A stretch of DNA of 38,058 nucleotides, from positions 1-38,058 of the IMG/VR virus record IMGVR_UViG_3300049489_001225, one strand, 5' to 3'. Of this stretch, positions 1-38,058 are shown in pieces. Within the stretch, counting starts at the first letter, position 1, and each line of letters begins with the position of its first letter. Source of the DNA: a virus. Made by a program: the position numbers and the translations under genes. The notes under the pieces are model-generated. The model was not told where the DNA came from. It saw only the letters and a program-made list of their open reading frames with translations, and ran no database searches.

Positions 1-1299
1 GCGCCATGAATACCAGCCGCCGTGGCGTGCATAGCAGACCCTTGCAGGCCATAAGCCGCAGCTCGAGTCCCAGCCCCGCTGACCCCCTGGAAGGCCGCTA
101 TGATTTCGGAATCGTCAAAGGCGGAGTATGCTGCGCGGTGCCGTGCCAGAGCGTCAAAACCAGTCTGATCCTTACCCTTACCTAACCCAAGCCCCATGGC
201 CCGCATTGAGCCGATGGTGGCTCTGAAATTCTGCGCCTCACCTTTGATTTGGTCCTCCAAAGGCTCGGATTCCCTTTTCATTGCGACCTGGGCATCTTGC
301 CTTGCCTTGACGGCCATTTCGCCAGCTTGCCCAGAAAAGCCTCCAGGGAAATCTCCAGACACTATGGCGCCAAGGTTAGCGAGAGTCTTGCGCCAGCCGG
401 AATTCAGGTCTTCGTAGTTCTTTCTAGCTTCCGGGTCTCGAAGAATTGCTTGCTCTGCGATGATATTTCTCATTTCGCCAGAGCGTAAATCCAAGCTGCG
501 CTGCCCATAGGCCCTCCCCATGGCGGCCTCGGACTGCAATTGAAAATCTGGCCCGCGATTGATTTGATTGGCAATATTACTCACCCCCCACGCTCCAACG
601 GCGGCTAAGCCCATTGAGCCAATCATACCGGGGTTAATGCCCATTCTACCTAGTAGCTGGCCTACGCCAGTGTTTTGCATAACGGAACCAATGGCGCCTT
701 CGACGGCTCCGCTCACTCTTTCAACTCCGCCCGAGAGGCGGCTCCATATCCCTGGTTTCTTTCCCGCTCCGGGATAGGGAATTTCAGTCAAAAGCTCCCC
801 TCCTTTGGGCTTCATATCGTAAAGAGTGTTCAGGTCCTTCTTGAGACCTTGTATTTTCTGTGAAAGCTGAAGGACTTTTCCCTGGATTTTTTCTCCCACC
901 GCTCCGGAAGCCGCCCCACCAGCTTTGTCGTACGCAACGGTCAACGCATCGAGGCTGGCTTTATACTTGGCTATCTCGCCAAGCTGCGTGCTGATGCCCC
1001 GCTGCACAGCGTCGTTCAGCACCTTCATGCTGGCCCCGCCATCTTGGGCCAGCTTTTTAAAGGCATCACTACTTCCGGCCAAAACGGACACGAAAGATTT
1101 CTGGGCCCCGCCACTGCCGCCCTTGCCGGCCAGAGTGCTTTGAGAACTAGGGCTGCCGGAGCCCGCTCTAACGCCACCAAGCAAACCGCCGCCCTGTCCA
1201 CCGCCGGCCCCCTGGAGGGCCTTGCCGAGTTCCTTAGCCTTTTCGACGAGGCCATCCAAAACTCGAGACACCTCTCTTGATTTGCTTGGTTTCAGACAT
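1..1299 (-). CDS. Tape-measure protein, N-terminal part (cut by window edge; start region frame-disrupted)
   Basis: Read leftwards, an uninterrupted frame runs from a GTG at 1271 to base 1, about 423 codons. It is rich in Gly/Ala with helical, Lys/Glu-rich stretches and a hydrophobic patch near residues 200-220. Position directly after the chaperone pair is the standard place for the tape measure, the scaffold that sets tail length. The best ribosome-binding site (GAGGT, 5-base spacer) serves an ATG at 1299, but that frame (MSETKQIKRGVSSFG...) stops after 21 codons. Skipping one G near 1271 would join MSETKQIKR smoothly to VSRVLDGLVEKAKELGK. So either the GTG is the start, or there is a +1 frameshift or indel. 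The tape-measure identity is inferred from context and composition. Confidence 0.7.
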
Positions 1300-1314
1300 G
1301 AGCTACCTCATTAG

Positions 1315-1327
1315 AAAGATTGCTACT
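1315..1327 (-). promoter_or_regulatory. Late-type motif before tape measure
   Basis: The minus strand reads GTAGCAATCTTT here, 15 bases before the ATG at 1299. It is a member of the GAC(G/T)YAATCTT family found before minus-strand structural genes, and it overlaps the stop codon of the upstream chaperone gene. Confidence 0.5.
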
Positions 1328-1859
1328 TGGGACTCTTTGGTGGCGGTGCCATGGTCCCAAAGCCCTCTAACTCCCTCTCAAATTCAGAGGCGTCCATAAA
1401 TTTGATATTGACGTCCGGCTCTAACTTCAGCGAACTCTCGCTAGGTAGCTCAGCTTCAAGGCGGTCTTTATACGAAAACATCGAGGGAGTCTTGGGGGCT
1501 TCCTTCAGTTGTGACAGCTTTTTCTTTTGCTCTTCCCTGCGAGTTTCTGCAGCGATTTGTTGAGCAAAATCAAAGCTTTCTGCGTCTTCTGCATCTTTTT
1601 GACGCTGCCTCTTCTTTCGCTCTTCCTCTGTTTCCAGAAGACCCCGAAGAGCTTCCTGGCGCTCTTCTTCAGACAGCTCTTCGTAGGTAGATTCGTAGTA
1701 CGCGGTCATGATGTCCTCTTCCGGCAACTCATCCACCAAATGTAGCGGAGTATGGAAGGTCGTACTGTACCATCGACAAATCTGTCTGTACCGAGCTGCC
1801 CCATCAGGGGCCATGACAGCCTGTAGGGCTAGTAGTCGTAGGCTGTCGTGGTAAATCAT
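1323..1859 (-). CDS. Tail assembly chaperone, second reading frame (GT-like extension)
   Basis: 178 residues: an N-terminal helical part, then a very charged Glu/Lys/Arg-rich coiled-coil-like centre (about residues 50-125) and a Pro/Lys-rich end (APPPKSPK). It lies between the first chaperone frame and the tape measure, like the lambda G-T extension that holds the tape measure during tail assembly. Its ATG overlaps the upstream stop (ATGA). The upstream frame ends CAA AAA TGA; a -1 slip on the A run would read straight into this frame. So it may be made both alone by re-initiation and as a fusion. Role assigned by synteny and composition. Confidence 0.65.
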   Translation of the reverse strand: MIYHDSLRLLALQAVMAPDGAARYRQICRWYSTTFHTPLHLVDELPEEDIMTAYYESTYEELSEEERQEALRGLLETEEERKKRQRQKDAEDAESFDFAQQIAAETRREEQKKKLSQLKEAPKTPSMFSYKDRLEAELPSESSLKLEPDVNIKFMDASEFERELEGFGTMAPPPKSPK

Positions 1860-2239
1860 TTTTGGGCCGCTAAGGCTTCTTTGGCTGCTTCTGACTTCTT
1901 GAGAACGGCTTCAATGGCCTCGCGCTCAATTCTAGTTACGTTGTCGTAGACGGCTGCGACCGGCGCTTCGTCTAGCAGATTGACGCCATTGCCGGAGTCC
2001 TTCCACCAGCTGGGGGCCTCAACGATGTGGACCCAAATCTTCGAGAAAACTAAGGACACATTGAGGGCGTCATCACTGGCCCCCTCCGCTTTTCCACCCA
2101 ATAAATCTCGACGCAACTGGTCTCGACGCAACTGGTCTCGATGGCTCAACCTAGGAATAGCCTTAAAAACCCCCTTGAAATTTTCGCCGGTGGTTTCACC
2201 ATCCACAGAAACACTGAATTCTACTGGAATATTAGCCAT
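1856..2239 (-). CDS. Tail assembly chaperone, first reading frame (G-like)
   Basis: 127 residues beginning MANIPVEFSVSVDGE, a compact beta-rich N-terminus followed by a helical end (REAIEAVLKKSEAAKEALAAQK). It is the first gene of the chaperone and tape-measure set. The start has GGAG nine bases upstream. A tandem 15-base duplication gives DQLRRDQLRRD near residues 35-45. It ends at an A-rich slip site overlapping the next start. It is separated by about 17.7 kb from the tail tube gene that normally sits just upstream, because an opposite-strand gene block lies between. Function is inferred from position and the overlapping-frame arrangement. Confidence 0.6.
   Translation of the reverse strand: MANIPVEFSVSVDGETTGENFKGVFKAIPRLSHRDQLRRDQLRRDLLGGKAEGASDDALNVSLVFSKIWVHIVEAPSWWKDSGNGVNLLDEAPVAAVYDNVTRIEREAIEAVLKKSEAAKEALAAQK
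2106..2135. repeat. Tandem 15-bp duplication in chaperone gene
   Basis: Two perfect copies of TCTCGACGCAACTGG lie side by side and in frame, duplicating DQLRR in the protein. Confidence 0.9.
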
Positions 2240-2279
2240 TTATATCTCCATTTGGTGCGGGACTCTGAGGGATTTCTCT

Positions 2280-2298
2280 ACCTCGGTGCATCCGAGGT
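2280..2298 (-). other. Hairpin in leader of chaperone operon
   Basis: A 7-bp perfect inverted repeat, ACCTCGG / CCGAGGT, with a 5-base loop. It lies between the late-type motif at 2300 and the ATG at 2239, so it would be in the 5' leader if transcription starts at the motif. It is not followed by a T run, so it is not an obvious terminator. Confidence 0.5.
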
Positions 2299-2299
2299 A

Positions 2300-2312
2300 T
2301 AAGATTACCGCG
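2300..2312 (-). promoter_or_regulatory. Late-type motif before chaperone gene
   Basis: The minus strand reads GCGCGGTAATCTTA. It matches the core YAATCTT(T/A) but lacks GAC in front. It lies about 60 bases before the ATG at 2239, the longest spacing of the family, and back to back with the plus-strand promoter at 2336. Confidence 0.4.
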
Positions 2313-2335
2313 CCAATAGTATTGTAACACACCCC

Positions 2336-2364
2336 TTGCAGCTTAGTTTGCTTAATGGTACACA
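2336..2364 (+). promoter_or_regulatory. Early-type promoter P1 (leaderless)
   Basis: TTGCAG, a 17-base spacer ending TGG, then TACACA. The ATG of the first plus-strand gene starts 6 bases after the -10 box, where transcription itself should begin. There is no room for a ribosome-binding site. One of six such promoters. Confidence 0.65.
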
Positions 2365-2370
2365 CTATCC

Positions 2371-2682
2371 ATGGACATCAAAGCCCTTCGCAACCAATAT
2401 CGGACGATTCGGAGCAGCGCCATGAAAGCTATGAAACTGCTGGAATTCTCCGGAGAGCCGGAAGCTGCTTTCGACGAAATGGTTCGGGACCATCTTGGTC
2501 AAGTCAACAGTCCCACTCCTTTGGATTGGGTTCGCACCGCCCACTCTGTGGCAGCCCTCCTCTATTCCGAGCTAAAGAACTACCAGGAATCTAAGCTCCT
2601 TGAAGAAGAGCGATACATGGGGTTTGACACTTTGGAGGAGTACTACATGGACCGAGCAGAGGAGCGTTACGATGACCGATAG
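2371..2682 (+). CDS. Hypothetical protein, first gene of the plus-strand block
   Basis: 103 residues, soluble, mostly helical and acidic, ending YYMDRAEERYDDR. I do not recognise the family. The ATG sits 6 bases after the -10 box of P1, with no Shine-Dalgarno sequence, so translation is predicted to be leaderless. Its 3' end overlaps the next gene by 11 bases, suggesting coupled translation. As the leftmost gene of the plus-strand block it is probably expressed early. Confidence 0.7.
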   Translation: MDIKALRNQYRTIRSSAMKAMKLLEFSGEPEAAFDEMVRDHLGQVNSPTPLDWVRTAHSVAALLYSELKNYQESKLLEEERYMGFDTLEEYYMDRAEERYDDR

Positions 2683-2890
2683 AACTTCAGCGAACGGAAA
2701 ATACACCCTTACGGCAACTCTTGGAATGGTCTTAGGCAAGAGCCTCCATTTTGATTCATATGAAGAAGCCTCAGACTTAGGCCACCTAATGACTGTTGGG
2801 CAGCCTATTGGTATAGTGGTTCTGACCTCCCCAGAGGGCAGGGTTATGTGGAGTTACAAAAGGCGATTGAGCGACGATGACAACGGCTAA
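2672..2890 (+). CDS. Hypothetical small protein
   Basis: 72 residues from the ATG at 2672 (MTDRTSANGKYTLTATLGMV). This start is chosen over the upstream ATG at 2600 because the longer version would overlap the previous gene by 83 bases and has an unnatural Trp/Thr-rich N-terminus. The protein looks like a small beta-rich fold, with a GKSLHFDSYEEA segment and a strand-like VVLTSPEGRVMWSY. No family recognised. Confidence 0.65.
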   Translation: MTDRTSANGKYTLTATLGMVLGKSLHFDSYEEASDLGHLMTVGQPIGIVVLTSPEGRVMWSYKRRLSDDDNG

Positions 2891-3098
2891 GAAAAAGAAA
2901 ACCCGAGCTAAACTGGACGAAATAATCCTACAGCTGGACGGACACATCTATCTGATTGAGAAGAGCGGGCGGCGTACGAAGAAGACTGAGATTGATGGAG
3001 AGCTGGTTCTGAAGATGCTGATAGGGGCCATTGAAAGAGGGGTCGCCCTGGCAGAACAGGAAGTGGAGAGACGAAGGAGCTTGCACGATGAGTCATGA
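2877..3098 (+). CDS. Hypothetical small basic protein
   Basis: 73 residues. The start is very Lys-rich (MTTAKKKKTRAK); the rest alternates short strands (IILQLDGHIYLIEKSG) with a helix (EIDGELVLKMLIGAIERGVALAEQEVERRR). It overlaps the genes on both sides by 14 and 11 bases, so it is part of the same translational chain leading into the Thg1-like gene. The basic N-terminus could bind nucleic acid, but that is a guess. Confidence 0.65.
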   Translation: MTTAKKKKTRAKLDEIILQLDGHIYLIEKSGRRTKKTEIDGELVLKMLIGAIERGVALAEQEVERRRSLHDES

Positions 3099-3849
3099 TA
3101 GCCTGGGCGACCGCATGAAGGCGTACGAAGATGTTTCACGGGTCCGCCTGACAACAAAGCTGCCCGTCATCATCCGACTTGATGGTAAGGCGTTCCACAC
3201 CTACACTCGGGGGCTCAAGCGTCCTTACGACGAATCGTTGATGCGGGTGATGAATCTTACCGCCATGTACCTCTGCAACAATGTGCAAAACTGTGTCATG
3301 GCCTACACCCAGAGTGATGAAATTAGCCTGCTCTTGGTCGACTACGGCAGCATTAAGACTAGCTCGTGGTTCGACAACAACCTTCAAAAGATGGTAAGTA
3401 TAGCCGCTGGCATGGCCTCTGCCTTTTTGACAGCAAGGAGTGATGAGATTTTCCCTGAGATTCGCCTGGCAACCTTCGACGCACGCGCCTTCATCCTTCC
3501 ACAGCACGAGGTGCAGAATTACTTTTTGTGGCGCCAGCAAGATTGGAATCGTAACAGCCTGAGCATGCTCGCCCAGAGTCTCTATAGCCACAAGGAGCTG
3601 CAAGGCAAGGACAGGGCCGAACAGCACGAGATGTGTTTTCGGAAGGGCCATAATTGGGCGACCCTTCCCTCTCACATTAAGGACGGTAGGGTCGTGCTGA
3701 AGCGTCAGGTCGAGCGCCCCTTCGCGCACGATGATTCCCAGGGCAATCGGGAGACCGGTACCGTACTCCGAAGCGAGTGGTACGTGCCCGAGACTACGCC
3801 CATCTTCAGCCTTGACTCGGACTTCATTAAAGGGCTGGTGCTGCCATGA
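3088..3849 (+). CDS. Thg1-like 3'-5' RNA polymerase (tRNA-His guanylyltransferase family)
   Basis: 253 residues from the ATG at 3088, preceded by GAAGGAG. The Thg1 palm core is clear: IIRLDGKAFH with a metal-binding Asp at residue 32, the second carboxylate in TQSDEIS (Asp77), then FDARAF and WRQQDWNRNS. Family members add nucleotides in the 3'-to-5' direction to tRNA 5' ends using triphosphates. The eukaryotic HINNLYN-type motif is replaced by RNS, as in the bacterial and phage Thg1-like proteins that repair 5'-truncated tRNAs rather than only adding G-1 to tRNA-His. Together with the RNA ligase (5996) and kinase-like protein (9062) it suggests tRNA repair. The family call is firm; the substrate is inferred. 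Confidence 0.9.
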   Translation: MSHDSLGDRMKAYEDVSRVRLTTKLPVIIRLDGKAFHTYTRGLKRPYDESLMRVMNLTAMYLCNNVQNCVMAYTQSDEISLLLVDYGSIKTSSWFDNNLQKMVSIAAGMASAFLTARSDEIFPEIRLATFDARAFILPQHEVQNYFLWRQQDWNRNSLSMLAQSLYSHKELQGKDRAEQHEMCFRKGHNWATLPSHIKDGRVVLKRQVERPFAHDDSQGNRETGTVLRSEWYVPETTPIFSLDSDFIKGLVLP

Positions 3850-4100
3850 CCAAGCGTGCGACCAGGGCCGACCTACAGAGCCGCGTCGAAGCAATGCGCG
3901 ATAAATTGCAGCCCACCTTCCGTGATTGTCTCAGCCTTGATGAGATTCAAACGATGGCCATCCAGCGGGTGCGAGAGGAGCTGGAGGCCCACCTCGAAGA
4001 GGACCTGAAGTATGGCAACTGTTGGAGACTAGCTCGATACTGCAATGGGCCCCTGCAGGCAGCGGCCGTCTTGACCCTGTTCAACTCGATCTACAGATGA
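3846..4100 (+). CDS. Hypothetical helical protein coupled to Thg1-like gene
   Basis: 84 residues, almost all helix-forming and acidic (VREELEAHLEEDLKYGNCWRLARYCNGPLQAA), with a basic start. It begins in a 4-base ATGA overlap with the Thg1-like gene, so its translation is probably coupled. No known domain recognised. Last gene before a 267-base gap with a terminator-like hairpin, so it likely closes the first plus-strand operon. Confidence 0.65.
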   Translation: MTKRATRADLQSRVEAMRDKLQPTFRDCLSLDEIQTMAIQRVREELEAHLEEDLKYGNCWRLARYCNGPLQAAAVLTLFNSIYR

Positions 4101-4217
4101 TGTGCCTAACGAGCTGCCCGAATCCCCATGTTGGTTAAGACAGCCGTTAGAGAAAGCCGTGGCAACCAGGTGGTAACATCCAGGACGTGTCGGCGCCCAT
4201 ACCGACCAAACCGGCGA

Positions 4218-4245
4218 GCTGGGGTTGGAATTCCCCAGCACTTTT
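4218..4245 (+). terminator. Possible rho-independent terminator after Thg1-like operon
   Basis: A perfect 7-bp stem, GCTGGGG / CCCCAGC, with an 8-base loop, followed by ACTTTTG. The T run is short, so termination may be partial. Placement between an operon end and a new promoter supports the call. Confidence 0.45.
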
Positions 4246-4331
4246 GCGTCCCCTTCCGTCTATCCCGGGGCGGAGTTAGGTGAATACGGACCCCTTCCGC
4301 AGTAAGGGAGGCTAGGAACCGACCGGGGCAT

Positions 4332-4361
4332 TTGACATGTCCAATCAGACAATGGTACAAA
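4332..4361 (+). promoter_or_regulatory. Early-type promoter P2 (leaderless)
   Basis: A consensus TTGACA, an 18-base spacer ending TGG, then TACAAA. The -10 box ends 6 bases before the ATG at 4368. The segment GGTACAAATCGCCCATG nearly matches the one at P5 (17131). Confidence 0.7.
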
Positions 4362-4367
4362 TCGCCC

Positions 4368-4784
4368 ATGACCACCGAGACCGCAGTCATTCAGGAGTTT
4401 AGGATTCCAGATGCCAATCTCTCTGCTTTGCAAGAAAAAATCGCCAAGCTCTCCAAGAAGGCTATGAAACTGGTCGGTCAACCCATCACGTTGGCCGTGG
4501 TCAAGACCTTTGATGTCGAGCGTACCAAGCGCAATTTCAACACCGGCAAGGAAGAGGGAACTGGCCAATTCGACAGATTCCACACAGTTACAGTCTCGGG
4601 GCCGCGTCCCAAAATCAACGGTTGGGTTTTTTCAGCCGCGCTGGATGTGGTAGATGTTGACGGTGAGAAGGCGGTACTCGTTCGTAATGCTCCTGGGGAG
4701 ACTGTGCCTACCCATTTCCGGTCCCGCGTTGAAGGATGTGACCATTGCCACACCGCCCGAACGCTCGTAAGCTCGACGGCGTAA
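4368..4784 (+). CDS. Truncated CDHC zinc-motif protein (N-terminal part only)
   Basis: 138 residues from the leaderless ATG after P2. I recognise, without a firm name, a phage and bacterial hypothetical family: a first part (LSALQEKIAKLSKKAMKLVG, TVTVSGPRPKINGWVFSAAL), then CDHCHTAR, where relatives continue with an Arg-rich strand and a much longer C-terminal half. Here the reading stops seven residues after the CDHC motif region. Past the stop, in the same frame, 4785-4853 reads PPGAAKKAAKELAAAKS and a second stop, the kind of Ala/Lys tail that could end such a protein. This suggests an internal deletion that left the head and tail of a longer gene. The truncation is inferred from memory of the family. 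Confidence 0.6.
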   Translation: MTTETAVIQEFRIPDANLSALQEKIAKLSKKAMKLVGQPITLAVVKTFDVERTKRNFNTGKEEGTGQFDRFHTVTVSGPRPKINGWVFSAALDVVDVDGEKAVLVRNAPGETVPTHFRSRVEGCDHCHTARTLVSSTA

Positions 4785-4878
4785 CGTCTACCGCCGATAC
4801 CGCCTGGAGCGGCGAAAAAGGCGGCTAAGGAGCTTGCGGCTGCCAAGTCGTAATGATAAAGAATGAGGAGAGGTCAAA

Positions 4879-5262
4879 ATGACTAAAAAGGTTTTGCTGC
4901 AGCAAATCGCCGATACCCTATATTTTCCCCCATTTCCAGCTACTCTAGCGATTGAGGACTCTCAACGGCGATTGAGGGTTCTCTCCAAAAGGGAGGTTCT
5001 CCCATTGTTGGAGGCCGCCATGGAAGGCGATGGCCGCAATGCAGTTTTCCTGCTTAAGTCTAATCTTCTGTCGACTACTGGAGTTCGAATGGCAGTCGAT
5101 ATCGGTATTTTCCCGTCTGTCAGAATATCCATAGACCTCGTATCTGGCAGCGCCAAAGAAGCGAGTGAAGTGGCTAGCGCCGCACTGGCTATGGCTGAGT
5201 TGGGCAAGGAATTAGAGTCCCTGCTCAGCTCTTTGGTCAAGCTGGAACTGGAAGTGCTGTGA
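4879..5262 (+). CDS. Hypothetical protein
   Basis: 127 residues with a good ribosome-binding site (GAGGAGAGG) before the ATG. A mixed alpha/beta first half (LSKREVLPLLEAAMEGDGRN, VRISIDLVSG) is followed by a long Ala/Leu/Glu-rich helix to the end. No family recognised. It ends in a GTGA overlap with a small membrane protein gene. In contrast to the gene before it, translation here is by normal initiation. Confidence 0.65.
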   Translation: MTKKVLLQQIADTLYFPPFPATLAIEDSQRRLRVLSKREVLPLLEAAMEGDGRNAVFLLKSNLLSTTGVRMAVDIGIFPSVRISIDLVSGSAKEASEVASAALAMAELGKELESLLSSLVKLELEVL

Positions 5263-5543
5263 ATGTTTTTGACGTCATAGTCGCCCCATTTGTATCAGGC
5301 TTGACCATCGACGTCTTAGGAACGCTGGTATTTCACTACACCAATAAGAATCGGGCGGTGGCGGCAGCTTCTGTTAACACCCTTCTCCAGGGTCTTTGGG
5401 TTTTTGTTTTTGTTGACGTAAGCGACGACCACATTCGCGCCATCCCCTACCTGCTGGGAATCTGGATTGGTGGATTAATTGGAATTGCATTCAAAAAGAA
5501 ATTAGAGTACCATTCAGTAACCCCCGTAAGGGCTAACCCGTAG
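5259..5543 (+). CDS. Small integral membrane protein (about three helices)
   Basis: 94 residues from a GTG that overlaps the upstream stop (GTGA). Hydrophobic segments lie near residues 4-25, 36-53 and 62-77, separated by charged turns (HYTNKNRA, DVSDDHIR), with a Lys-rich KKKLEYH after the last. This resembles small phage membrane proteins of unknown role. The fold suggests an inner-membrane location. It is not placed with lysis genes, so I do not call it a holin. Confidence 0.6.
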   Translation: MNVFDVIVAPFVSGLTIDVLGTLVFHYTNKNRAVAAASVNTLLQGLWVFVFVDVSDDHIRAIPYLLGIWIGGLIGIAFKKKLEYHSVTPVRANP

Positions 5544-5561
5544 TAAACACAATAGGAAAGT

Positions 5562-5807
5562 ATGAACAATAAACCAACAACATTGAAGGTCCGCATTGCC
5601 AATCTGCTCCCCGACGTGAAAGAGGGGCGCCGTGGTTTTACCACACGTCAAATCGTAGCTCGTCTGAACTCCTCCACCCGTTTCTCGTCCGTAGCCAACG
5701 CTACCGTTCGCGGTCGACTCAGTGAATTGGTGGCTGAGGGAACTGTCGTTCGTGAGACCAAGCCGAATGGCACCTCAACGTTTTACAACGCTTACAGGGC
5801 ATTCTAA
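5562..5807 (+). CDS. Winged-helix-like DNA-binding protein
   Basis: 81 residues with AGGAAAG before the ATG. The pattern is a helical start, GFTTRQIVARLNSS, NATVRGRLSELVAEGTVVRET, then a beta-wing-like KPNGTSTFYNAY. That layout is typical of small winged helix-turn-helix domains, with a recognition helix near residues 45-60. It could regulate phage or host promoters. The fold is inferred from the pattern and the target is unknown. Confidence 0.6.
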   Translation: MNNKPTTLKVRIANLLPDVKEGRRGFTTRQIVARLNSSTRFSSVANATVRGRLSELVAEGTVVRETKPNGTSTFYNAYRAF

Positions 5808-5999
5808 ATGAGAACAAGGGTCCTCGTCGAAGTTGTGTGCACCAGAGAGGTTGAAATCGTCATCGAGCACGAGGTGGACGAGGACCCTTGCGACCTCACT
5901 CCAGACGAGGAGCTGGAGGCAGTCTCGGCGGCTAATTTTCTCAGTCGCCCCGACTGGATTGTCTCCTCGGTGCGACCTCTGAGGGAGGAGGAAGAATGA
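5808..5999 (+). CDS. Hypothetical small acidic protein
   Basis: 63 residues, strongly acidic, with a strand-like start (RVLVEVVCTREVEIVIEHEV) and an acidic helix. Its ATG directly follows the stop of the winged-helix gene, and it ends in an ATGA overlap with the RNA ligase gene, so it is translated in the same chain. No family recognised. Such small acidic phage proteins are often inhibitors or DNA mimics, but nothing here proves that. Confidence 0.6.
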   Translation: MRTRVLVEVVCTREVEIVIEHEVDEDPCDLTPDEELEAVSAANFLSRPDWIVSSVRPLREEEE

Positions 6000-7087
6000 G
6001 CGAGCTACTTGCAGCCCTGAGAGGCGGTACTGAGACTCTTGGGTCTTTAAGTGTGAAGTACGCAATCAAGGTGAAGCCGCACCCTCTATTCCCTAATTTA
6101 GTGCAGCTAAAATACGACCAAATCAATTCCCCGATGGGGATTAGACTGGTGCAGGAGTGTCGTGGGGCCATCTTAGACACGACAGACGGCTTCGAATTTG
6201 TCGCCAGGCCCTTTGACAAGTTCTTCAATCAGGGCGAAGGGCACGCTGCGCCCATCGATTGGAGGACCGCCAGGGTTCAAGAGAAGCTCGACGGCTCATT
6301 GATGATTATGTACCACTACGCCGACGAGTGGCATGTCGCCAGCTCGGGCACACCCGACGCAGGCGGTGAAGTGAACAACGCCAACGGCACCACCTTCAAG
6401 AAGCTGTTCTGGGACACGTTCAAGATGATGGGCTACGACGCCGGCAACATAGACCCCGACCTCACCTACTGCTTCGAGCTGATGACCAAGTACAACCGGG
6501 TGGTGGTGCAACATCCAGAGCCCGAGCTGGTGTTGATCGGCGTGCGCAACCCCAAGACCGGCGAAGAGCTGCCTGTCAACTGGTACGACGCGAACTTCCG
6601 GGTGGCCAAGGAGTTCCCGCTGGGCTCCTTGGAGGAGGTCGAGGCTTCGATGGCGCACTTCTCCGGCCTGGAGCAAGAAGGCTATGTCGTGGTCGACGCC
6701 AGCTTCAACCGAGTAAAAATCAAGCACCCCGCCTACCTGGCCGCGCATCATATGGTCGGCAGCCTGAGCCCCAAGCGCTTGTTGGAAATAGTGCGTCAGG
6801 GCGAAACGCCGGAGATTCTAGCCTACTTCCCCGAGTGGACAGAGGAGGCTGACAATCTACGCGCTCTGCTCGAAGGTCTCGTTGTTGAAGCGTGCGTTGA
6901 ATACCAAAAGGTGCGTGACATTCCGGTCCAGAAGGATTTCGCATTGGCTATTCAGAACTCTCGTCACCGACCTGCCATGTTTGCCCTTCGTGCCGGCAAG
7001 GTTGAGACCTTTAGCCAGTTCTACCGTGAGTTGCGCCTAGAATCGCTGGCTGATATGCTGGGCCTCAGAGAGAAAACTGATGTGTAA
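5996..7087 (+). CDS. T4 Rnl1-type RNA ligase
   Basis: 363 residues, close to the 374 of T4 RNA ligase 1. The nucleotidyltransferase motifs appear in order: ECRG, motif I EKLDGS with the AMP-accepting Lys at residue 97, FELM (motif III), EQEGYVVVD (motif IV) and VKIKHP (motif V). A helical C-terminal domain follows. Such enzymes seal 5'-phosphate to 3'-hydroxyl RNA ends, classically repairing tRNA cut by host anticodon nucleases. A Thg1-like polymerase lies upstream and a kinase-like protein downstream. The central 6240-6780 uses markedly more G/C third positions than the ends of the gene, suggesting a mosaic origin. Confidence 0.9.
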   Translation: MSELLAALRGGTETLGSLSVKYAIKVKPHPLFPNLVQLKYDQINSPMGIRLVQECRGAILDTTDGFEFVARPFDKFFNQGEGHAAPIDWRTARVQEKLDGSLMIMYHYADEWHVASSGTPDAGGEVNNANGTTFKKLFWDTFKMMGYDAGNIDPDLTYCFELMTKYNRVVVQHPEPELVLIGVRNPKTGEELPVNWYDANFRVAKEFPLGSLEEVEASMAHFSGLEQEGYVVVDASFNRVKIKHPAYLAAHHMVGSLSPKRLLEIVRQGETPEILAYFPEWTEEADNLRALLEGLVVEACVEYQKVRDIPVQKDFALAIQNSRHRPAMFALRAGKVETFSQFYRELRLESLADMLGLREKTDV

Positions 7088-7140
7088 GTGGAGTTTGACC
7101 GGAAATCCGATGAAAAAATTTGAAATGGACTGGGATACAA

Positions 7141-7443
7141 ATGAATCTAAATGAAAGCTGGCAACGCTTCCCTGAAGCCCGCATTCGCATGCGGGAGCAG
7201 GATTTAACAACACTCGTTGAATCACTTGGGGATGGGGGGACCTTCATCAGCGGTCAGCCTCATGTTCAGCTGACTGATAATGGCGTCCTTATCAGTTTCA
7301 GCACTAACGCGGGGACTTTTGGGAAATTGATTGCGTTACCCATCGACGTGCTCATTCCCTACAAGCCCCCTCAAGAACCCGAGCAAGCGGAAGTTAACCT
7401 TCCAGAAGTTGGAGAATCAACCTCAATTGAGGTGGCGCCATGA
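7141..7443 (+). CDS. Hypothetical protein
   Basis: 100 residues from the ATG at 7141 (MNLNESWQRFPEARIRMREQ). An ATG at 7120 is also possible; neither has a good ribosome-binding site. The centre looks like a small beta fold (HVQLTDNGVLISFSTNAGTF) and the end is Pro/Glu-rich (PYKPPQEPEQAEVNLPEVGE), probably disordered. It ends in an ATGA overlap with the next gene. No family recognised. Confidence 0.55.
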   Translation: MNLNESWQRFPEARIRMREQDLTTLVESLGDGGTFISGQPHVQLTDNGVLISFSTNAGTFGKLIALPIDVLIPYKPPQEPEQAEVNLPEVGESTSIEVAP

Positions 7444-7619
7444 CCGATGCCCTGGCAGAAGACATTAAAATGCAAATCGAGACTCAGGGCGTGGCCAGTT
7501 ACAAGGTCAGCGACGGCGAGGTCTTCGTCTTCACCTCAGCTTTATTGGAGAAACTCCTGGAGAAGAGCCGCGAGCAGGGAAGGGTCGTTGTGTTTGTCAA
7601 AACGAGGCCGACCACATGA
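7440..7619 (+). CDS. Hypothetical small protein
   Basis: 59 residues, MTDALAEDIKMQIETQGVAS... to ...VVVFVKTRPTT. It starts in an ATGA overlap with the gene before and ends in an ATGA overlap with the gene after, which supports it as a real gene despite its size. Pattern: helix, strand (SYKVSDGEVFVFTS), helix (LLEKLLEKSREQG), strand. No family recognised. Confidence 0.65.
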   Translation: MTDALAEDIKMQIETQGVASYKVSDGEVFVFTSALLEKLLEKSREQGRVVVFVKTRPTT

Positions 7620-7849
7620 AATTCAGCATCACCATGAAGGACCCTGACGGCTTCTATGACTCGCTGCAGGAAGCCATTGAAGCCGACGTGGCAGAGATCG
7701 AAGACGAAGAAGAGCGCGAGCACCTTCGGTCCTTTCGCCAAAGAAAGCTCAGTGCGCTGCTTTCCACCTGGTTCCGGTACGGCGAGTATTTGACTGTAGA
7801 AATCGACACCGTGGCCGAGACCTGCAGGGTGGTACCGACATCAGCTTGA
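7616..7849 (+). CDS. Hypothetical MKDPDGFYDS protein
   Basis: 77 residues beginning MKFSITMKDPDGFYDSLQEA. I have seen similar N-termini in hypothetical proteins of phages and bacteria, but no function is known to me. The first half is acidic and helical (EADVAEIEDEEEREHLRSFR); the second has strands (YGEYLTVEIDTVAETCRVV). ATGA overlap with the gene before supports the start. Confidence 0.65.
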   Translation: MKFSITMKDPDGFYDSLQEAIEADVAEIEDEEEREHLRSFRQRKLSALLSTWFRYGEYLTVEIDTVAETCRVVPTSA

Positions 7850-7866
7850 CAGCCGGAGATAGATTC

Positions 7867-8103
7867 ATGTACAACGCGCACATGAACCTCCTAGCCTGCT
7901 GGACAATCAAAACGACAGAGAAAGGCATTTCGGTGAGTTACAAGAATTTCGTTAAAAACATCGATTTCGATTGCGGAGTTTGCGCCTCCTCTACTCCTGA
8001 TGAACTCCTATGGGAGTTCGTGCTCTCAGAAGGGGACCCTGGAGATTTTGTGGTCTGGAACGACAGCCCACCGTTCCAGGTTTTGGCGCGGGTGGCCGTG
8101 TGA
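7867..8103 (+). CDS. Hypothetical protein
   Basis: 78 residues from the ATG at 7867, chosen because GGAG lies 8 bases upstream; a TTG at 7846 would also fit in frame. It has two Cys in DFDCGVCASS, an acidic middle and a strand-rich end (FVVWNDSPPFQVLARVAV). It ends in a GTGA overlap with the next gene. No family recognised. Confidence 0.55.
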   Translation: MYNAHMNLLACWTIKTTEKGISVSYKNFVKNIDFDCGVCASSTPDELLWEFVLSEGDPGDFVVWNDSPPFQVLARVAV

Positions 8104-8540
8104 TTTTCCGGCTAGTTCACCTGAATCGAGAGCAGCTTTCTGTGCTCTCTGCCCTCGTGAGACTTTCAACTGTCAGCAAGGTACGAAAGGCAATTGGGGA
8201 CTTTGCTGGCGACGAATTAACGCTCTGTTGTAAAATTCTGGAATTCATGGACCTCGCCGCGCTCTTAGAGCGTCCACTGACCATGGGTTCAGCACTTAGC
8301 GCTGCGCCAGTAATAAAACTGCCTCTGAACGCAGAGCGGTATAAGGGCCTGGTGCAGTTGATGCAGTCCCTTATTCAAGAGGGGTATCCAGCTGGCTTGG
8401 GGGCTGGAGACGAAAGGGCCGAGAATCTGATGTACTCAATCCCCGCCCTACAGCATCTGTTTGAGACGGCTGAGCTGATAGACCCGGAAGTTGTCGATTG
8501 GGAATTTGCCACCCAGGCGGTTCCGGGGAAAATGAATTAG
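8100..8540 (+). CDS. Hypothetical helical protein
   Basis: 146 residues from a GTG at 8100 that overlaps the previous stop (GTGA). An ATG at 8010 would overlap the previous gene by over 90 bases and gives an unnatural Arg/Trp/Gly-rich start. The protein is mostly helical with many Leu, Ala and Glu (NREQLSVLSALVRLSTVSKV, YKGLVQLMQSLIQEG). No catalytic motif is seen. It ends three bases before the RNase HI start. Confidence 0.6.
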   Translation: MIFRLVHLNREQLSVLSALVRLSTVSKVRKAIGDFAGDELTLCCKILEFMDLAALLERPLTMGSALSAAPVIKLPLNAERYKGLVQLMQSLIQEGYPAGLGAGDERAENLMYSIPALQHLFETAELIDPEVVDWEFATQAVPGKMN

Positions 8541-8542
8541 GC

Positions 8543-9052
8543 ATGTCGACTAAATTTTCCGTCTATGCAGACGGCTCCTCTGGTGGCGGCAGTACAGGGG
8601 CTATTGGTTGGGGCTGGGTAGTTCTAATGAACGAGCAAGTGCTTTGCGCTGGCTCTGGCGGCACCACAGAGGGTACGAATAATATGGCTGAGTTGATGGG
8701 AGCTAGAGAAGGCCTGCGGGCACTACTCTCTCATTCCGAGTATTTGGCGGTGGCCAACAGCGTCCATAGTATCGAGCTAGTCTCCGACAGTCAGTACGTT
8801 TTGGGCTTGGCAAATGGTGTCTTCACGGCGAATAAAAATGTGGCCCTCGCCAATCACGTGAGGGAAATCTGCGTCAGACATTCAGTCAGCACTAGATGGG
8901 TTCGTGGACACAATGGAGACCCCGTCAATGAAATCTGCGACAAGCTGGCCAAACACGGCAAGTACCAATTCGCCCCACCCAAGAAAACAAGTCGCAGTGC
9001 TCGACGAAAAGCCCGCAAAGAGCTGATTGACAGGGACACGTCTGAAGAGTAG
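8543..9052 (+). CDS. rnhA: Ribonuclease HI
   Basis: 169 residues from the ATG at 8543. RNase H fold with YADGSS (Asp10), NNMAEL (Glu50), VSDSQYV (catalytic Asp near 80) and the last acidic site in GHNGDPVNEICDKLA. It cuts RNA in RNA-DNA hybrids and in phages usually removes replication primers. The C-terminus is extended by about 25 basic residues (KKTSRSARRKARKEL) that could bind nucleic acid. Neighbours include RNA-end enzymes, so a part in RNA processing is also possible. Family call is firm. Confidence 0.9.
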   Translation: MSTKFSVYADGSSGGGSTGAIGWGWVVLMNEQVLCAGSGGTTEGTNNMAELMGAREGLRALLSHSEYLAVANSVHSIELVSDSQYVLGLANGVFTANKNVALANHVREICVRHSVSTRWVRGHNGDPVNEICDKLAKHGKYQFAPPKKTSRSARRKARKELIDRDTSEE

Positions 9053-9061
9053 AAACAGATT

Positions 9062-9502
9062 ATGGAGCAAAAGAAAAAGGTCATCCTCATGCGTGGCCTA
9101 CCAGGCTCCGGCAAGAGCACTTGGATTGCGGAGAACGCCCCTGGGGCGGTGGTCTGCAGCGCTGACCACTTCTTTCAAACTGTCGATGGGGGCTATTTCT
9201 TTGACCGCAATAAGCTTGGTGAGGCCCATCAAGCGTGCCAAATCAAATTCATGTTGAGTATTGGCACGGCTCCTCTTATCGCGGTCGATAACTGCAATTT
9301 GACTGCCCGCGATATGAGGTATTACGTTGACGTTGCTCTTGCTCACGGGTACGATGTGGAAATTCGCACTCTGACCACGCCAGCTGAGGTGGCCATGGCA
9401 AGGCAGCTCCACGGTGTCCCTGCCGAGCATTACAAGGTGCTCGTCCAGCGCTTCAGCAACCCACTACCTGCCGAATGGCAAAAATACGAGGTCAAGTCAT
9501 GA
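9062..9502 (+). CDS. P-loop kinase, polynucleotide-kinase-like
   Basis: 146 residues. Walker A GLPGSGKST lies at residues 12-20, followed by CSADHFF, GGYFFD and VDNCNLTARDMRYYVDVALA. This is the layout of the small P-loop domain found in N4BP2-type proteins and polynucleotide kinases, with VDN as a Walker-B-like strand. Such kinases phosphorylate 5'-OH ends of RNA or DNA, the step needed before a T4 Rnl1-type ligase can seal. There is no separate 3'-phosphatase domain. The kinase fold is clear; the nucleic-acid substrate is inferred from family and from the RNA ligase 2 kb upstream. Confidence 0.75.
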   Translation: MEQKKKVILMRGLPGSGKSTWIAENAPGAVVCSADHFFQTVDGGYFFDRNKLGEAHQACQIKFMLSIGTAPLIAVDNCNLTARDMRYYVDVALAHGYDVEIRTLTTPAEVAMARQLHGVPAEHYKVLVQRFSNPLPAEWQKYEVKS

Positions 9503-10119
9503 TAATATCTAGGGATGCGGCTTTTGAGTGGCAGCGCACGATTGAGGAGCTGTTCGATAGGGGAGTGGCTGACGACTCACGCAGCGTCTCCCCCTCTTGG
9601 GTGCTGGTGCCCACGGCGGCGTATGTGCCTGGGGCCCTGTCTAAATACGAACTTCGGAATGAAGTTCTCACCCCGATGATTTTTCAGAGTAAGACTGATG
9701 TTCAGGGCATTGAATTTCTGCTCGAAGAGCGAGCGCTGCAACTTAAGCCAGACCAAGAGCTGGGCGTCAATATCACTGTCGTTATTGGTTGGAATAATGG
9801 ACGAGTAAACGAAATTGACCTGCCAATCTTCGATGGAGCGCCCAACCTCAAGAACCTCGACCGGAGGATTATCGACCATCGGAAGGTTATCGACAAGTTC
9901 AACGTGTTGACTACCGGAAATGGCTGTCACTTCTACGCCAAAGACCCAGGTTCAGGTGCCAAGGACTTGCTAGACCGGGGCCGGTCACCTTCAGGCTTCC
10001 CCAGCAAGGACTTGCTAGACCGGGGCTGGTATGTCTTCCGAAATGTGTCGGCGGGCTACATCCGCGTCAGTCAGAACGTCAAGGGCCCCATCACCAGGTG
10101 GACCCCGGAGGCAGAATGA
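9499..10119 (+). CDS. Hypothetical protein with internal duplication
   Basis: 206 residues from an ATGA overlap with the kinase gene. Soluble, alpha/beta, with a VNITVVIGWNNGRVNEIDLP strand region and a strand-rich end (CHFYAKDPG, YVFRNVSAGYIRVSQNV). A 21-base direct repeat at 9961 and 10006 duplicates KDLLDRG in frame. No family recognised. The coupling to the kinase gene suggests shared expression. Confidence 0.6.
   Translation: MIISRDAAFEWQRTIEELFDRGVADDSRSVSPSWVLVPTAAYVPGALSKYELRNEVLTPMIFQSKTDVQGIEFLLEERALQLKPDQELGVNITVVIGWNNGRVNEIDLPIFDGAPNLKNLDRRIIDHRKVIDKFNVLTTGNGCHFYAKDPGSGAKDLLDRGRSPSGFPSKDLLDRGWYVFRNVSAGYIRVSQNVKGPITRWTPEAE
9961..10026. repeat. 21-bp direct repeat, two copies in frame
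   Basis: A 21-base unit beginning AAGGACTTGCTAGACCGGGG occurs at 9961-9981 and 10006-10026, 45 bases apart start to start, both in the same reading frame. Confidence 0.9.
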
Positions 10120-10369
10120 GCAAGAAGACGACGGTCTGGCTGGTGGGCAGCGAAGACGTTGGGACGCCCTCTACATCGACGGCAAGTCCGTGTTCCAGAA
10201 CCACAGCATCAGCATCCACACCTTCATGGAGTACCTGCAGAAGGCCGGTCTGGCCAAGGACGTTGAGTTCTGCAGCGGGTCAGTGGCTGGCGAAGAGGCC
10301 AACGAGAAGCTCTGCAATCTCGGCTGCATGCCCGACAATTTCAGCGAGATCGAGGACGACGTTTCATGA
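10116..10369 (+). pseudogene. Hypothetical gene with a frame break near its start
   Basis: The ATG at 10116 overlaps the upstream stop (ATGA) and opens MSKKTTVWLVGSEDVG, but that frame then becomes Ser/Thr/Arg-rich nonsense to 10688. From about base 10164 the -1 frame reads WDALYIDGKSVFQNHSISIH... and ends at 10369, overlapping the next start (ATGA). Both ends fit a coupled gene of about 84 residues. A single missing base near 10160 would restore it. It could be a recent deletion, a sequencing error or a -1 frameshift; there is no good slippery heptamer at the site. I do not know the function. Confidence 0.6.
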
Positions 10370-10695
10370 GAGAGTTCAGGGACAAGAGCGGTCGGGTCAT
10401 CAAGCGTGGCGACATCATCGTGTACGCGGTCAGCTACGGGCGTTCGCCTGGCCTCAGCTACGGCCGGGTACTCGATATCGTCAAGAGCAAGTCCGGGTGG
10501 ACCCCCACCAAGGTGAAGGTCAAGGTGATGGGTGTCGACCAGAGCTACTCTGGCGGATGGGACGCCAACACCAAGGCCGGTCTGCTGGAGTTCAGCCAGC
10601 GCATGCTGGTGGTCGACCCTCTCCAGGTGCCAACTCCGGCCTTCGAGAAGCTGATGTCGATCAACCTGCCGGAGGCGGAGCCCGATGACCCCTGA
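10366..10695 (+). CDS. Hypothetical RGDIIVYA protein
   Basis: 109 residues, beta-rich: DKSGRVIKRGDIIVYAVSYG, LSYGRVLDIVKSKSGW, KVKVKVMGVDQSY, RMLVVDP. The alternation of short strands and Gly looks like a small barrel. I recall similar hypothetical proteins in actinobacterial and other phages but no function. It starts by ATGA overlap with the broken gene upstream and overlaps the next gene by 11 bases. The GC content is clearly higher than in the following genes. Confidence 0.65.
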   Translation: MREFRDKSGRVIKRGDIIVYAVSYGRSPGLSYGRVLDIVKSKSGWTPTKVKVKVMGVDQSYSGGWDANTKAGLLEFSQRMLVVDPLQVPTPAFEKLMSINLPEAEPDDP

Positions 10696-10987
10696 AGATA
10701 TTTACCGCCTGAAAACGGAGATCGCCAAGACCATCTCCGAGAAGATAAGCGCGACCTTCGTCGGTCAGTCAATGGCGGATGTCTCGACTGAGATGATTCG
10801 AGGTCACCTACAGAACATCATGAAAGACTTCCTGGCCAGGGGCTACCACCCGGTCGTGGGCTTGATCGACTGGGACGTCACCTTCGTAGGCTCAAGCGTC
10901 AAAGTGGTCATGCGAGTCAAGAAGGGCCTCACCAACGAAGACCACGCCCGAGCAGTCAATTTCCTATTCAACCAGGAGTTCTACTAA
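10685..10987 (+). CDS. Small protein resembling the C-terminal end of the tail sheath
   Basis: 100 residues. Residues 24-47 read ATFVGQSMADVSTEM...LQNIMKDF. The C-terminal region of the sheath gene at 20422 reads AAFVGQSIADVSAGI...LEGIMASF, followed in both by a strand-rich end (here VTFVGSSVKVVMRVK, in the sheath LNGPSLIVSLEVK). The bases are also similar across this stretch. So this early-block gene appears to be a stand-alone copy of the sheath C-terminal domain, the part that packs against the tube and links subunits in known sheaths. It could modulate sheath assembly, but no function is shown. The similarity is seen directly; the meaning is inferred. Confidence 0.65.
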   Translation: MTPEDIYRLKTEIAKTISEKISATFVGQSMADVSTEMIRGHLQNIMKDFLARGYHPVVGLIDWDVTFVGSSVKVVMRVKKGLTNEDHARAVNFLFNQEFY

Positions 10988-11149
10988 ATGCGTGGTCAAC
11001 CCCTCAGCACTACACTGCCGCCGGCTGACCACGATTACATCGTGGGGCTTGCCAAAGCTCTGGGACAGAGCGTATCATCAGTACTTGCGGTGATAGTCCG
11101 CGAGCATATCGAAGCAGAAGAACGTCGCCTCACAAGGAAACGAAAATGA
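10988..11149 (+). CDS. Ribbon-helix-helix DNA-binding protein
   Basis: 53 residues. The pattern is a short strand (PLSTTLPPADHD), a helix (YIVGLAKALG), a turn (QS), and a second helix (VSSVLAVIVREHIEAEERR), matching MetJ/Arc/CopG-type ribbon-helix-helix proteins. The ATG directly follows the previous stop, and the gene ends in an ATGA overlap with a membrane protein gene. A likely transcription regulator. The fold call rests on the pattern only. Confidence 0.65.
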   Translation: MRGQPLSTTLPPADHDYIVGLAKALGQSVSSVLAVIVREHIEAEERRLTRKRK

Positions 11150-11346
11150 AAAATTTGAGCTTCGAAACGCTTGCAGTCGCCGTACTGACGACTATCTTGT
11201 ACGCTCTCATCGTACAAGTATGCTGGAATTTTTTGGTACCGGCTATTCTGATAAATGTACCTGAAATCACCCTTTTCCAGGCTTTGATGTTGAGATTTGG
11301 CGTCCAAGCCCTTAGGGGTGGCATCGCCGTAGAGGAGCGGAACTAA
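11146..11346 (+). CDS. Small membrane protein
   Basis: 66 residues with a strong hydrophobic segment near residues 8-36 (LAVAVLTTILYALIVQVCWN and on), enough for one or two helices, then a partly hydrophobic LFQALMLRFGVQAL and a charged end. It is coupled to the ribbon-helix-helix gene by ATGA. The role is unknown; it probably sits in the inner membrane. Confidence 0.55.
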   Translation: MKNLSFETLAVAVLTTILYALIVQVCWNFLVPAILINVPEITLFQALMLRFGVQALRGGIAVEERN

Positions 11347-11615
11347 TGTCTATTGTCCATGTGTTTATCGGCAGTCCTGACGGATTGGAACACGTAAAGT
11401 TCCGCAATTACTCTGATTACAAAGCCTGTCTAAATGGGTTGGCAGAGCTTGACGGTCAACTCCCAATGACGATTTGCGATTCACGCGGAGTGTATCGAGT
11501 TGCTACGACGGCCGATAGGCCCTCGAACTGCGAAGACCCTCCTGACCTAGACTACAAACACTATGTTGTGCGTCAGACAGCTAACGGCGCATTCAAAGTG
11601 GAGGACCACACATGA
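11346..11615 (+). CDS. Hypothetical protein
   Basis: 89 residues, starting in a TAATG overlap with the gene before. Strand-rich first part (SIVHVFIGSPDGLEHVKFRN), then a helix (YSDYKACLNGLAEL), and an Asp/Pro-rich linker (CEDPPDLDYKHYVV). No family recognised. Confidence 0.6.
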   Translation: MSIVHVFIGSPDGLEHVKFRNYSDYKACLNGLAELDGQLPMTICDSRGVYRVATTADRPSNCEDPPDLDYKHYVVRQTANGAFKVEDHT

Positions 11616-11881
11616 CATTAGGAAGACTCACTCGAATTACGAAGACTGAGGCATCTGGTACCACGCGGTCCAATGAAATTACGGGTAGTTTCAACCGTCT
11701 CCCAAAAAATGGGGAAGGATTCAGCATGCTTGGGGTACCGATTGACCCAGATGCCTCAGTTCGTATTTGGTCAACCAGCCCGGTGGTTGAGATTCTGGGG
11801 CGTGATGGACTTCACATCACCTTCAAAACCGAGTCGGGCAGCCTCTACCGACTCGATATTGAGCCTGAGGTGCAGTCGTGA
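11612..11881 (+). CDS. Hypothetical protein
   Basis: 89 residues, beta-rich with many Thr and Ser (RLTRITKTEASGTTRSNEIT, VRIWSTSPVVEILG, LHITFKTESGSLYRLDIEP). ATGA overlap with the gene before, GTGA overlap with the lipoprotein gene after. Probably a small beta-barrel-like protein. No family recognised. Confidence 0.6.
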   Translation: MTLGRLTRITKTEASGTTRSNEITGSFNRLPKNGEGFSMLGVPIDPDASVRIWSTSPVVEILGRDGLHITFKTESGSLYRLDIEPEVQS

Positions 11882-12108
11882 GATTTATCTTCCCTCTGCT
11901 GTTGGTCCTCTCTGGCTGCAATCCAACCGTGCAGTGTTGGTACGGCGTTAGCCGTCATACGGTAGGATCCCCCTACTTCGGTCTTCGAGGTCACACCATC
12001 GGAATTCTGTCGTTTGACCTCGACGGCCCGATGTTCCAGGCCCAAGAGCAAATGGAATCCTATATCAAGACCCAGAATCTTCAGATGTGCGGTCAGGTCA
12101 GCAAGTGA
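11878..12108 (+). CDS. Small lipoprotein
   Basis: 76 residues from a GTG in a GTGA overlap. The N-terminus MRFIFPLLLVLSGC is a short lipoprotein signal with lipobox LSGC, so the mature protein would be about 63 residues anchored through Cys14. It has two more Cys, one just after the lipobox and one near the end. Phage-encoded lipoproteins of this size include superinfection-exclusion proteins and outer spanins. There is no partner inner spanin next to it, so exclusion is the more attractive guess. The signal is clear; the role is not. Confidence 0.7.
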   Translation: MRFIFPLLLVLSGCNPTVQCWYGVSRHTVGSPYFGLRGHTIGILSFDLDGPMFQAQEQMESYIKTQNLQMCGQVSK

Positions 12109-13088
12109 GTGCCCAGTACGTCATTCTCTACCGTCGGGGCATGAATCCTGATGAGGACGACGAAGAGATTCAGGCGGCTAAGGATGCCGGGTTTCGTGTT
12201 GTCCATCAGCGGACTGATGTGCTTGATGGCGAATTGGTCATTGGCCGGTACAGCGTTCTGCCCTTCTACAAGGAACTGGAGCGGGACATCCGCAACCAAG
12301 GAGCAGACCTCATTAACACCTACCGCCAACACCGGTTTCTTGCCGACATGCGAGAGTGGGTGCCTTGTCTCAAAGGTCTGACCCCGAAGCTCTACCATCG
12401 CCTGCAAGACCTGCCCGACAACGGCGGACCCTTCGTGCTCAAGGGCGAGACCAACTCCAAGAAGTACCTGTGGAACACCCACATGTACGCGGCCGACAAG
12501 CGAGCTGCCGGCGAGGTTTATTCCCGCCTCCAGGACGACATGCTCCTGGCCCAGCAGGAAATCTACGTGCGGGACTACGTGCCGCTCAAGCGCCTGGCCA
12601 CCGGCTTCAATGAGCTGCCCATTGCCAATGAGTTCCGGTTCTTCGTGCTGTATGGGCAGGTGCTTTGTGGGGCTTTCTATTGGTCTAGCCATGTGGCTGA
12701 CTTAGCGAGTGTGCCATCGGCCGCAGAGTACAAGACCCGTCAGGAGGAGTGGCGCAGCTACCAGGGCTGGCTGGTCAACCGCAACGAGACGCGGTCTGAG
12801 CTGGAGCGCAAGTGGGGCTACGACACCAAGCATGGCATGCACCTCATCCGCCTCATGCGCATGTGCCGTGAGATTCTGGAAGGCAAGGGCGTGCTGGTGA
12901 AGCGCCCCGACTCCGAGGAGCTGTTGGCGATCCGAAACGGTCTCTGGACCTACGACCAGCTGCTGGAATGGGCTGAGCGCCAGGAGACGGAGCTGGACGA
13001 GCTGTACAAGACCAGCACCTTGCCCAAGTCCCCGCCGATCCTGGAGCTTGACAAGCTTCTTGTTGACACGGTAGAGTCCCTAAAATGA
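12105..13088 (+). CDS. ATP-grasp / nucleotidyltransferase chimera
   Basis: 327 residues from a GTG (GTGA overlap). Residues 1 to about 205 match phage ATP-grasp proteins: LPFYKELERD, RQHRFLADM, FVLKGETNSKKYLWNTHMYA, NEFRFFVLYGQVLCGAFYWS. Where such proteins should continue with their last metal-binding motif, the sequence changes to AAEYKTRQEEWRSYQGWLVNRN...GYDTKHGMHLIRLMRM...RPDSEELLAIRNG. That is the C-terminal helical half of phage DNA-polymerase-beta-type nucleotidyltransferases. Both enzymes appear cut: the ATP-grasp end and the nucleotidyltransferase catalytic N-terminus are missing. It looks like a deletion between two adjacent genes, kept in frame. Activity is uncertain. Confidence 0.7.
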   Translation: MSAQYVILYRRGMNPDEDDEEIQAAKDAGFRVVHQRTDVLDGELVIGRYSVLPFYKELERDIRNQGADLINTYRQHRFLADMREWVPCLKGLTPKLYHRLQDLPDNGGPFVLKGETNSKKYLWNTHMYAADKRAAGEVYSRLQDDMLLAQQEIYVRDYVPLKRLATGFNELPIANEFRFFVLYGQVLCGAFYWSSHVADLASVPSAAEYKTRQEEWRSYQGWLVNRNETRSELERKWGYDTKHGMHLIRLMRMCREILEGKGVLVKRPDSEELLAIRNGLWTYDQLLEWAERQETELDELYKTSTLPKSPPILELDKLLVDTVESLK

Positions 13089-13387
13089 ATCTATCACATG
13101 CGGCTGTAGCGGCTCCAGAGCTGGAAGAGATGGTTATCTTGGATGTTATTCGACGTAATCCCGGCTATACCAAGGGTTTGATAGCCGCAGCCGCTCTCGG
13201 CGTATTCGGTCGGGACCTGAGTTACGAACGTCAATTTCTTACCTTTGTCGACAGCTTAACTGAAATTGGACTTCTGTTCCGCCATAATTTCACCTACATA
13301 CTCACCCCGACCGGCGCTCAGCGTCTAGAGCAACTCAAAAACAATCTTCGAGGCCCCATGATGAAGGTCTTTTCCTATGCTAATTGA
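13085..13387 (+). CDS. Winged-helix-like hypothetical protein
   Basis: 100 residues, ATGA overlap with the chimera gene. The order is helix (PELEEMVILDVIRRNPG), helix (TKGLIAAAALG), helix (QFLTFVDSLTEIGLLFRH), a strand pair (FTYILTPTG) and helix (AQRLEQLKNN). Ending a recognition helix with a short hairpin and TPTGAQRL is typical of winged-helix DNA-binding domains. No family name can be given. Confidence 0.55.
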   Translation: MNLSHAAVAAPELEEMVILDVIRRNPGYTKGLIAAAALGVFGRDLSYERQFLTFVDSLTEIGLLFRHNFTYILTPTGAQRLEQLKNNLRGPMMKVFSYAN

Positions 13388-13469
13388 ATTGGGCAAAATG
13401 ATGTTTTGGGCTTCTTTGTTTTTGATTTTATTCTTGTTTTTAGTCCTCTCTCGAGCCGATAAGGAATAG
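13377..13469 (+). CDS. 30-residue single-helix membrane peptide
   Basis: A tiny frame, MLIELGKMMFWASLFLILFL then FLVLSRADKE. It has one strong hydrophobic helix and a charged end, overlaps the previous gene by 11 bases and stops just before the ribosome-binding site of the AAA+ ATPase gene. It fills a gap that would otherwise be empty. The composition argues for a real membrane peptide, but evidence is limited to that. Confidence 0.5.
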   Translation: MLIELGKMMFWASLFLILFLFLVLSRADKE

Positions 13470-13471
13470 AA

Positions 13472-14623
13472 ATGTCACGACAACCTTGGTGGAAATATGG
13501 GACACCAACCATTGAGAATGAATTCTACGGCGCCATCTGGGCCAGGACCGCTCTGGTGCTGCGAGCCTTGGAGAGTGGCGTGGATGGCGATTGGCCTACT
13601 GTTAATCAAAACTTCTTGAGAGGGGTCTTAAGGGAAGACCGGAGGAGCTTTTTGGAATCTATTCCGAGGGCATTTCCTGAGCTTCACCTTCTTGTTCGGG
13701 AAGAAGACGACGGACTAGCCCGTTACGAGAGGGCGATTTTCTATTCTACAGACAGTCTGATTGATGTAGCGTTCGAAGACGCCCTAGCTCTAGTCACTTT
13801 CGTCGGCTTCGAAAAGACGGCAGTCGCCTTTAAGAGCTGGTTCAACTCACATACGGGCCGAGAAGAACAGAAAGGCAGAGTGTACGCACTGATGGCCGGA
13901 GAGAATGGGCCACGATTCAAGGCACTTGGGCTTGTCGACTCACCTCTCGAAAGGGGAAATTACGAACCCGAGGTCCTATCAGGTTTTGACCGCATTGTCG
14001 CGGATTTACAAGCCGCACGTCCGGCCGGACGAATATCCATTCTCGACGGCGCCCCGGGCACAGGCAAGACCTATCTTGTGCGAGCACTACTAAGCGAGGT
14101 CCAAGATGTGACATTCGTGGTAGTTCCGGCTAATCTAATCGAACAATTAGCACAACCGAGTCTGCTGCCCGCCCTAATAGACCTACACCGGTCAGAGCAC
14201 CGGCCAATTGTTTTCATTGTGGAGGACGCAGACGAAATTTTGGCTCCCCGAGATGGGGCCAATATGTCGGCCGTCTCAGCTTTGCTCAATCTGGGCGATG
14301 GGATTCTGGGGCAACTGTTAGATATCCGAATTGTCACGACGACCAATGCCCATAGGCAGAATCTAGACGAGGCTATCATACGGCCAGGTCGTTTGTCGGC
14401 GATGGTGCATGTAGGACCACTTAGCCCTGAATTTGCAGGGGCAGTCTACCAACGGCTAACAGGCAAGCCACCATATCTAACAAGCAAGTCACCATATGCG
14501 TTTGAATTGGACAAGGTGCTTGGCCCTTTGTTTCCCCGAGGGGCGACCCTAGCTGAGGTCTACCAGGTAGCGCATAATTCAGGATGGGTCGGCCCTAAGG
14601 AAATGCCCAAAATCGGCTTTTGA
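13472..14623 (+). CDS. AAA+ ATPase
   Basis: 383 residues, AAGGA before the ATG. Residues 1-165 form an unrecognised N-terminal domain. The AAA core follows: Walker A GAPGTGKT (193-200), Walker B VFIVEDAD (about 247-254), sensor Asn in TTTNAH (about 292) and an arginine finger in RPGRL (about 304-308). This is the classical AAA layout of ATPases that remodel proteins. A 21-base imperfect tandem repeat gives LTGKPPYLTSKSPY near residues 329-342. It ends in a TTGA overlap with a small gene, with a secreted protease gene convergent after that. The substrate is unknown. Confidence 0.85.
   Translation: MSRQPWWKYGTPTIENEFYGAIWARTALVLRALESGVDGDWPTVNQNFLRGVLREDRRSFLESIPRAFPELHLLVREEDDGLARYERAIFYSTDSLIDVAFEDALALVTFVGFEKTAVAFKSWFNSHTGREEQKGRVYALMAGENGPRFKALGLVDSPLERGNYEPEVLSGFDRIVADLQAARPAGRISILDGAPGTGKTYLVRALLSEVQDVTFVVVPANLIEQLAQPSLLPALIDLHRSEHRPIVFIVEDADEILAPRDGANMSAVSALLNLGDGILGQLLDIRIVTTTNAHRQNLDEAIIRPGRLSAMVHVGPLSPEFAGAVYQRLTGKPPYLTSKSPYAFELDKVLGPLFPRGATLAEVYQVAHNSGWVGPKEMPKIGF
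14456..14497. repeat. Imperfect tandem 21-bp duplication in AAA+ gene
   Basis: Two adjacent 21-base units starting CTAACA(G/A)GCAAG differ at two positions and keep the frame, duplicating a TGKPPY/TSKSPY segment. Confidence 0.85.
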
Positions 14624-15033
14624 AGGTCTGGACATTCCCCAGATATCAAGCTAGACTGACTTTGAAGGAGCAGCCTTTGAAATACTTAGACGCGGTAACT
14701 AAGCTTCATAGCAGCGGACACTCACATCTAGCCAATGCGGCAATTGCTCATTATGAGCGCCTGGCAGCTGGAATGGAAGCTGAGCATCGCTATCGGGTGT
14801 CAGCTATGTTCGACGAAGTATTGGACACGGCCCTAACTAGGCGCGAAGAGATTACACCTGAAGACATCCTTCTGAGCCCAGACTTTGCGGCCATCCGAGC
14901 CCTGGCACGTCTCCTTCAAGACCTTGGATTAGTGGAAATGCCAATTGAGGCTACGGAACTGGACATCGTCCATGGCCAATTTCTGGAGGAGGTCATTCCG
15001 GGACGAAGGTATCCCAGCCATCGCTTGCCCTGA
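14620..15033 (+). CDS. Hypothetical partner of AAA+ ATPase
   Basis: 137 residues if the TTG at 14620, overlapping the ATPase stop (TTGA), is used; a start a few codons later is possible. The protein is helical (ANAAIAHYERLAAGMEAEHR, EEITPEDILLSPDFAAIRAL) with an acidic end. Tight coupling suggests it works with the ATPase, perhaps as adaptor or substrate. Its last 41 bases overlap the end of the protease gene on the other strand. Confidence 0.55.
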   Translation: MKVWTFPRYQARLTLKEQPLKYLDAVTKLHSSGHSHLANAAIAHYERLAAGMEAEHRYRVSAMFDEVLDTALTRREEITPEDILLSPDFAAIRALARLLQDLGLVEMPIEATELDIVHGQFLEEVIPGRRYPSHRLP

Positions 15034-15742
15034 CGCGGTCTCTAATCTCGCCTAGGGGCGCAGCTAAGGTTGACATATGGTATTTTCTGGAGCCTCTGAC
15101 CAGCAAGCCGACGACGTCCCCATCTGAATTGTAGATGGGCCCTCCGGAATTGCCGCTCCATGCAGGGGCCGACAAGGACATCCAATCGTCAGACCAACCG
15201 GAGAAATACCCGGTGGTAATGAGACCTGGGTAGACTCCCATGGGGTGTCCGCTGACGAAAATCTGTTCTTGACGCTGCGGTACTCCTCGTGCTAAGTTGG
15301 CCGTTACGCCTAAATCACAGGAAGCAACGCCTGTCGCCACATCATCGGCTCCATACCCACCAGTTAGCAGCGGGTTGAATTCGCATTCACGTCCGTAGCT
15401 GTCCTTTACCAGATACAAAACGGCCGTGACGGTACCTTCATCGATTTCTTGTCCCGGAACGGAATCGACACAGTGATGGGCCGTTACGATTAGACTTTTG
15501 GGGCGCTTTAGGATTCCGCCGCTCTTCGCCACTATTACCCCAGAGCACGTCACCTTAAAGACATCTTCCTCAACTCCGGACTGCCTAGGCTTCACTGAGG
15601 TCGTGACGGTAATCAAAACAGTTCCGTCTTGCATCCGCCTTCTAAGATATGCATCTTGCTGTACAATCTGCTGCCTGCTAGACAGACAGCTACAGCTAAC
15701 CAGTAAACAAGTTAGGATAGTTACCAAGCGAAATGGGCTCAT
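14993..15742 (-). CDS. Trypsin-like serine protease, lipoprotein
   Basis: 249 residues on the opposite strand to its neighbours. The N-terminus MSPFRLVTILTCLLVSCSC is a signal peptide with a lipobox-like LVSC. The chymotrypsin-fold triad is visible: His in VTAHHCVD, Asp in SCDLGV, Ser in GNSGGPIY. Family members cut peptide bonds. The signal would place it outside the inner membrane, lipid-anchored. It ends convergent with the ATPase partner gene. A weak copy of the late-type motif lies 7 bases before its ATG, so it may be expressed with the structural genes, although it is set in the early block. Its substrate (host envelope or virion protein) is unknown. Confidence 0.85.
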   Translation of the reverse strand: MSPFRLVTILTCLLVSCSCLSSRQQIVQQDAYLRRRMQDGTVLITVTTSVKPRQSGVEEDVFKVTCSGVIVAKSGGILKRPKSLIVTAHHCVDSVPGQEIDEGTVTAVLYLVKDSYGRECEFNPLLTGGYGADDVATGVASCDLGVTANLARGVPQRQEQIFVSGHPMGVYPGLITTGYFSGWSDDWMSLSAPAWSGNSGGPIYNSDGDVVGLLVRGSRKYHMSTLAAPLGEIRDRVRASDGWDTFVPE

Positions 15743-15749
15743 ATAAGGC

Positions 15750-15757
15750 TAGATTAG
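15750..15757 (-). promoter_or_regulatory. Weak late-type motif before protease gene
   Basis: The minus strand reads CTAATCTA seven bases before the ATG at 15742. It matches YAATCT but not the last positions of the family consensus, so it is only a candidate. Confidence 0.3.
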
Positions 15758-15780
15758 GGTGCCGCCGCAATCTGTTAAGC

Positions 15781-15954
15781 ATGGAGCCTTGGCTAATCGA
15801 AAAAATCAAAGAAGAGCAGAAGCGCAAGGAAAGGGAGGAGAGGGAACGACCGAGACTGCCGTTGCCCCAGATTCTCCCAATACCCCCTTGCGATGCGAAA
15901 TGGGCTGTGGTAGAAATCGCCCATGACCTCAAAAATCGAACTGACCGCCTCTGA
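15781..15954 (+). CDS. Small charged IEKIKEEQKRKEREE protein
   Basis: 57 residues from the ATG at 15781. A highly charged helix (WLIEKIKEEQKRKEREERER) is followed by a Pro-rich PRLPLPQILPIPP. Short proteins with this helix plus Pro/Leu tail are common in phages of many hosts, with no known role to me. It starts divergently 38 bases from the protease gene. Its end overlaps the next gene by 32 bases and contains promoter P3. Confidence 0.65.
   Translation: MEPWLIEKIKEEQKRKEREERERPRLPLPQILPIPPCDAKWAVVEIAHDLKNRTDRL
15888..15916 (+). promoter_or_regulatory. Early-type promoter P3 (leaderless)
   Basis: TTGCGA, a 17-base spacer ending TGG, then TAGAAA, 6 bases before the ATG at 15923. The -10-to-start segment GGTAGAAATCGCCCATGACC nearly repeats those at P2 and P5. 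It lies inside the end of the upstream gene. Confidence 0.6.
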
Positions 15955-16249
15955 GACTCTGGCCGTAAGGACTGCTAAGGACCTGCTTAGTCACATCTTT
16001 CCGACCGCCACCAACTCTCTCACCAATGCTCTCTACCGCAGGGCTGCTGGTGAGTTTACTGGATTTACTGCAGTTGAGACGAGTGCCCTGTACATCGCCT
16101 CGGAAATGGTTCGAGCCGCGCTTGTCCATCGGCAAGCTCCCTTTACAACAGATAGCTTCAGCCAAGGTGCCAAAAACGAAGAAGTGACCGACGAAGTTAT
16201 GAATCTGTGGGTTACACTGCGTAAGTTGGCAAATTTGGCAAATCGCTAA
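15923..16249 (+). CDS. Hypothetical helical protein
   Basis: 108 residues from the leaderless ATG of P3 (MTSKIELTASETLAVRTAKD). Mostly helical with many Ala and Thr (FTAVETSALYIASEMVRAAL, EEVTDEVMNLWVTLRKLANL). There is no ribosome-binding site; the region upstream is the promoter and the end of the previous frame. No family recognised. Confidence 0.6.
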   Translation: MTSKIELTASETLAVRTAKDLLSHIFPTATNSLTNALYRRAAGEFTGFTAVETSALYIASEMVRAALVHRQAPFTTDSFSQGAKNEEVTDEVMNLWVTLRKLANLANR

Positions 16250-16256
16250 AAGCCCC

Positions 16257-16285
16257 TTGCAATACGGCAAGGACCGAGGTATAAG
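16257..16285 (+). promoter_or_regulatory. Early-type promoter P4 (leaderless)
   Basis: TTGCAA, 17 bases, TATAAG, then 7 bases to the ATG at 16293. The inverted repeat CCTTGC / GCAAGG covers the -35 box and could be an operator. CCCC lies directly before TTGC, as in P1 and P3. Confidence 0.7.
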
Positions 16286-16292
16286 TCGGCCC

Positions 16293-17129
16293 ATGAACGA
16301 GACCACTCGCACTCTCCTCCTGAAGACCCGCAAAGGCGCCACCAGCAGCTTCGGTCCCAAGCAGTGGAAGGAGGTCTTGGAGGCCCTCGGCGCCCAGGTG
16401 CAGGTTGAGAAAACCCGCAACACTGTCACCAAGGTCGTCGTTCGGGTTCCTGACGCCAGTGATATTCACGGCATCCAAGGCTTCACGCTCGTCATCGAAA
16501 AGGAGCCGGAGTACCGCCGGATCACCTTCTACAAGCTCAACAGCTTCCTCAAGGACAGCAAGTTCGACCTCGTCGAGCTGGCCTCGAAGGCCCTTGGCCT
16601 TGCCACGCCGGCCGAAGAGAAGCGCCTCAACGACCTGTATGTGCGTGACCTGACCAACACGGGCACCTGCGCGGTGTGTGAGGGTAACTTCAAGCGCGGT
16701 GGGACTGGCCTGGTCCATCACGGCTTCATCCGCCCAGGAGATGGTGTGCTCCACGGCAGCTGTTTCGGTGTCGGTCGCCTACCCTGGGAGCTGAGCCCAC
16801 AAGGTGCTGAGGACTACTTGGTTGAGTTGCATAAGGCTTTGGAGTTCGCCCACAAATCCCTTGAAAGTCTGCCCCAGCAGGAAAAGATGGTAAGGGTGGA
16901 CGAAAAGTACAACCTTACCACCGGCCGACGCTACACCGTACTTGTGGAAATTACCCGCGCTGTAGACTCCACCGAGTTCGAGCGCTTGTTGGCCGCTTCG
17001 ATTCGTGAGACTGAGCACAGAATCGAAGGCCTTGGCCGCGATATCAAATACTTCACCACGAAGGTCGCCAACTGGAAGCCCGACGAGCTGCCAGAGTTCA
17101 AATATGGGGTTGCCGCTCAGAAGATGTAG
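16293..17129 (+). CDS. Hypothetical protein with CxxC-HH-HxxC zinc-like motif
   Basis: 278 residues from the leaderless ATG after P4. In the middle (about residues 126-160) is CAVCEGNF...LVHHGFIRPGDGVLHGSCFG, a likely metal site, followed by PWELSPQG. I have seen this motif arrangement in hypothetical proteins of other phages and bacteria; no function is known to me. Long charged helices follow. The first 350 bases are far richer in G/C third positions than the rest. An internal ATG at 16257 upstream lies in the promoter and is not used. Confidence 0.7.
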   Translation: MNETTRTLLLKTRKGATSSFGPKQWKEVLEALGAQVQVEKTRNTVTKVVVRVPDASDIHGIQGFTLVIEKEPEYRRITFYKLNSFLKDSKFDLVELASKALGLATPAEEKRLNDLYVRDLTNTGTCAVCEGNFKRGGTGLVHHGFIRPGDGVLHGSCFGVGRLPWELSPQGAEDYLVELHKALEFAHKSLESLPQQEKMVRVDEKYNLTTGRRYTVLVEITRAVDSTEFERLLAASIRETEHRIEGLGRDIKYFTTKVANWKPDELPEFKYGVAAQKM

Positions 17130-17138
17130 TGGTATAAA
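17110..17138 (+). promoter_or_regulatory. Early-type promoter P5 (leaderless)
   Basis: TTGCCG, a 17-base spacer ending TGG, then TATAAA, 6 bases before the ATG at 17145. The -10-to-start segment GGTATAAATCGCCTATG almost equals that of P2, and both genes then begin MTTET. Confidence 0.7.
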
Positions 17139-17144
17139 TCGCCT

Positions 17145-17390
17145 ATGACCACCGAAACAGATCAGATAGACATGTCACCACTTAGCGACAAAGAGGCGGT
17201 CATTGCAATCAACGGAGTACTTCTGGCGCCGAGCCAGTCGACAGCGCTGCGAGTGGCGGTGTGCCATATGCTGTCTGACATGCAGGACCCTCTTGCTCTC
17301 GGAGACGACGAGCACGGTCGCTTCATGGTTCAAGCCTACAAGGCCCGTCTGACCGAAGTCCTAGGGTTCCTTTTCAGTCATCTGACGTAA
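17145..17390 (+). CDS. Hypothetical protein
   Basis: 81 residues, leaderless start (MTTETDQIDMSPLSDKEAV). Helical (EAVIAINGVLLAPSQSTALR, YKARLTEVLGFLFSHL). No motif recognised. The first five residues and the promoter match the gene at 4368, but the rest does not, so the shared part is the start cassette rather than the protein. Confidence 0.6.
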   Translation: MTTETDQIDMSPLSDKEAVIAINGVLLAPSQSTALRVAVCHMLSDMQDPLALGDDEHGRFMVQAYKARLTEVLGFLFSHLT

Positions 17391-17480
17391 GCTGCTATTT
17401 AGGGCTTGCCTCGATCTTGCCAAGGTAGATTTTTTTGAAAACCATCGTACACAAACAAATTGAGACAGTCTAAGCTTGCA

Positions 17481-17675
17481 ATGTTCCTGGTCGAGAAAAC
17501 CGGCAGCTCCTTGGGGTACTGGGAGGGGGAACTCACCGCCGGAAACCAAAAGGCGCTGTTTGGGAAAGTCTTGGGGCGTGGTGGCCGGCTGCACATAGAC
17601 GGGGAGCGAGAGACTGTTATGCGCACCGTGCATAATGAGAGGATTACACACAAACTAGCCTGGCGCGACCTCTAA
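17481..17675 (+). CDS. Hypothetical small protein
   Basis: 64 residues from the ATG at 17481; a TTG at 17460 would extend it. Gly-rich, beta-like (MFLVEKTGSSLGYWEGELTA, GRGGRLHIDGERETVMRTV). Last plus-strand gene of the block, converging by 4 bases on a minus-strand gene. The 90 bases before it hold a T7 run at 17430 but no clear promoter. Confidence 0.5.
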   Translation: MFLVEKTGSSLGYWEGELTAGNQKALFGKVLGRGGRLHIDGERETVMRTVHNERITHKLAWRDL

Positions 17676-17854
17676 AGAGCTGGTGGCTGAGGCAACAAAA
17701 CGCTAGCTTCGTTAGCCAGCTTGGTAGCCTCATGCTCAGTGCAGGCAACCCAAATCCAGCCACGCGCGAAATTAATCACAATAAAAACTGGAGGTTGGAT
17801 GCAGCCTTCGTGCTCGCATTGGTCAGGATGAAAAACCACTTTAAGACTCCTCAT
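17672..17854 (-). CDS. Hypothetical small Cys/His protein
   Basis: 60 residues from the ATG at 17854 (MRSLKVVFHPDQCEHEGC); an earlier in-frame ATG at 17872 is possible. Two pairs, CEHEGC and, 25 residues on, CTEHE, could bind zinc. It overlaps the membrane protein gene upstream by 14 bases and is the last gene of this minus-strand run. No family recognised. Confidence 0.5.
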   Translation of the reverse strand: MRSLKVVFHPDQCEHEGCIQPPVFIVINFARGWIWVACTEHEATKLANEASVLLPQPPAL

Positions 17855-18122
17855 CCGGAACTTTAGGGCCACCTGCTTTGGCCGAAGCCGGGGCCTTCTT
17901 TTCGGTTTTGTCGGTGCCAGGATTCGCCTTAGCTATTACGAGCTTATTGGCTACATTACCAGTCAGGTAAGCTCCGGCTGCAAATTCCAGAACTCCAACA
18001 AAACCGTCGTAGGTGTGGGTCAGCCCGGGCAGTATCGAAGCTCCAAGAATGGAATACACAAAGGCCGCCCCTATGACGCCCACCGCAAACCACAACTTCT
18101 TGCTTTTCCAAGTGTCGTGCAT
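17841..18122 (-). CDS. Two-helix membrane protein, possible holin
   Basis: 93 residues from the ATG at 18122 (TGATG overlap with the gene upstream). Two hydrophobic segments, LWFAVGVIGAAFVYSILGAS and FVGVLEFAAGAYLTGNVA, sit between a basic start and a Lys/Ala/Pro-rich charged tail. Size, topology and the neighbour with a coiled coil plus terminal membrane helix resemble holin pairs. No endolysin lies beside it, so this stays a suggestion. Confidence 0.5.
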   Translation of the reverse strand: MHDTWKSKKLWFAVGVIGAAFVYSILGASILPGLTHTYDGFVGVLEFAAGAYLTGNVANKLVIAKANPGTDKTEKKAPASAKAGGPKVPDEES

Positions 18123-18529
18123 CAGTCCCCTCCTCCCCATGCCTTCGCAATAGCGCTGATTAATTCGGTGAGGCCAAAACCACCACCACCGAGGCCGAGT
18201 ACGATTCCTAGGATTTTGGCACCAGTCTTGAGGTTTTTGATACGCTCTTCTGAGACCGCCTTGTCGGCCTCAATCCTGCCTTCGAGCAGGTTGGTACGAC
18301 GAACGTGCTCGTCAAGGATGTCCTGCTGTTTTAGAAGTGTTTCGTGAATTGTGCCAAGTCGGTCACTCACCTTGACTTCTTCACTGCGCTCATTCTCAAT
18401 ATGAGCCTCCAAGAGAGTCTGGTGGCGGACGAAACTCTGCGAAAGCGAGTCGATTCGGTCGTCCAACTTGTCCAGCTTAGCGTCAATCCTATCCGTAGCT
18501 CGTTCGAGCTTTTGGTCGAAGTCTGGCAT
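18122..18529 (-). CDS. Coiled-coil protein with C-terminal membrane helix (XhlA-like layout)
   Basis: 135 residues. Residues 1-95 are heptad-like and charged (QKLERATDRIDAKLDKLDDR, SEERIKNLKTG), then one Gly-rich membrane helix (AKILGIVLGLGGGGFGLTEL) ends the protein. This layout recalls XhlA-type proteins that act with holins, and also some spanin parts. The late-type motif lies 16 bases before the ATG, making this gene the head of a three-gene unit with the two-helix membrane protein. Role inferred. Confidence 0.55.
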   Translation of the reverse strand: MPDFDQKLERATDRIDAKLDKLDDRIDSLSQSFVRHQTLLEAHIENERSEEVKVSDRLGTIHETLLKQQDILDEHVRRTNLLEGRIEADKAVSEERIKNLKTGAKILGIVLGLGGGGFGLTELISAIAKAWGGGD

Positions 18530-18545
18530 GTCGTCCTCTGACTTC

Positions 18546-18558
18546 TAAGATTGTCTCT
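18546..18558 (-). promoter_or_regulatory. Late-type motif before coiled-coil gene
   Basis: The minus strand reads GAGACAATCTTA, 16 bases before the ATG at 18529 and touching the stop of the upstream gene. Confidence 0.55.
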
Positions 18559-18793
18559 ACAAATCTTGCGTATTGACACACCAAACGCAAAAAGTCAAGA
18601 AAAAATTACCACTGTAGTCCTTTCGCACAGTGTGTTCTGGGCGTACTCTCTGAAAATCCAGGCCGCAGATGTAGCAAGACTGAGTATTCCCGGTAGGTTC
18701 TGGTGGCGGAACTTGGGTGGTGGGCTCATCCTCATGGCGTTGGCCGACGTCGGACCAGTATGTAGGCTCCCAGTAGTCTTTGTCAGATATCAA
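18557..18793 (-). CDS. Small zinc-finger-like protein
   Basis: 78 residues: a Trp/Asp/Pro-rich start (DYWEPTYWSDVGQRHEDEPT), then CYICGLDF...FLTFCVWCV. The two CxxC pairs about 25 residues apart are typical of a treble-clef or HNH-like zinc site, but no catalytic HNH residues are seen. It lies after the nucleoside-transferase-like gene. Confidence 0.6.
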   Translation of the reverse strand: MISDKDYWEPTYWSDVGQRHEDEPTTQVPPPEPTGNTQSCYICGLDFQRVRPEHTVRKDYSGNFFLTFCVWCVNTQDL

Positions 18794-18807
18794 TCTAGAA
18801 CTCCAAT

Positions 18808-19242
18808 CTAAAGGTCTGGGAGGTCGAAGGGTACTTCGTCTGAGCCCTCTCCAAGAACGCCGGCTTCGTCGAGGGTCTTCTCTGAAGGCTCCGTCTCCTC
18901 CGAGAAATCCGTCTCCTCCGAGAAATCCCTAACGACTGCCTCGATAGCCTGGTCGATGCCACCCAGGACATGGACTCCGGGGTAACGAGAGAAGGTGGTT
19001 GCCGGCGCCTCAGAAGCCGCCAGATAGACCGTCTTGCCCATAGCCAAAGCCAAACCTAGCTTGATGAAGTCGTCTTGTCTAAGTGGGTCGTTTAAGAGTA
19101 GAACTCCCTCGCTAGCCAAAATGCCATCGTAAACATCTTGGGGTGTTCCGGAAGAGGAGGTAGCTCTCACCTGGTGCAATCCCAAGGATACAACGACAGC
19201 CTCTACTACCTCTTCAAAGGAGCCAGCTACAAAAACGCTCAT
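18808..19242 (-). CDS. Nucleoside 2-deoxyribosyltransferase-like protein
   Basis: 144 residues. The pattern MSVFVAGSFEEVVEAVVVSLG, a middle acidic strand (EGVLLLNDPLRQDDFIKLGL), ALAMGKTVYLAA and a late strand before a helix match the Rossmann-like fold of nucleoside deoxyribosyltransferases and related enzymes common in phages. The Glu that normally precedes GxAxAxG is not obvious, so activity is uncertain. The C-terminal acidic tail holds a tandem DFSEET repeat from an 18-base duplication. It starts in a 4-base overlap with the previous gene. Confidence 0.5.
   Translation of the reverse strand: MSVFVAGSFEEVVEAVVVSLGLHQVRATSSSGTPQDVYDGILASEGVLLLNDPLRQDDFIKLGLALAMGKTVYLAASEAPATTFSRYPGVHVLGGIDQAIEAVVRDFSEETDFSEETEPSEKTLDEAGVLGEGSDEVPFDLPDL
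18891..18926. repeat. Tandem 18-bp duplication
   Basis: Two perfect copies of CCGTCTCCTCCGAGAAAT lie side by side, in frame, in the acidic tail of the minus-strand gene. Confidence 0.9.
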
Positions 19243-19628
19243 AGCTCCTCGCCCGGGTCATCGGGGTCGAATTCAGGAATATAAGGGGTCACTACCTGTC
19301 GACGGCCATTCCTAAAATACCAGCGCTCCAAGGTTACCGGACTATCCACGTCGGTGAGGTCGCAAGCAAAAATCAAATTGGGGAAGTCTCTACTGAAATC
19401 CGCTAGCCATTTAGCGTACATCTCTTCGGTGTCAGTCCTTATTGGGACTTCAATCCCATTCTCTTCGAAAGCGGAGGAAATGAGCACTTCCGCCTCCGTG
19501 AAAGAGTTGGTGTCTTCGATGCGAGACCCAATATCCTGCAATTCTCTGCCGAGAATGTCGGCTTCTTTGGGGTACTCGTAGGCATTCTGCACTTCCATCA
19601 ACACGCAGACGTAGGTAGGCCGGCTCAT
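19239..19628 (-). CDS. Hypothetical protein
   Basis: 129 residues from the ATG at 19628 (MSRPTYVCVLMEVQNAYEYP); a longer version from 19685 would overlap the previous gene and has a low-complexity Ser/Lys start. AAGGAAG lies upstream. Acidic alpha/beta protein with helix FTEAEVLISSAFEENG and a strand-rich end (VTLERWYFRNGRRQVVTPYI). No family recognised. Confidence 0.6.
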   Translation of the reverse strand: MSRPTYVCVLMEVQNAYEYPKEADILGRELQDIGSRIEDTNSFTEAEVLISSAFEENGIEVPIRTDTEEMYAKWLADFSRDFPNLIFACDLTDVDSPVTLERWYFRNGRRQVVTPYIPEFDPDDPGEEL

Positions 19629-19638
19629 ATTTTTAGTT

Positions 19639-19857
19639 TTACTTCCTTTTGACGATTTTGACGATTTTGACAACTGCACTCCCAATGGTAAAGGGTAAAG
19701 CTTGAGTTGCTTGTCCGAACTGCGCTGGCGAAACTCGAATTTCTACCTCAGGGCCGGAGTCGGTGATACTCACTGAGTATTCCGCCGCGACACCTGCGGC
19801 TCTAAGAACGATTTCGGCCTGTGAGCGGGTTCTAATTGCTTCCTGTACAGTTCTCAT
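19639..19857 (-). CDS. Hypothetical small protein after tail tube
   Basis: 72 residues from the ATG at 19857 (MRTVQEAIRTRSQAEIVLRA), with GGAGAAG in front; a longer start at 19863 or beyond would run into the terminator. A helix and a strand region (YSVSITDSGPEVEIRVSP), ending with a repeated KIVKIVKRK. It follows the terminator after the tube gene, so it is expressed at a lower level or by read-through. Confidence 0.6.
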   Translation of the reverse strand: MRTVQEAIRTRSQAEIVLRAAGVAAEYSVSITDSGPEVEIRVSPAQFGQATQALPFTIGSAVVKIVKIVKRK

Positions 19858-19873
19858 ACTTCTCCTATTAAAA

Positions 19874-19915
19874 CAGAATGGGCCCCCAGCGCAATACCGG
19901 GAGCCCATTCTTTTA
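19874..19915. terminator. Bidirectional terminator after tail tube gene
   Basis: A 9-bp stem AGAATGGGC / GCCCATTCT extended by three G-C pairs past one mismatch, with A runs before and T runs after on both strands. It lies just downstream of the highly expressed tube gene, a usual site for a terminator that cuts down read-through. Confidence 0.8.
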
Positions 19916-19934
19916 AAAAGAGACCAACAGACTA

Positions 19935-20393
19935 TTACGGAAGGACGGCTGCACCAGGCAACTCATCGTTTTCCTTCGTTTCGTCGTCCATACGCAGGCC
20001 GATATAGGTGATTTGGCACTCTGAGGGTTGTCGATTGGCCAAAGTTGCATTATACGACACAGCCCTGCATTGACGGAACTTAGCGATTGGCTTCCCCGCA
20101 TCGTCCAAGCGGTCAAAAACGGTAATTTCGACGTACTCGTGGCGCAGAAGCTCAGACAGAGAGGGGACCGCAGCTTCTGCATGTGGACCGTGGTTGATGA
20201 CCCGCCACCCAGAACAGCTGATGTTTACGGGCTCCTGAGCCGTGTAGACGCTTTCAACCGGCCCGTATGCCCCCAAGATGTAGATTGGGTCAGCACCGAA
20301 GCTGAGGCCATAGGAAATGTTGTTGAAAATTCCTACCGGCCTACCAGCGATGCTCACTTTGGCGCGAGCGCCTGTCATTACTTTAGCTACCAT
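19935..20393 (-). CDS. Tail tube protein
   Basis: 152 residues, AAGGAG before the ATG, directly downstream of the sheath gene, the standard place for the tube. Beta-rich with a tube-like start (RAKVSIAGRPVGIFNNISYG), a central HEYVEITVFDR strand and a final beta pair (RQPSECQITYIGLRM). It would form the inner tube through which DNA passes. The terminator right after it fits a gene needed in many copies. Identity rests on position, size and pattern. Confidence 0.75.
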   Translation of the reverse strand: MVAKVMTGARAKVSIAGRPVGIFNNISYGLSFGADPIYILGAYGPVESVYTAQEPVNISCSGWRVINHGPHAEAAVPSLSELLRHEYVEITVFDRLDDAGKPIAKFRQCRAVSYNATLANRQPSECQITYIGLRMDDETKENDELPGAAVLP

Positions 20394-20421
20394 GCTATTT
20401 CTCCTTAATTATTACGATAGC

Positions 20422-22941
20422 TTACGCCGTTTGCGTAACTTGGGACACGAGGAAAGAAATCGGAACGAAATAGATTGCACCCGCAATTTTGACTTCAAGG
20501 GATACAATCAAGCTGGGGCCATTCAGTTTTACGACCAGATTCTTGAACCCCTTTTTTGCGTCATCTGAGGGGGCGATTAGCTTCAAATCCATGAAGCTAG
20601 CCATGATTCCCTCGAGATAAGCCTTAGCGATGCCCGCAGACACATCCGCGATAGACTGCCCAACGAAAGCGGCCTCCATACGCTGAGCGGTGCTAAGGGC
20701 GACGATGTCCGCTACATAAACAGCCTGTGCCGAGTTAAAGACGAAATTGGAATCTTTCCCGTAGGTCGTTTGGTCAGATACCCAAGTGAATCCACCTGTC
20801 AGAGACTTCTTGGCAGGCAGTAGTCCAGCCAACAAAGCATCCTCAACCTGGCTGTCGTTCTTGTCGGAGTAGCTAGCATCTCGCATCACCACACCCGAGG
20901 TGTTGATTCCCTTGTTTACGATTGCTCGGTAGAAGCCAGCCGCCTGCATAGCAGCCGCCAAAACAGCTCCCATCCAAGGCTGGAACTGGGTCAACACACC
21001 ATTGCTGTTGACTTGTTTAAAGTCCTGGAAGGTCAAAGACACTCGGAAGCTAGCCAAGTTGGCAGCTGCCTCTTTGGCGTCTGCAAAGGCTCCAAGCTTA
21101 GAGCAGAAGGCCTGACGGTTGCGTCGCTTCTTGAGAGATGACATACTCAAGCAGTGGCTCTTGAGGTAAGCGTTTACGACATCCACTTCGTAGGTCGAAG
21201 AGGACTCGGTGAGCCCATCCGCAATGTCTCCAGACGTAGCGTCGCGGCTGATAAGGGGGACAACAAAATTCCCACGCACTGCAGCCAGAGCATCGATAGC
21301 TGCGATAAAGTCAGCGCTGGTGCTACCGCCTTTGGCACCACCAGAAAGGTAGGCCACATTGGAGGTAACCTTAGGCAAACCGGAGTCAGCCTGAACCTCG
21401 GGCTCGTTCAGTTGAACAAGCACAGAGTTATCGCGAATAGCCGCAAACATGCGGTATGCGTCAATCTTGATGCGTCCCGGCTGCCCACCCCACTCACCGC
21501 AGATAGTTTGGGTGGCGACGTTGTCCAACAGCAAAGACGAGAGCTGGCCCAAAACGGCAGTACCCACAGAGCAGCTGTAGCCAGTCTGAGAGTTGATGTA
21601 GGTCGCCAAATCGCTGATGGTGGGGAAGTCGGCCAAGGTGATGCTGAGGTTTCCGCCCGAGCCGCCGGTGACCGTGGTGGTCAGCGTGGTATCGGTAATG
21701 GTCATGGTGGCGGTGGTGCCGAGGTAGCCAATCTTCATGGCGATTTCGCCACCGGCCACCAGCTCTTCACTGATATTGTCGGTTTGACGGGCAACCTTCA
21801 AGTTAGCCTTGTATTCAGCGGCGCTTACCAACAGCTTGGCTGCTCCGGTCTTGCTGACCCAAGTAACCGCGCTCGAGGTGCCTAGACCGTAGGCGGTGCG
21901 AGACAGCAAGTCGGTTCCAGCGGTGGTTTCCGCAATCTCCAAGGCCTTACCAACTCCATCAATCACATCCCCAGCCTCATTGCTGATGGTGACAGGGGAA
22001 TGAGCCGAAGCGTCGGTGGTGGCCGCAATGGCAACGGGGCCAATGTCGACAGGATTGGTGATAGTTCCAATAACAGGGGCCGGGCTGACTTTGCCGGCAT
22101 CGCTGAGCTTGGTGGCCCTCAGGGTGGTGGAGGTGACGGCGGTAATTACGTACGCCCCAACATTCTGTTCAGAGCCGCCTGCAATTGCAGAGCCGGAGGG
22201 GATGACCAGAGTGTCACCCACGACAGGGGTGTTGGTCCAGGCACCGCTGCGGGTCAAATCGATGACAGCGCCGCTGGGATTCGCATCAACAGTCAGAGTT
22301 CCCGACACAGACAGCAAGGTGCGGTCTACGCCACCCGAGGCCGCTACACCAGAAAGGGCATTGACCTGAGTGACAAACGCGGCAGGCTGGATGTTAGCCA
22401 CGGTAGTCATGGTAATGGCGCTGCCGCCATTGACACGGAAGGTGATGGCCACAGTCCCAACGGGAGGGATGAAGCTGAAGGAGCCAGTGCTAGGTACGAC
22501 CTCCGAAACGGCAGCCAGAACTTGCCAATAGGTCAGATTGCCGAGCTTACCGTAGCTGCGGTCTTTCAAAGTGCCCCAAGTACCCGTAGTCTGCTTGGGC
22601 AATGCACCCGAGGCCTTGGTGCTGAGGTTAGTCTTGACGAGAACAAAACGGTTGGGCGCCCCAACGATATCGGGGTCATTCGCAGGAGAAGAGGCAGCCC
22701 GGAAGGCGTCTACCAGAGGGCCGCTCTTATACTTGTTTACCACATCCGCCAATTGGTCGGGACCAAAAGAGTTGTCCTCCAACTCCGCCTCGGCGTTAAA
22801 CCGGGGGCCTGCATCTGCCTCCCCCACGAGCATAAGGACACCAGTGCTAGACAAACCGCTATTTGCAGTTTGTACCTTGATGGAGGAGTAGGCACCGGGG
22901 ATAATCAGAGTACCAGCATCGGTGATGTACGATTGAGCCAT
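20422..22941 (-). CDS. Tail sheath protein
   Basis: 839 residues. N-terminus MAQSYITDAGTLIIPGAYSS, then the sheath signature region with FGPDQLADVVNKYKSGPLVD and PNRFVLVKTN; the centre has long Thr/Ser/Val-rich beta insertions, and the C-terminal end has AAFVGQSIADVSAGI and final strands. Sheath proteins surround the tail tube and contract to drive infection. At 839 residues it is longer than many sheaths (often 400-700), owing to the central insertions. The late-type motif and AGGAG lie upstream. Its C-terminal end resembles the small early-block gene at 10685. Confidence 0.9.
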   Translation of the reverse strand: MAQSYITDAGTLIIPGAYSSIKVQTANSGLSSTGVLMLVGEADAGPRFNAEAELEDNSFGPDQLADVVNKYKSGPLVDAFRAASSPANDPDIVGAPNRFVLVKTNLSTKASGALPKQTTGTWGTLKDRSYGKLGNLTYWQVLAAVSEVVPSTGSFSFIPPVGTVAITFRVNGGSAITMTTVANIQPAAFVTQVNALSGVAASGGVDRTLLSVSGTLTVDANPSGAVIDLTRSGAWTNTPVVGDTLVIPSGSAIAGGSEQNVGAYVITAVTSTTLRATKLSDAGKVSPAPVIGTITNPVDIGPVAIAATTDASAHSPVTISNEAGDVIDGVGKALEIAETTAGTDLLSRTAYGLGTSSAVTWVSKTGAAKLLVSAAEYKANLKVARQTDNISEELVAGGEIAMKIGYLGTTATMTITDTTLTTTVTGGSGGNLSITLADFPTISDLATYINSQTGYSCSVGTAVLGQLSSLLLDNVATQTICGEWGGQPGRIKIDAYRMFAAIRDNSVLVQLNEPEVQADSGLPKVTSNVAYLSGGAKGGSTSADFIAAIDALAAVRGNFVVPLISRDATSGDIADGLTESSSTYEVDVVNAYLKSHCLSMSSLKKRRNRQAFCSKLGAFADAKEAAANLASFRVSLTFQDFKQVNSNGVLTQFQPWMGAVLAAAMQAAGFYRAIVNKGINTSGVVMRDASYSDKNDSQVEDALLAGLLPAKKSLTGGFTWVSDQTTYGKDSNFVFNSAQAVYVADIVALSTAQRMEAAFVGQSIADVSAGIAKAYLEGIMASFMDLKLIAPSDDAKKGFKNLVVKLNGPSLIVSLEVKIAGAIYFVPISFLVSQVTQTA

Positions 22942-22967
22942 GTGAGAGAATCTCCTGAATTCTTAGA

Positions 22968-22979
22968 AAAGATTAAGTC
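22968..22979 (-). promoter_or_regulatory. Late-type motif before sheath gene
   Basis: The minus strand reads GACTTAATCTTT, 26 bases before the ATG at 22941, with AGGAG between the motif and the start. Confidence 0.6.
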
Positions 22980-22988
22980 CCGGTGAAC

Positions 22989-24077
22989 TTACTTCTTGGG
23001 CTTAGACTTCTTGTCGGGTTTGACTTCGCCCTTGCCGAGCAACTTCCCGAAGATGCCGGGCTTGACGGGACGGGCCGCATTCATAACGGGACCAGCCGAT
23101 TTTGCGGGAGATTGCGTGACTCCTGCGGCTCTAGTGACTCCTGCGGCTCTAGGAGAGCTTAGGTTGGCACCAGGTAGCGTTACGGAAGCTGGGTTGGCCG
23201 TTCCTCCACCGGCGGCCGGCTTTTTGGATGGAGGCTGAAATTCTCCAGCCAGGGCAGCCGCGAATCCCTCTGCCCTCTCACCTTGCTCAGCAGCCGATGG
23301 AAGCTGAGTGTTCGCACTGGCCCCGCCCTGTTGGGCAACATGGGCAGCGTGTGCAGCGCTAATGGGTTCTGCATTTTGGGCTGCCGTGGTCTTGAACCCC
23401 TTCTCCAGCTCCGCCTTCATGGCAGGGGTGCTGGTGGGGACTGAAGTCCCCATGTTTTGGCCACTTGGCGGTTTTGCCATGGGAGGTTTTGCGGCCTTGT
23501 CCAGCTCTTCCTTCTTGTAATGGTCCGGATAAGTGCCTTCCGCAGGCCCCTTGCCGCGACCGCAAACGATGCCGGTGTCTTTGATTTGATGGCCATCTGG
23601 GCTGCCATCTTCTTTGGCGTCGACTTGCTGATTACATCCTGAGCCCGGAAGAATAGAACCACCGGAGCCGGGCGCTTTAACTTGCTTACTCTTGACTTCA
23701 GAACCCTTACTGCCAGAGACCGTGTGGTTGTCTTTCTTATCGCCCTTGCTGTCTACCAATTCCGATTTAACGGTGGAGATTTCCCCGCATTTGTCAAGAG
23801 CGTGTTCCTTGCCACAATCCTTGCAAAGCTCAGCTTTATGCGCGGTGAGGGGGTCATCTACGCCTGGGGGATTCAAACGGCCGCCGGCCAAGTCCTCAGT
23901 TCCAGCGCTAGCCTGCACACCAGCGACGTGCTTGTGTCCACGGGGGATGAGCTGTTTTTTCTTAAGCTCTCGGGACACCAGGACCTCGATTTCCTTAGCG
24001 TAGGCGTCCATCTTCTCTTTCGTGGCCTTGAATAGCTGCTCTTGGGCCTCTTCCAATGTGTAAGTCTTTTCAGCCAC
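22989..24077 (-). CDS. Possible internal translation product of the 1159-residue gene
   Basis: Inside the large gene, AAAGGAG stands 8 bases before an in-frame GTG at 24077 (VAEKTYTLEEAQEQLFKATK), and a late-type motif (TAATCTTA) lies 27 bases before it. This would give a 362-residue product containing the coiled-coil-like start, the CxxC knuckle and the Ala/Pro/Lys tail, without the HExxH domain. Both signals together are unlikely to fall by chance in the same place, but the product is inferred. Confidence 0.45.
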   Translation of the reverse strand: MAEKTYTLEEAQEQLFKATKEKMDAYAKEIEVLVSRELKKKQLIPRGHKHVAGVQASAGTEDLAGGRLNPPGVDDPLTAHKAELCKDCGKEHALDKCGEISTVKSELVDSKGDKKDNHTVSGSKGSEVKSKQVKAPGSGGSILPGSGCNQQVDAKEDGSPDGHQIKDTGIVCGRGKGPAEGTYPDHYKKEELDKAAKPPMAKPPSGQNMGTSVPTSTPAMKAELEKGFKTTAAQNAEPISAAHAAHVAQQGGASANTQLPSAAEQGERAEGFAAALAGEFQPPSKKPAAGGGTANPASVTLPGANLSSPRAAGVTRAAGVTQSPAKSAGPVMNAARPVKPGIFGKLLGKGEVKPDKKSKPKK

Positions 24078-26468
24078 GGAATTATCTCCTTTAGTCTCAG
24101 CGACTAAGATTACCTCTGACTTCATAGTCACCTGTGAAGCACCTGGCTTAAAGCCTGCATTTGCGGTACTATTCAGATGTGCCGTCAACATCGAATGGAT
24201 TTGCTTACCCTGTGGATGGGATTGCAGGGCCTGCAAGAAGGGCCCATGATTCATATGCGCAGTGATGTGCTTGCCACGGGATGGGTCACCCTTGGGCATC
24301 GCCTTTAGGGCTCCCATGAAACCTTCAACCGTATTGTGGAGTGCTGGACCAGCAGGTTTCCCTGCCGGGGACACAAGACCGGGAACATCCGCTTTGTTTA
24401 GCTTGGCGTGGTGTTTAGCGACGTAATCAAACCGCTCCTTGTGCTTCATGCGGTGCATCTTTTCGCTATGTCCAGTGTCGTTTAAATGGTGATAGGTTTT
24501 ACGATAGGACTCGGTAAGGTTGCGGGCAAATCTAGAATCATAGTATTTGTTCTCGCCAATCCTCATGCCCTGGGGCTGTCCTTTGGGCCTGCCGGGGCCT
24601 GCCTTCTCTAGCTCGGATTTACCTAACTTAGGCAGGAGGTCATGTAAGCCAGTGAGTCCCATTTTGTGCCCTGCATCGCGAACCATTTGGAGGGCTGTGT
24701 GGAGGGGGACCTTGTGACTATTGGGACTGAAGCCCTCACCACTAGGCTCGGTGAATTTACCAGTCACAGCGCGGTGAGCTGCGTCGTGCATGACGGTATT
24801 CAGCTCTTTGTGGAAGTCCTCGTCCTTGAGGTGGACTCCTATTTGCTGCGACAATTCTCGCTGTTTGTGGGCGGCCAGCCACTCCCAGTGGACGGCCCTC
24901 AGCGCCTCATTCATTGTCCTATGGTGACCCAACTTGCCAATTCGACGCCCTTCGCCGTAAATCTTGTTCAACTCGGGCAAAACCAAAGCATGAGATAGCT
25001 CGTGAATTTGGCGCCAGCCATCGGTGTAGTTTTCTTGACCGAAGTCCCCACCAGAAGAAGGGCTGGGGTCATACACCATTAGATGTCCGGTGTTGTAGTT
25101 ACGATTAGCTAAGTCGGGCTTCCCGTATTTCCCGCCTGCGTAGTACACCTTGAAGCCGTGGTCCTGAACTAGCCGTGAAATTTCGGGAAGCTTGCCGTGG
25201 TAGTTGTAGTGCAGCAGGTCAGGCTTCGAGCCAGGTTGGACTTGTCCGTAGGGAACAGCAAACTGCTTGTAGGTGCTAACCCCCACACCAGCCGCCTGGT
25301 CGTTCTGAGGCTTAGGTGGGGGCGTGTCCATGTGTGGATGGGAGCCGTCCGCTTTTATTAGCCCCGGTAGTTGTGGGGCGGCGTGGTCTTCTTCGTGGTG
25401 GCTACTGTGCCCATCGTGCCAATCGTAATTGTGAGGATGGTGGCGTACTGGTGTCTGATTCGCCAACAAATCAGCTACAGCGTTTTTCATCAGGTAGGCA
25501 GCCACCTCTGGCTCGAATTCTCGCTCTGCTTTTTTGGTTTGGCTAAATTTAATCCAATTCTGATGATTCGCTAAAGCGGCCCATGCTGGGTCTTTCTTGT
25601 CGTGGGAGGAGATAGGAGTGGTGGGATATCCGCTGACATCCATTAAGTTTTTGGTTGGAATCCGCTGACCAGCGGAGTTTCTAACAGTGGCAAGCATGAA
25701 ATCGTCGTATTTGCCTGGAGTGTGCTCTATAGCAAGACTCAACCCTCTAGCTCTCTGTTCTTCTGGTAAAAAATGACTGTAGTCGTAGACATTCTTCCCA
25801 CCACCGACCCCTCGCACGGAAAGGCGTGGTTCTTCAAAAGAGGGAATCTCACCGGTTGCAGCTCGGTTGCGAACTATAGGGTCTACTGGTTGCCCATGCA
25901 AAGCTGGAGTTTCGGGAGAATCCCATGTGGTATTGGCAATTGTAGGGATATGTAGCACGTCAGCCTTAGATCGGAACTTCTTACCACTTGGCTTTGGCGG
26001 GTTCAGGTTAATGACATCGCCTTTATTGAGTGGGTTCTCATGATGCATCTGATTCCAATCGAAATTGATGCGAAAATGCCCATGGCCAGGAATACTCGTG
26101 TAGTAATCGTTTGGAGGCTGTTCAAAGTGTTCGATGGGGTTTTGAGGGTCCGCTGAATGGTATTTTCCTTCATTTTCACCATTGGTATAGACCAGCCTAT
26201 GTTGCCCATTTTGGCTGTGAATCACACTCTCTTGGCCAAACATTTTGCCAAGCTGCTTCATTTGGTCTAAGGTGGCGCCATGGACTATATAGGAGCGTTC
26301 AGGCTCTTTGTATTTTCCTGAGGTAGGCTCAGCATGCAATCCCATCTGTTGCAGGGCACCGCCCAGCGCTTCGTGGCCGCCTTCAATTTGGGGCTGAAAC
26401 ATAGGCTTCTCTCCGGACAAAAGGCCGAAGGTGCTGCCAGAAAAAATAGGATGCTTTGGAAAGCCCAT
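22989..26468 (-). CDS. Large virion-type protein with HExxH metallopeptidase motif
   Basis: 1159 residues between sheath and other structural genes. Parts: an N-terminal region with EPTSGKYKEPERSYIVHG and GHGHFRINFDWNQM; a His-rich middle; QIHELSHAL with zincin motif H489-E-L-S-H493, followed by a helix with MNEALRAVHWEW that may supply a third ligand; basic helical segments; a CKDCGKEHALDKC zinc-knuckle-like site; and an Ala/Pro/Lys-rich tail. Such large multi-domain proteins are often carried in the head or tail and injected. An internal start (24077) may give a separate C-terminal product. The metallopeptidase is inferred from the motif alone. Confidence 0.65.
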   Translation of the reverse strand: MGFPKHPIFSGSTFGLLSGEKPMFQPQIEGGHEALGGALQQMGLHAEPTSGKYKEPERSYIVHGATLDQMKQLGKMFGQESVIHSQNGQHRLVYTNGENEGKYHSADPQNPIEHFEQPPNDYYTSIPGHGHFRINFDWNQMHHENPLNKGDVINLNPPKPSGKKFRSKADVLHIPTIANTTWDSPETPALHGQPVDPIVRNRAATGEIPSFEEPRLSVRGVGGGKNVYDYSHFLPEEQRARGLSLAIEHTPGKYDDFMLATVRNSAGQRIPTKNLMDVSGYPTTPISSHDKKDPAWAALANHQNWIKFSQTKKAEREFEPEVAAYLMKNAVADLLANQTPVRHHPHNYDWHDGHSSHHEEDHAAPQLPGLIKADGSHPHMDTPPPKPQNDQAAGVGVSTYKQFAVPYGQVQPGSKPDLLHYNYHGKLPEISRLVQDHGFKVYYAGGKYGKPDLANRNYNTGHLMVYDPSPSSGGDFGQENYTDGWRQIHELSHALVLPELNKIYGEGRRIGKLGHHRTMNEALRAVHWEWLAAHKQRELSQQIGVHLKDEDFHKELNTVMHDAAHRAVTGKFTEPSGEGFSPNSHKVPLHTALQMVRDAGHKMGLTGLHDLLPKLGKSELEKAGPGRPKGQPQGMRIGENKYYDSRFARNLTESYRKTYHHLNDTGHSEKMHRMKHKERFDYVAKHHAKLNKADVPGLVSPAGKPAGPALHNTVEGFMGALKAMPKGDPSRGKHITAHMNHGPFLQALQSHPQGKQIHSMLTAHLNSTANAGFKPGASQVTMKSEVILVAETKGDNSVAEKTYTLEEAQEQLFKATKEKMDAYAKEIEVLVSRELKKKQLIPRGHKHVAGVQASAGTEDLAGGRLNPPGVDDPLTAHKAELCKDCGKEHALDKCGEISTVKSELVDSKGDKKDNHTVSGSKGSEVKSKQVKAPGSGGSILPGSGCNQQVDAKEDGSPDGHQIKDTGIVCGRGKGPAEGTYPDHYKKEELDKAAKPPMAKPPSGQNMGTSVPTSTPAMKAELEKGFKTTAAQNAEPISAAHAAHVAQQGGASANTQLPSAAEQGERAEGFAAALAGEFQPPSKKPAAGGGTANPASVTLPGANLSSPRAAGVTRAAGVTQSPAKSAGPVMNAARPVKPGIFGKLLGKGEVKPDKKSKPKK
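23116..23151. repeat. Tandem 18-bp duplication
   Basis: Two perfect adjacent copies of GTGACTCCTGCGGCTCTA in frame, giving RAAGVTRAAGVT near the C-terminus of the large protein. Confidence 0.9.
24105..24114 (-). promoter_or_regulatory. Internal late-type motif
   Basis: The minus strand reads GGTAATCTTA inside the large gene, 27 bases before the internal GTG at 24077. Confidence 0.4.
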
Positions 26469-26478
26469 AGATACCCCT

Positions 26479-26490
26479 AAAGATTAACTC
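26479..26490 (-). promoter_or_regulatory. Late-type motif before large virion gene
   Basis: The minus strand reads GAGTTAATCTTT, 10 bases before the ATG at 26468, and overlaps the stop codon of the upstream gene. Confidence 0.55.
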
Positions 26491-27605
26491 TTCTTCTTCC
26501 CAAGTGAGTCTTCGTCGCCCACCCACGAAGCCTCGTTGGGGTCCACCTCATCCGGAAGCTTACCCGCACCTATAATTCGGATACCCTGTGCTTCTGGGTC
26601 AGAAGGCGAAGTGCCCATGCCAACAATCCGAGGGTCAATTGCTTTCGGCCAATATTGACGCACATAGCCCTGCAAGTTGAGATAGCGCGAGAAAACAAGC
26701 TCCGCCTCGAAGTACTCATTCCGGTCGAAGTCGGTGCTGTTAACTACAGACCGCTCGAAACCTCTAGGCTCCAGTAGTGCCTGTTTGTAGCGATGAAGGA
26801 TGAATACCAAAATCGAATGCAGCCAGGTTAGATAGACGGGCTCTCCGACGACATGTACTCCAATGAGGTAGTTCTCACGGTAGGATACAGACTCTAACTG
26901 AGTAACAAAGCTGGGCTTTTGCCCTCTGATGACCGCATTCCTGAAATCTGCTATGGTGCCCTGGGCAATGCTGAAGGAGCCATCCTCAAACACCTCTTCG
27001 ATGGCATGCGTCTTCCCAGTAGCATCCAAAACCAACATATTGGGAGCTAGTACGGCAGTAGAGGCGATGTCGTCTGGCAGCACCATGATGCCAGTTGCCG
27101 CATTGTATTTGGCCGGAGTAAAAGGGCCCACGACATTTGGCCACTCTCCATCGTTCAGCTCTGTAGGTTGATAGTGGACGTCAGCTAAGGTGACTTCAGC
27201 TTCAGAACTTTCTTGCAGCTTGATGGTAATGCAAGGCAGCTGGGCCTCATTCAAGCGCGGGACCATTACGACAGGAATCTTGGTTTTCAGAAACCAATCC
27301 TTGGCTCTTTGAACGCTCTTCTCTCCGTACTCCTTTAAAGTCAGCTCGTCTTTAGGCAAAGAGGCGAAGACGTAGTCAAGCAAAAAAGGCTTAGCTCGAA
27401 GGTCTGCCAATGCGGCGACGATGGCCGTCCGAATAATGACGTCACTCTGATGAATCCCGAGAGCTTCTGTGGTAAGTGAGGATGGCAATGGCAGCTCCAA
27501 CGCTTTGACAAGCAGGGCCTGGCCGTCCGATGGACTCAGCGGTACTTGCTGAACAATCGTTTTGATGGGGGAAATATACCCCCTAGTAAGCAGAGAGACG
27601 GTCAT
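26484..27605 (-). CDS. Structural protein of unknown role
   Basis: 373 residues. Mixed alpha/beta; helix SDVIIRTAIVAALADLRAKP early, strands in the centre (PCITIKLQESSEAEVTLADV, GIMVLPDDIASTAVLAPNML), later YLIGVHVVGEPVYLTWLHSI and an acidic end (DEDSLGKKKS). It lies in the structural run behind a late-type motif. The YLTWLHSILVFILHRYK region and the size recall neck or tail-completion proteins, but I cannot assign one. Confidence 0.6.
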   Translation of the reverse strand: MTVSLLTRGYISPIKTIVQQVPLSPSDGQALLVKALELPLPSSLTTEALGIHQSDVIIRTAIVAALADLRAKPFLLDYVFASLPKDELTLKEYGEKSVQRAKDWFLKTKIPVVMVPRLNEAQLPCITIKLQESSEAEVTLADVHYQPTELNDGEWPNVVGPFTPAKYNAATGIMVLPDDIASTAVLAPNMLVLDATGKTHAIEEVFEDGSFSIAQGTIADFRNAVIRGQKPSFVTQLESVSYRENYLIGVHVVGEPVYLTWLHSILVFILHRYKQALLEPRGFERSVVNSTDFDRNEYFEAELVFSRYLNLQGYVRQYWPKAIDPRIVGMGTSPSDPEAQGIRIIGAGKLPDEVDPNEASWVGDEDSLGKKKS

Positions 27606-27616
27606 TGGCCTAAGCC

Positions 27617-27629
27617 AAAGATTGCGGTC
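27617..27629 (-). promoter_or_regulatory. Late-type motif before structural gene
   Basis: The minus strand reads GACCGCAATCTTT, 11 bases before the ATG at 27605. Confidence 0.6.
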
Positions 27630-27632
27630 GCT

Positions 27633-28151
27633 TCAGAGTCTGACAATGAAATACTTGGAGAGTAGACCTGAGGAGTATTCAGAGGTCACCTGCCAAGTGA
27701 AACGCAGCCCGGTATTGTATGCGGCCGGCGAAGCAATCGCCGCATTGGAAGCGTTAACCGCCGAATCGTAGGCTCTGATTCTGGCACTTTGTAAATTGCC
27801 TTCGCTGTCGTAAGTTTGCTGGTCTACAACGGAATTCTCGTGTACGAGACCTAGACTCTTAAGAATGTTGGTTCTGAAACTACTTGCGTCCAATAGCTCG
27901 CCCTGATGCTCGTACCCCGCATCAACTGAACGTCCAGCATCAAAATACAATTGATACACTACGTTAGAATACCCCTCCGAGGTGGGAGTGTACTGAGCTG
28001 CATAAATTCCCTCGGCGACATGACTCAAGTTGACAGTAGCGACCAGGGCGCCAGCGGCATTGTAAACGCGTGCTTGTCCAAAGAGGTCCGTCCGACCGTC
28101 GGACGCCAGCATAGACAGCGTTACAGCTTCGTTTACGGTCGCTAGAATCAC
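27633..28151 (-). CDS. Structural beta-sandwich-like protein
   Basis: 172 residues from a GTG at 28151. Begins ILATVNEAVTLSMLASDGRT and shows an Ig/carboxypeptidase-regulatory-like strand pattern (ARVYNAAGALVATVNLSHVA, EGIYAAQYTP), then an Ala/Ser-rich helix and final strands. This resembles adaptor or decoration domains in tails and necks. Function inferred only from the pattern and place. Confidence 0.55.
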   Translation of the reverse strand: MILATVNEAVTLSMLASDGRTDLFGQARVYNAAGALVATVNLSHVAEGIYAAQYTPTSEGYSNVVYQLYFDAGRSVDAGYEHQGELLDASSFRTNILKSLGLVHENSVVDQQTYDSEGNLQSARIRAYDSAVNASNAAIASPAAYNTGLRFTWQVTSEYSSGLLSKYFIVRL

Positions 28152-28159
28152 TCTTGAAC

Positions 28160-28657
28160 CTACTTTGATTGCAAAAAGAGAAGCAGGTCCTGTGGGGTTG
28201 TGTCTGACGCCACAAGACTGTCAGCCCTAGGATACCCGATATTCTGCAACACCTCCACTACAGCCTCAGAACAAAAAAGCGCATTTTTGTCTGCTATTGG
28301 ATTCTTCCATGCTTTCTTGAAAAAAGCGCCCATTCGAACTATGATATTCCCAACCAGGCCGCCAGCATCATAGGGGGTACCTAGGCGCTCCAGCAATGGC
28401 TTGAGCTGACCGAGAGTGACACCATTTAAGGGCAGCAGAGCGACGAGTTTTGATTGTGTCAGGAAGCGCTCGAAAGGCACCATGCGGAGCCCTTCAAAGC
28501 TAGCCTCCAGTACCATTGGTATTTTTGCGCCATCGCTGAACTTCCAGTCAAAGCACAAAAAAGTATGGGACACCTGAGAGCCAGTGAACCATCTGATAAT
28601 CCTGGATAGTAGTTTGTTGGTGGTAGAGAAACCCACACATATTTCGGTGGTTATCAT
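28160..28657 (-). CDS. Papain-fold (YiiX/NlpC-P60-like) hydrolase
   Basis: 165 residues. GFSTTNKLLSRIIRWFTGSQ then VSHTFLCF gives the His, PYDAGG a turn found in the family, and ALFCSEAVVEVLQ the Cys; this His-before-Cys order marks the circularly permuted YiiX/YebB-type papain fold. Such enzymes cut amide bonds, for example in peptidoglycan peptides or lipoyl or amide links. In a structural operon it may be virion-borne and act on the cell wall at entry. Substrate unknown. Confidence 0.7.
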   Translation of the reverse strand: MITTEICVGFSTTNKLLSRIIRWFTGSQVSHTFLCFDWKFSDGAKIPMVLEASFEGLRMVPFERFLTQSKLVALLPLNGVTLGQLKPLLERLGTPYDAGGLVGNIIVRMGAFFKKAWKNPIADKNALFCSEAVVEVLQNIGYPRADSLVASDTTPQDLLLFLQSK

Positions 28658-29643
28658 GCCGTTTTCCTACGGGCTGCCATTAAATCCCAGGAGACAGAAA
28701 AGGTTTTGTTTGGGTCAGCGTTGTAAGCCTCTACCTTAATTACCCATTCTGGCAAAATCCACTTGGGCTTGATAGCGGGAGCAGTCAAATCGCGACAGCC
28801 GGTGTCAGTAAACGCATGCAATTTCGCGAAATGCGCCAACTCTAGGGTTGTGTCGTACAAGTTGTATTTGCCGGTACCAGGAACTGAGGCCGCGCTTACG
28901 GTGCCCTTCCCAATCCAAGGCTCTGAATAGTTCCAGTACCCATTTTGCGCATTAGTTTCAGCGTTGCTTGCTGGCACTGGAACAACGGTGTCCAAATCGT
29001 ATTGGCCGTTGCCTGCAGCTGGGACTATAACGTTGAACCCAAGTCCCGTTGGAACTAGATTGCAATTTCCCTGTCCGACCACCGCTGGAGCTTTGACAGA
29101 ACTTGCCGGAGCTAAGAGTTCCATGTAGATATGGCTTCCCCATGACCCGCCAGTCCATGTAGCGTTGCCGCCTGCCAAAAACAGACCGTCCAGAAATTCG
29201 CAGCTAAAGGAGGAAGTTCCGACCCCAGTCTGTTGAATTCCAAAAAGAGTTCCACCCAACCTGGACGTTGGTGTGGTGATTTTATCCGAAGCTCCGGTAA
29301 ATAGAATTAACACTTCGCCGGGGAACGAATTGGGCAACACAAACATCTTGCCGTCCGCAGCAACAGGAGCGGGCTTGTCTATGGCCGCGTACTGAATTGT
29401 GGGGATTGGTAGCGGAGGCAATGGATTGCCGCTGTGCAAAGACACAATTCCGTTCAGAATCGCTTCTGAGCCGGCCGACAAGGCGTCAATAAACCAGATG
29501 TCCAGCGCATCTCCAGCTGTCTCGATATGGCTCAGTTGTGAGCCGATGGTGGCGTTGCCCGAAATCTCAGTTGTTAGAGTGGTAGGGTCGACCTTACCGT
29601 TGAGTAACGCCGCAATAGAATAGGTATATTTTGTGAGTGCCAT
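28654..29643 (-). CDS. Beta-rich structural protein, fibre or baseplate type
   Basis: 329 residues. Helical/strand start (MALTKYTYSIAALLNGKVDP), then Gly/Thr/Ser-rich beta stretches (FLAGGNATWTGGSWGSHIYM, LGFNVIVPAAGNGQYDLDTV), ending in a strand region (FSVSWDLMAARRKTA). It overlaps the hydrolase start by 4 bases. Composition fits a tail fibre, spike or receptor-binding component. Not further assigned. Confidence 0.55.
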   Translation of the reverse strand: MALTKYTYSIAALLNGKVDPTTLTTEISGNATIGSQLSHIETAGDALDIWFIDALSAGSEAILNGIVSLHSGNPLPPLPIPTIQYAAIDKPAPVAADGKMFVLPNSFPGEVLILFTGASDKITTPTSRLGGTLFGIQQTGVGTSSFSCEFLDGLFLAGGNATWTGGSWGSHIYMELLAPASSVKAPAVVGQGNCNLVPTGLGFNVIVPAAGNGQYDLDTVVPVPASNAETNAQNGYWNYSEPWIGKGTVSAASVPGTGKYNLYDTTLELAHFAKLHAFTDTGCRDLTAPAIKPKWILPEWVIKVEAYNADPNKTFSVSWDLMAARRKTA

Positions 29644-29644
29644 T

Positions 29645-30184
29645 TTAAATCACCTCTGTCGCTACCAATACGCGCGCCGTGCCTACTGCCCGTGCTGTGC
29701 CGCCGACTCGACGCCAGCGCAGTGTTATTGTATGCGAGCCAGCACTTAAGCCGGTAGCCAACTCAGATATCGATAGCGGCAGGGTGCCGGTATCGTTGTT
29801 TGCGTTAGCCAATGTATGTTCGGTGCCAATGCCTGTTCCGTCGACAAATATCTGGAATCTAGCGTCGTCGTTTCTCAAGTTTTGAAATGTACCGGTAAAA
29901 TTCACCAGAATTGGGTTTGCGCCCGTAGTAGTCAAAGTCACAGTCATCTCGGCTAAGGTCGCGAACGTCGCGCTTGTGGTTGTCGGAGCAGAAGTAGTAC
30001 CCACAGCACGGGCGAACGCCGGAATAGTCTGAGTAGCTGTGGCTGGAGTTTGCCACGTTGCTGTGTTAGCGCTTGTTGCGGTCAGAACCTGGCCCGTGGT
30101 AGGAGCGGCAGCTGCGCTGGTGTCTACCGTGGTGGTGGCGGTCGTTAAGCCCGTGGTAGCAGTAGGTTGATTAATTACTGGCAT
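29645..30184 (-). CDS. Fibre-like protein, Thr-rich shaft with beta head
   Basis: 179 residues from the ATG at 30184 (TAATG overlap with the gene upstream); the longer ORF from 30343 reads through the upstream gene in a wrong frame. The start is Thr/Ala-rich (TTGLTTATTTVDTSAAAAPT), then a jelly-roll-like head (EMTVTLTTTGANPILVNFTG, SAGSHTITLRWRRVGGTA). This resembles small phage head or tail spikes. Ends two bases before the next start. Confidence 0.6.
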   Translation of the reverse strand: MPVINQPTATTGLTTATTTVDTSAAAAPTTGQVLTATSANTATWQTPATATQTIPAFARAVGTTSAPTTTSATFATLAEMTVTLTTTGANPILVNFTGTFQNLRNDDARFQIFVDGTGIGTEHTLANANNDTGTLPLSISELATGLSAGSHTITLRWRRVGGTARAVGTARVLVATEVI

Positions 30185-30852
30185 TAGGTTAACTCCTGTA
30201 CCAATAATATTCCGCCAGCACCGCTGGCGATAGCCCGAATGGCCCCAGTGTAAGCAGGCGAGGGCAGCTCGTAGGTGGAGCCTGGAGCCAGCTGCACAGA
30301 AAACCGCACACTGGTAGGGTCGGTGGCTCCAAAACGAAGCCAAATCGTGCGCCCACCATCACAATTACACAGAATCAGTCCTTTTCGCGCAGTGTTGGCA
30401 CTCACTGCCACTACCGCCGTGGTGCCTACAGTAACGGGCGTGTCACTGGCCGAGGCGGGGCGGTCGTCCTGTACCGGCAAAACAGACTGGTCAGACGCTA
30501 CTACGACAGCCAAGCTATTAGCAGAGGTTTTTTGTCCCAATGTCGCCGGGAGTTTGGCTGATGCAGCGGCTAAAGTAGTCTCGGTAGCTGCCCCGGACGG
30601 GAGTGGCAAGCTGGCTGCCGAAATTGCTACCGTGCCGGTAATGGTAGTGCTAGTTAAAGACACAGGCACAGCACTGGCTCTGAGCTGTGCATCTGTTAAC
30701 CCACCCGTTACCGTTACTGTTCCGGCAATGGACACAGGTTGTGTGGTGGTGCCTGTGGGGTCAACCCGAAGCGGATTGCCAGATGTCGCAATTTCCGTAC
30801 CAGAAGAATTGCGCAGTACCGTATTAGGATTTTCGACGTTAGAGCTTGACAT
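30184..30852 (-). CDS. Fibre-like beta-repeat protein
   Basis: 222 residues: Thr/Val/Ser-rich repeats of the type seen in phage structural proteins (TQPVSIAGTVTVTGG, LTDAQLRASAVPVSLTSTTI), then an Ala-rich helix and a compact C-terminal beta domain with NTARKGLILCNCDG and GSTYELPSPAYTGAIRAIAS. The LTDAQLRASAVPV motif is common in structural proteins of many phages. Likely fibre or decoration. Confidence 0.65.
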   Translation of the reverse strand: MSSSNVENPNTVLRNSSGTEIATSGNPLRVDPTGTTTQPVSIAGTVTVTGGLTDAQLRASAVPVSLTSTTITGTVAISAASLPLPSGAATETTLAAASAKLPATLGQKTSANSLAVVVASDQSVLPVQDDRPASASDTPVTVGTTAVVAVSANTARKGLILCNCDGGRTIWLRFGATDPTSVRFSVQLAPGSTYELPSPAYTGAIRAIASGAGGILLVQELT

Positions 30853-30861
30853 TCATCATCC

Positions 30862-31383
30862 TTAAGCTATGGTCCTAGTACGGCTAGTTTCGATTATACC
30901 ACTGTAAGTAATGGTATCGGTAATAGTGCTGAGCACGGTCACTCCACCGGTGTCGTAAACCTTCCACTCCACGGTCGTGGCACACTGAGCCGCGTTCCGC
31001 GTGTAATTGACTTCGAAGATTTTTTCGGTGGCGGTGTTGTCGGTCCACCAAGTAATATTACTTGGTGCAACCGCACCCATTGTGATAGTGCGGTATGCAC
31101 CCGAAGTGTACCCTTCAGCAGGCGCATTGATAAAATCTTGCAGTCTGCGCTGAGCACTACCAGAACCCGAAATCGCGTCCCAGGCCGTATTAGCTGTGTT
31201 GCGTCGATATAAAGCCGTCAAGTCAGTGCGCCAAAACAACTCACCCGCAACTGGAGTACCAGGAAAGGCAGAACCAGCTGGTACAATTAGAGTGCCACCA
31301 TTGGCGCGGTCAAAGGTGTAGACACCTGTGATGGTCTTGTCCGACGAATCGTCGATATTGATTTGTGCAACAATTACAGACAT
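30862..31383 (-). CDS. Fibre-associated structural protein (paralogue pair A)
   Basis: 173 residues. N-terminus SVIVAQINIDDSSDKTITGV with a GELFWRTDLTALYRRNTANT region seen in fibre-type proteins; C-terminal domain WWTDNTATEKIFEVNYTRN to the end. That last domain resembles the end of the neighbour at 31385 (WTDNT, a Thr-rich strand, YD..GV.V, T.TY.G, RTR), so the two are paralogues or share a domain. Confidence 0.6.
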   Translation of the reverse strand: MSVIVAQINIDDSSDKTITGVYTFDRANGGTLIVPAGSAFPGTPVAGELFWRTDLTALYRRNTANTAWDAISGSGSAQRRLQDFINAPAEGYTSGAYRTITMGAVAPSNITWWTDNTATEKIFEVNYTRNAAQCATTVEWKVYDTGGVTVLSTITDTITYSGIIETSRTRTIA

Positions 31384-31384
31384 A

Positions 31385-31897
31385 TCAAATCCTGGTCCTG
31401 GTTACGTTAGCGAAATTGTTACCAGTGTAGGTGTAGTCTTCCTGTATGCGGTAGACCTCTACTCCTGAAGCATCATACTGTATTTCGATAGTTTGGGAAA
31501 CTTTATTTCCGATGTAGGAGATTTGCTGCTCTCTGACTTTAGTGACTAGGGTATTGTCGGTCCAAGTCGTCAAATTGGTGATTTTGTTGGCGGTATAGGT
31601 TACAACATCATATCCAGTATCGACCAATCCGTGAGTGAGAGTGTCTAGGTTTTCGTGCTGGGTAGGAGTCAGTCCAGACCCACCAGCCGCCAATTGGGCC
31701 AAGGTGTAGGAGCCGGCCACACTATCCGTGAAGGTCATGTTGTTTGACGCATCACGACTTAGGAGGGTAGTCGCGTCGTTAGAGGTGTCGTTTTGGACGT
31801 GTACGCCCCGTACGTCGATGGCGTCGGCGTTTGGGTCGAAGTCCTCTTCAAAACCCTCTACTGGGTCGTTTTTGAGTGGTGGTATCCGATTGGCCAT
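31385..31897 (-). CDS. Fibre-associated structural protein (paralogue pair B)
   Basis: 170 residues. The start is acidic (DPVEGFEEDFDPNADAIDVR), then DASNNMTFTDSVAGSYTLAQ and a LTPTQHENLDTLTH helix common in fibre proteins, and a C-terminal TTWTDNTLVTKVREQQISYI domain similar to its neighbour's. It begins a new unit: a terminator and a late-type motif lie directly upstream. Confidence 0.6.
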   Translation of the reverse strand: MANRIPPLKNDPVEGFEEDFDPNADAIDVRGVHVQNDTSNDATTLLSRDASNNMTFTDSVAGSYTLAQLAAGGSGLTPTQHENLDTLTHGLVDTGYDVVTYTANKITNLTTWTDNTLVTKVREQQISYIGNKVSQTIEIQYDASGVEVYRIQEDYTYTGNNFANVTRTRI

Positions 31898-31914
31898 GGC
31901 TACGCCTCATCCAA

Positions 31915-31927
31915 GAAGATTGCGTCT
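31915..31927 (-). promoter_or_regulatory. Late-type motif before fibre cluster
   Basis: The minus strand reads GACGCAATCTTC, 17 bases before the ATG at 31897 and just after a strong terminator, the expected order for a promoter that restarts transcription. Confidence 0.6.
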
Positions 31928-31930
31928 AGA

Positions 31931-31961
31931 AAAAAGAAAGGCCCGGAAGAACCGGGCCTTT
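31931..31961 (-). terminator. Rho-independent terminator
   Basis: A perfect 10-bp stem AAAGGCCCGG / CCGGGCCTTT with a 5-base loop, followed on the minus strand by CTTTTTTC. It ends the 446-residue gene. Confidence 0.9.
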
Positions 31962-31984
31962 CGACTACTCAAATCTCAGAAAGC

Positions 31985-33325
31985 TTAGCTCTTCTTGCCG
32001 AAGTCGTGGACTCGAACTTCGAGGTCGGTGGCATTCTTGGCAAAGCCCAATCGGATAGTACGGTCTCCACCAGTCAGAGCCGCATACAGGACGGGCTGAC
32101 CAGTAGCACCCAGGTAGTAGGGCACGTTGGCAGTCGCACCAGACAGAGCGCCGGCTGCATGGCCGGCCACAATCACCTGCACAGAGCCTGCAGCTGCGAC
32201 GGTGGACTTAGCAACCCCAATAACTCGGGCCTTGGCGTCAACGCTACAATCGCCAGTATCAACCGCGTTGTTGCCGCTAATGTACACCCCATCACCCAAG
32301 GTAACACCAGCGGTGGTGGTCCAGGCCTGCTCGAAATTGGCGTGGCTGTGCAAGCCAGAGGCATCCGAAGCGGGTCCAGCCGTCAAAGTGCCCAGATTGG
32401 CCGCAGTAACGTTGGTGCTGGTATTGGTGCCGTTAATCTTGAACTGCAGTGGCACGCCGACAACCTTAAGACCAGCGGCGGTGACGTCCAAAGTGTCGGG
32501 GGTATCATCGATTTCGATGCCGAGACCGTCAGAGAAGCGATTAATACCACCAGTGGCGCTGACAGCGGCTCGAAGCTTACCGCCGGCTCCAGCAGTGTCG
32601 AACTCAAGACCCGAGCTACCGCCGCCAGTCCCAGCCCCTTGAGCGTCGGCGGTGGTGTCCAGTTCGATATCCAGAGTTGAACCAGTCTTCAAGATACCGG
32701 CACCAGCGACGATAGACCCGGTACCCGTGAATTGAGTGAAGGTCAGAGCGGTAGTGTCAACGGTGATGGGGTCGTTGGTGATGAGGACCCAGCCAGTGTC
32801 GAGGTTGCTGGTACCCTCGCCAACAAACACAGCCATGCCATCAGTAACCTCAGCGTTAGCGTCGGCATCAGTGGCGCGAGTCAAAACAAATGGAGTTCCA
32901 GCCGAACCCGCATCCGTCACCACATAGATACCGTTGTCGGCTCCGGTGGTTTGGTCCTTAATCAGAACTCGATTGCCCGAGGCAGCCGCAACGCCGTCAA
33001 GCGACAGGGCCCCGTTGGCAGTTGCGGTCAGAGTTTTGCCAACGCCAGAACCAGAGGCGGTGACCGAGAGGTTGGCCGTCGAAGACAGACGGACAGACTG
33101 CTTCCAGTCCAAACCGGCGGCGTACGCCTGCACATAGTCACGATTAACGGCGTCAGTCCCAGTGGTGGGGTCGGCGACATTGACAATGCGCTGAGACGAG
33201 GCGTCGAAAGCGATACCGCCAACGCCGACAGCCGTCACCTTGCCCAGAGACAACTCGTCGGTAGCCGCTTGCTCTTCCGAGTAGCCCTCGGTAGGATTCA
33301 GAAATACAAATTTTCGAAGTGCCAT
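31985..33325 (-). CDS. Major fibre-like structural protein
   Basis: 446 residues, flanked by a late-type motif in front and a strong terminator behind, so probably abundant. N-terminus MALRKFVFLNPTEGYSEEQA, then DAVNRDYVQAYAAGLDWKQS, a Gly-rich NRVLIKDQTTGADNGIYVVT block typical of phage fibre and decoration proteins, a repeat-rich middle and a C-terminal beta domain (DAKARVIGVAKSTVAAAG, ANVPYYLGATGQPVLYAALT). That last domain pattern is shared with the 134-residue gene at 33860. Likely a tail fibre or capsid fibre subunit. Confidence 0.7.
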   Translation of the reverse strand: MALRKFVFLNPTEGYSEEQAATDELSLGKVTAVGVGGIAFDASSQRIVNVADPTTGTDAVNRDYVQAYAAGLDWKQSVRLSSTANLSVTASGSGVGKTLTATANGALSLDGVAAASGNRVLIKDQTTGADNGIYVVTDAGSAGTPFVLTRATDADANAEVTDGMAVFVGEGTSNLDTGWVLITNDPITVDTTALTFTQFTGTGSIVAGAGILKTGSTLDIELDTTADAQGAGTGGGSSGLEFDTAGAGGKLRAAVSATGGINRFSDGLGIEIDDTPDTLDVTAAGLKVVGVPLQFKINGTNTSTNVTAANLGTLTAGPASDASGLHSHANFEQAWTTTAGVTLGDGVYISGNNAVDTGDCSVDAKARVIGVAKSTVAAAGSVQVIVAGHAAGALSGATANVPYYLGATGQPVLYAALTGGDRTIRLGFAKNATDLEVRVHDFGKKS

Positions 33326-33349
33326 GTTTGTCTCCTAGGAAAAGGATTT

Positions 33350-33380
33350 CGCACCCCAAAGATTAAGTCTCCTGGGTGCG
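33350..33380 (-). promoter_or_regulatory. Late-type motif inside a hairpin loop
   Basis: The minus strand reads GACTTAATCTTT at 33358-33369, 33 bases before the ATG at 33325. It sits in the loop of a perfect 7-bp inverted repeat, CGCACCC / GGGTGCG. The repeat could be an operator or a weak terminator for the gene upstream; the motif is among the best matches. Confidence 0.55.
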
Positions 33381-33413
33381 AGGCAATTTCCTGGCCATTT
33401 TTTTGGCAGAATT

Positions 33414-33860
33414 TCAATCGATTTTCGACAGGGTTCCGGTCAAATCATCATAGGCATACTCAGCCAACTTGATGCCCAATCTGCCTTCTATTTCTTGGAC
33501 TACAGCGGCATATTCCGTCTTAGCTTTAACTGCATCGTCTGTACGGTTCCTAATAAGGGCCATCATTCGTTGGAGGGCTCCTTCTGGGTCAATCTGTTTG
33601 AGCAGCTGGTCTCTCTTAAAGATTTCCAGCGCTCTCTCAGCATCAAATGCTCGAGCCTGAAACTGGGTCAGTTGGAGTCTGAATAGTTCATCCTTAGAGA
33701 GTTGCAGCGCTGTAGGTTCAACCGGCTGCTCCTCTTCCAAGGCTGACGCACTCAAGTAAGTCGGCACACTGACTGAGTACAGTTTTTTCTCAAAATCGCT
33801 CCGCAGGTCCACGGTTTCCCCAACGATCGGCTCTTCAAACTTCTTACTCTTACGTGCCAT
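33414..33860 (-). CDS. Coiled-coil structural or accessory protein
   Basis: 148 residues: basic start (MARKSKKFEEP), then long Gln/Glu/Arg-rich helices (ALQLSKDELFRLQLTQFQAR, GALQRMMALIRNRTDDAVKA). The heptad-like pattern suggests a coiled coil. It overlaps the upstream gene by one base. No family recognised; position in the structural run suggests a virion or assembly role. Confidence 0.6.
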   Translation of the reverse strand: MARKSKKFEEPIVGETVDLRSDFEKKLYSVSVPTYLSASALEEEQPVEPTALQLSKDELFRLQLTQFQARAFDAERALEIFKRDQLLKQIDPEGALQRMMALIRNRTDDAVKAKTEYAAVVQEIEGRLGIKLAEYAYDDLTGTLSKID

Positions 33861-34264
33861 TAACCCACCCTAGTTTTAAGGTCTTTTTGAAACTCCAACT
33901 TAATTCTAGCAGAATCTACAGCAACTCCTATGCTCTGCCAATACTTTCTCTGTCCAACCCCAGGAGTCGGGGGAGTTGCTGTAGGGACACCAGTATCGGA
34001 AACCCAATACACTCTACCTGGCGTAAGCCCGCTATACAAGGCGATTTCACCCTGAAATTGAATTACGGCTCTGGTAGGAGTCAATTTAGCTAGCACCACG
34101 GCTACAGCCGGCATCTTTGAATAATCGGATACGTCCGCCCTACTGACGGTGTAGTCCGCTCCAACCATAGCTGCACTTATACACACTAGGTCTCCTACAG
34201 ATTCAGCTACTGAACAAATGGCAGTGGCCAGAACGCTGTCGGTCCTCGGTCTAGAAATAATCAC
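33860..34264 (-). CDS. Structural beta-domain protein
   Basis: 134 residues from a GTG at 34264 with GGAG in front. Pattern: DLVCISAAMVGADYTVSRAD, AVIQFQGEIALYSGLTPGRV, YWVSDTGVPTATPPTPG, SIGVAVDSARIKLEFQ. This is the common phage beta domain found at the end of fibre and decoration proteins (YW/YYL..G plus IGVA), like the C-terminal domain of the 446-residue gene. Role inferred. Confidence 0.6.
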   Translation of the reverse strand: MIISRPRTDSVLATAICSVAESVGDLVCISAAMVGADYTVSRADVSDYSKMPAVAVVLAKLTPTRAVIQFQGEIALYSGLTPGRVYWVSDTGVPTATPPTPGVGQRKYWQSIGVAVDSARIKLEFQKDLKTRVG

Positions 34265-34281
34265 CTAGAACTCCATGATGG

Positions 34282-34287
34282 TACAAT
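34282..34287 (+). promoter_or_regulatory. Extended -10 element for an isolated plus-strand gene
   Basis: TGG followed by TACAAT. No good -35 is seen 17-18 bases upstream. Unlike P1-P6, this gene has a ribosome-binding site (AAAGGAAG) and a short leader. Confidence 0.4.
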
Positions 34288-34309
34288 GAACTTACAAAGG
34301 AAGATTACC

Positions 34310-34606
34310 ATGGATGAAACGTACATTAACGCCAATCAGATTCTCTATCGGTTTAGAACAGACAAAAACGCCAAGCTCCGGCATGGAGCTAAGCTTAGGG
34401 CCGAAATGGTAGCTTTGCTGCAGCAAGGTAAGGAACCCTCTGGCTACAGGGTAGACTGGATTGTCGAAACGGTCAACGAGCTAATAGCTTGGCTTGGGAC
34501 CAGAGCTGTGGAATTTGGCCAGCGCTACCCACAGGATGCCGTTAGCGCCGACGACCTGTCGGATGTGTTGGCTACTGCCCAAAGCAGAATCAAGAGGGCT
34601 CGTTAG
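34310..34606 (+). CDS. Isolated plus-strand gene in the structural block
   Basis: 98 residues from the ATG at 34310 (MDETYINANQILYRFRTDKN), with AAAGGAAG six bases before. An ATG at 34286 lies within the -10 box and is not used. Helical and charged (LRHGAKLRAEMVALLQQGKE, DWIVETVNELIAWLGTRAVE). It is the only plus-strand gene between 17.7 and 36.8 kb and converges by 4 bases on the neck-like gene. Its function is unknown. Confidence 0.6.
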   Translation: MDETYINANQILYRFRTDKNAKLRHGAKLRAEMVALLQQGKEPSGYRVDWIVETVNELIAWLGTRAVEFGQRYPQDAVSADDLSDVLATAQSRIKRAR

Positions 34607-35472
34607 AAGGCTTGACTCACCGAGATGAGTATTTTATCCCGGATTCTACCTTCAAACTCCTTAAGGGCCCACTCCGCCGCTTCGTCCAAAAACTTCTTGG
34701 GTTCTAAGCCGGGATGTACCCAGCGTCCTTGGCCTTTCATTTTTGATGAGGCCACCCTGAAGGTCATGATGGACTTTTTCACGGATTCTTTGCCGGAAGA
34801 ATCTTTCACTTTAGTCTGGTAGACTCGCACGCCCTGCAGGTGCGGTATGCCGGTGGGTCCCTGTTTGACTTTCCCTATCGGCCCATGACCAGAACCGGGG
34901 CCCGGGCCGGTCTTGATGGGGGCCTTCATGATGTCGAAACTGTGTAGCAATCCGGTTTTAGGCTTGCCATCGGGGCCATTCTCCAGTTTGCCATACGGAA
35001 TCTGACGCTTAGCCATCTCTTTTTTGATGGTGTCCGTCAGGGAGGTTTGAGCTGGAGTCTGCTGGGTTTTTCCTTTTTTATGCTCAAAGGGAACGACGAT
35101 ATATCGGCTACCATCCTTGGCTGTCTTGGCTTTCGGCGACTTAAGGAGCCCGTCCAACATGTCGGTATTGGGCTTGATGCCCTCCTCGATAAACATCGCA
35201 TCCTGCCCCAACTCTATTACCCACGTCTCAGAGTCGACTTGGCGAAAGCTAAGAGCATTGAGGTATTTTTCTCTGGTGCTGTGTAGTGAAGCCTGCACCT
35301 TCTCTACAATATGAGCGTGAGTCTGGGCGGTCAAATCTCTAGCTGCATCATCGAGAGCTTTACGTACAGTACTATCAAAATTACGCACCATCGCGAGGAT
35401 AGGTCCGAAATCAAGATTAAAATGGATCACAGGCTCAGCCTCCCGGATTACGGCTTGAGGTAGGAGTGCCAT
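34603..35472 (-). CDS. HK97 gp10-like neck or tail-completion protein
   Basis: 289 residues. Early helices (VRNFDSTVRKALDDAARDLT), then YIVVPFEHKKGKT and a long basic/Gly/Pro linker, and RWVHPGLEPKKFLDEAAEWA near the end. The H-P-G-x-(x)-P/K-x-F-(L/M) pattern is the hallmark of gp10-type head-tail joining proteins. It lies two genes after the mCpol-like gene. Its start overlaps the end of the gene upstream by 38 bases. Confidence 0.65.
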   Translation of the reverse strand: MALLPQAVIREAEPVIHFNLDFGPILAMVRNFDSTVRKALDDAARDLTAQTHAHIVEKVQASLHSTREKYLNALSFRQVDSETWVIELGQDAMFIEEGIKPNTDMLDGLLKSPKAKTAKDGSRYIVVPFEHKKGKTQQTPAQTSLTDTIKKEMAKRQIPYGKLENGPDGKPKTGLLHSFDIMKAPIKTGPGPGSGHGPIGKVKQGPTGIPHLQGVRVYQTKVKDSSGKESVKKSIMTFRVASSKMKGQGRWVHPGLEPKKFLDEAAEWALKEFEGRIRDKILISVSQAF

Positions 35473-36280
35473 CGGGGCTCATCACTATGCCGCTGCGAAC
35501 CTGCCTCCACTTAGTCTTGCCCGTTTCTGGGTCTCTCAACTTGATTTCGCCGCCCTCGTGATTGGCGCTGGGTCCTGGGTCAACCTGAGAGCCTACGGGA
35601 AGGACCACTTGATGTCGTCCGGTTTTACCTGCCTCCAGGGCTGCCTTATCTACGCGATAGTAATCGGGATTTTCGGTAAGGTGGTCCTTGGCTACTTCCT
35701 TGGCTCTTTCTTCATCTAAGCCATGCTCCTCAATCTCCACCCTCATTCCTTCCGCTAGCTGTTCCGGGTCAAAAGAAGAGTCTTCTGTATCGTCACCTAC
35801 GCCACCCGGCATCAGGTCTTTGCGCAACTTATTTGCCCAATGTCCCTTGTGGTCGTGACAGTAATCTCCAGTAACTTGACGTTGGCATCGTCTTTCTCCC
35901 AACTTCCACTTACACCTGCCCACCTTCCCCTCCGCCTTCTGAACCTCTCCAGCAGATTGACCCCGCTCTCCGCGTGCCATAGCAATCATGGCCTGGACGA
36001 GGCCCACCACAGATTGATAGAGTTCGGGGTTGGTCTGGGACATCTGCTCCAAATCTGCAGTATGCGCTCTAACATCTTGAAGGATTTTAACTACTTGGGC
36101 GCGAATATCATCGGCTAGACCGCTTGGCTTTCCGGCGGGCTCTTTCTGTTGTTGCTGGGCCATCTGGTGGAACAGCTGCTCGTAGTCCGCGACTTTGGGT
36201 TCGACGACTTCAGGCGGATTGGGGGCATTCTCTATCTGCGCCACTGGCTTCGGCGACAGGTTTTTGGGGGGCAGCCGCAT
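35435..36280 (-). CDS. DUF5661-like structural protein with zinc motif
   Basis: 281 residues. Pro-rich start, helices (LADDIRAQVVKILQDVRAHT), a zinc-like RCKWKLGERRCQRQVTGDYC-HDH, then DLMPGGVGDD...FDPEQLAEGMRVEIEEHG...HLTENPDYY, which I recognise as a DUF5661-type domain of phage proteins, and a C-terminal SGIVMSPDGTPTSSRNPGG tail. Its first 71 bases overlap the mCpol-like gene in another frame at a C6A5 run; a +1 slip would fuse the two. In some relatives I believe these parts lie on one protein. Virion location inferred. Confidence 0.65.
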   Translation of the reverse strand: MRLPPKNLSPKPVAQIENAPNPPEVVEPKVADYEQLFHQMAQQQQKEPAGKPSGLADDIRAQVVKILQDVRAHTADLEQMSQTNPELYQSVVGLVQAMIAMARGERGQSAGEVQKAEGKVGRCKWKLGERRCQRQVTGDYCHDHKGHWANKLRKDLMPGGVGDDTEDSSFDPEQLAEGMRVEIEEHGLDEERAKEVAKDHLTENPDYYRVDKAALEAGKTGRHQVVLPVGSQVDPGPSANHEGGEIKLRDPETGKTKWRQVRSGIVMSPDGTPTSSRNPGG

Positions 36281-36794
36281 GATTCATGGAGGCACCAGAA
36301 AAACCCGCGTTGGAGCCGCTATTCATAGCTGGAGGAATGTCCTTACGCAAACCGACCTCGTCGGGTTTCAGATATTCGTCCTGTAGCTTCTGGTCTTCCG
36401 TCTTTTCCTTCAGTTTAGAGAGAATCTCATCTACCTCTGCCGTATAAAGCTGTATGCGGTTTCCCCCCTGCACCTTAGCCGCTAGCAGACTCCTGTCCGC
36501 TTCCGACATCTTAGTGCCCACCCCCACACTGCAGGTACTGCCTACGGCCGTTTCGTACTGCTCCCTAACGCTAGGCACCTCACTTAGGTATTCTGCTTCA
36601 ATTTCGATAGAGCCCTCGTCCCCACCCAAAGAGATGATAGAGCCGCCATGCGACTCGGCCCATGAACGCCAGATATCATTCCCACGCTCAATAGAGTGAG
36701 AGATTCTGCGGACTTCCTCCGGTGAATCGGCCAATCGGGCACGGCCAACCATCCTGCCTATATGGTCACCGTCAAAGGATACGAATAGTTTCAT
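36210..36794 (-). CDS. mCpol-like (minimal CRISPR polymerase) palm-domain protein
   Basis: 194 residues. KLFVSFDGDHIGRMVGRARL gives the first acidic site and SIISLGGDEGSIEIEAE the GGDE loop; CSVGVGTKMSEADRSLLAAK and GGNRIQLY follow. This is the pattern of the mCpol / GGDEF-like palm family, relatives of CRISPR Cas10 that may make cyclic nucleotides. Phages carry such proteins in their structural region. It is the first gene after the late-type motif at 36800. The reading frame ends after a C6A5 run shared with the next gene. No CRISPR array is present; the product, if any, is unknown. Confidence 0.7.
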   Translation of the reverse strand: MKLFVSFDGDHIGRMVGRARLADSPEEVRRISHSIERGNDIWRSWAESHGGSIISLGGDEGSIEIEAEYLSEVPSVREQYETAVGSTCSVGVGTKMSEADRSLLAAKVQGGNRIQLYTAEVDEILSKLKEKTEDQKLQDEYLKPDEVGLRKDIPPAMNSGSNAGFSGASMNHAAAPQKPVAEASGADRECPQSA

Positions 36795-36799
36795 AGGTC

Positions 36800-36812
36800 A
36801 AAGATTGCGTCT
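36800..36812 (-). promoter_or_regulatory. Late-type motif before mCpol-like gene
   Basis: The minus strand reads GACGCAATCTTT, only 5 bases before the ATG at 36794, the shortest spacing of the family. It is back to back with promoter P6. Confidence 0.6.
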
Positions 36813-36841
36813 TGACTTGTCGGTCTGGGCCGAGCTATAAC
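36812..36841 (+). promoter_or_regulatory. Early-type promoter P6 (leaderless)
   Basis: TTGACT, 18 bases, TATAAC, then 7 bases to the ATG at 36849. It shares a 54-base intergenic space with the minus-strand late-type motif. The bases AGGAAG between box and start are too close to the ATG for a normal ribosome-binding site. Confidence 0.65.
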
Positions 36842-36848
36842 AGGAAGC

Positions 36849-37106
36849 ATGAAAGAGCTTTTCTCCCTTTTAGCTGTCGTCAATAATTTGAGTTTGGCCG
36901 ATGTCTTGGAGGCCGTCTCTTGTGCCAACAGCCAAGGACCTTGGATTCCCGCCAATGGAGGCACTGAAGAGGTTTTTGTTTCTCGTTCCGGTAAGCGGCT
37001 CCTCTATTGCTGGCAACAGGCTACTGGCAAGCACGCCTACCTAGATGTCGATTCGGATTTAATTCTCAGTGAAGAAGAAGCCCGGCTACACCTTGCGACG
37101 TACTGA
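36849..37106 (+). CDS. Hypothetical protein
   Basis: 85 residues, leaderless start after P6 (MKELFSLLAVVNNLSLADVL). Helix, then strands (TEEVFVSRSGKRLLYCWQQA, HAYLDVDSDLILSEEEARLH). Small alpha/beta protein. No family recognised. Confidence 0.6.
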   Translation: MKELFSLLAVVNNLSLADVLEAVSCANSQGPWIPANGGTEEVFVSRSGKRLLYCWQQATGKHAYLDVDSDLILSEEEARLHLATY

Positions 37107-37117
37107 GAGCTAAAGAT

Positions 37118-37309
37118 ATGGCTAAAAAGCCCTACACTGGCCGTGAGATGGATAAGTTGCGTGCCCAAGTCAAAGACTTGAAGGCGCGCCTGCGCGAAGT
37201 GGCTGCGTTAACCGATTCCCTGCTATGCGACGAAGGTGGCTGGCGCGCGTGGCCAAAGCTGGACCGCGTGATTAACCTTCGCGTCAAGAATTGGAGGGCG
37301 AAGAAATGA
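37118..37309 (+). CDS. Small coiled protein (tandem paralogue 1)
   Basis: 63 residues: MDKLRAQVKDLKARLREVAA, TDSLLCDEGGWRAWPKLDRV, LRVKNWRAKK. The second half matches the C-terminal half of the next gene (QVRDLKARLCEVAA, SGAWPDLDAA, LHVKNW), so one is a duplicate of the other. ATGA overlap with that gene. Role unknown. Confidence 0.6.
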   Translation: MAKKPYTGREMDKLRAQVKDLKARLREVAALTDSLLCDEGGWRAWPKLDRVINLRVKNWRAKK

Positions 37310-37572
37310 GTGAGTATCTGCGGTGCGAAGCGTGCGGCGAGCGGTCTCTATCCCGCTTGTGTAACGAGTGCCAAACAATCCAAACCATGATAGATCGCCA
37401 CGCCATCGAGGTCGCTAGACTCACCGCTCAAGTCAGGGACTTGAAGGCGCGGCTGTGCGAAGTGGCCGCGATAACCGCCGAATTGCGTAGTAGTGGCGCG
37501 TGGCCGGACTTGGACGCGGCGTTTGACCTTCACGTGAAGAACTGGAGCGTGAAGAACTGGAGGAGGAAGTGA
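37306..37572 (+). CDS. Zinc-finger-like coiled protein (tandem paralogue 2)
   Basis: 88 residues. It adds an N-terminal MSEYLRCEACGERSLSRLC-NEC zinc-ribbon-like part to the QVRDLKARLCEVAAITAELR domain shared with the gene before. A further short repeat gives LHVKNWSVKNWRRK. GTGA overlap with the next gene. Confidence 0.6.
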   Translation: MSEYLRCEACGERSLSRLCNECQTIQTMIDRHAIEVARLTAQVRDLKARLCEVAAITAELRSSGAWPDLDAAFDLHVKNWSVKNWRRK

Positions 37573-37814
37573 AATTGGACGTCAAAATCAACCTAGATAC
37601 TGGACATGTGACAATCGACGATAGAGAATACAGACCTGTCGGGTTTAGCAACGCGGACGAGAAAAGGCGCCTAGGAAGGTGGCTTTTTGACAAACTCAAC
37701 AAAATCGCGGAAGAAACCTCGAAACAGCAAGCAAGTGTCGAGCGCCTCAAGCAGCTGGAGGAGATGCTGGCGGCTGTCATCAGGACTTTAGAGACTAGAA
37801 TAGGCAATTTATGA
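37569..37814 (+). CDS. Hypothetical small protein
   Basis: 81 residues from a GTG in a GTGA overlap, with AGGAGG just before. A strand pair (LDVKINLDTGHVTIDDREYR) is followed by two long helices (ADEKRRLGRWLFDKLNKIAE, QASVERLKQLEEMLAAVIRT). Coiled-coil-like end. Ends in an ATGA overlap with the dNMP kinase gene. Confidence 0.55.
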   Translation: MKLDVKINLDTGHVTIDDREYRPVGFSNADEKRRLGRWLFDKLNKIAEETSKQQASVERLKQLEEMLAAVIRTLETRIGNL

Positions 37815-38058
37815 CACCAATTATTATCATCAGTGGCGGAGCGGGAAGCGGCAAAGATACGGTGGCGGAGATGCTCTGCAAAGGGCGCAATGGGGCACTT
37901 ATAGCTCAAGCCGACCCCTTAAAGCAATTTGCACAACAAGTAGCGGGGTTTACCTCCGACCAGCTTTGGGGACCGTCGTCTAGCCGTAACGCTGAAGATC
38001 CACGCTTCGCTCCTGGCATTGAAGGAGAGGTGAATTGGGAGCTAATGGCTGAACAGGT
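37811..38058 (+). CDS. Deoxynucleoside monophosphate kinase, N-terminal part (cut by window edge)
   Basis: At least 82 residues, open at the window end. MTPIIIISGGAGSGKDTVAE holds the P-loop; AQADPLKQFAQQVAGFTSDQ-LWGPSSSRN follows. The ADPLK and F..DQLWG.S..RN motifs mark phage T4 gp1-type dNMP kinases, which turn dNMPs into dNDPs for phage DNA synthesis. ATGA overlap with the gene before. The catalytic C-terminal half lies outside the window. Confidence 0.8.
   Translation, partial: MTPIIIISGGAGSGKDTVAEMLCKGRNGALIAQADPLKQFAQQVAGFTSDQLWGPSSSRNAEDPRFAPGIEGEVNWELMAEQ

Follow-up and report, generated by a model that had tools for sequence, protein, structure and literature searches.

The heptamer YAATCTT is best explained as the late-promoter -10 element of the Mx1-like phages, read by the host core RNA polymerase together with a phage-encoded sigma factor without region 4.2, a reading to which we assign a probability of roughly 0.8. 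The motif and the gene for the sigma-like protein occur together in Myxococcus phage Mx1 and about ten uncultured relatives.

The window is a fragment of an Mx1-like myovirus

The window, that is, the whole stretch of DNA analyzed, is a 38,058-base IMG/VR virus record; such records are possibly incomplete. Gene calling with a simple hexamer predictor written for this analysis revealed two gene blocks on opposite strands. The plus-strand block consists mostly of small and metabolic genes (tRNA-His guanylyltransferase, RNA ligase, and RNase H), while the minus-strand block holds mostly virion-type genes (tail sheath and a head decoration-like protein). The tail sheath gene (20422-22941, minus strand) matches phrog_279 (E=7e-30), and its product shares 47% identity over the full length with the sheath of Myxococcus phage Mx1, the sole match, and 83% identity with the sheaths of two 168-kb IMG/VR records, G001 and G002. 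Elsewhere on the minus strand, the virion-type gene 31985-33325 matches the head decoration family phrog_2647 (E=6e-28), and gene 36210-36794 encodes an mCpol domain (PF18182, E=1.5e-13). This DNA is part of the genome of an Mx1-like myovirus. A nucleotide search of positions 1-25000 against named phages gave no match, and neither did an Rfam scan or a tRNA scan.

YAATCTTH precedes minus-strand gene starts in the window

The window contains 15 copies of YAATCTTH, compared with 6.0 expected from shuffles, and none of 100 shuffles reached 15. Eleven copies are located on the minus strand (1315, 2300, 18546, 22968, 24105, 26479, 27617, 31915, 33358, 34300, and 36800), ten of which lie no more than 65 nt upstream of a minus-strand start, where such positions make up 4.5% (binomial P = 3.7e-13). 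The four plus-strand copies (5061, 9824, 13342, and 21729) all fall within genes. The placement of a minus-strand motif before gene starts, proposed in the initial annotation, is thus real, and the remaining minus-strand copy, at 24105, does precede the internal start at 24077, as had been proposed. A good site that had been overlooked lies at 34300, ahead of the gene whose start is at 34264. The weaker copy noted before the protease gene at 15742 proved to be TAATCTA, a last-T variant, and CAATCTA likewise precedes the tail sheath gene of Mx1. The candidate elements are listed below, with G numbers denoting relatives.

1315..1322, minus: candidate late-promoter -10-like element CAATCTTT; predicted +1 at 1309; before ATG 1299 (broken frame); counterparts at G001 128992 and rc-G002 75138 by inspection
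2300..2307, minus: candidate late-promoter element TAATCTTA; predicted +1 at 2294; before gene 1856-2239; ortholog site at 61-62 nt in G001 and G002, also in G007 and Mx1
15750..15756, minus: weak variant TAATCTA; 7 nt before ATG 15742 of the protease gene; possible near-leaderless late promoter
18546..18553, minus: candidate late-promoter element CAATCTTA; predicted +1 at 18540; before gene 18122-18529; ortholog site in G001 and G002
22968..22975, minus: candidate late-promoter element TAATCTTT; predicted +1 at 22962; before tail sheath gene 20422-22941; ortholog site in G001, G002, G005, G007, and G009
24105..24112, minus: candidate internal late-promoter element TAATCTTA in ORF 22989-26468; predicted +1 at 24099, then AAAGGAG and GTG at 24077; conserved in G001 and G002
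26479..26486, minus: candidate late-promoter element TAATCTTT; predicted +1 at 26473, 5-nt leader; before ORF 22989-26468; ortholog site in G001, G002, G005, G008, and G010
27617..27624, minus: candidate late-promoter element CAATCTTT; predicted +1 at 27611, 6-nt leader; before gene 26484-27605; ortholog site in G001 and G002
31915..31922, minus: candidate late-promoter element CAATCTTC; predicted +1 at 31909; before gene 31385-31897; directly after a GC-rich hairpin with a T run; ortholog site in G001 and G002
33358..33365, minus: candidate late-promoter element TAATCTTT; predicted +1 at 33352; before virion-type gene 31985-33325; ortholog site in G001 and G002
34300..34307, minus: candidate late-promoter element TAATCTTC; predicted +1 at 34294; before gene 33860-34264; ortholog site in G001 and G002
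36800..36807, minus: candidate late-promoter element CAATCTTT; predicted +1 at 36794, coinciding with the first base of the ATG and hence leaderless; before mCpol-domain gene 36210-36794; same 6-nt spacing in G001, G002, G006, and G007

In the window, the frame beginning with the ATG at 1299 runs for just 21 codons, while the relatives carry a full gene at that place, suggesting that the window is probably frameshifted there.

The element is conserved on the late strand of related phages

The comparison covered the window, the two 168-kb relatives, Mx1, and a further eight genomes (GC 34-65%). Motif and structural genes were used to decide which strand of a genome is the late one; in the window, G001, G002, and Mx1, this strand was fixed independently by annotated or homologous virion genes. 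Intergenic YAATCTTH occurs 24 times on the late strand and never on the other strand in G001, and 28 times and never, respectively, in G002. Across the twelve genomes, intergenic YAATCTT occurs 217 times on the late strand versus 56 times on the other (P = 1.5e-23), a comparison that is descriptive where the motif helped to assign the strand. The initial annotation had proposed weighing the motif genome-wide against its frequency inside genes and on the opposite strand, and in the relatives the bias was upheld.

A de novo 6-mer test on the four core genomes ranked AATCTT top upstream of late-strand genes, with 60 occurrences versus 2.7 expected, and TTGACA top on the opposite (early) strand. 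Alignment of the early-strand regions at TTGAC revealed a TA-rich -10 hexamer at 17-bp spacing (TTGACA-N17-TAnnnT), and the recovery of these promoters serves as an internal positive control that the method finds promoters. AATCTT leads the late-strand upstream hexamers in most of the genomes; it ranks first to fourth on the late strand of the other large relatives, with the exception of G011, where enrichment is weak (intergenic motif 6 versus 4). Position weight matrix (PWM) hits with a score of at least 12 were obtained for 19/37 (G002) and 17/36 (G001) on the late strand and 0/75 on the early strand; the corresponding values in Mx1 were 7/46 and 0/88. Since the matrix was trained on consensus sites, the early strand is the informative control. 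Last-T variants of the motif also precede Mx1 late genes. Several Mx1 late genes had no good site in the PWM scan, for example the major capsid gene at 19703, indicating that other promoters or long operons must serve them.

Conservation was further assessed gene by gene, by locating the protein downstream of each window site in the relatives and inspecting the DNA upstream of its gene. For all ten window sites with a usable protein, the motif also precedes the ortholog in G001 and the one in G002, often at identical spacing, and many sites are kept in more distant relatives. The internal site at 24105 retains its internal Shine-Dalgarno sequence and GTG in G001 and G002, and in G010 the gene is split at the matching position, with the upstream stop codon TAA falling within the motif; together, these observations support a real internal promoter and start. 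A gene split in Mx1 was considered as the counterpart of this site and rejected, the matching split being that of G010.

In the pooled alignment, no conserved block was found upstream of about offset -6 from the Y, indicating that there is no -35 element and agreeing with the initial reading on this point. The GAC(G/T) prefix described at the same time was rejected as a general element: GACNYAATCTTT with up to two mismatches is no commoner than chance, and across the relatives the prefix shrinks to a favoured G at offsets -4 and -1.

A sigma-like protein accompanies the motif

In Mx1, a protein of 335 aa carries the annotation 'putative RNA polymerase sigma factor' (WNM70309); it has a Sigma70_r2 match at E=9e-4, below the Pfam cut-off, and a weak PHROG sigma match. 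Homologs with about 41% identity are present in G001 and G002. A profile built from two sequences detected homologs at 34 IMG/VR loci, and others were found in G003 and G011, so that the sigma-like gene, which the initial annotation had suggested seeking, is encoded in 11 of the 11 fuller genomes examined. It was not found in the 38,058-base window fragment. A family profile of 26 sequences matched RpoD/SigA with E values down to 4e-8. Its alignment to RpoD (7xya) runs from region 2 to about residue 566 of 617, with region 4.2 missing. The sigma gene has no Sigma70_r4 match, and region-4 families gave only sub-threshold fragments elsewhere in the genomes. The AlphaFold2 model, predicted with the Mx1 row left out, has a mean pLDDT of 76.6, and the closest solved folds in Foldseek are sigma-A proteins in initiation complexes (E 2e-4, TM-scores 0.2-0.3), the low TM-scores probably reflecting flexibly joined domains. 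Judged from its sequence, the protein appears to be of the sigma-70 type, having region 2 and lacking region 4.2; it is about 340-360 aa long, contains region 2 and probably region 3, and ends near region 4.1.

The motif copies are mostly on the strand of the sigma gene, with the exception of G003, whose sigma gene lies on the strand opposite to its motif-bearing genes. The neighbours of the sigma gene encode a helicase and a calcineurin-type phosphoesterase, and, with the pattern used, no host-type promoter was found where the sigma operon begins. A phage multisubunit RNA polymerase, the other gene that had been suggested for searching, was rejected: an RpoB-type beta subunit (PF00562) is absent from the 4 genomes searched, while the control was positive in 14/14 reference genomes. 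A search for T7-type polymerases (PF00940) gave no match in the phages, and the control was likewise without any match. The presence of a sigma-like protein in all fuller genomes and the absence of an RpoB-type beta subunit suggest that the recogniser is most likely a factor rather than a polymerase, which narrows the original proposal of a late promoter served by either one. Given a sigma without region 4.2 and promoters without a -35 element, their pairing is the simplest reading, and the sigma would then bind YAATCTT.

The same motif and sigma may also depend on a T4-like co-activator, a sliding clamp or gp33-type bridge, that couples late transcription to replication. This arrangement would suit a phage sigma that, like T4 gp55, has no region 4.2, and the sigma gene lies near those for the helicase and the calcineurin-type phosphoesterase, as T4 gene 55 lies in the gene 47 region; a T4 review names the gp45 clamp as the activator (PMC2988020). 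However, a clamp search limited to the bacterial-type domain PF02768 gave no match in G001, G002, and Mx1, and gp36 of phiEco32 manages a single-element promoter without region 4 (PMC8948821). We consider the involvement of a co-activator unlikely.

Still less probable is that an alternative host sigma reads the motif and that the phage sigma-like protein has another role. Host specificities beyond the primary sigma would be compatible with the sequence data alone, but Myxococcus phage Mx4 has YAATCTT only once in 50 kb and in 0/30 upstream regions, and Myxococcus phage Mx8 has none on its structural-gene strand (raw counts only). With these two phages as same-host controls, a host-driven motif was rejected. 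In addition, the motif is kept across phages of 34-65% GC, which probably have different hosts, and always alongside the phage sigma.

The register of the element predicts start sites and leaderless mRNAs

Analysis of the 161 sites without a nearby start codon revealed a pyrimidine-purine (YR) step at offsets 12-13 from the Y in 69, compared with a mean of 36 elsewhere (P = 5e-9). At 38 of 259 sites an ATG is located at offset 13, compared with a mean of 6.3 (P = 1e-18), and few ATGs are closer in. The choice of gene starts may contribute in part to this ATG peak; the YR signal was computed without those sites. From this register, we predict that transcription starts 7 nt after the last T, as expected of a -10 element. 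With offset 13 as +1, AATCTT spans -12 to -7 and retains A-11 and T-7, the bases that sigma-70 proteins capture flipped-out.

A Shine-Dalgarno-like stretch precedes the ATG at only 4 of the 38 sites with ATG at offset 13, compared with 76 of 132 leadered sites. As the start codon falls exactly at the predicted +1, the mRNAs from these sites would be leaderless, and about 15% of sites are predicted to yield such late mRNAs, which may then be translated without a leader. At the mCpol-domain gene (36794), the leaderless spacing is kept in the window, G001, G002, G006, and G007. A more far-reaching proposal, to which we give slightly less than even odds, is that these proteins constitute a separate late-sigma family (sigma2-sigma3, with 4.2 lost) that stands alone on -10-only promoters, and that in this lineage the promoter sets the first codon, a sizeable and conserved set of virion and late genes being expressed from obligatorily leaderless mRNAs beginning at A+1 of the ATG.

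The ATG at a fixed offset at 38 sites would equally suit an RNA or DNA element other than a promoter, such as a translation enhancer, an RNA processing site, or a replication or packaging signal. However, the spacing at most sites is variable (6 to >60 nt), the 76 leadered sites noted above have a Shine-Dalgarno sequence of their own, and the YR step is present where a start codon is absent. AAUCUU, moreover, is not complementary to the anti-Shine-Dalgarno sequence, which counts against a translational element. An element of this kind is accordingly very improbable. AATCTT also occurs within genes on both strands, but an origin in chance or codon usage is refuted by the strand and intergenic bias in 12 genomes, the ortholog-by-ortholog conservation, and the fixed register.

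Proposed mechanism and significance

In the late-promoter reading that we favour, the early genes, mostly on the opposite strand, would be read from the TTGACA-N17-TAnnnT promoters, presumably by the RNA polymerase of the host carrying its primary sigma factor. The phage would next make its own sigma-70-type protein, which lacks the -35-reading helix-turn-helix 4.2, and because region 4.2 is missing, no -35 element would be needed. Together with the host core polymerase, this sigma would recognise AATCTT at -12 to -7, with the G at -14 and purines at -17/-18 helping. Transcription would start 7 nt downstream of the element, at a purine following a pyrimidine, and at ~15% of sites the start codon would coincide with the predicted +1, giving leaderless late mRNAs.

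The Mx1 genome was published without promoter analysis (PMC10720576), and a full-text search of open-licence papers for AATCTT with late promoter found no report of the element; the link between the Mx1 sigma WNM70309 and YAATCTT is new here. An almost uncharacterised phage lineage thereby gains a defined late-gene switch, comprising a promoter sequence, a predicted start, and a probable recognition protein, and the system is directly testable because Mx1 is cultured on Myxococcus xanthus. The leaderless class, if true, would offer a natural setting for a clean test of how leaderless mRNAs are translated late in infection. Most virion genes of uncultured genomes lack annotation, and YAATCTT is a practical flag for the late operons there. 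The sigma would also represent a further case in which -35 recognition was lost, with no relationship to T4 gp55 or to phiEco32 gp36 detectable in its sequence, and it is thus relevant to the question of whether -10-only phage sigmas arose more than once.

Comparison with known phage late systems

By analogy of function, phiEco32 gp36 appears to be the best precedent and T4 gp55 the other, with the Mx1-like element and sigma probably belonging to neither family. The gp36 protein is a sigma without region 4 that uses one element, tAATGTAtA, and no -35, with the start 6-8 bp downstream, while the early genes of phiEco32 are left to host sigma-70 (PMC8948821). The proposed Mx1-like late promoters similarly consist of a single -10-like element without a -35, and the YR step and the ATG peak predict a start 7 nt beyond the last T. 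They differ in that the element is YAATCTT rather than AATGTA and in that many sites predict leaderless mRNAs. The Mx1-like sigma is also longer (about 350 aa versus 214 aa) and resembles RpoD from region 2 to near 4.1, and it shows no detectable homology to gp36 (hhalign probability 0.1%).

The T4 gp55 system shares with the probable Mx1-like system a small divergent sigma family and -10-only late promoters before virion genes in large contractile-tailed phages. As had been pointed out for the window, the late-strand motif is YAATCTT and not the T4 late element TATAAATA. Comparison of the proteins gave no profile match (hhalign probability 0.7%); T4 gp55 matches phrog_234, and the Mx1 and G001 sigmas match phrog_351. 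In phage 7-11, gp47 retains region 4 and uses the bipartite promoters GTAAtg-16-aCTA (PMC8948821). It resembles the proposed Mx1-like system as a phage late sigma working with the host RNA polymerase and differs from it in its bipartite promoters and in keeping region 4. Mx1 itself was also compared: WNM70309 is a direct member of the sigma family, and the same motif is present before the Mx1 late genes.

The mCpol-domain late gene and apparently broken reading frames

Among the late genes of the window, one encodes an mCpol domain:

36210–36794 (−), mCpol-domain late gene (PF18182, minimal CRISPR polymerase; E = 1.5e-13)

Orthologs of this gene, which starts at 36794, are present in most relatives, including Myxococcus phage Mx1, and the gene has a length of 449–467 aa in the 168-kb relatives G001 and G002. 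A cyclic-nucleotide-polymerase-like protein is unexpected among phage late genes. Compared with G001 and G002, the minus-strand frames at 35435–36794 and about 1250–1300 of the window appear broken, suggesting frameshifts or assembly errors.

RNA-related genes and a second upstream motif

The early block contains several RNA-related genes, possibly forming an RNA repair set:

within 3031–13088 (+), tRNA-His guanylyltransferase gene (phrog_4717, E = 2e-89)
within 3031–13088 (+), RNA ligase, polynucleotide kinase-like and nucleotidyltransferase genes

In two further relatives, a second abundant upstream motif is present on both strands (ATTCGCTATC in G008, pieces L098–L106; GATTCGATAGAA in G007, pieces L088–L097), and may represent another promoter class.

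Surroundings of the helicase-sigma operon

Direct repeats lie upstream of the helicase-sigma operon in G001 and in the corresponding region of G002, and could serve as an origin or regulatory array. Chaperonin-like genes also lie next to the operon, with both G001 labels assigned by eye:

G001 29804–30240 (piece L013, 9804–10240), five direct repeats, each approximately CTGYYAAGTGCCGTTCA, within a divergent intergenic region
G001 33603–33974, GroES-like reading frame immediately 3' of the sigma gene
G001 27838–29580, GroEL gene adjoining the operon
Mx1 167113–168885, gene annotated as GroEL, likewise adjoining the sigma operon
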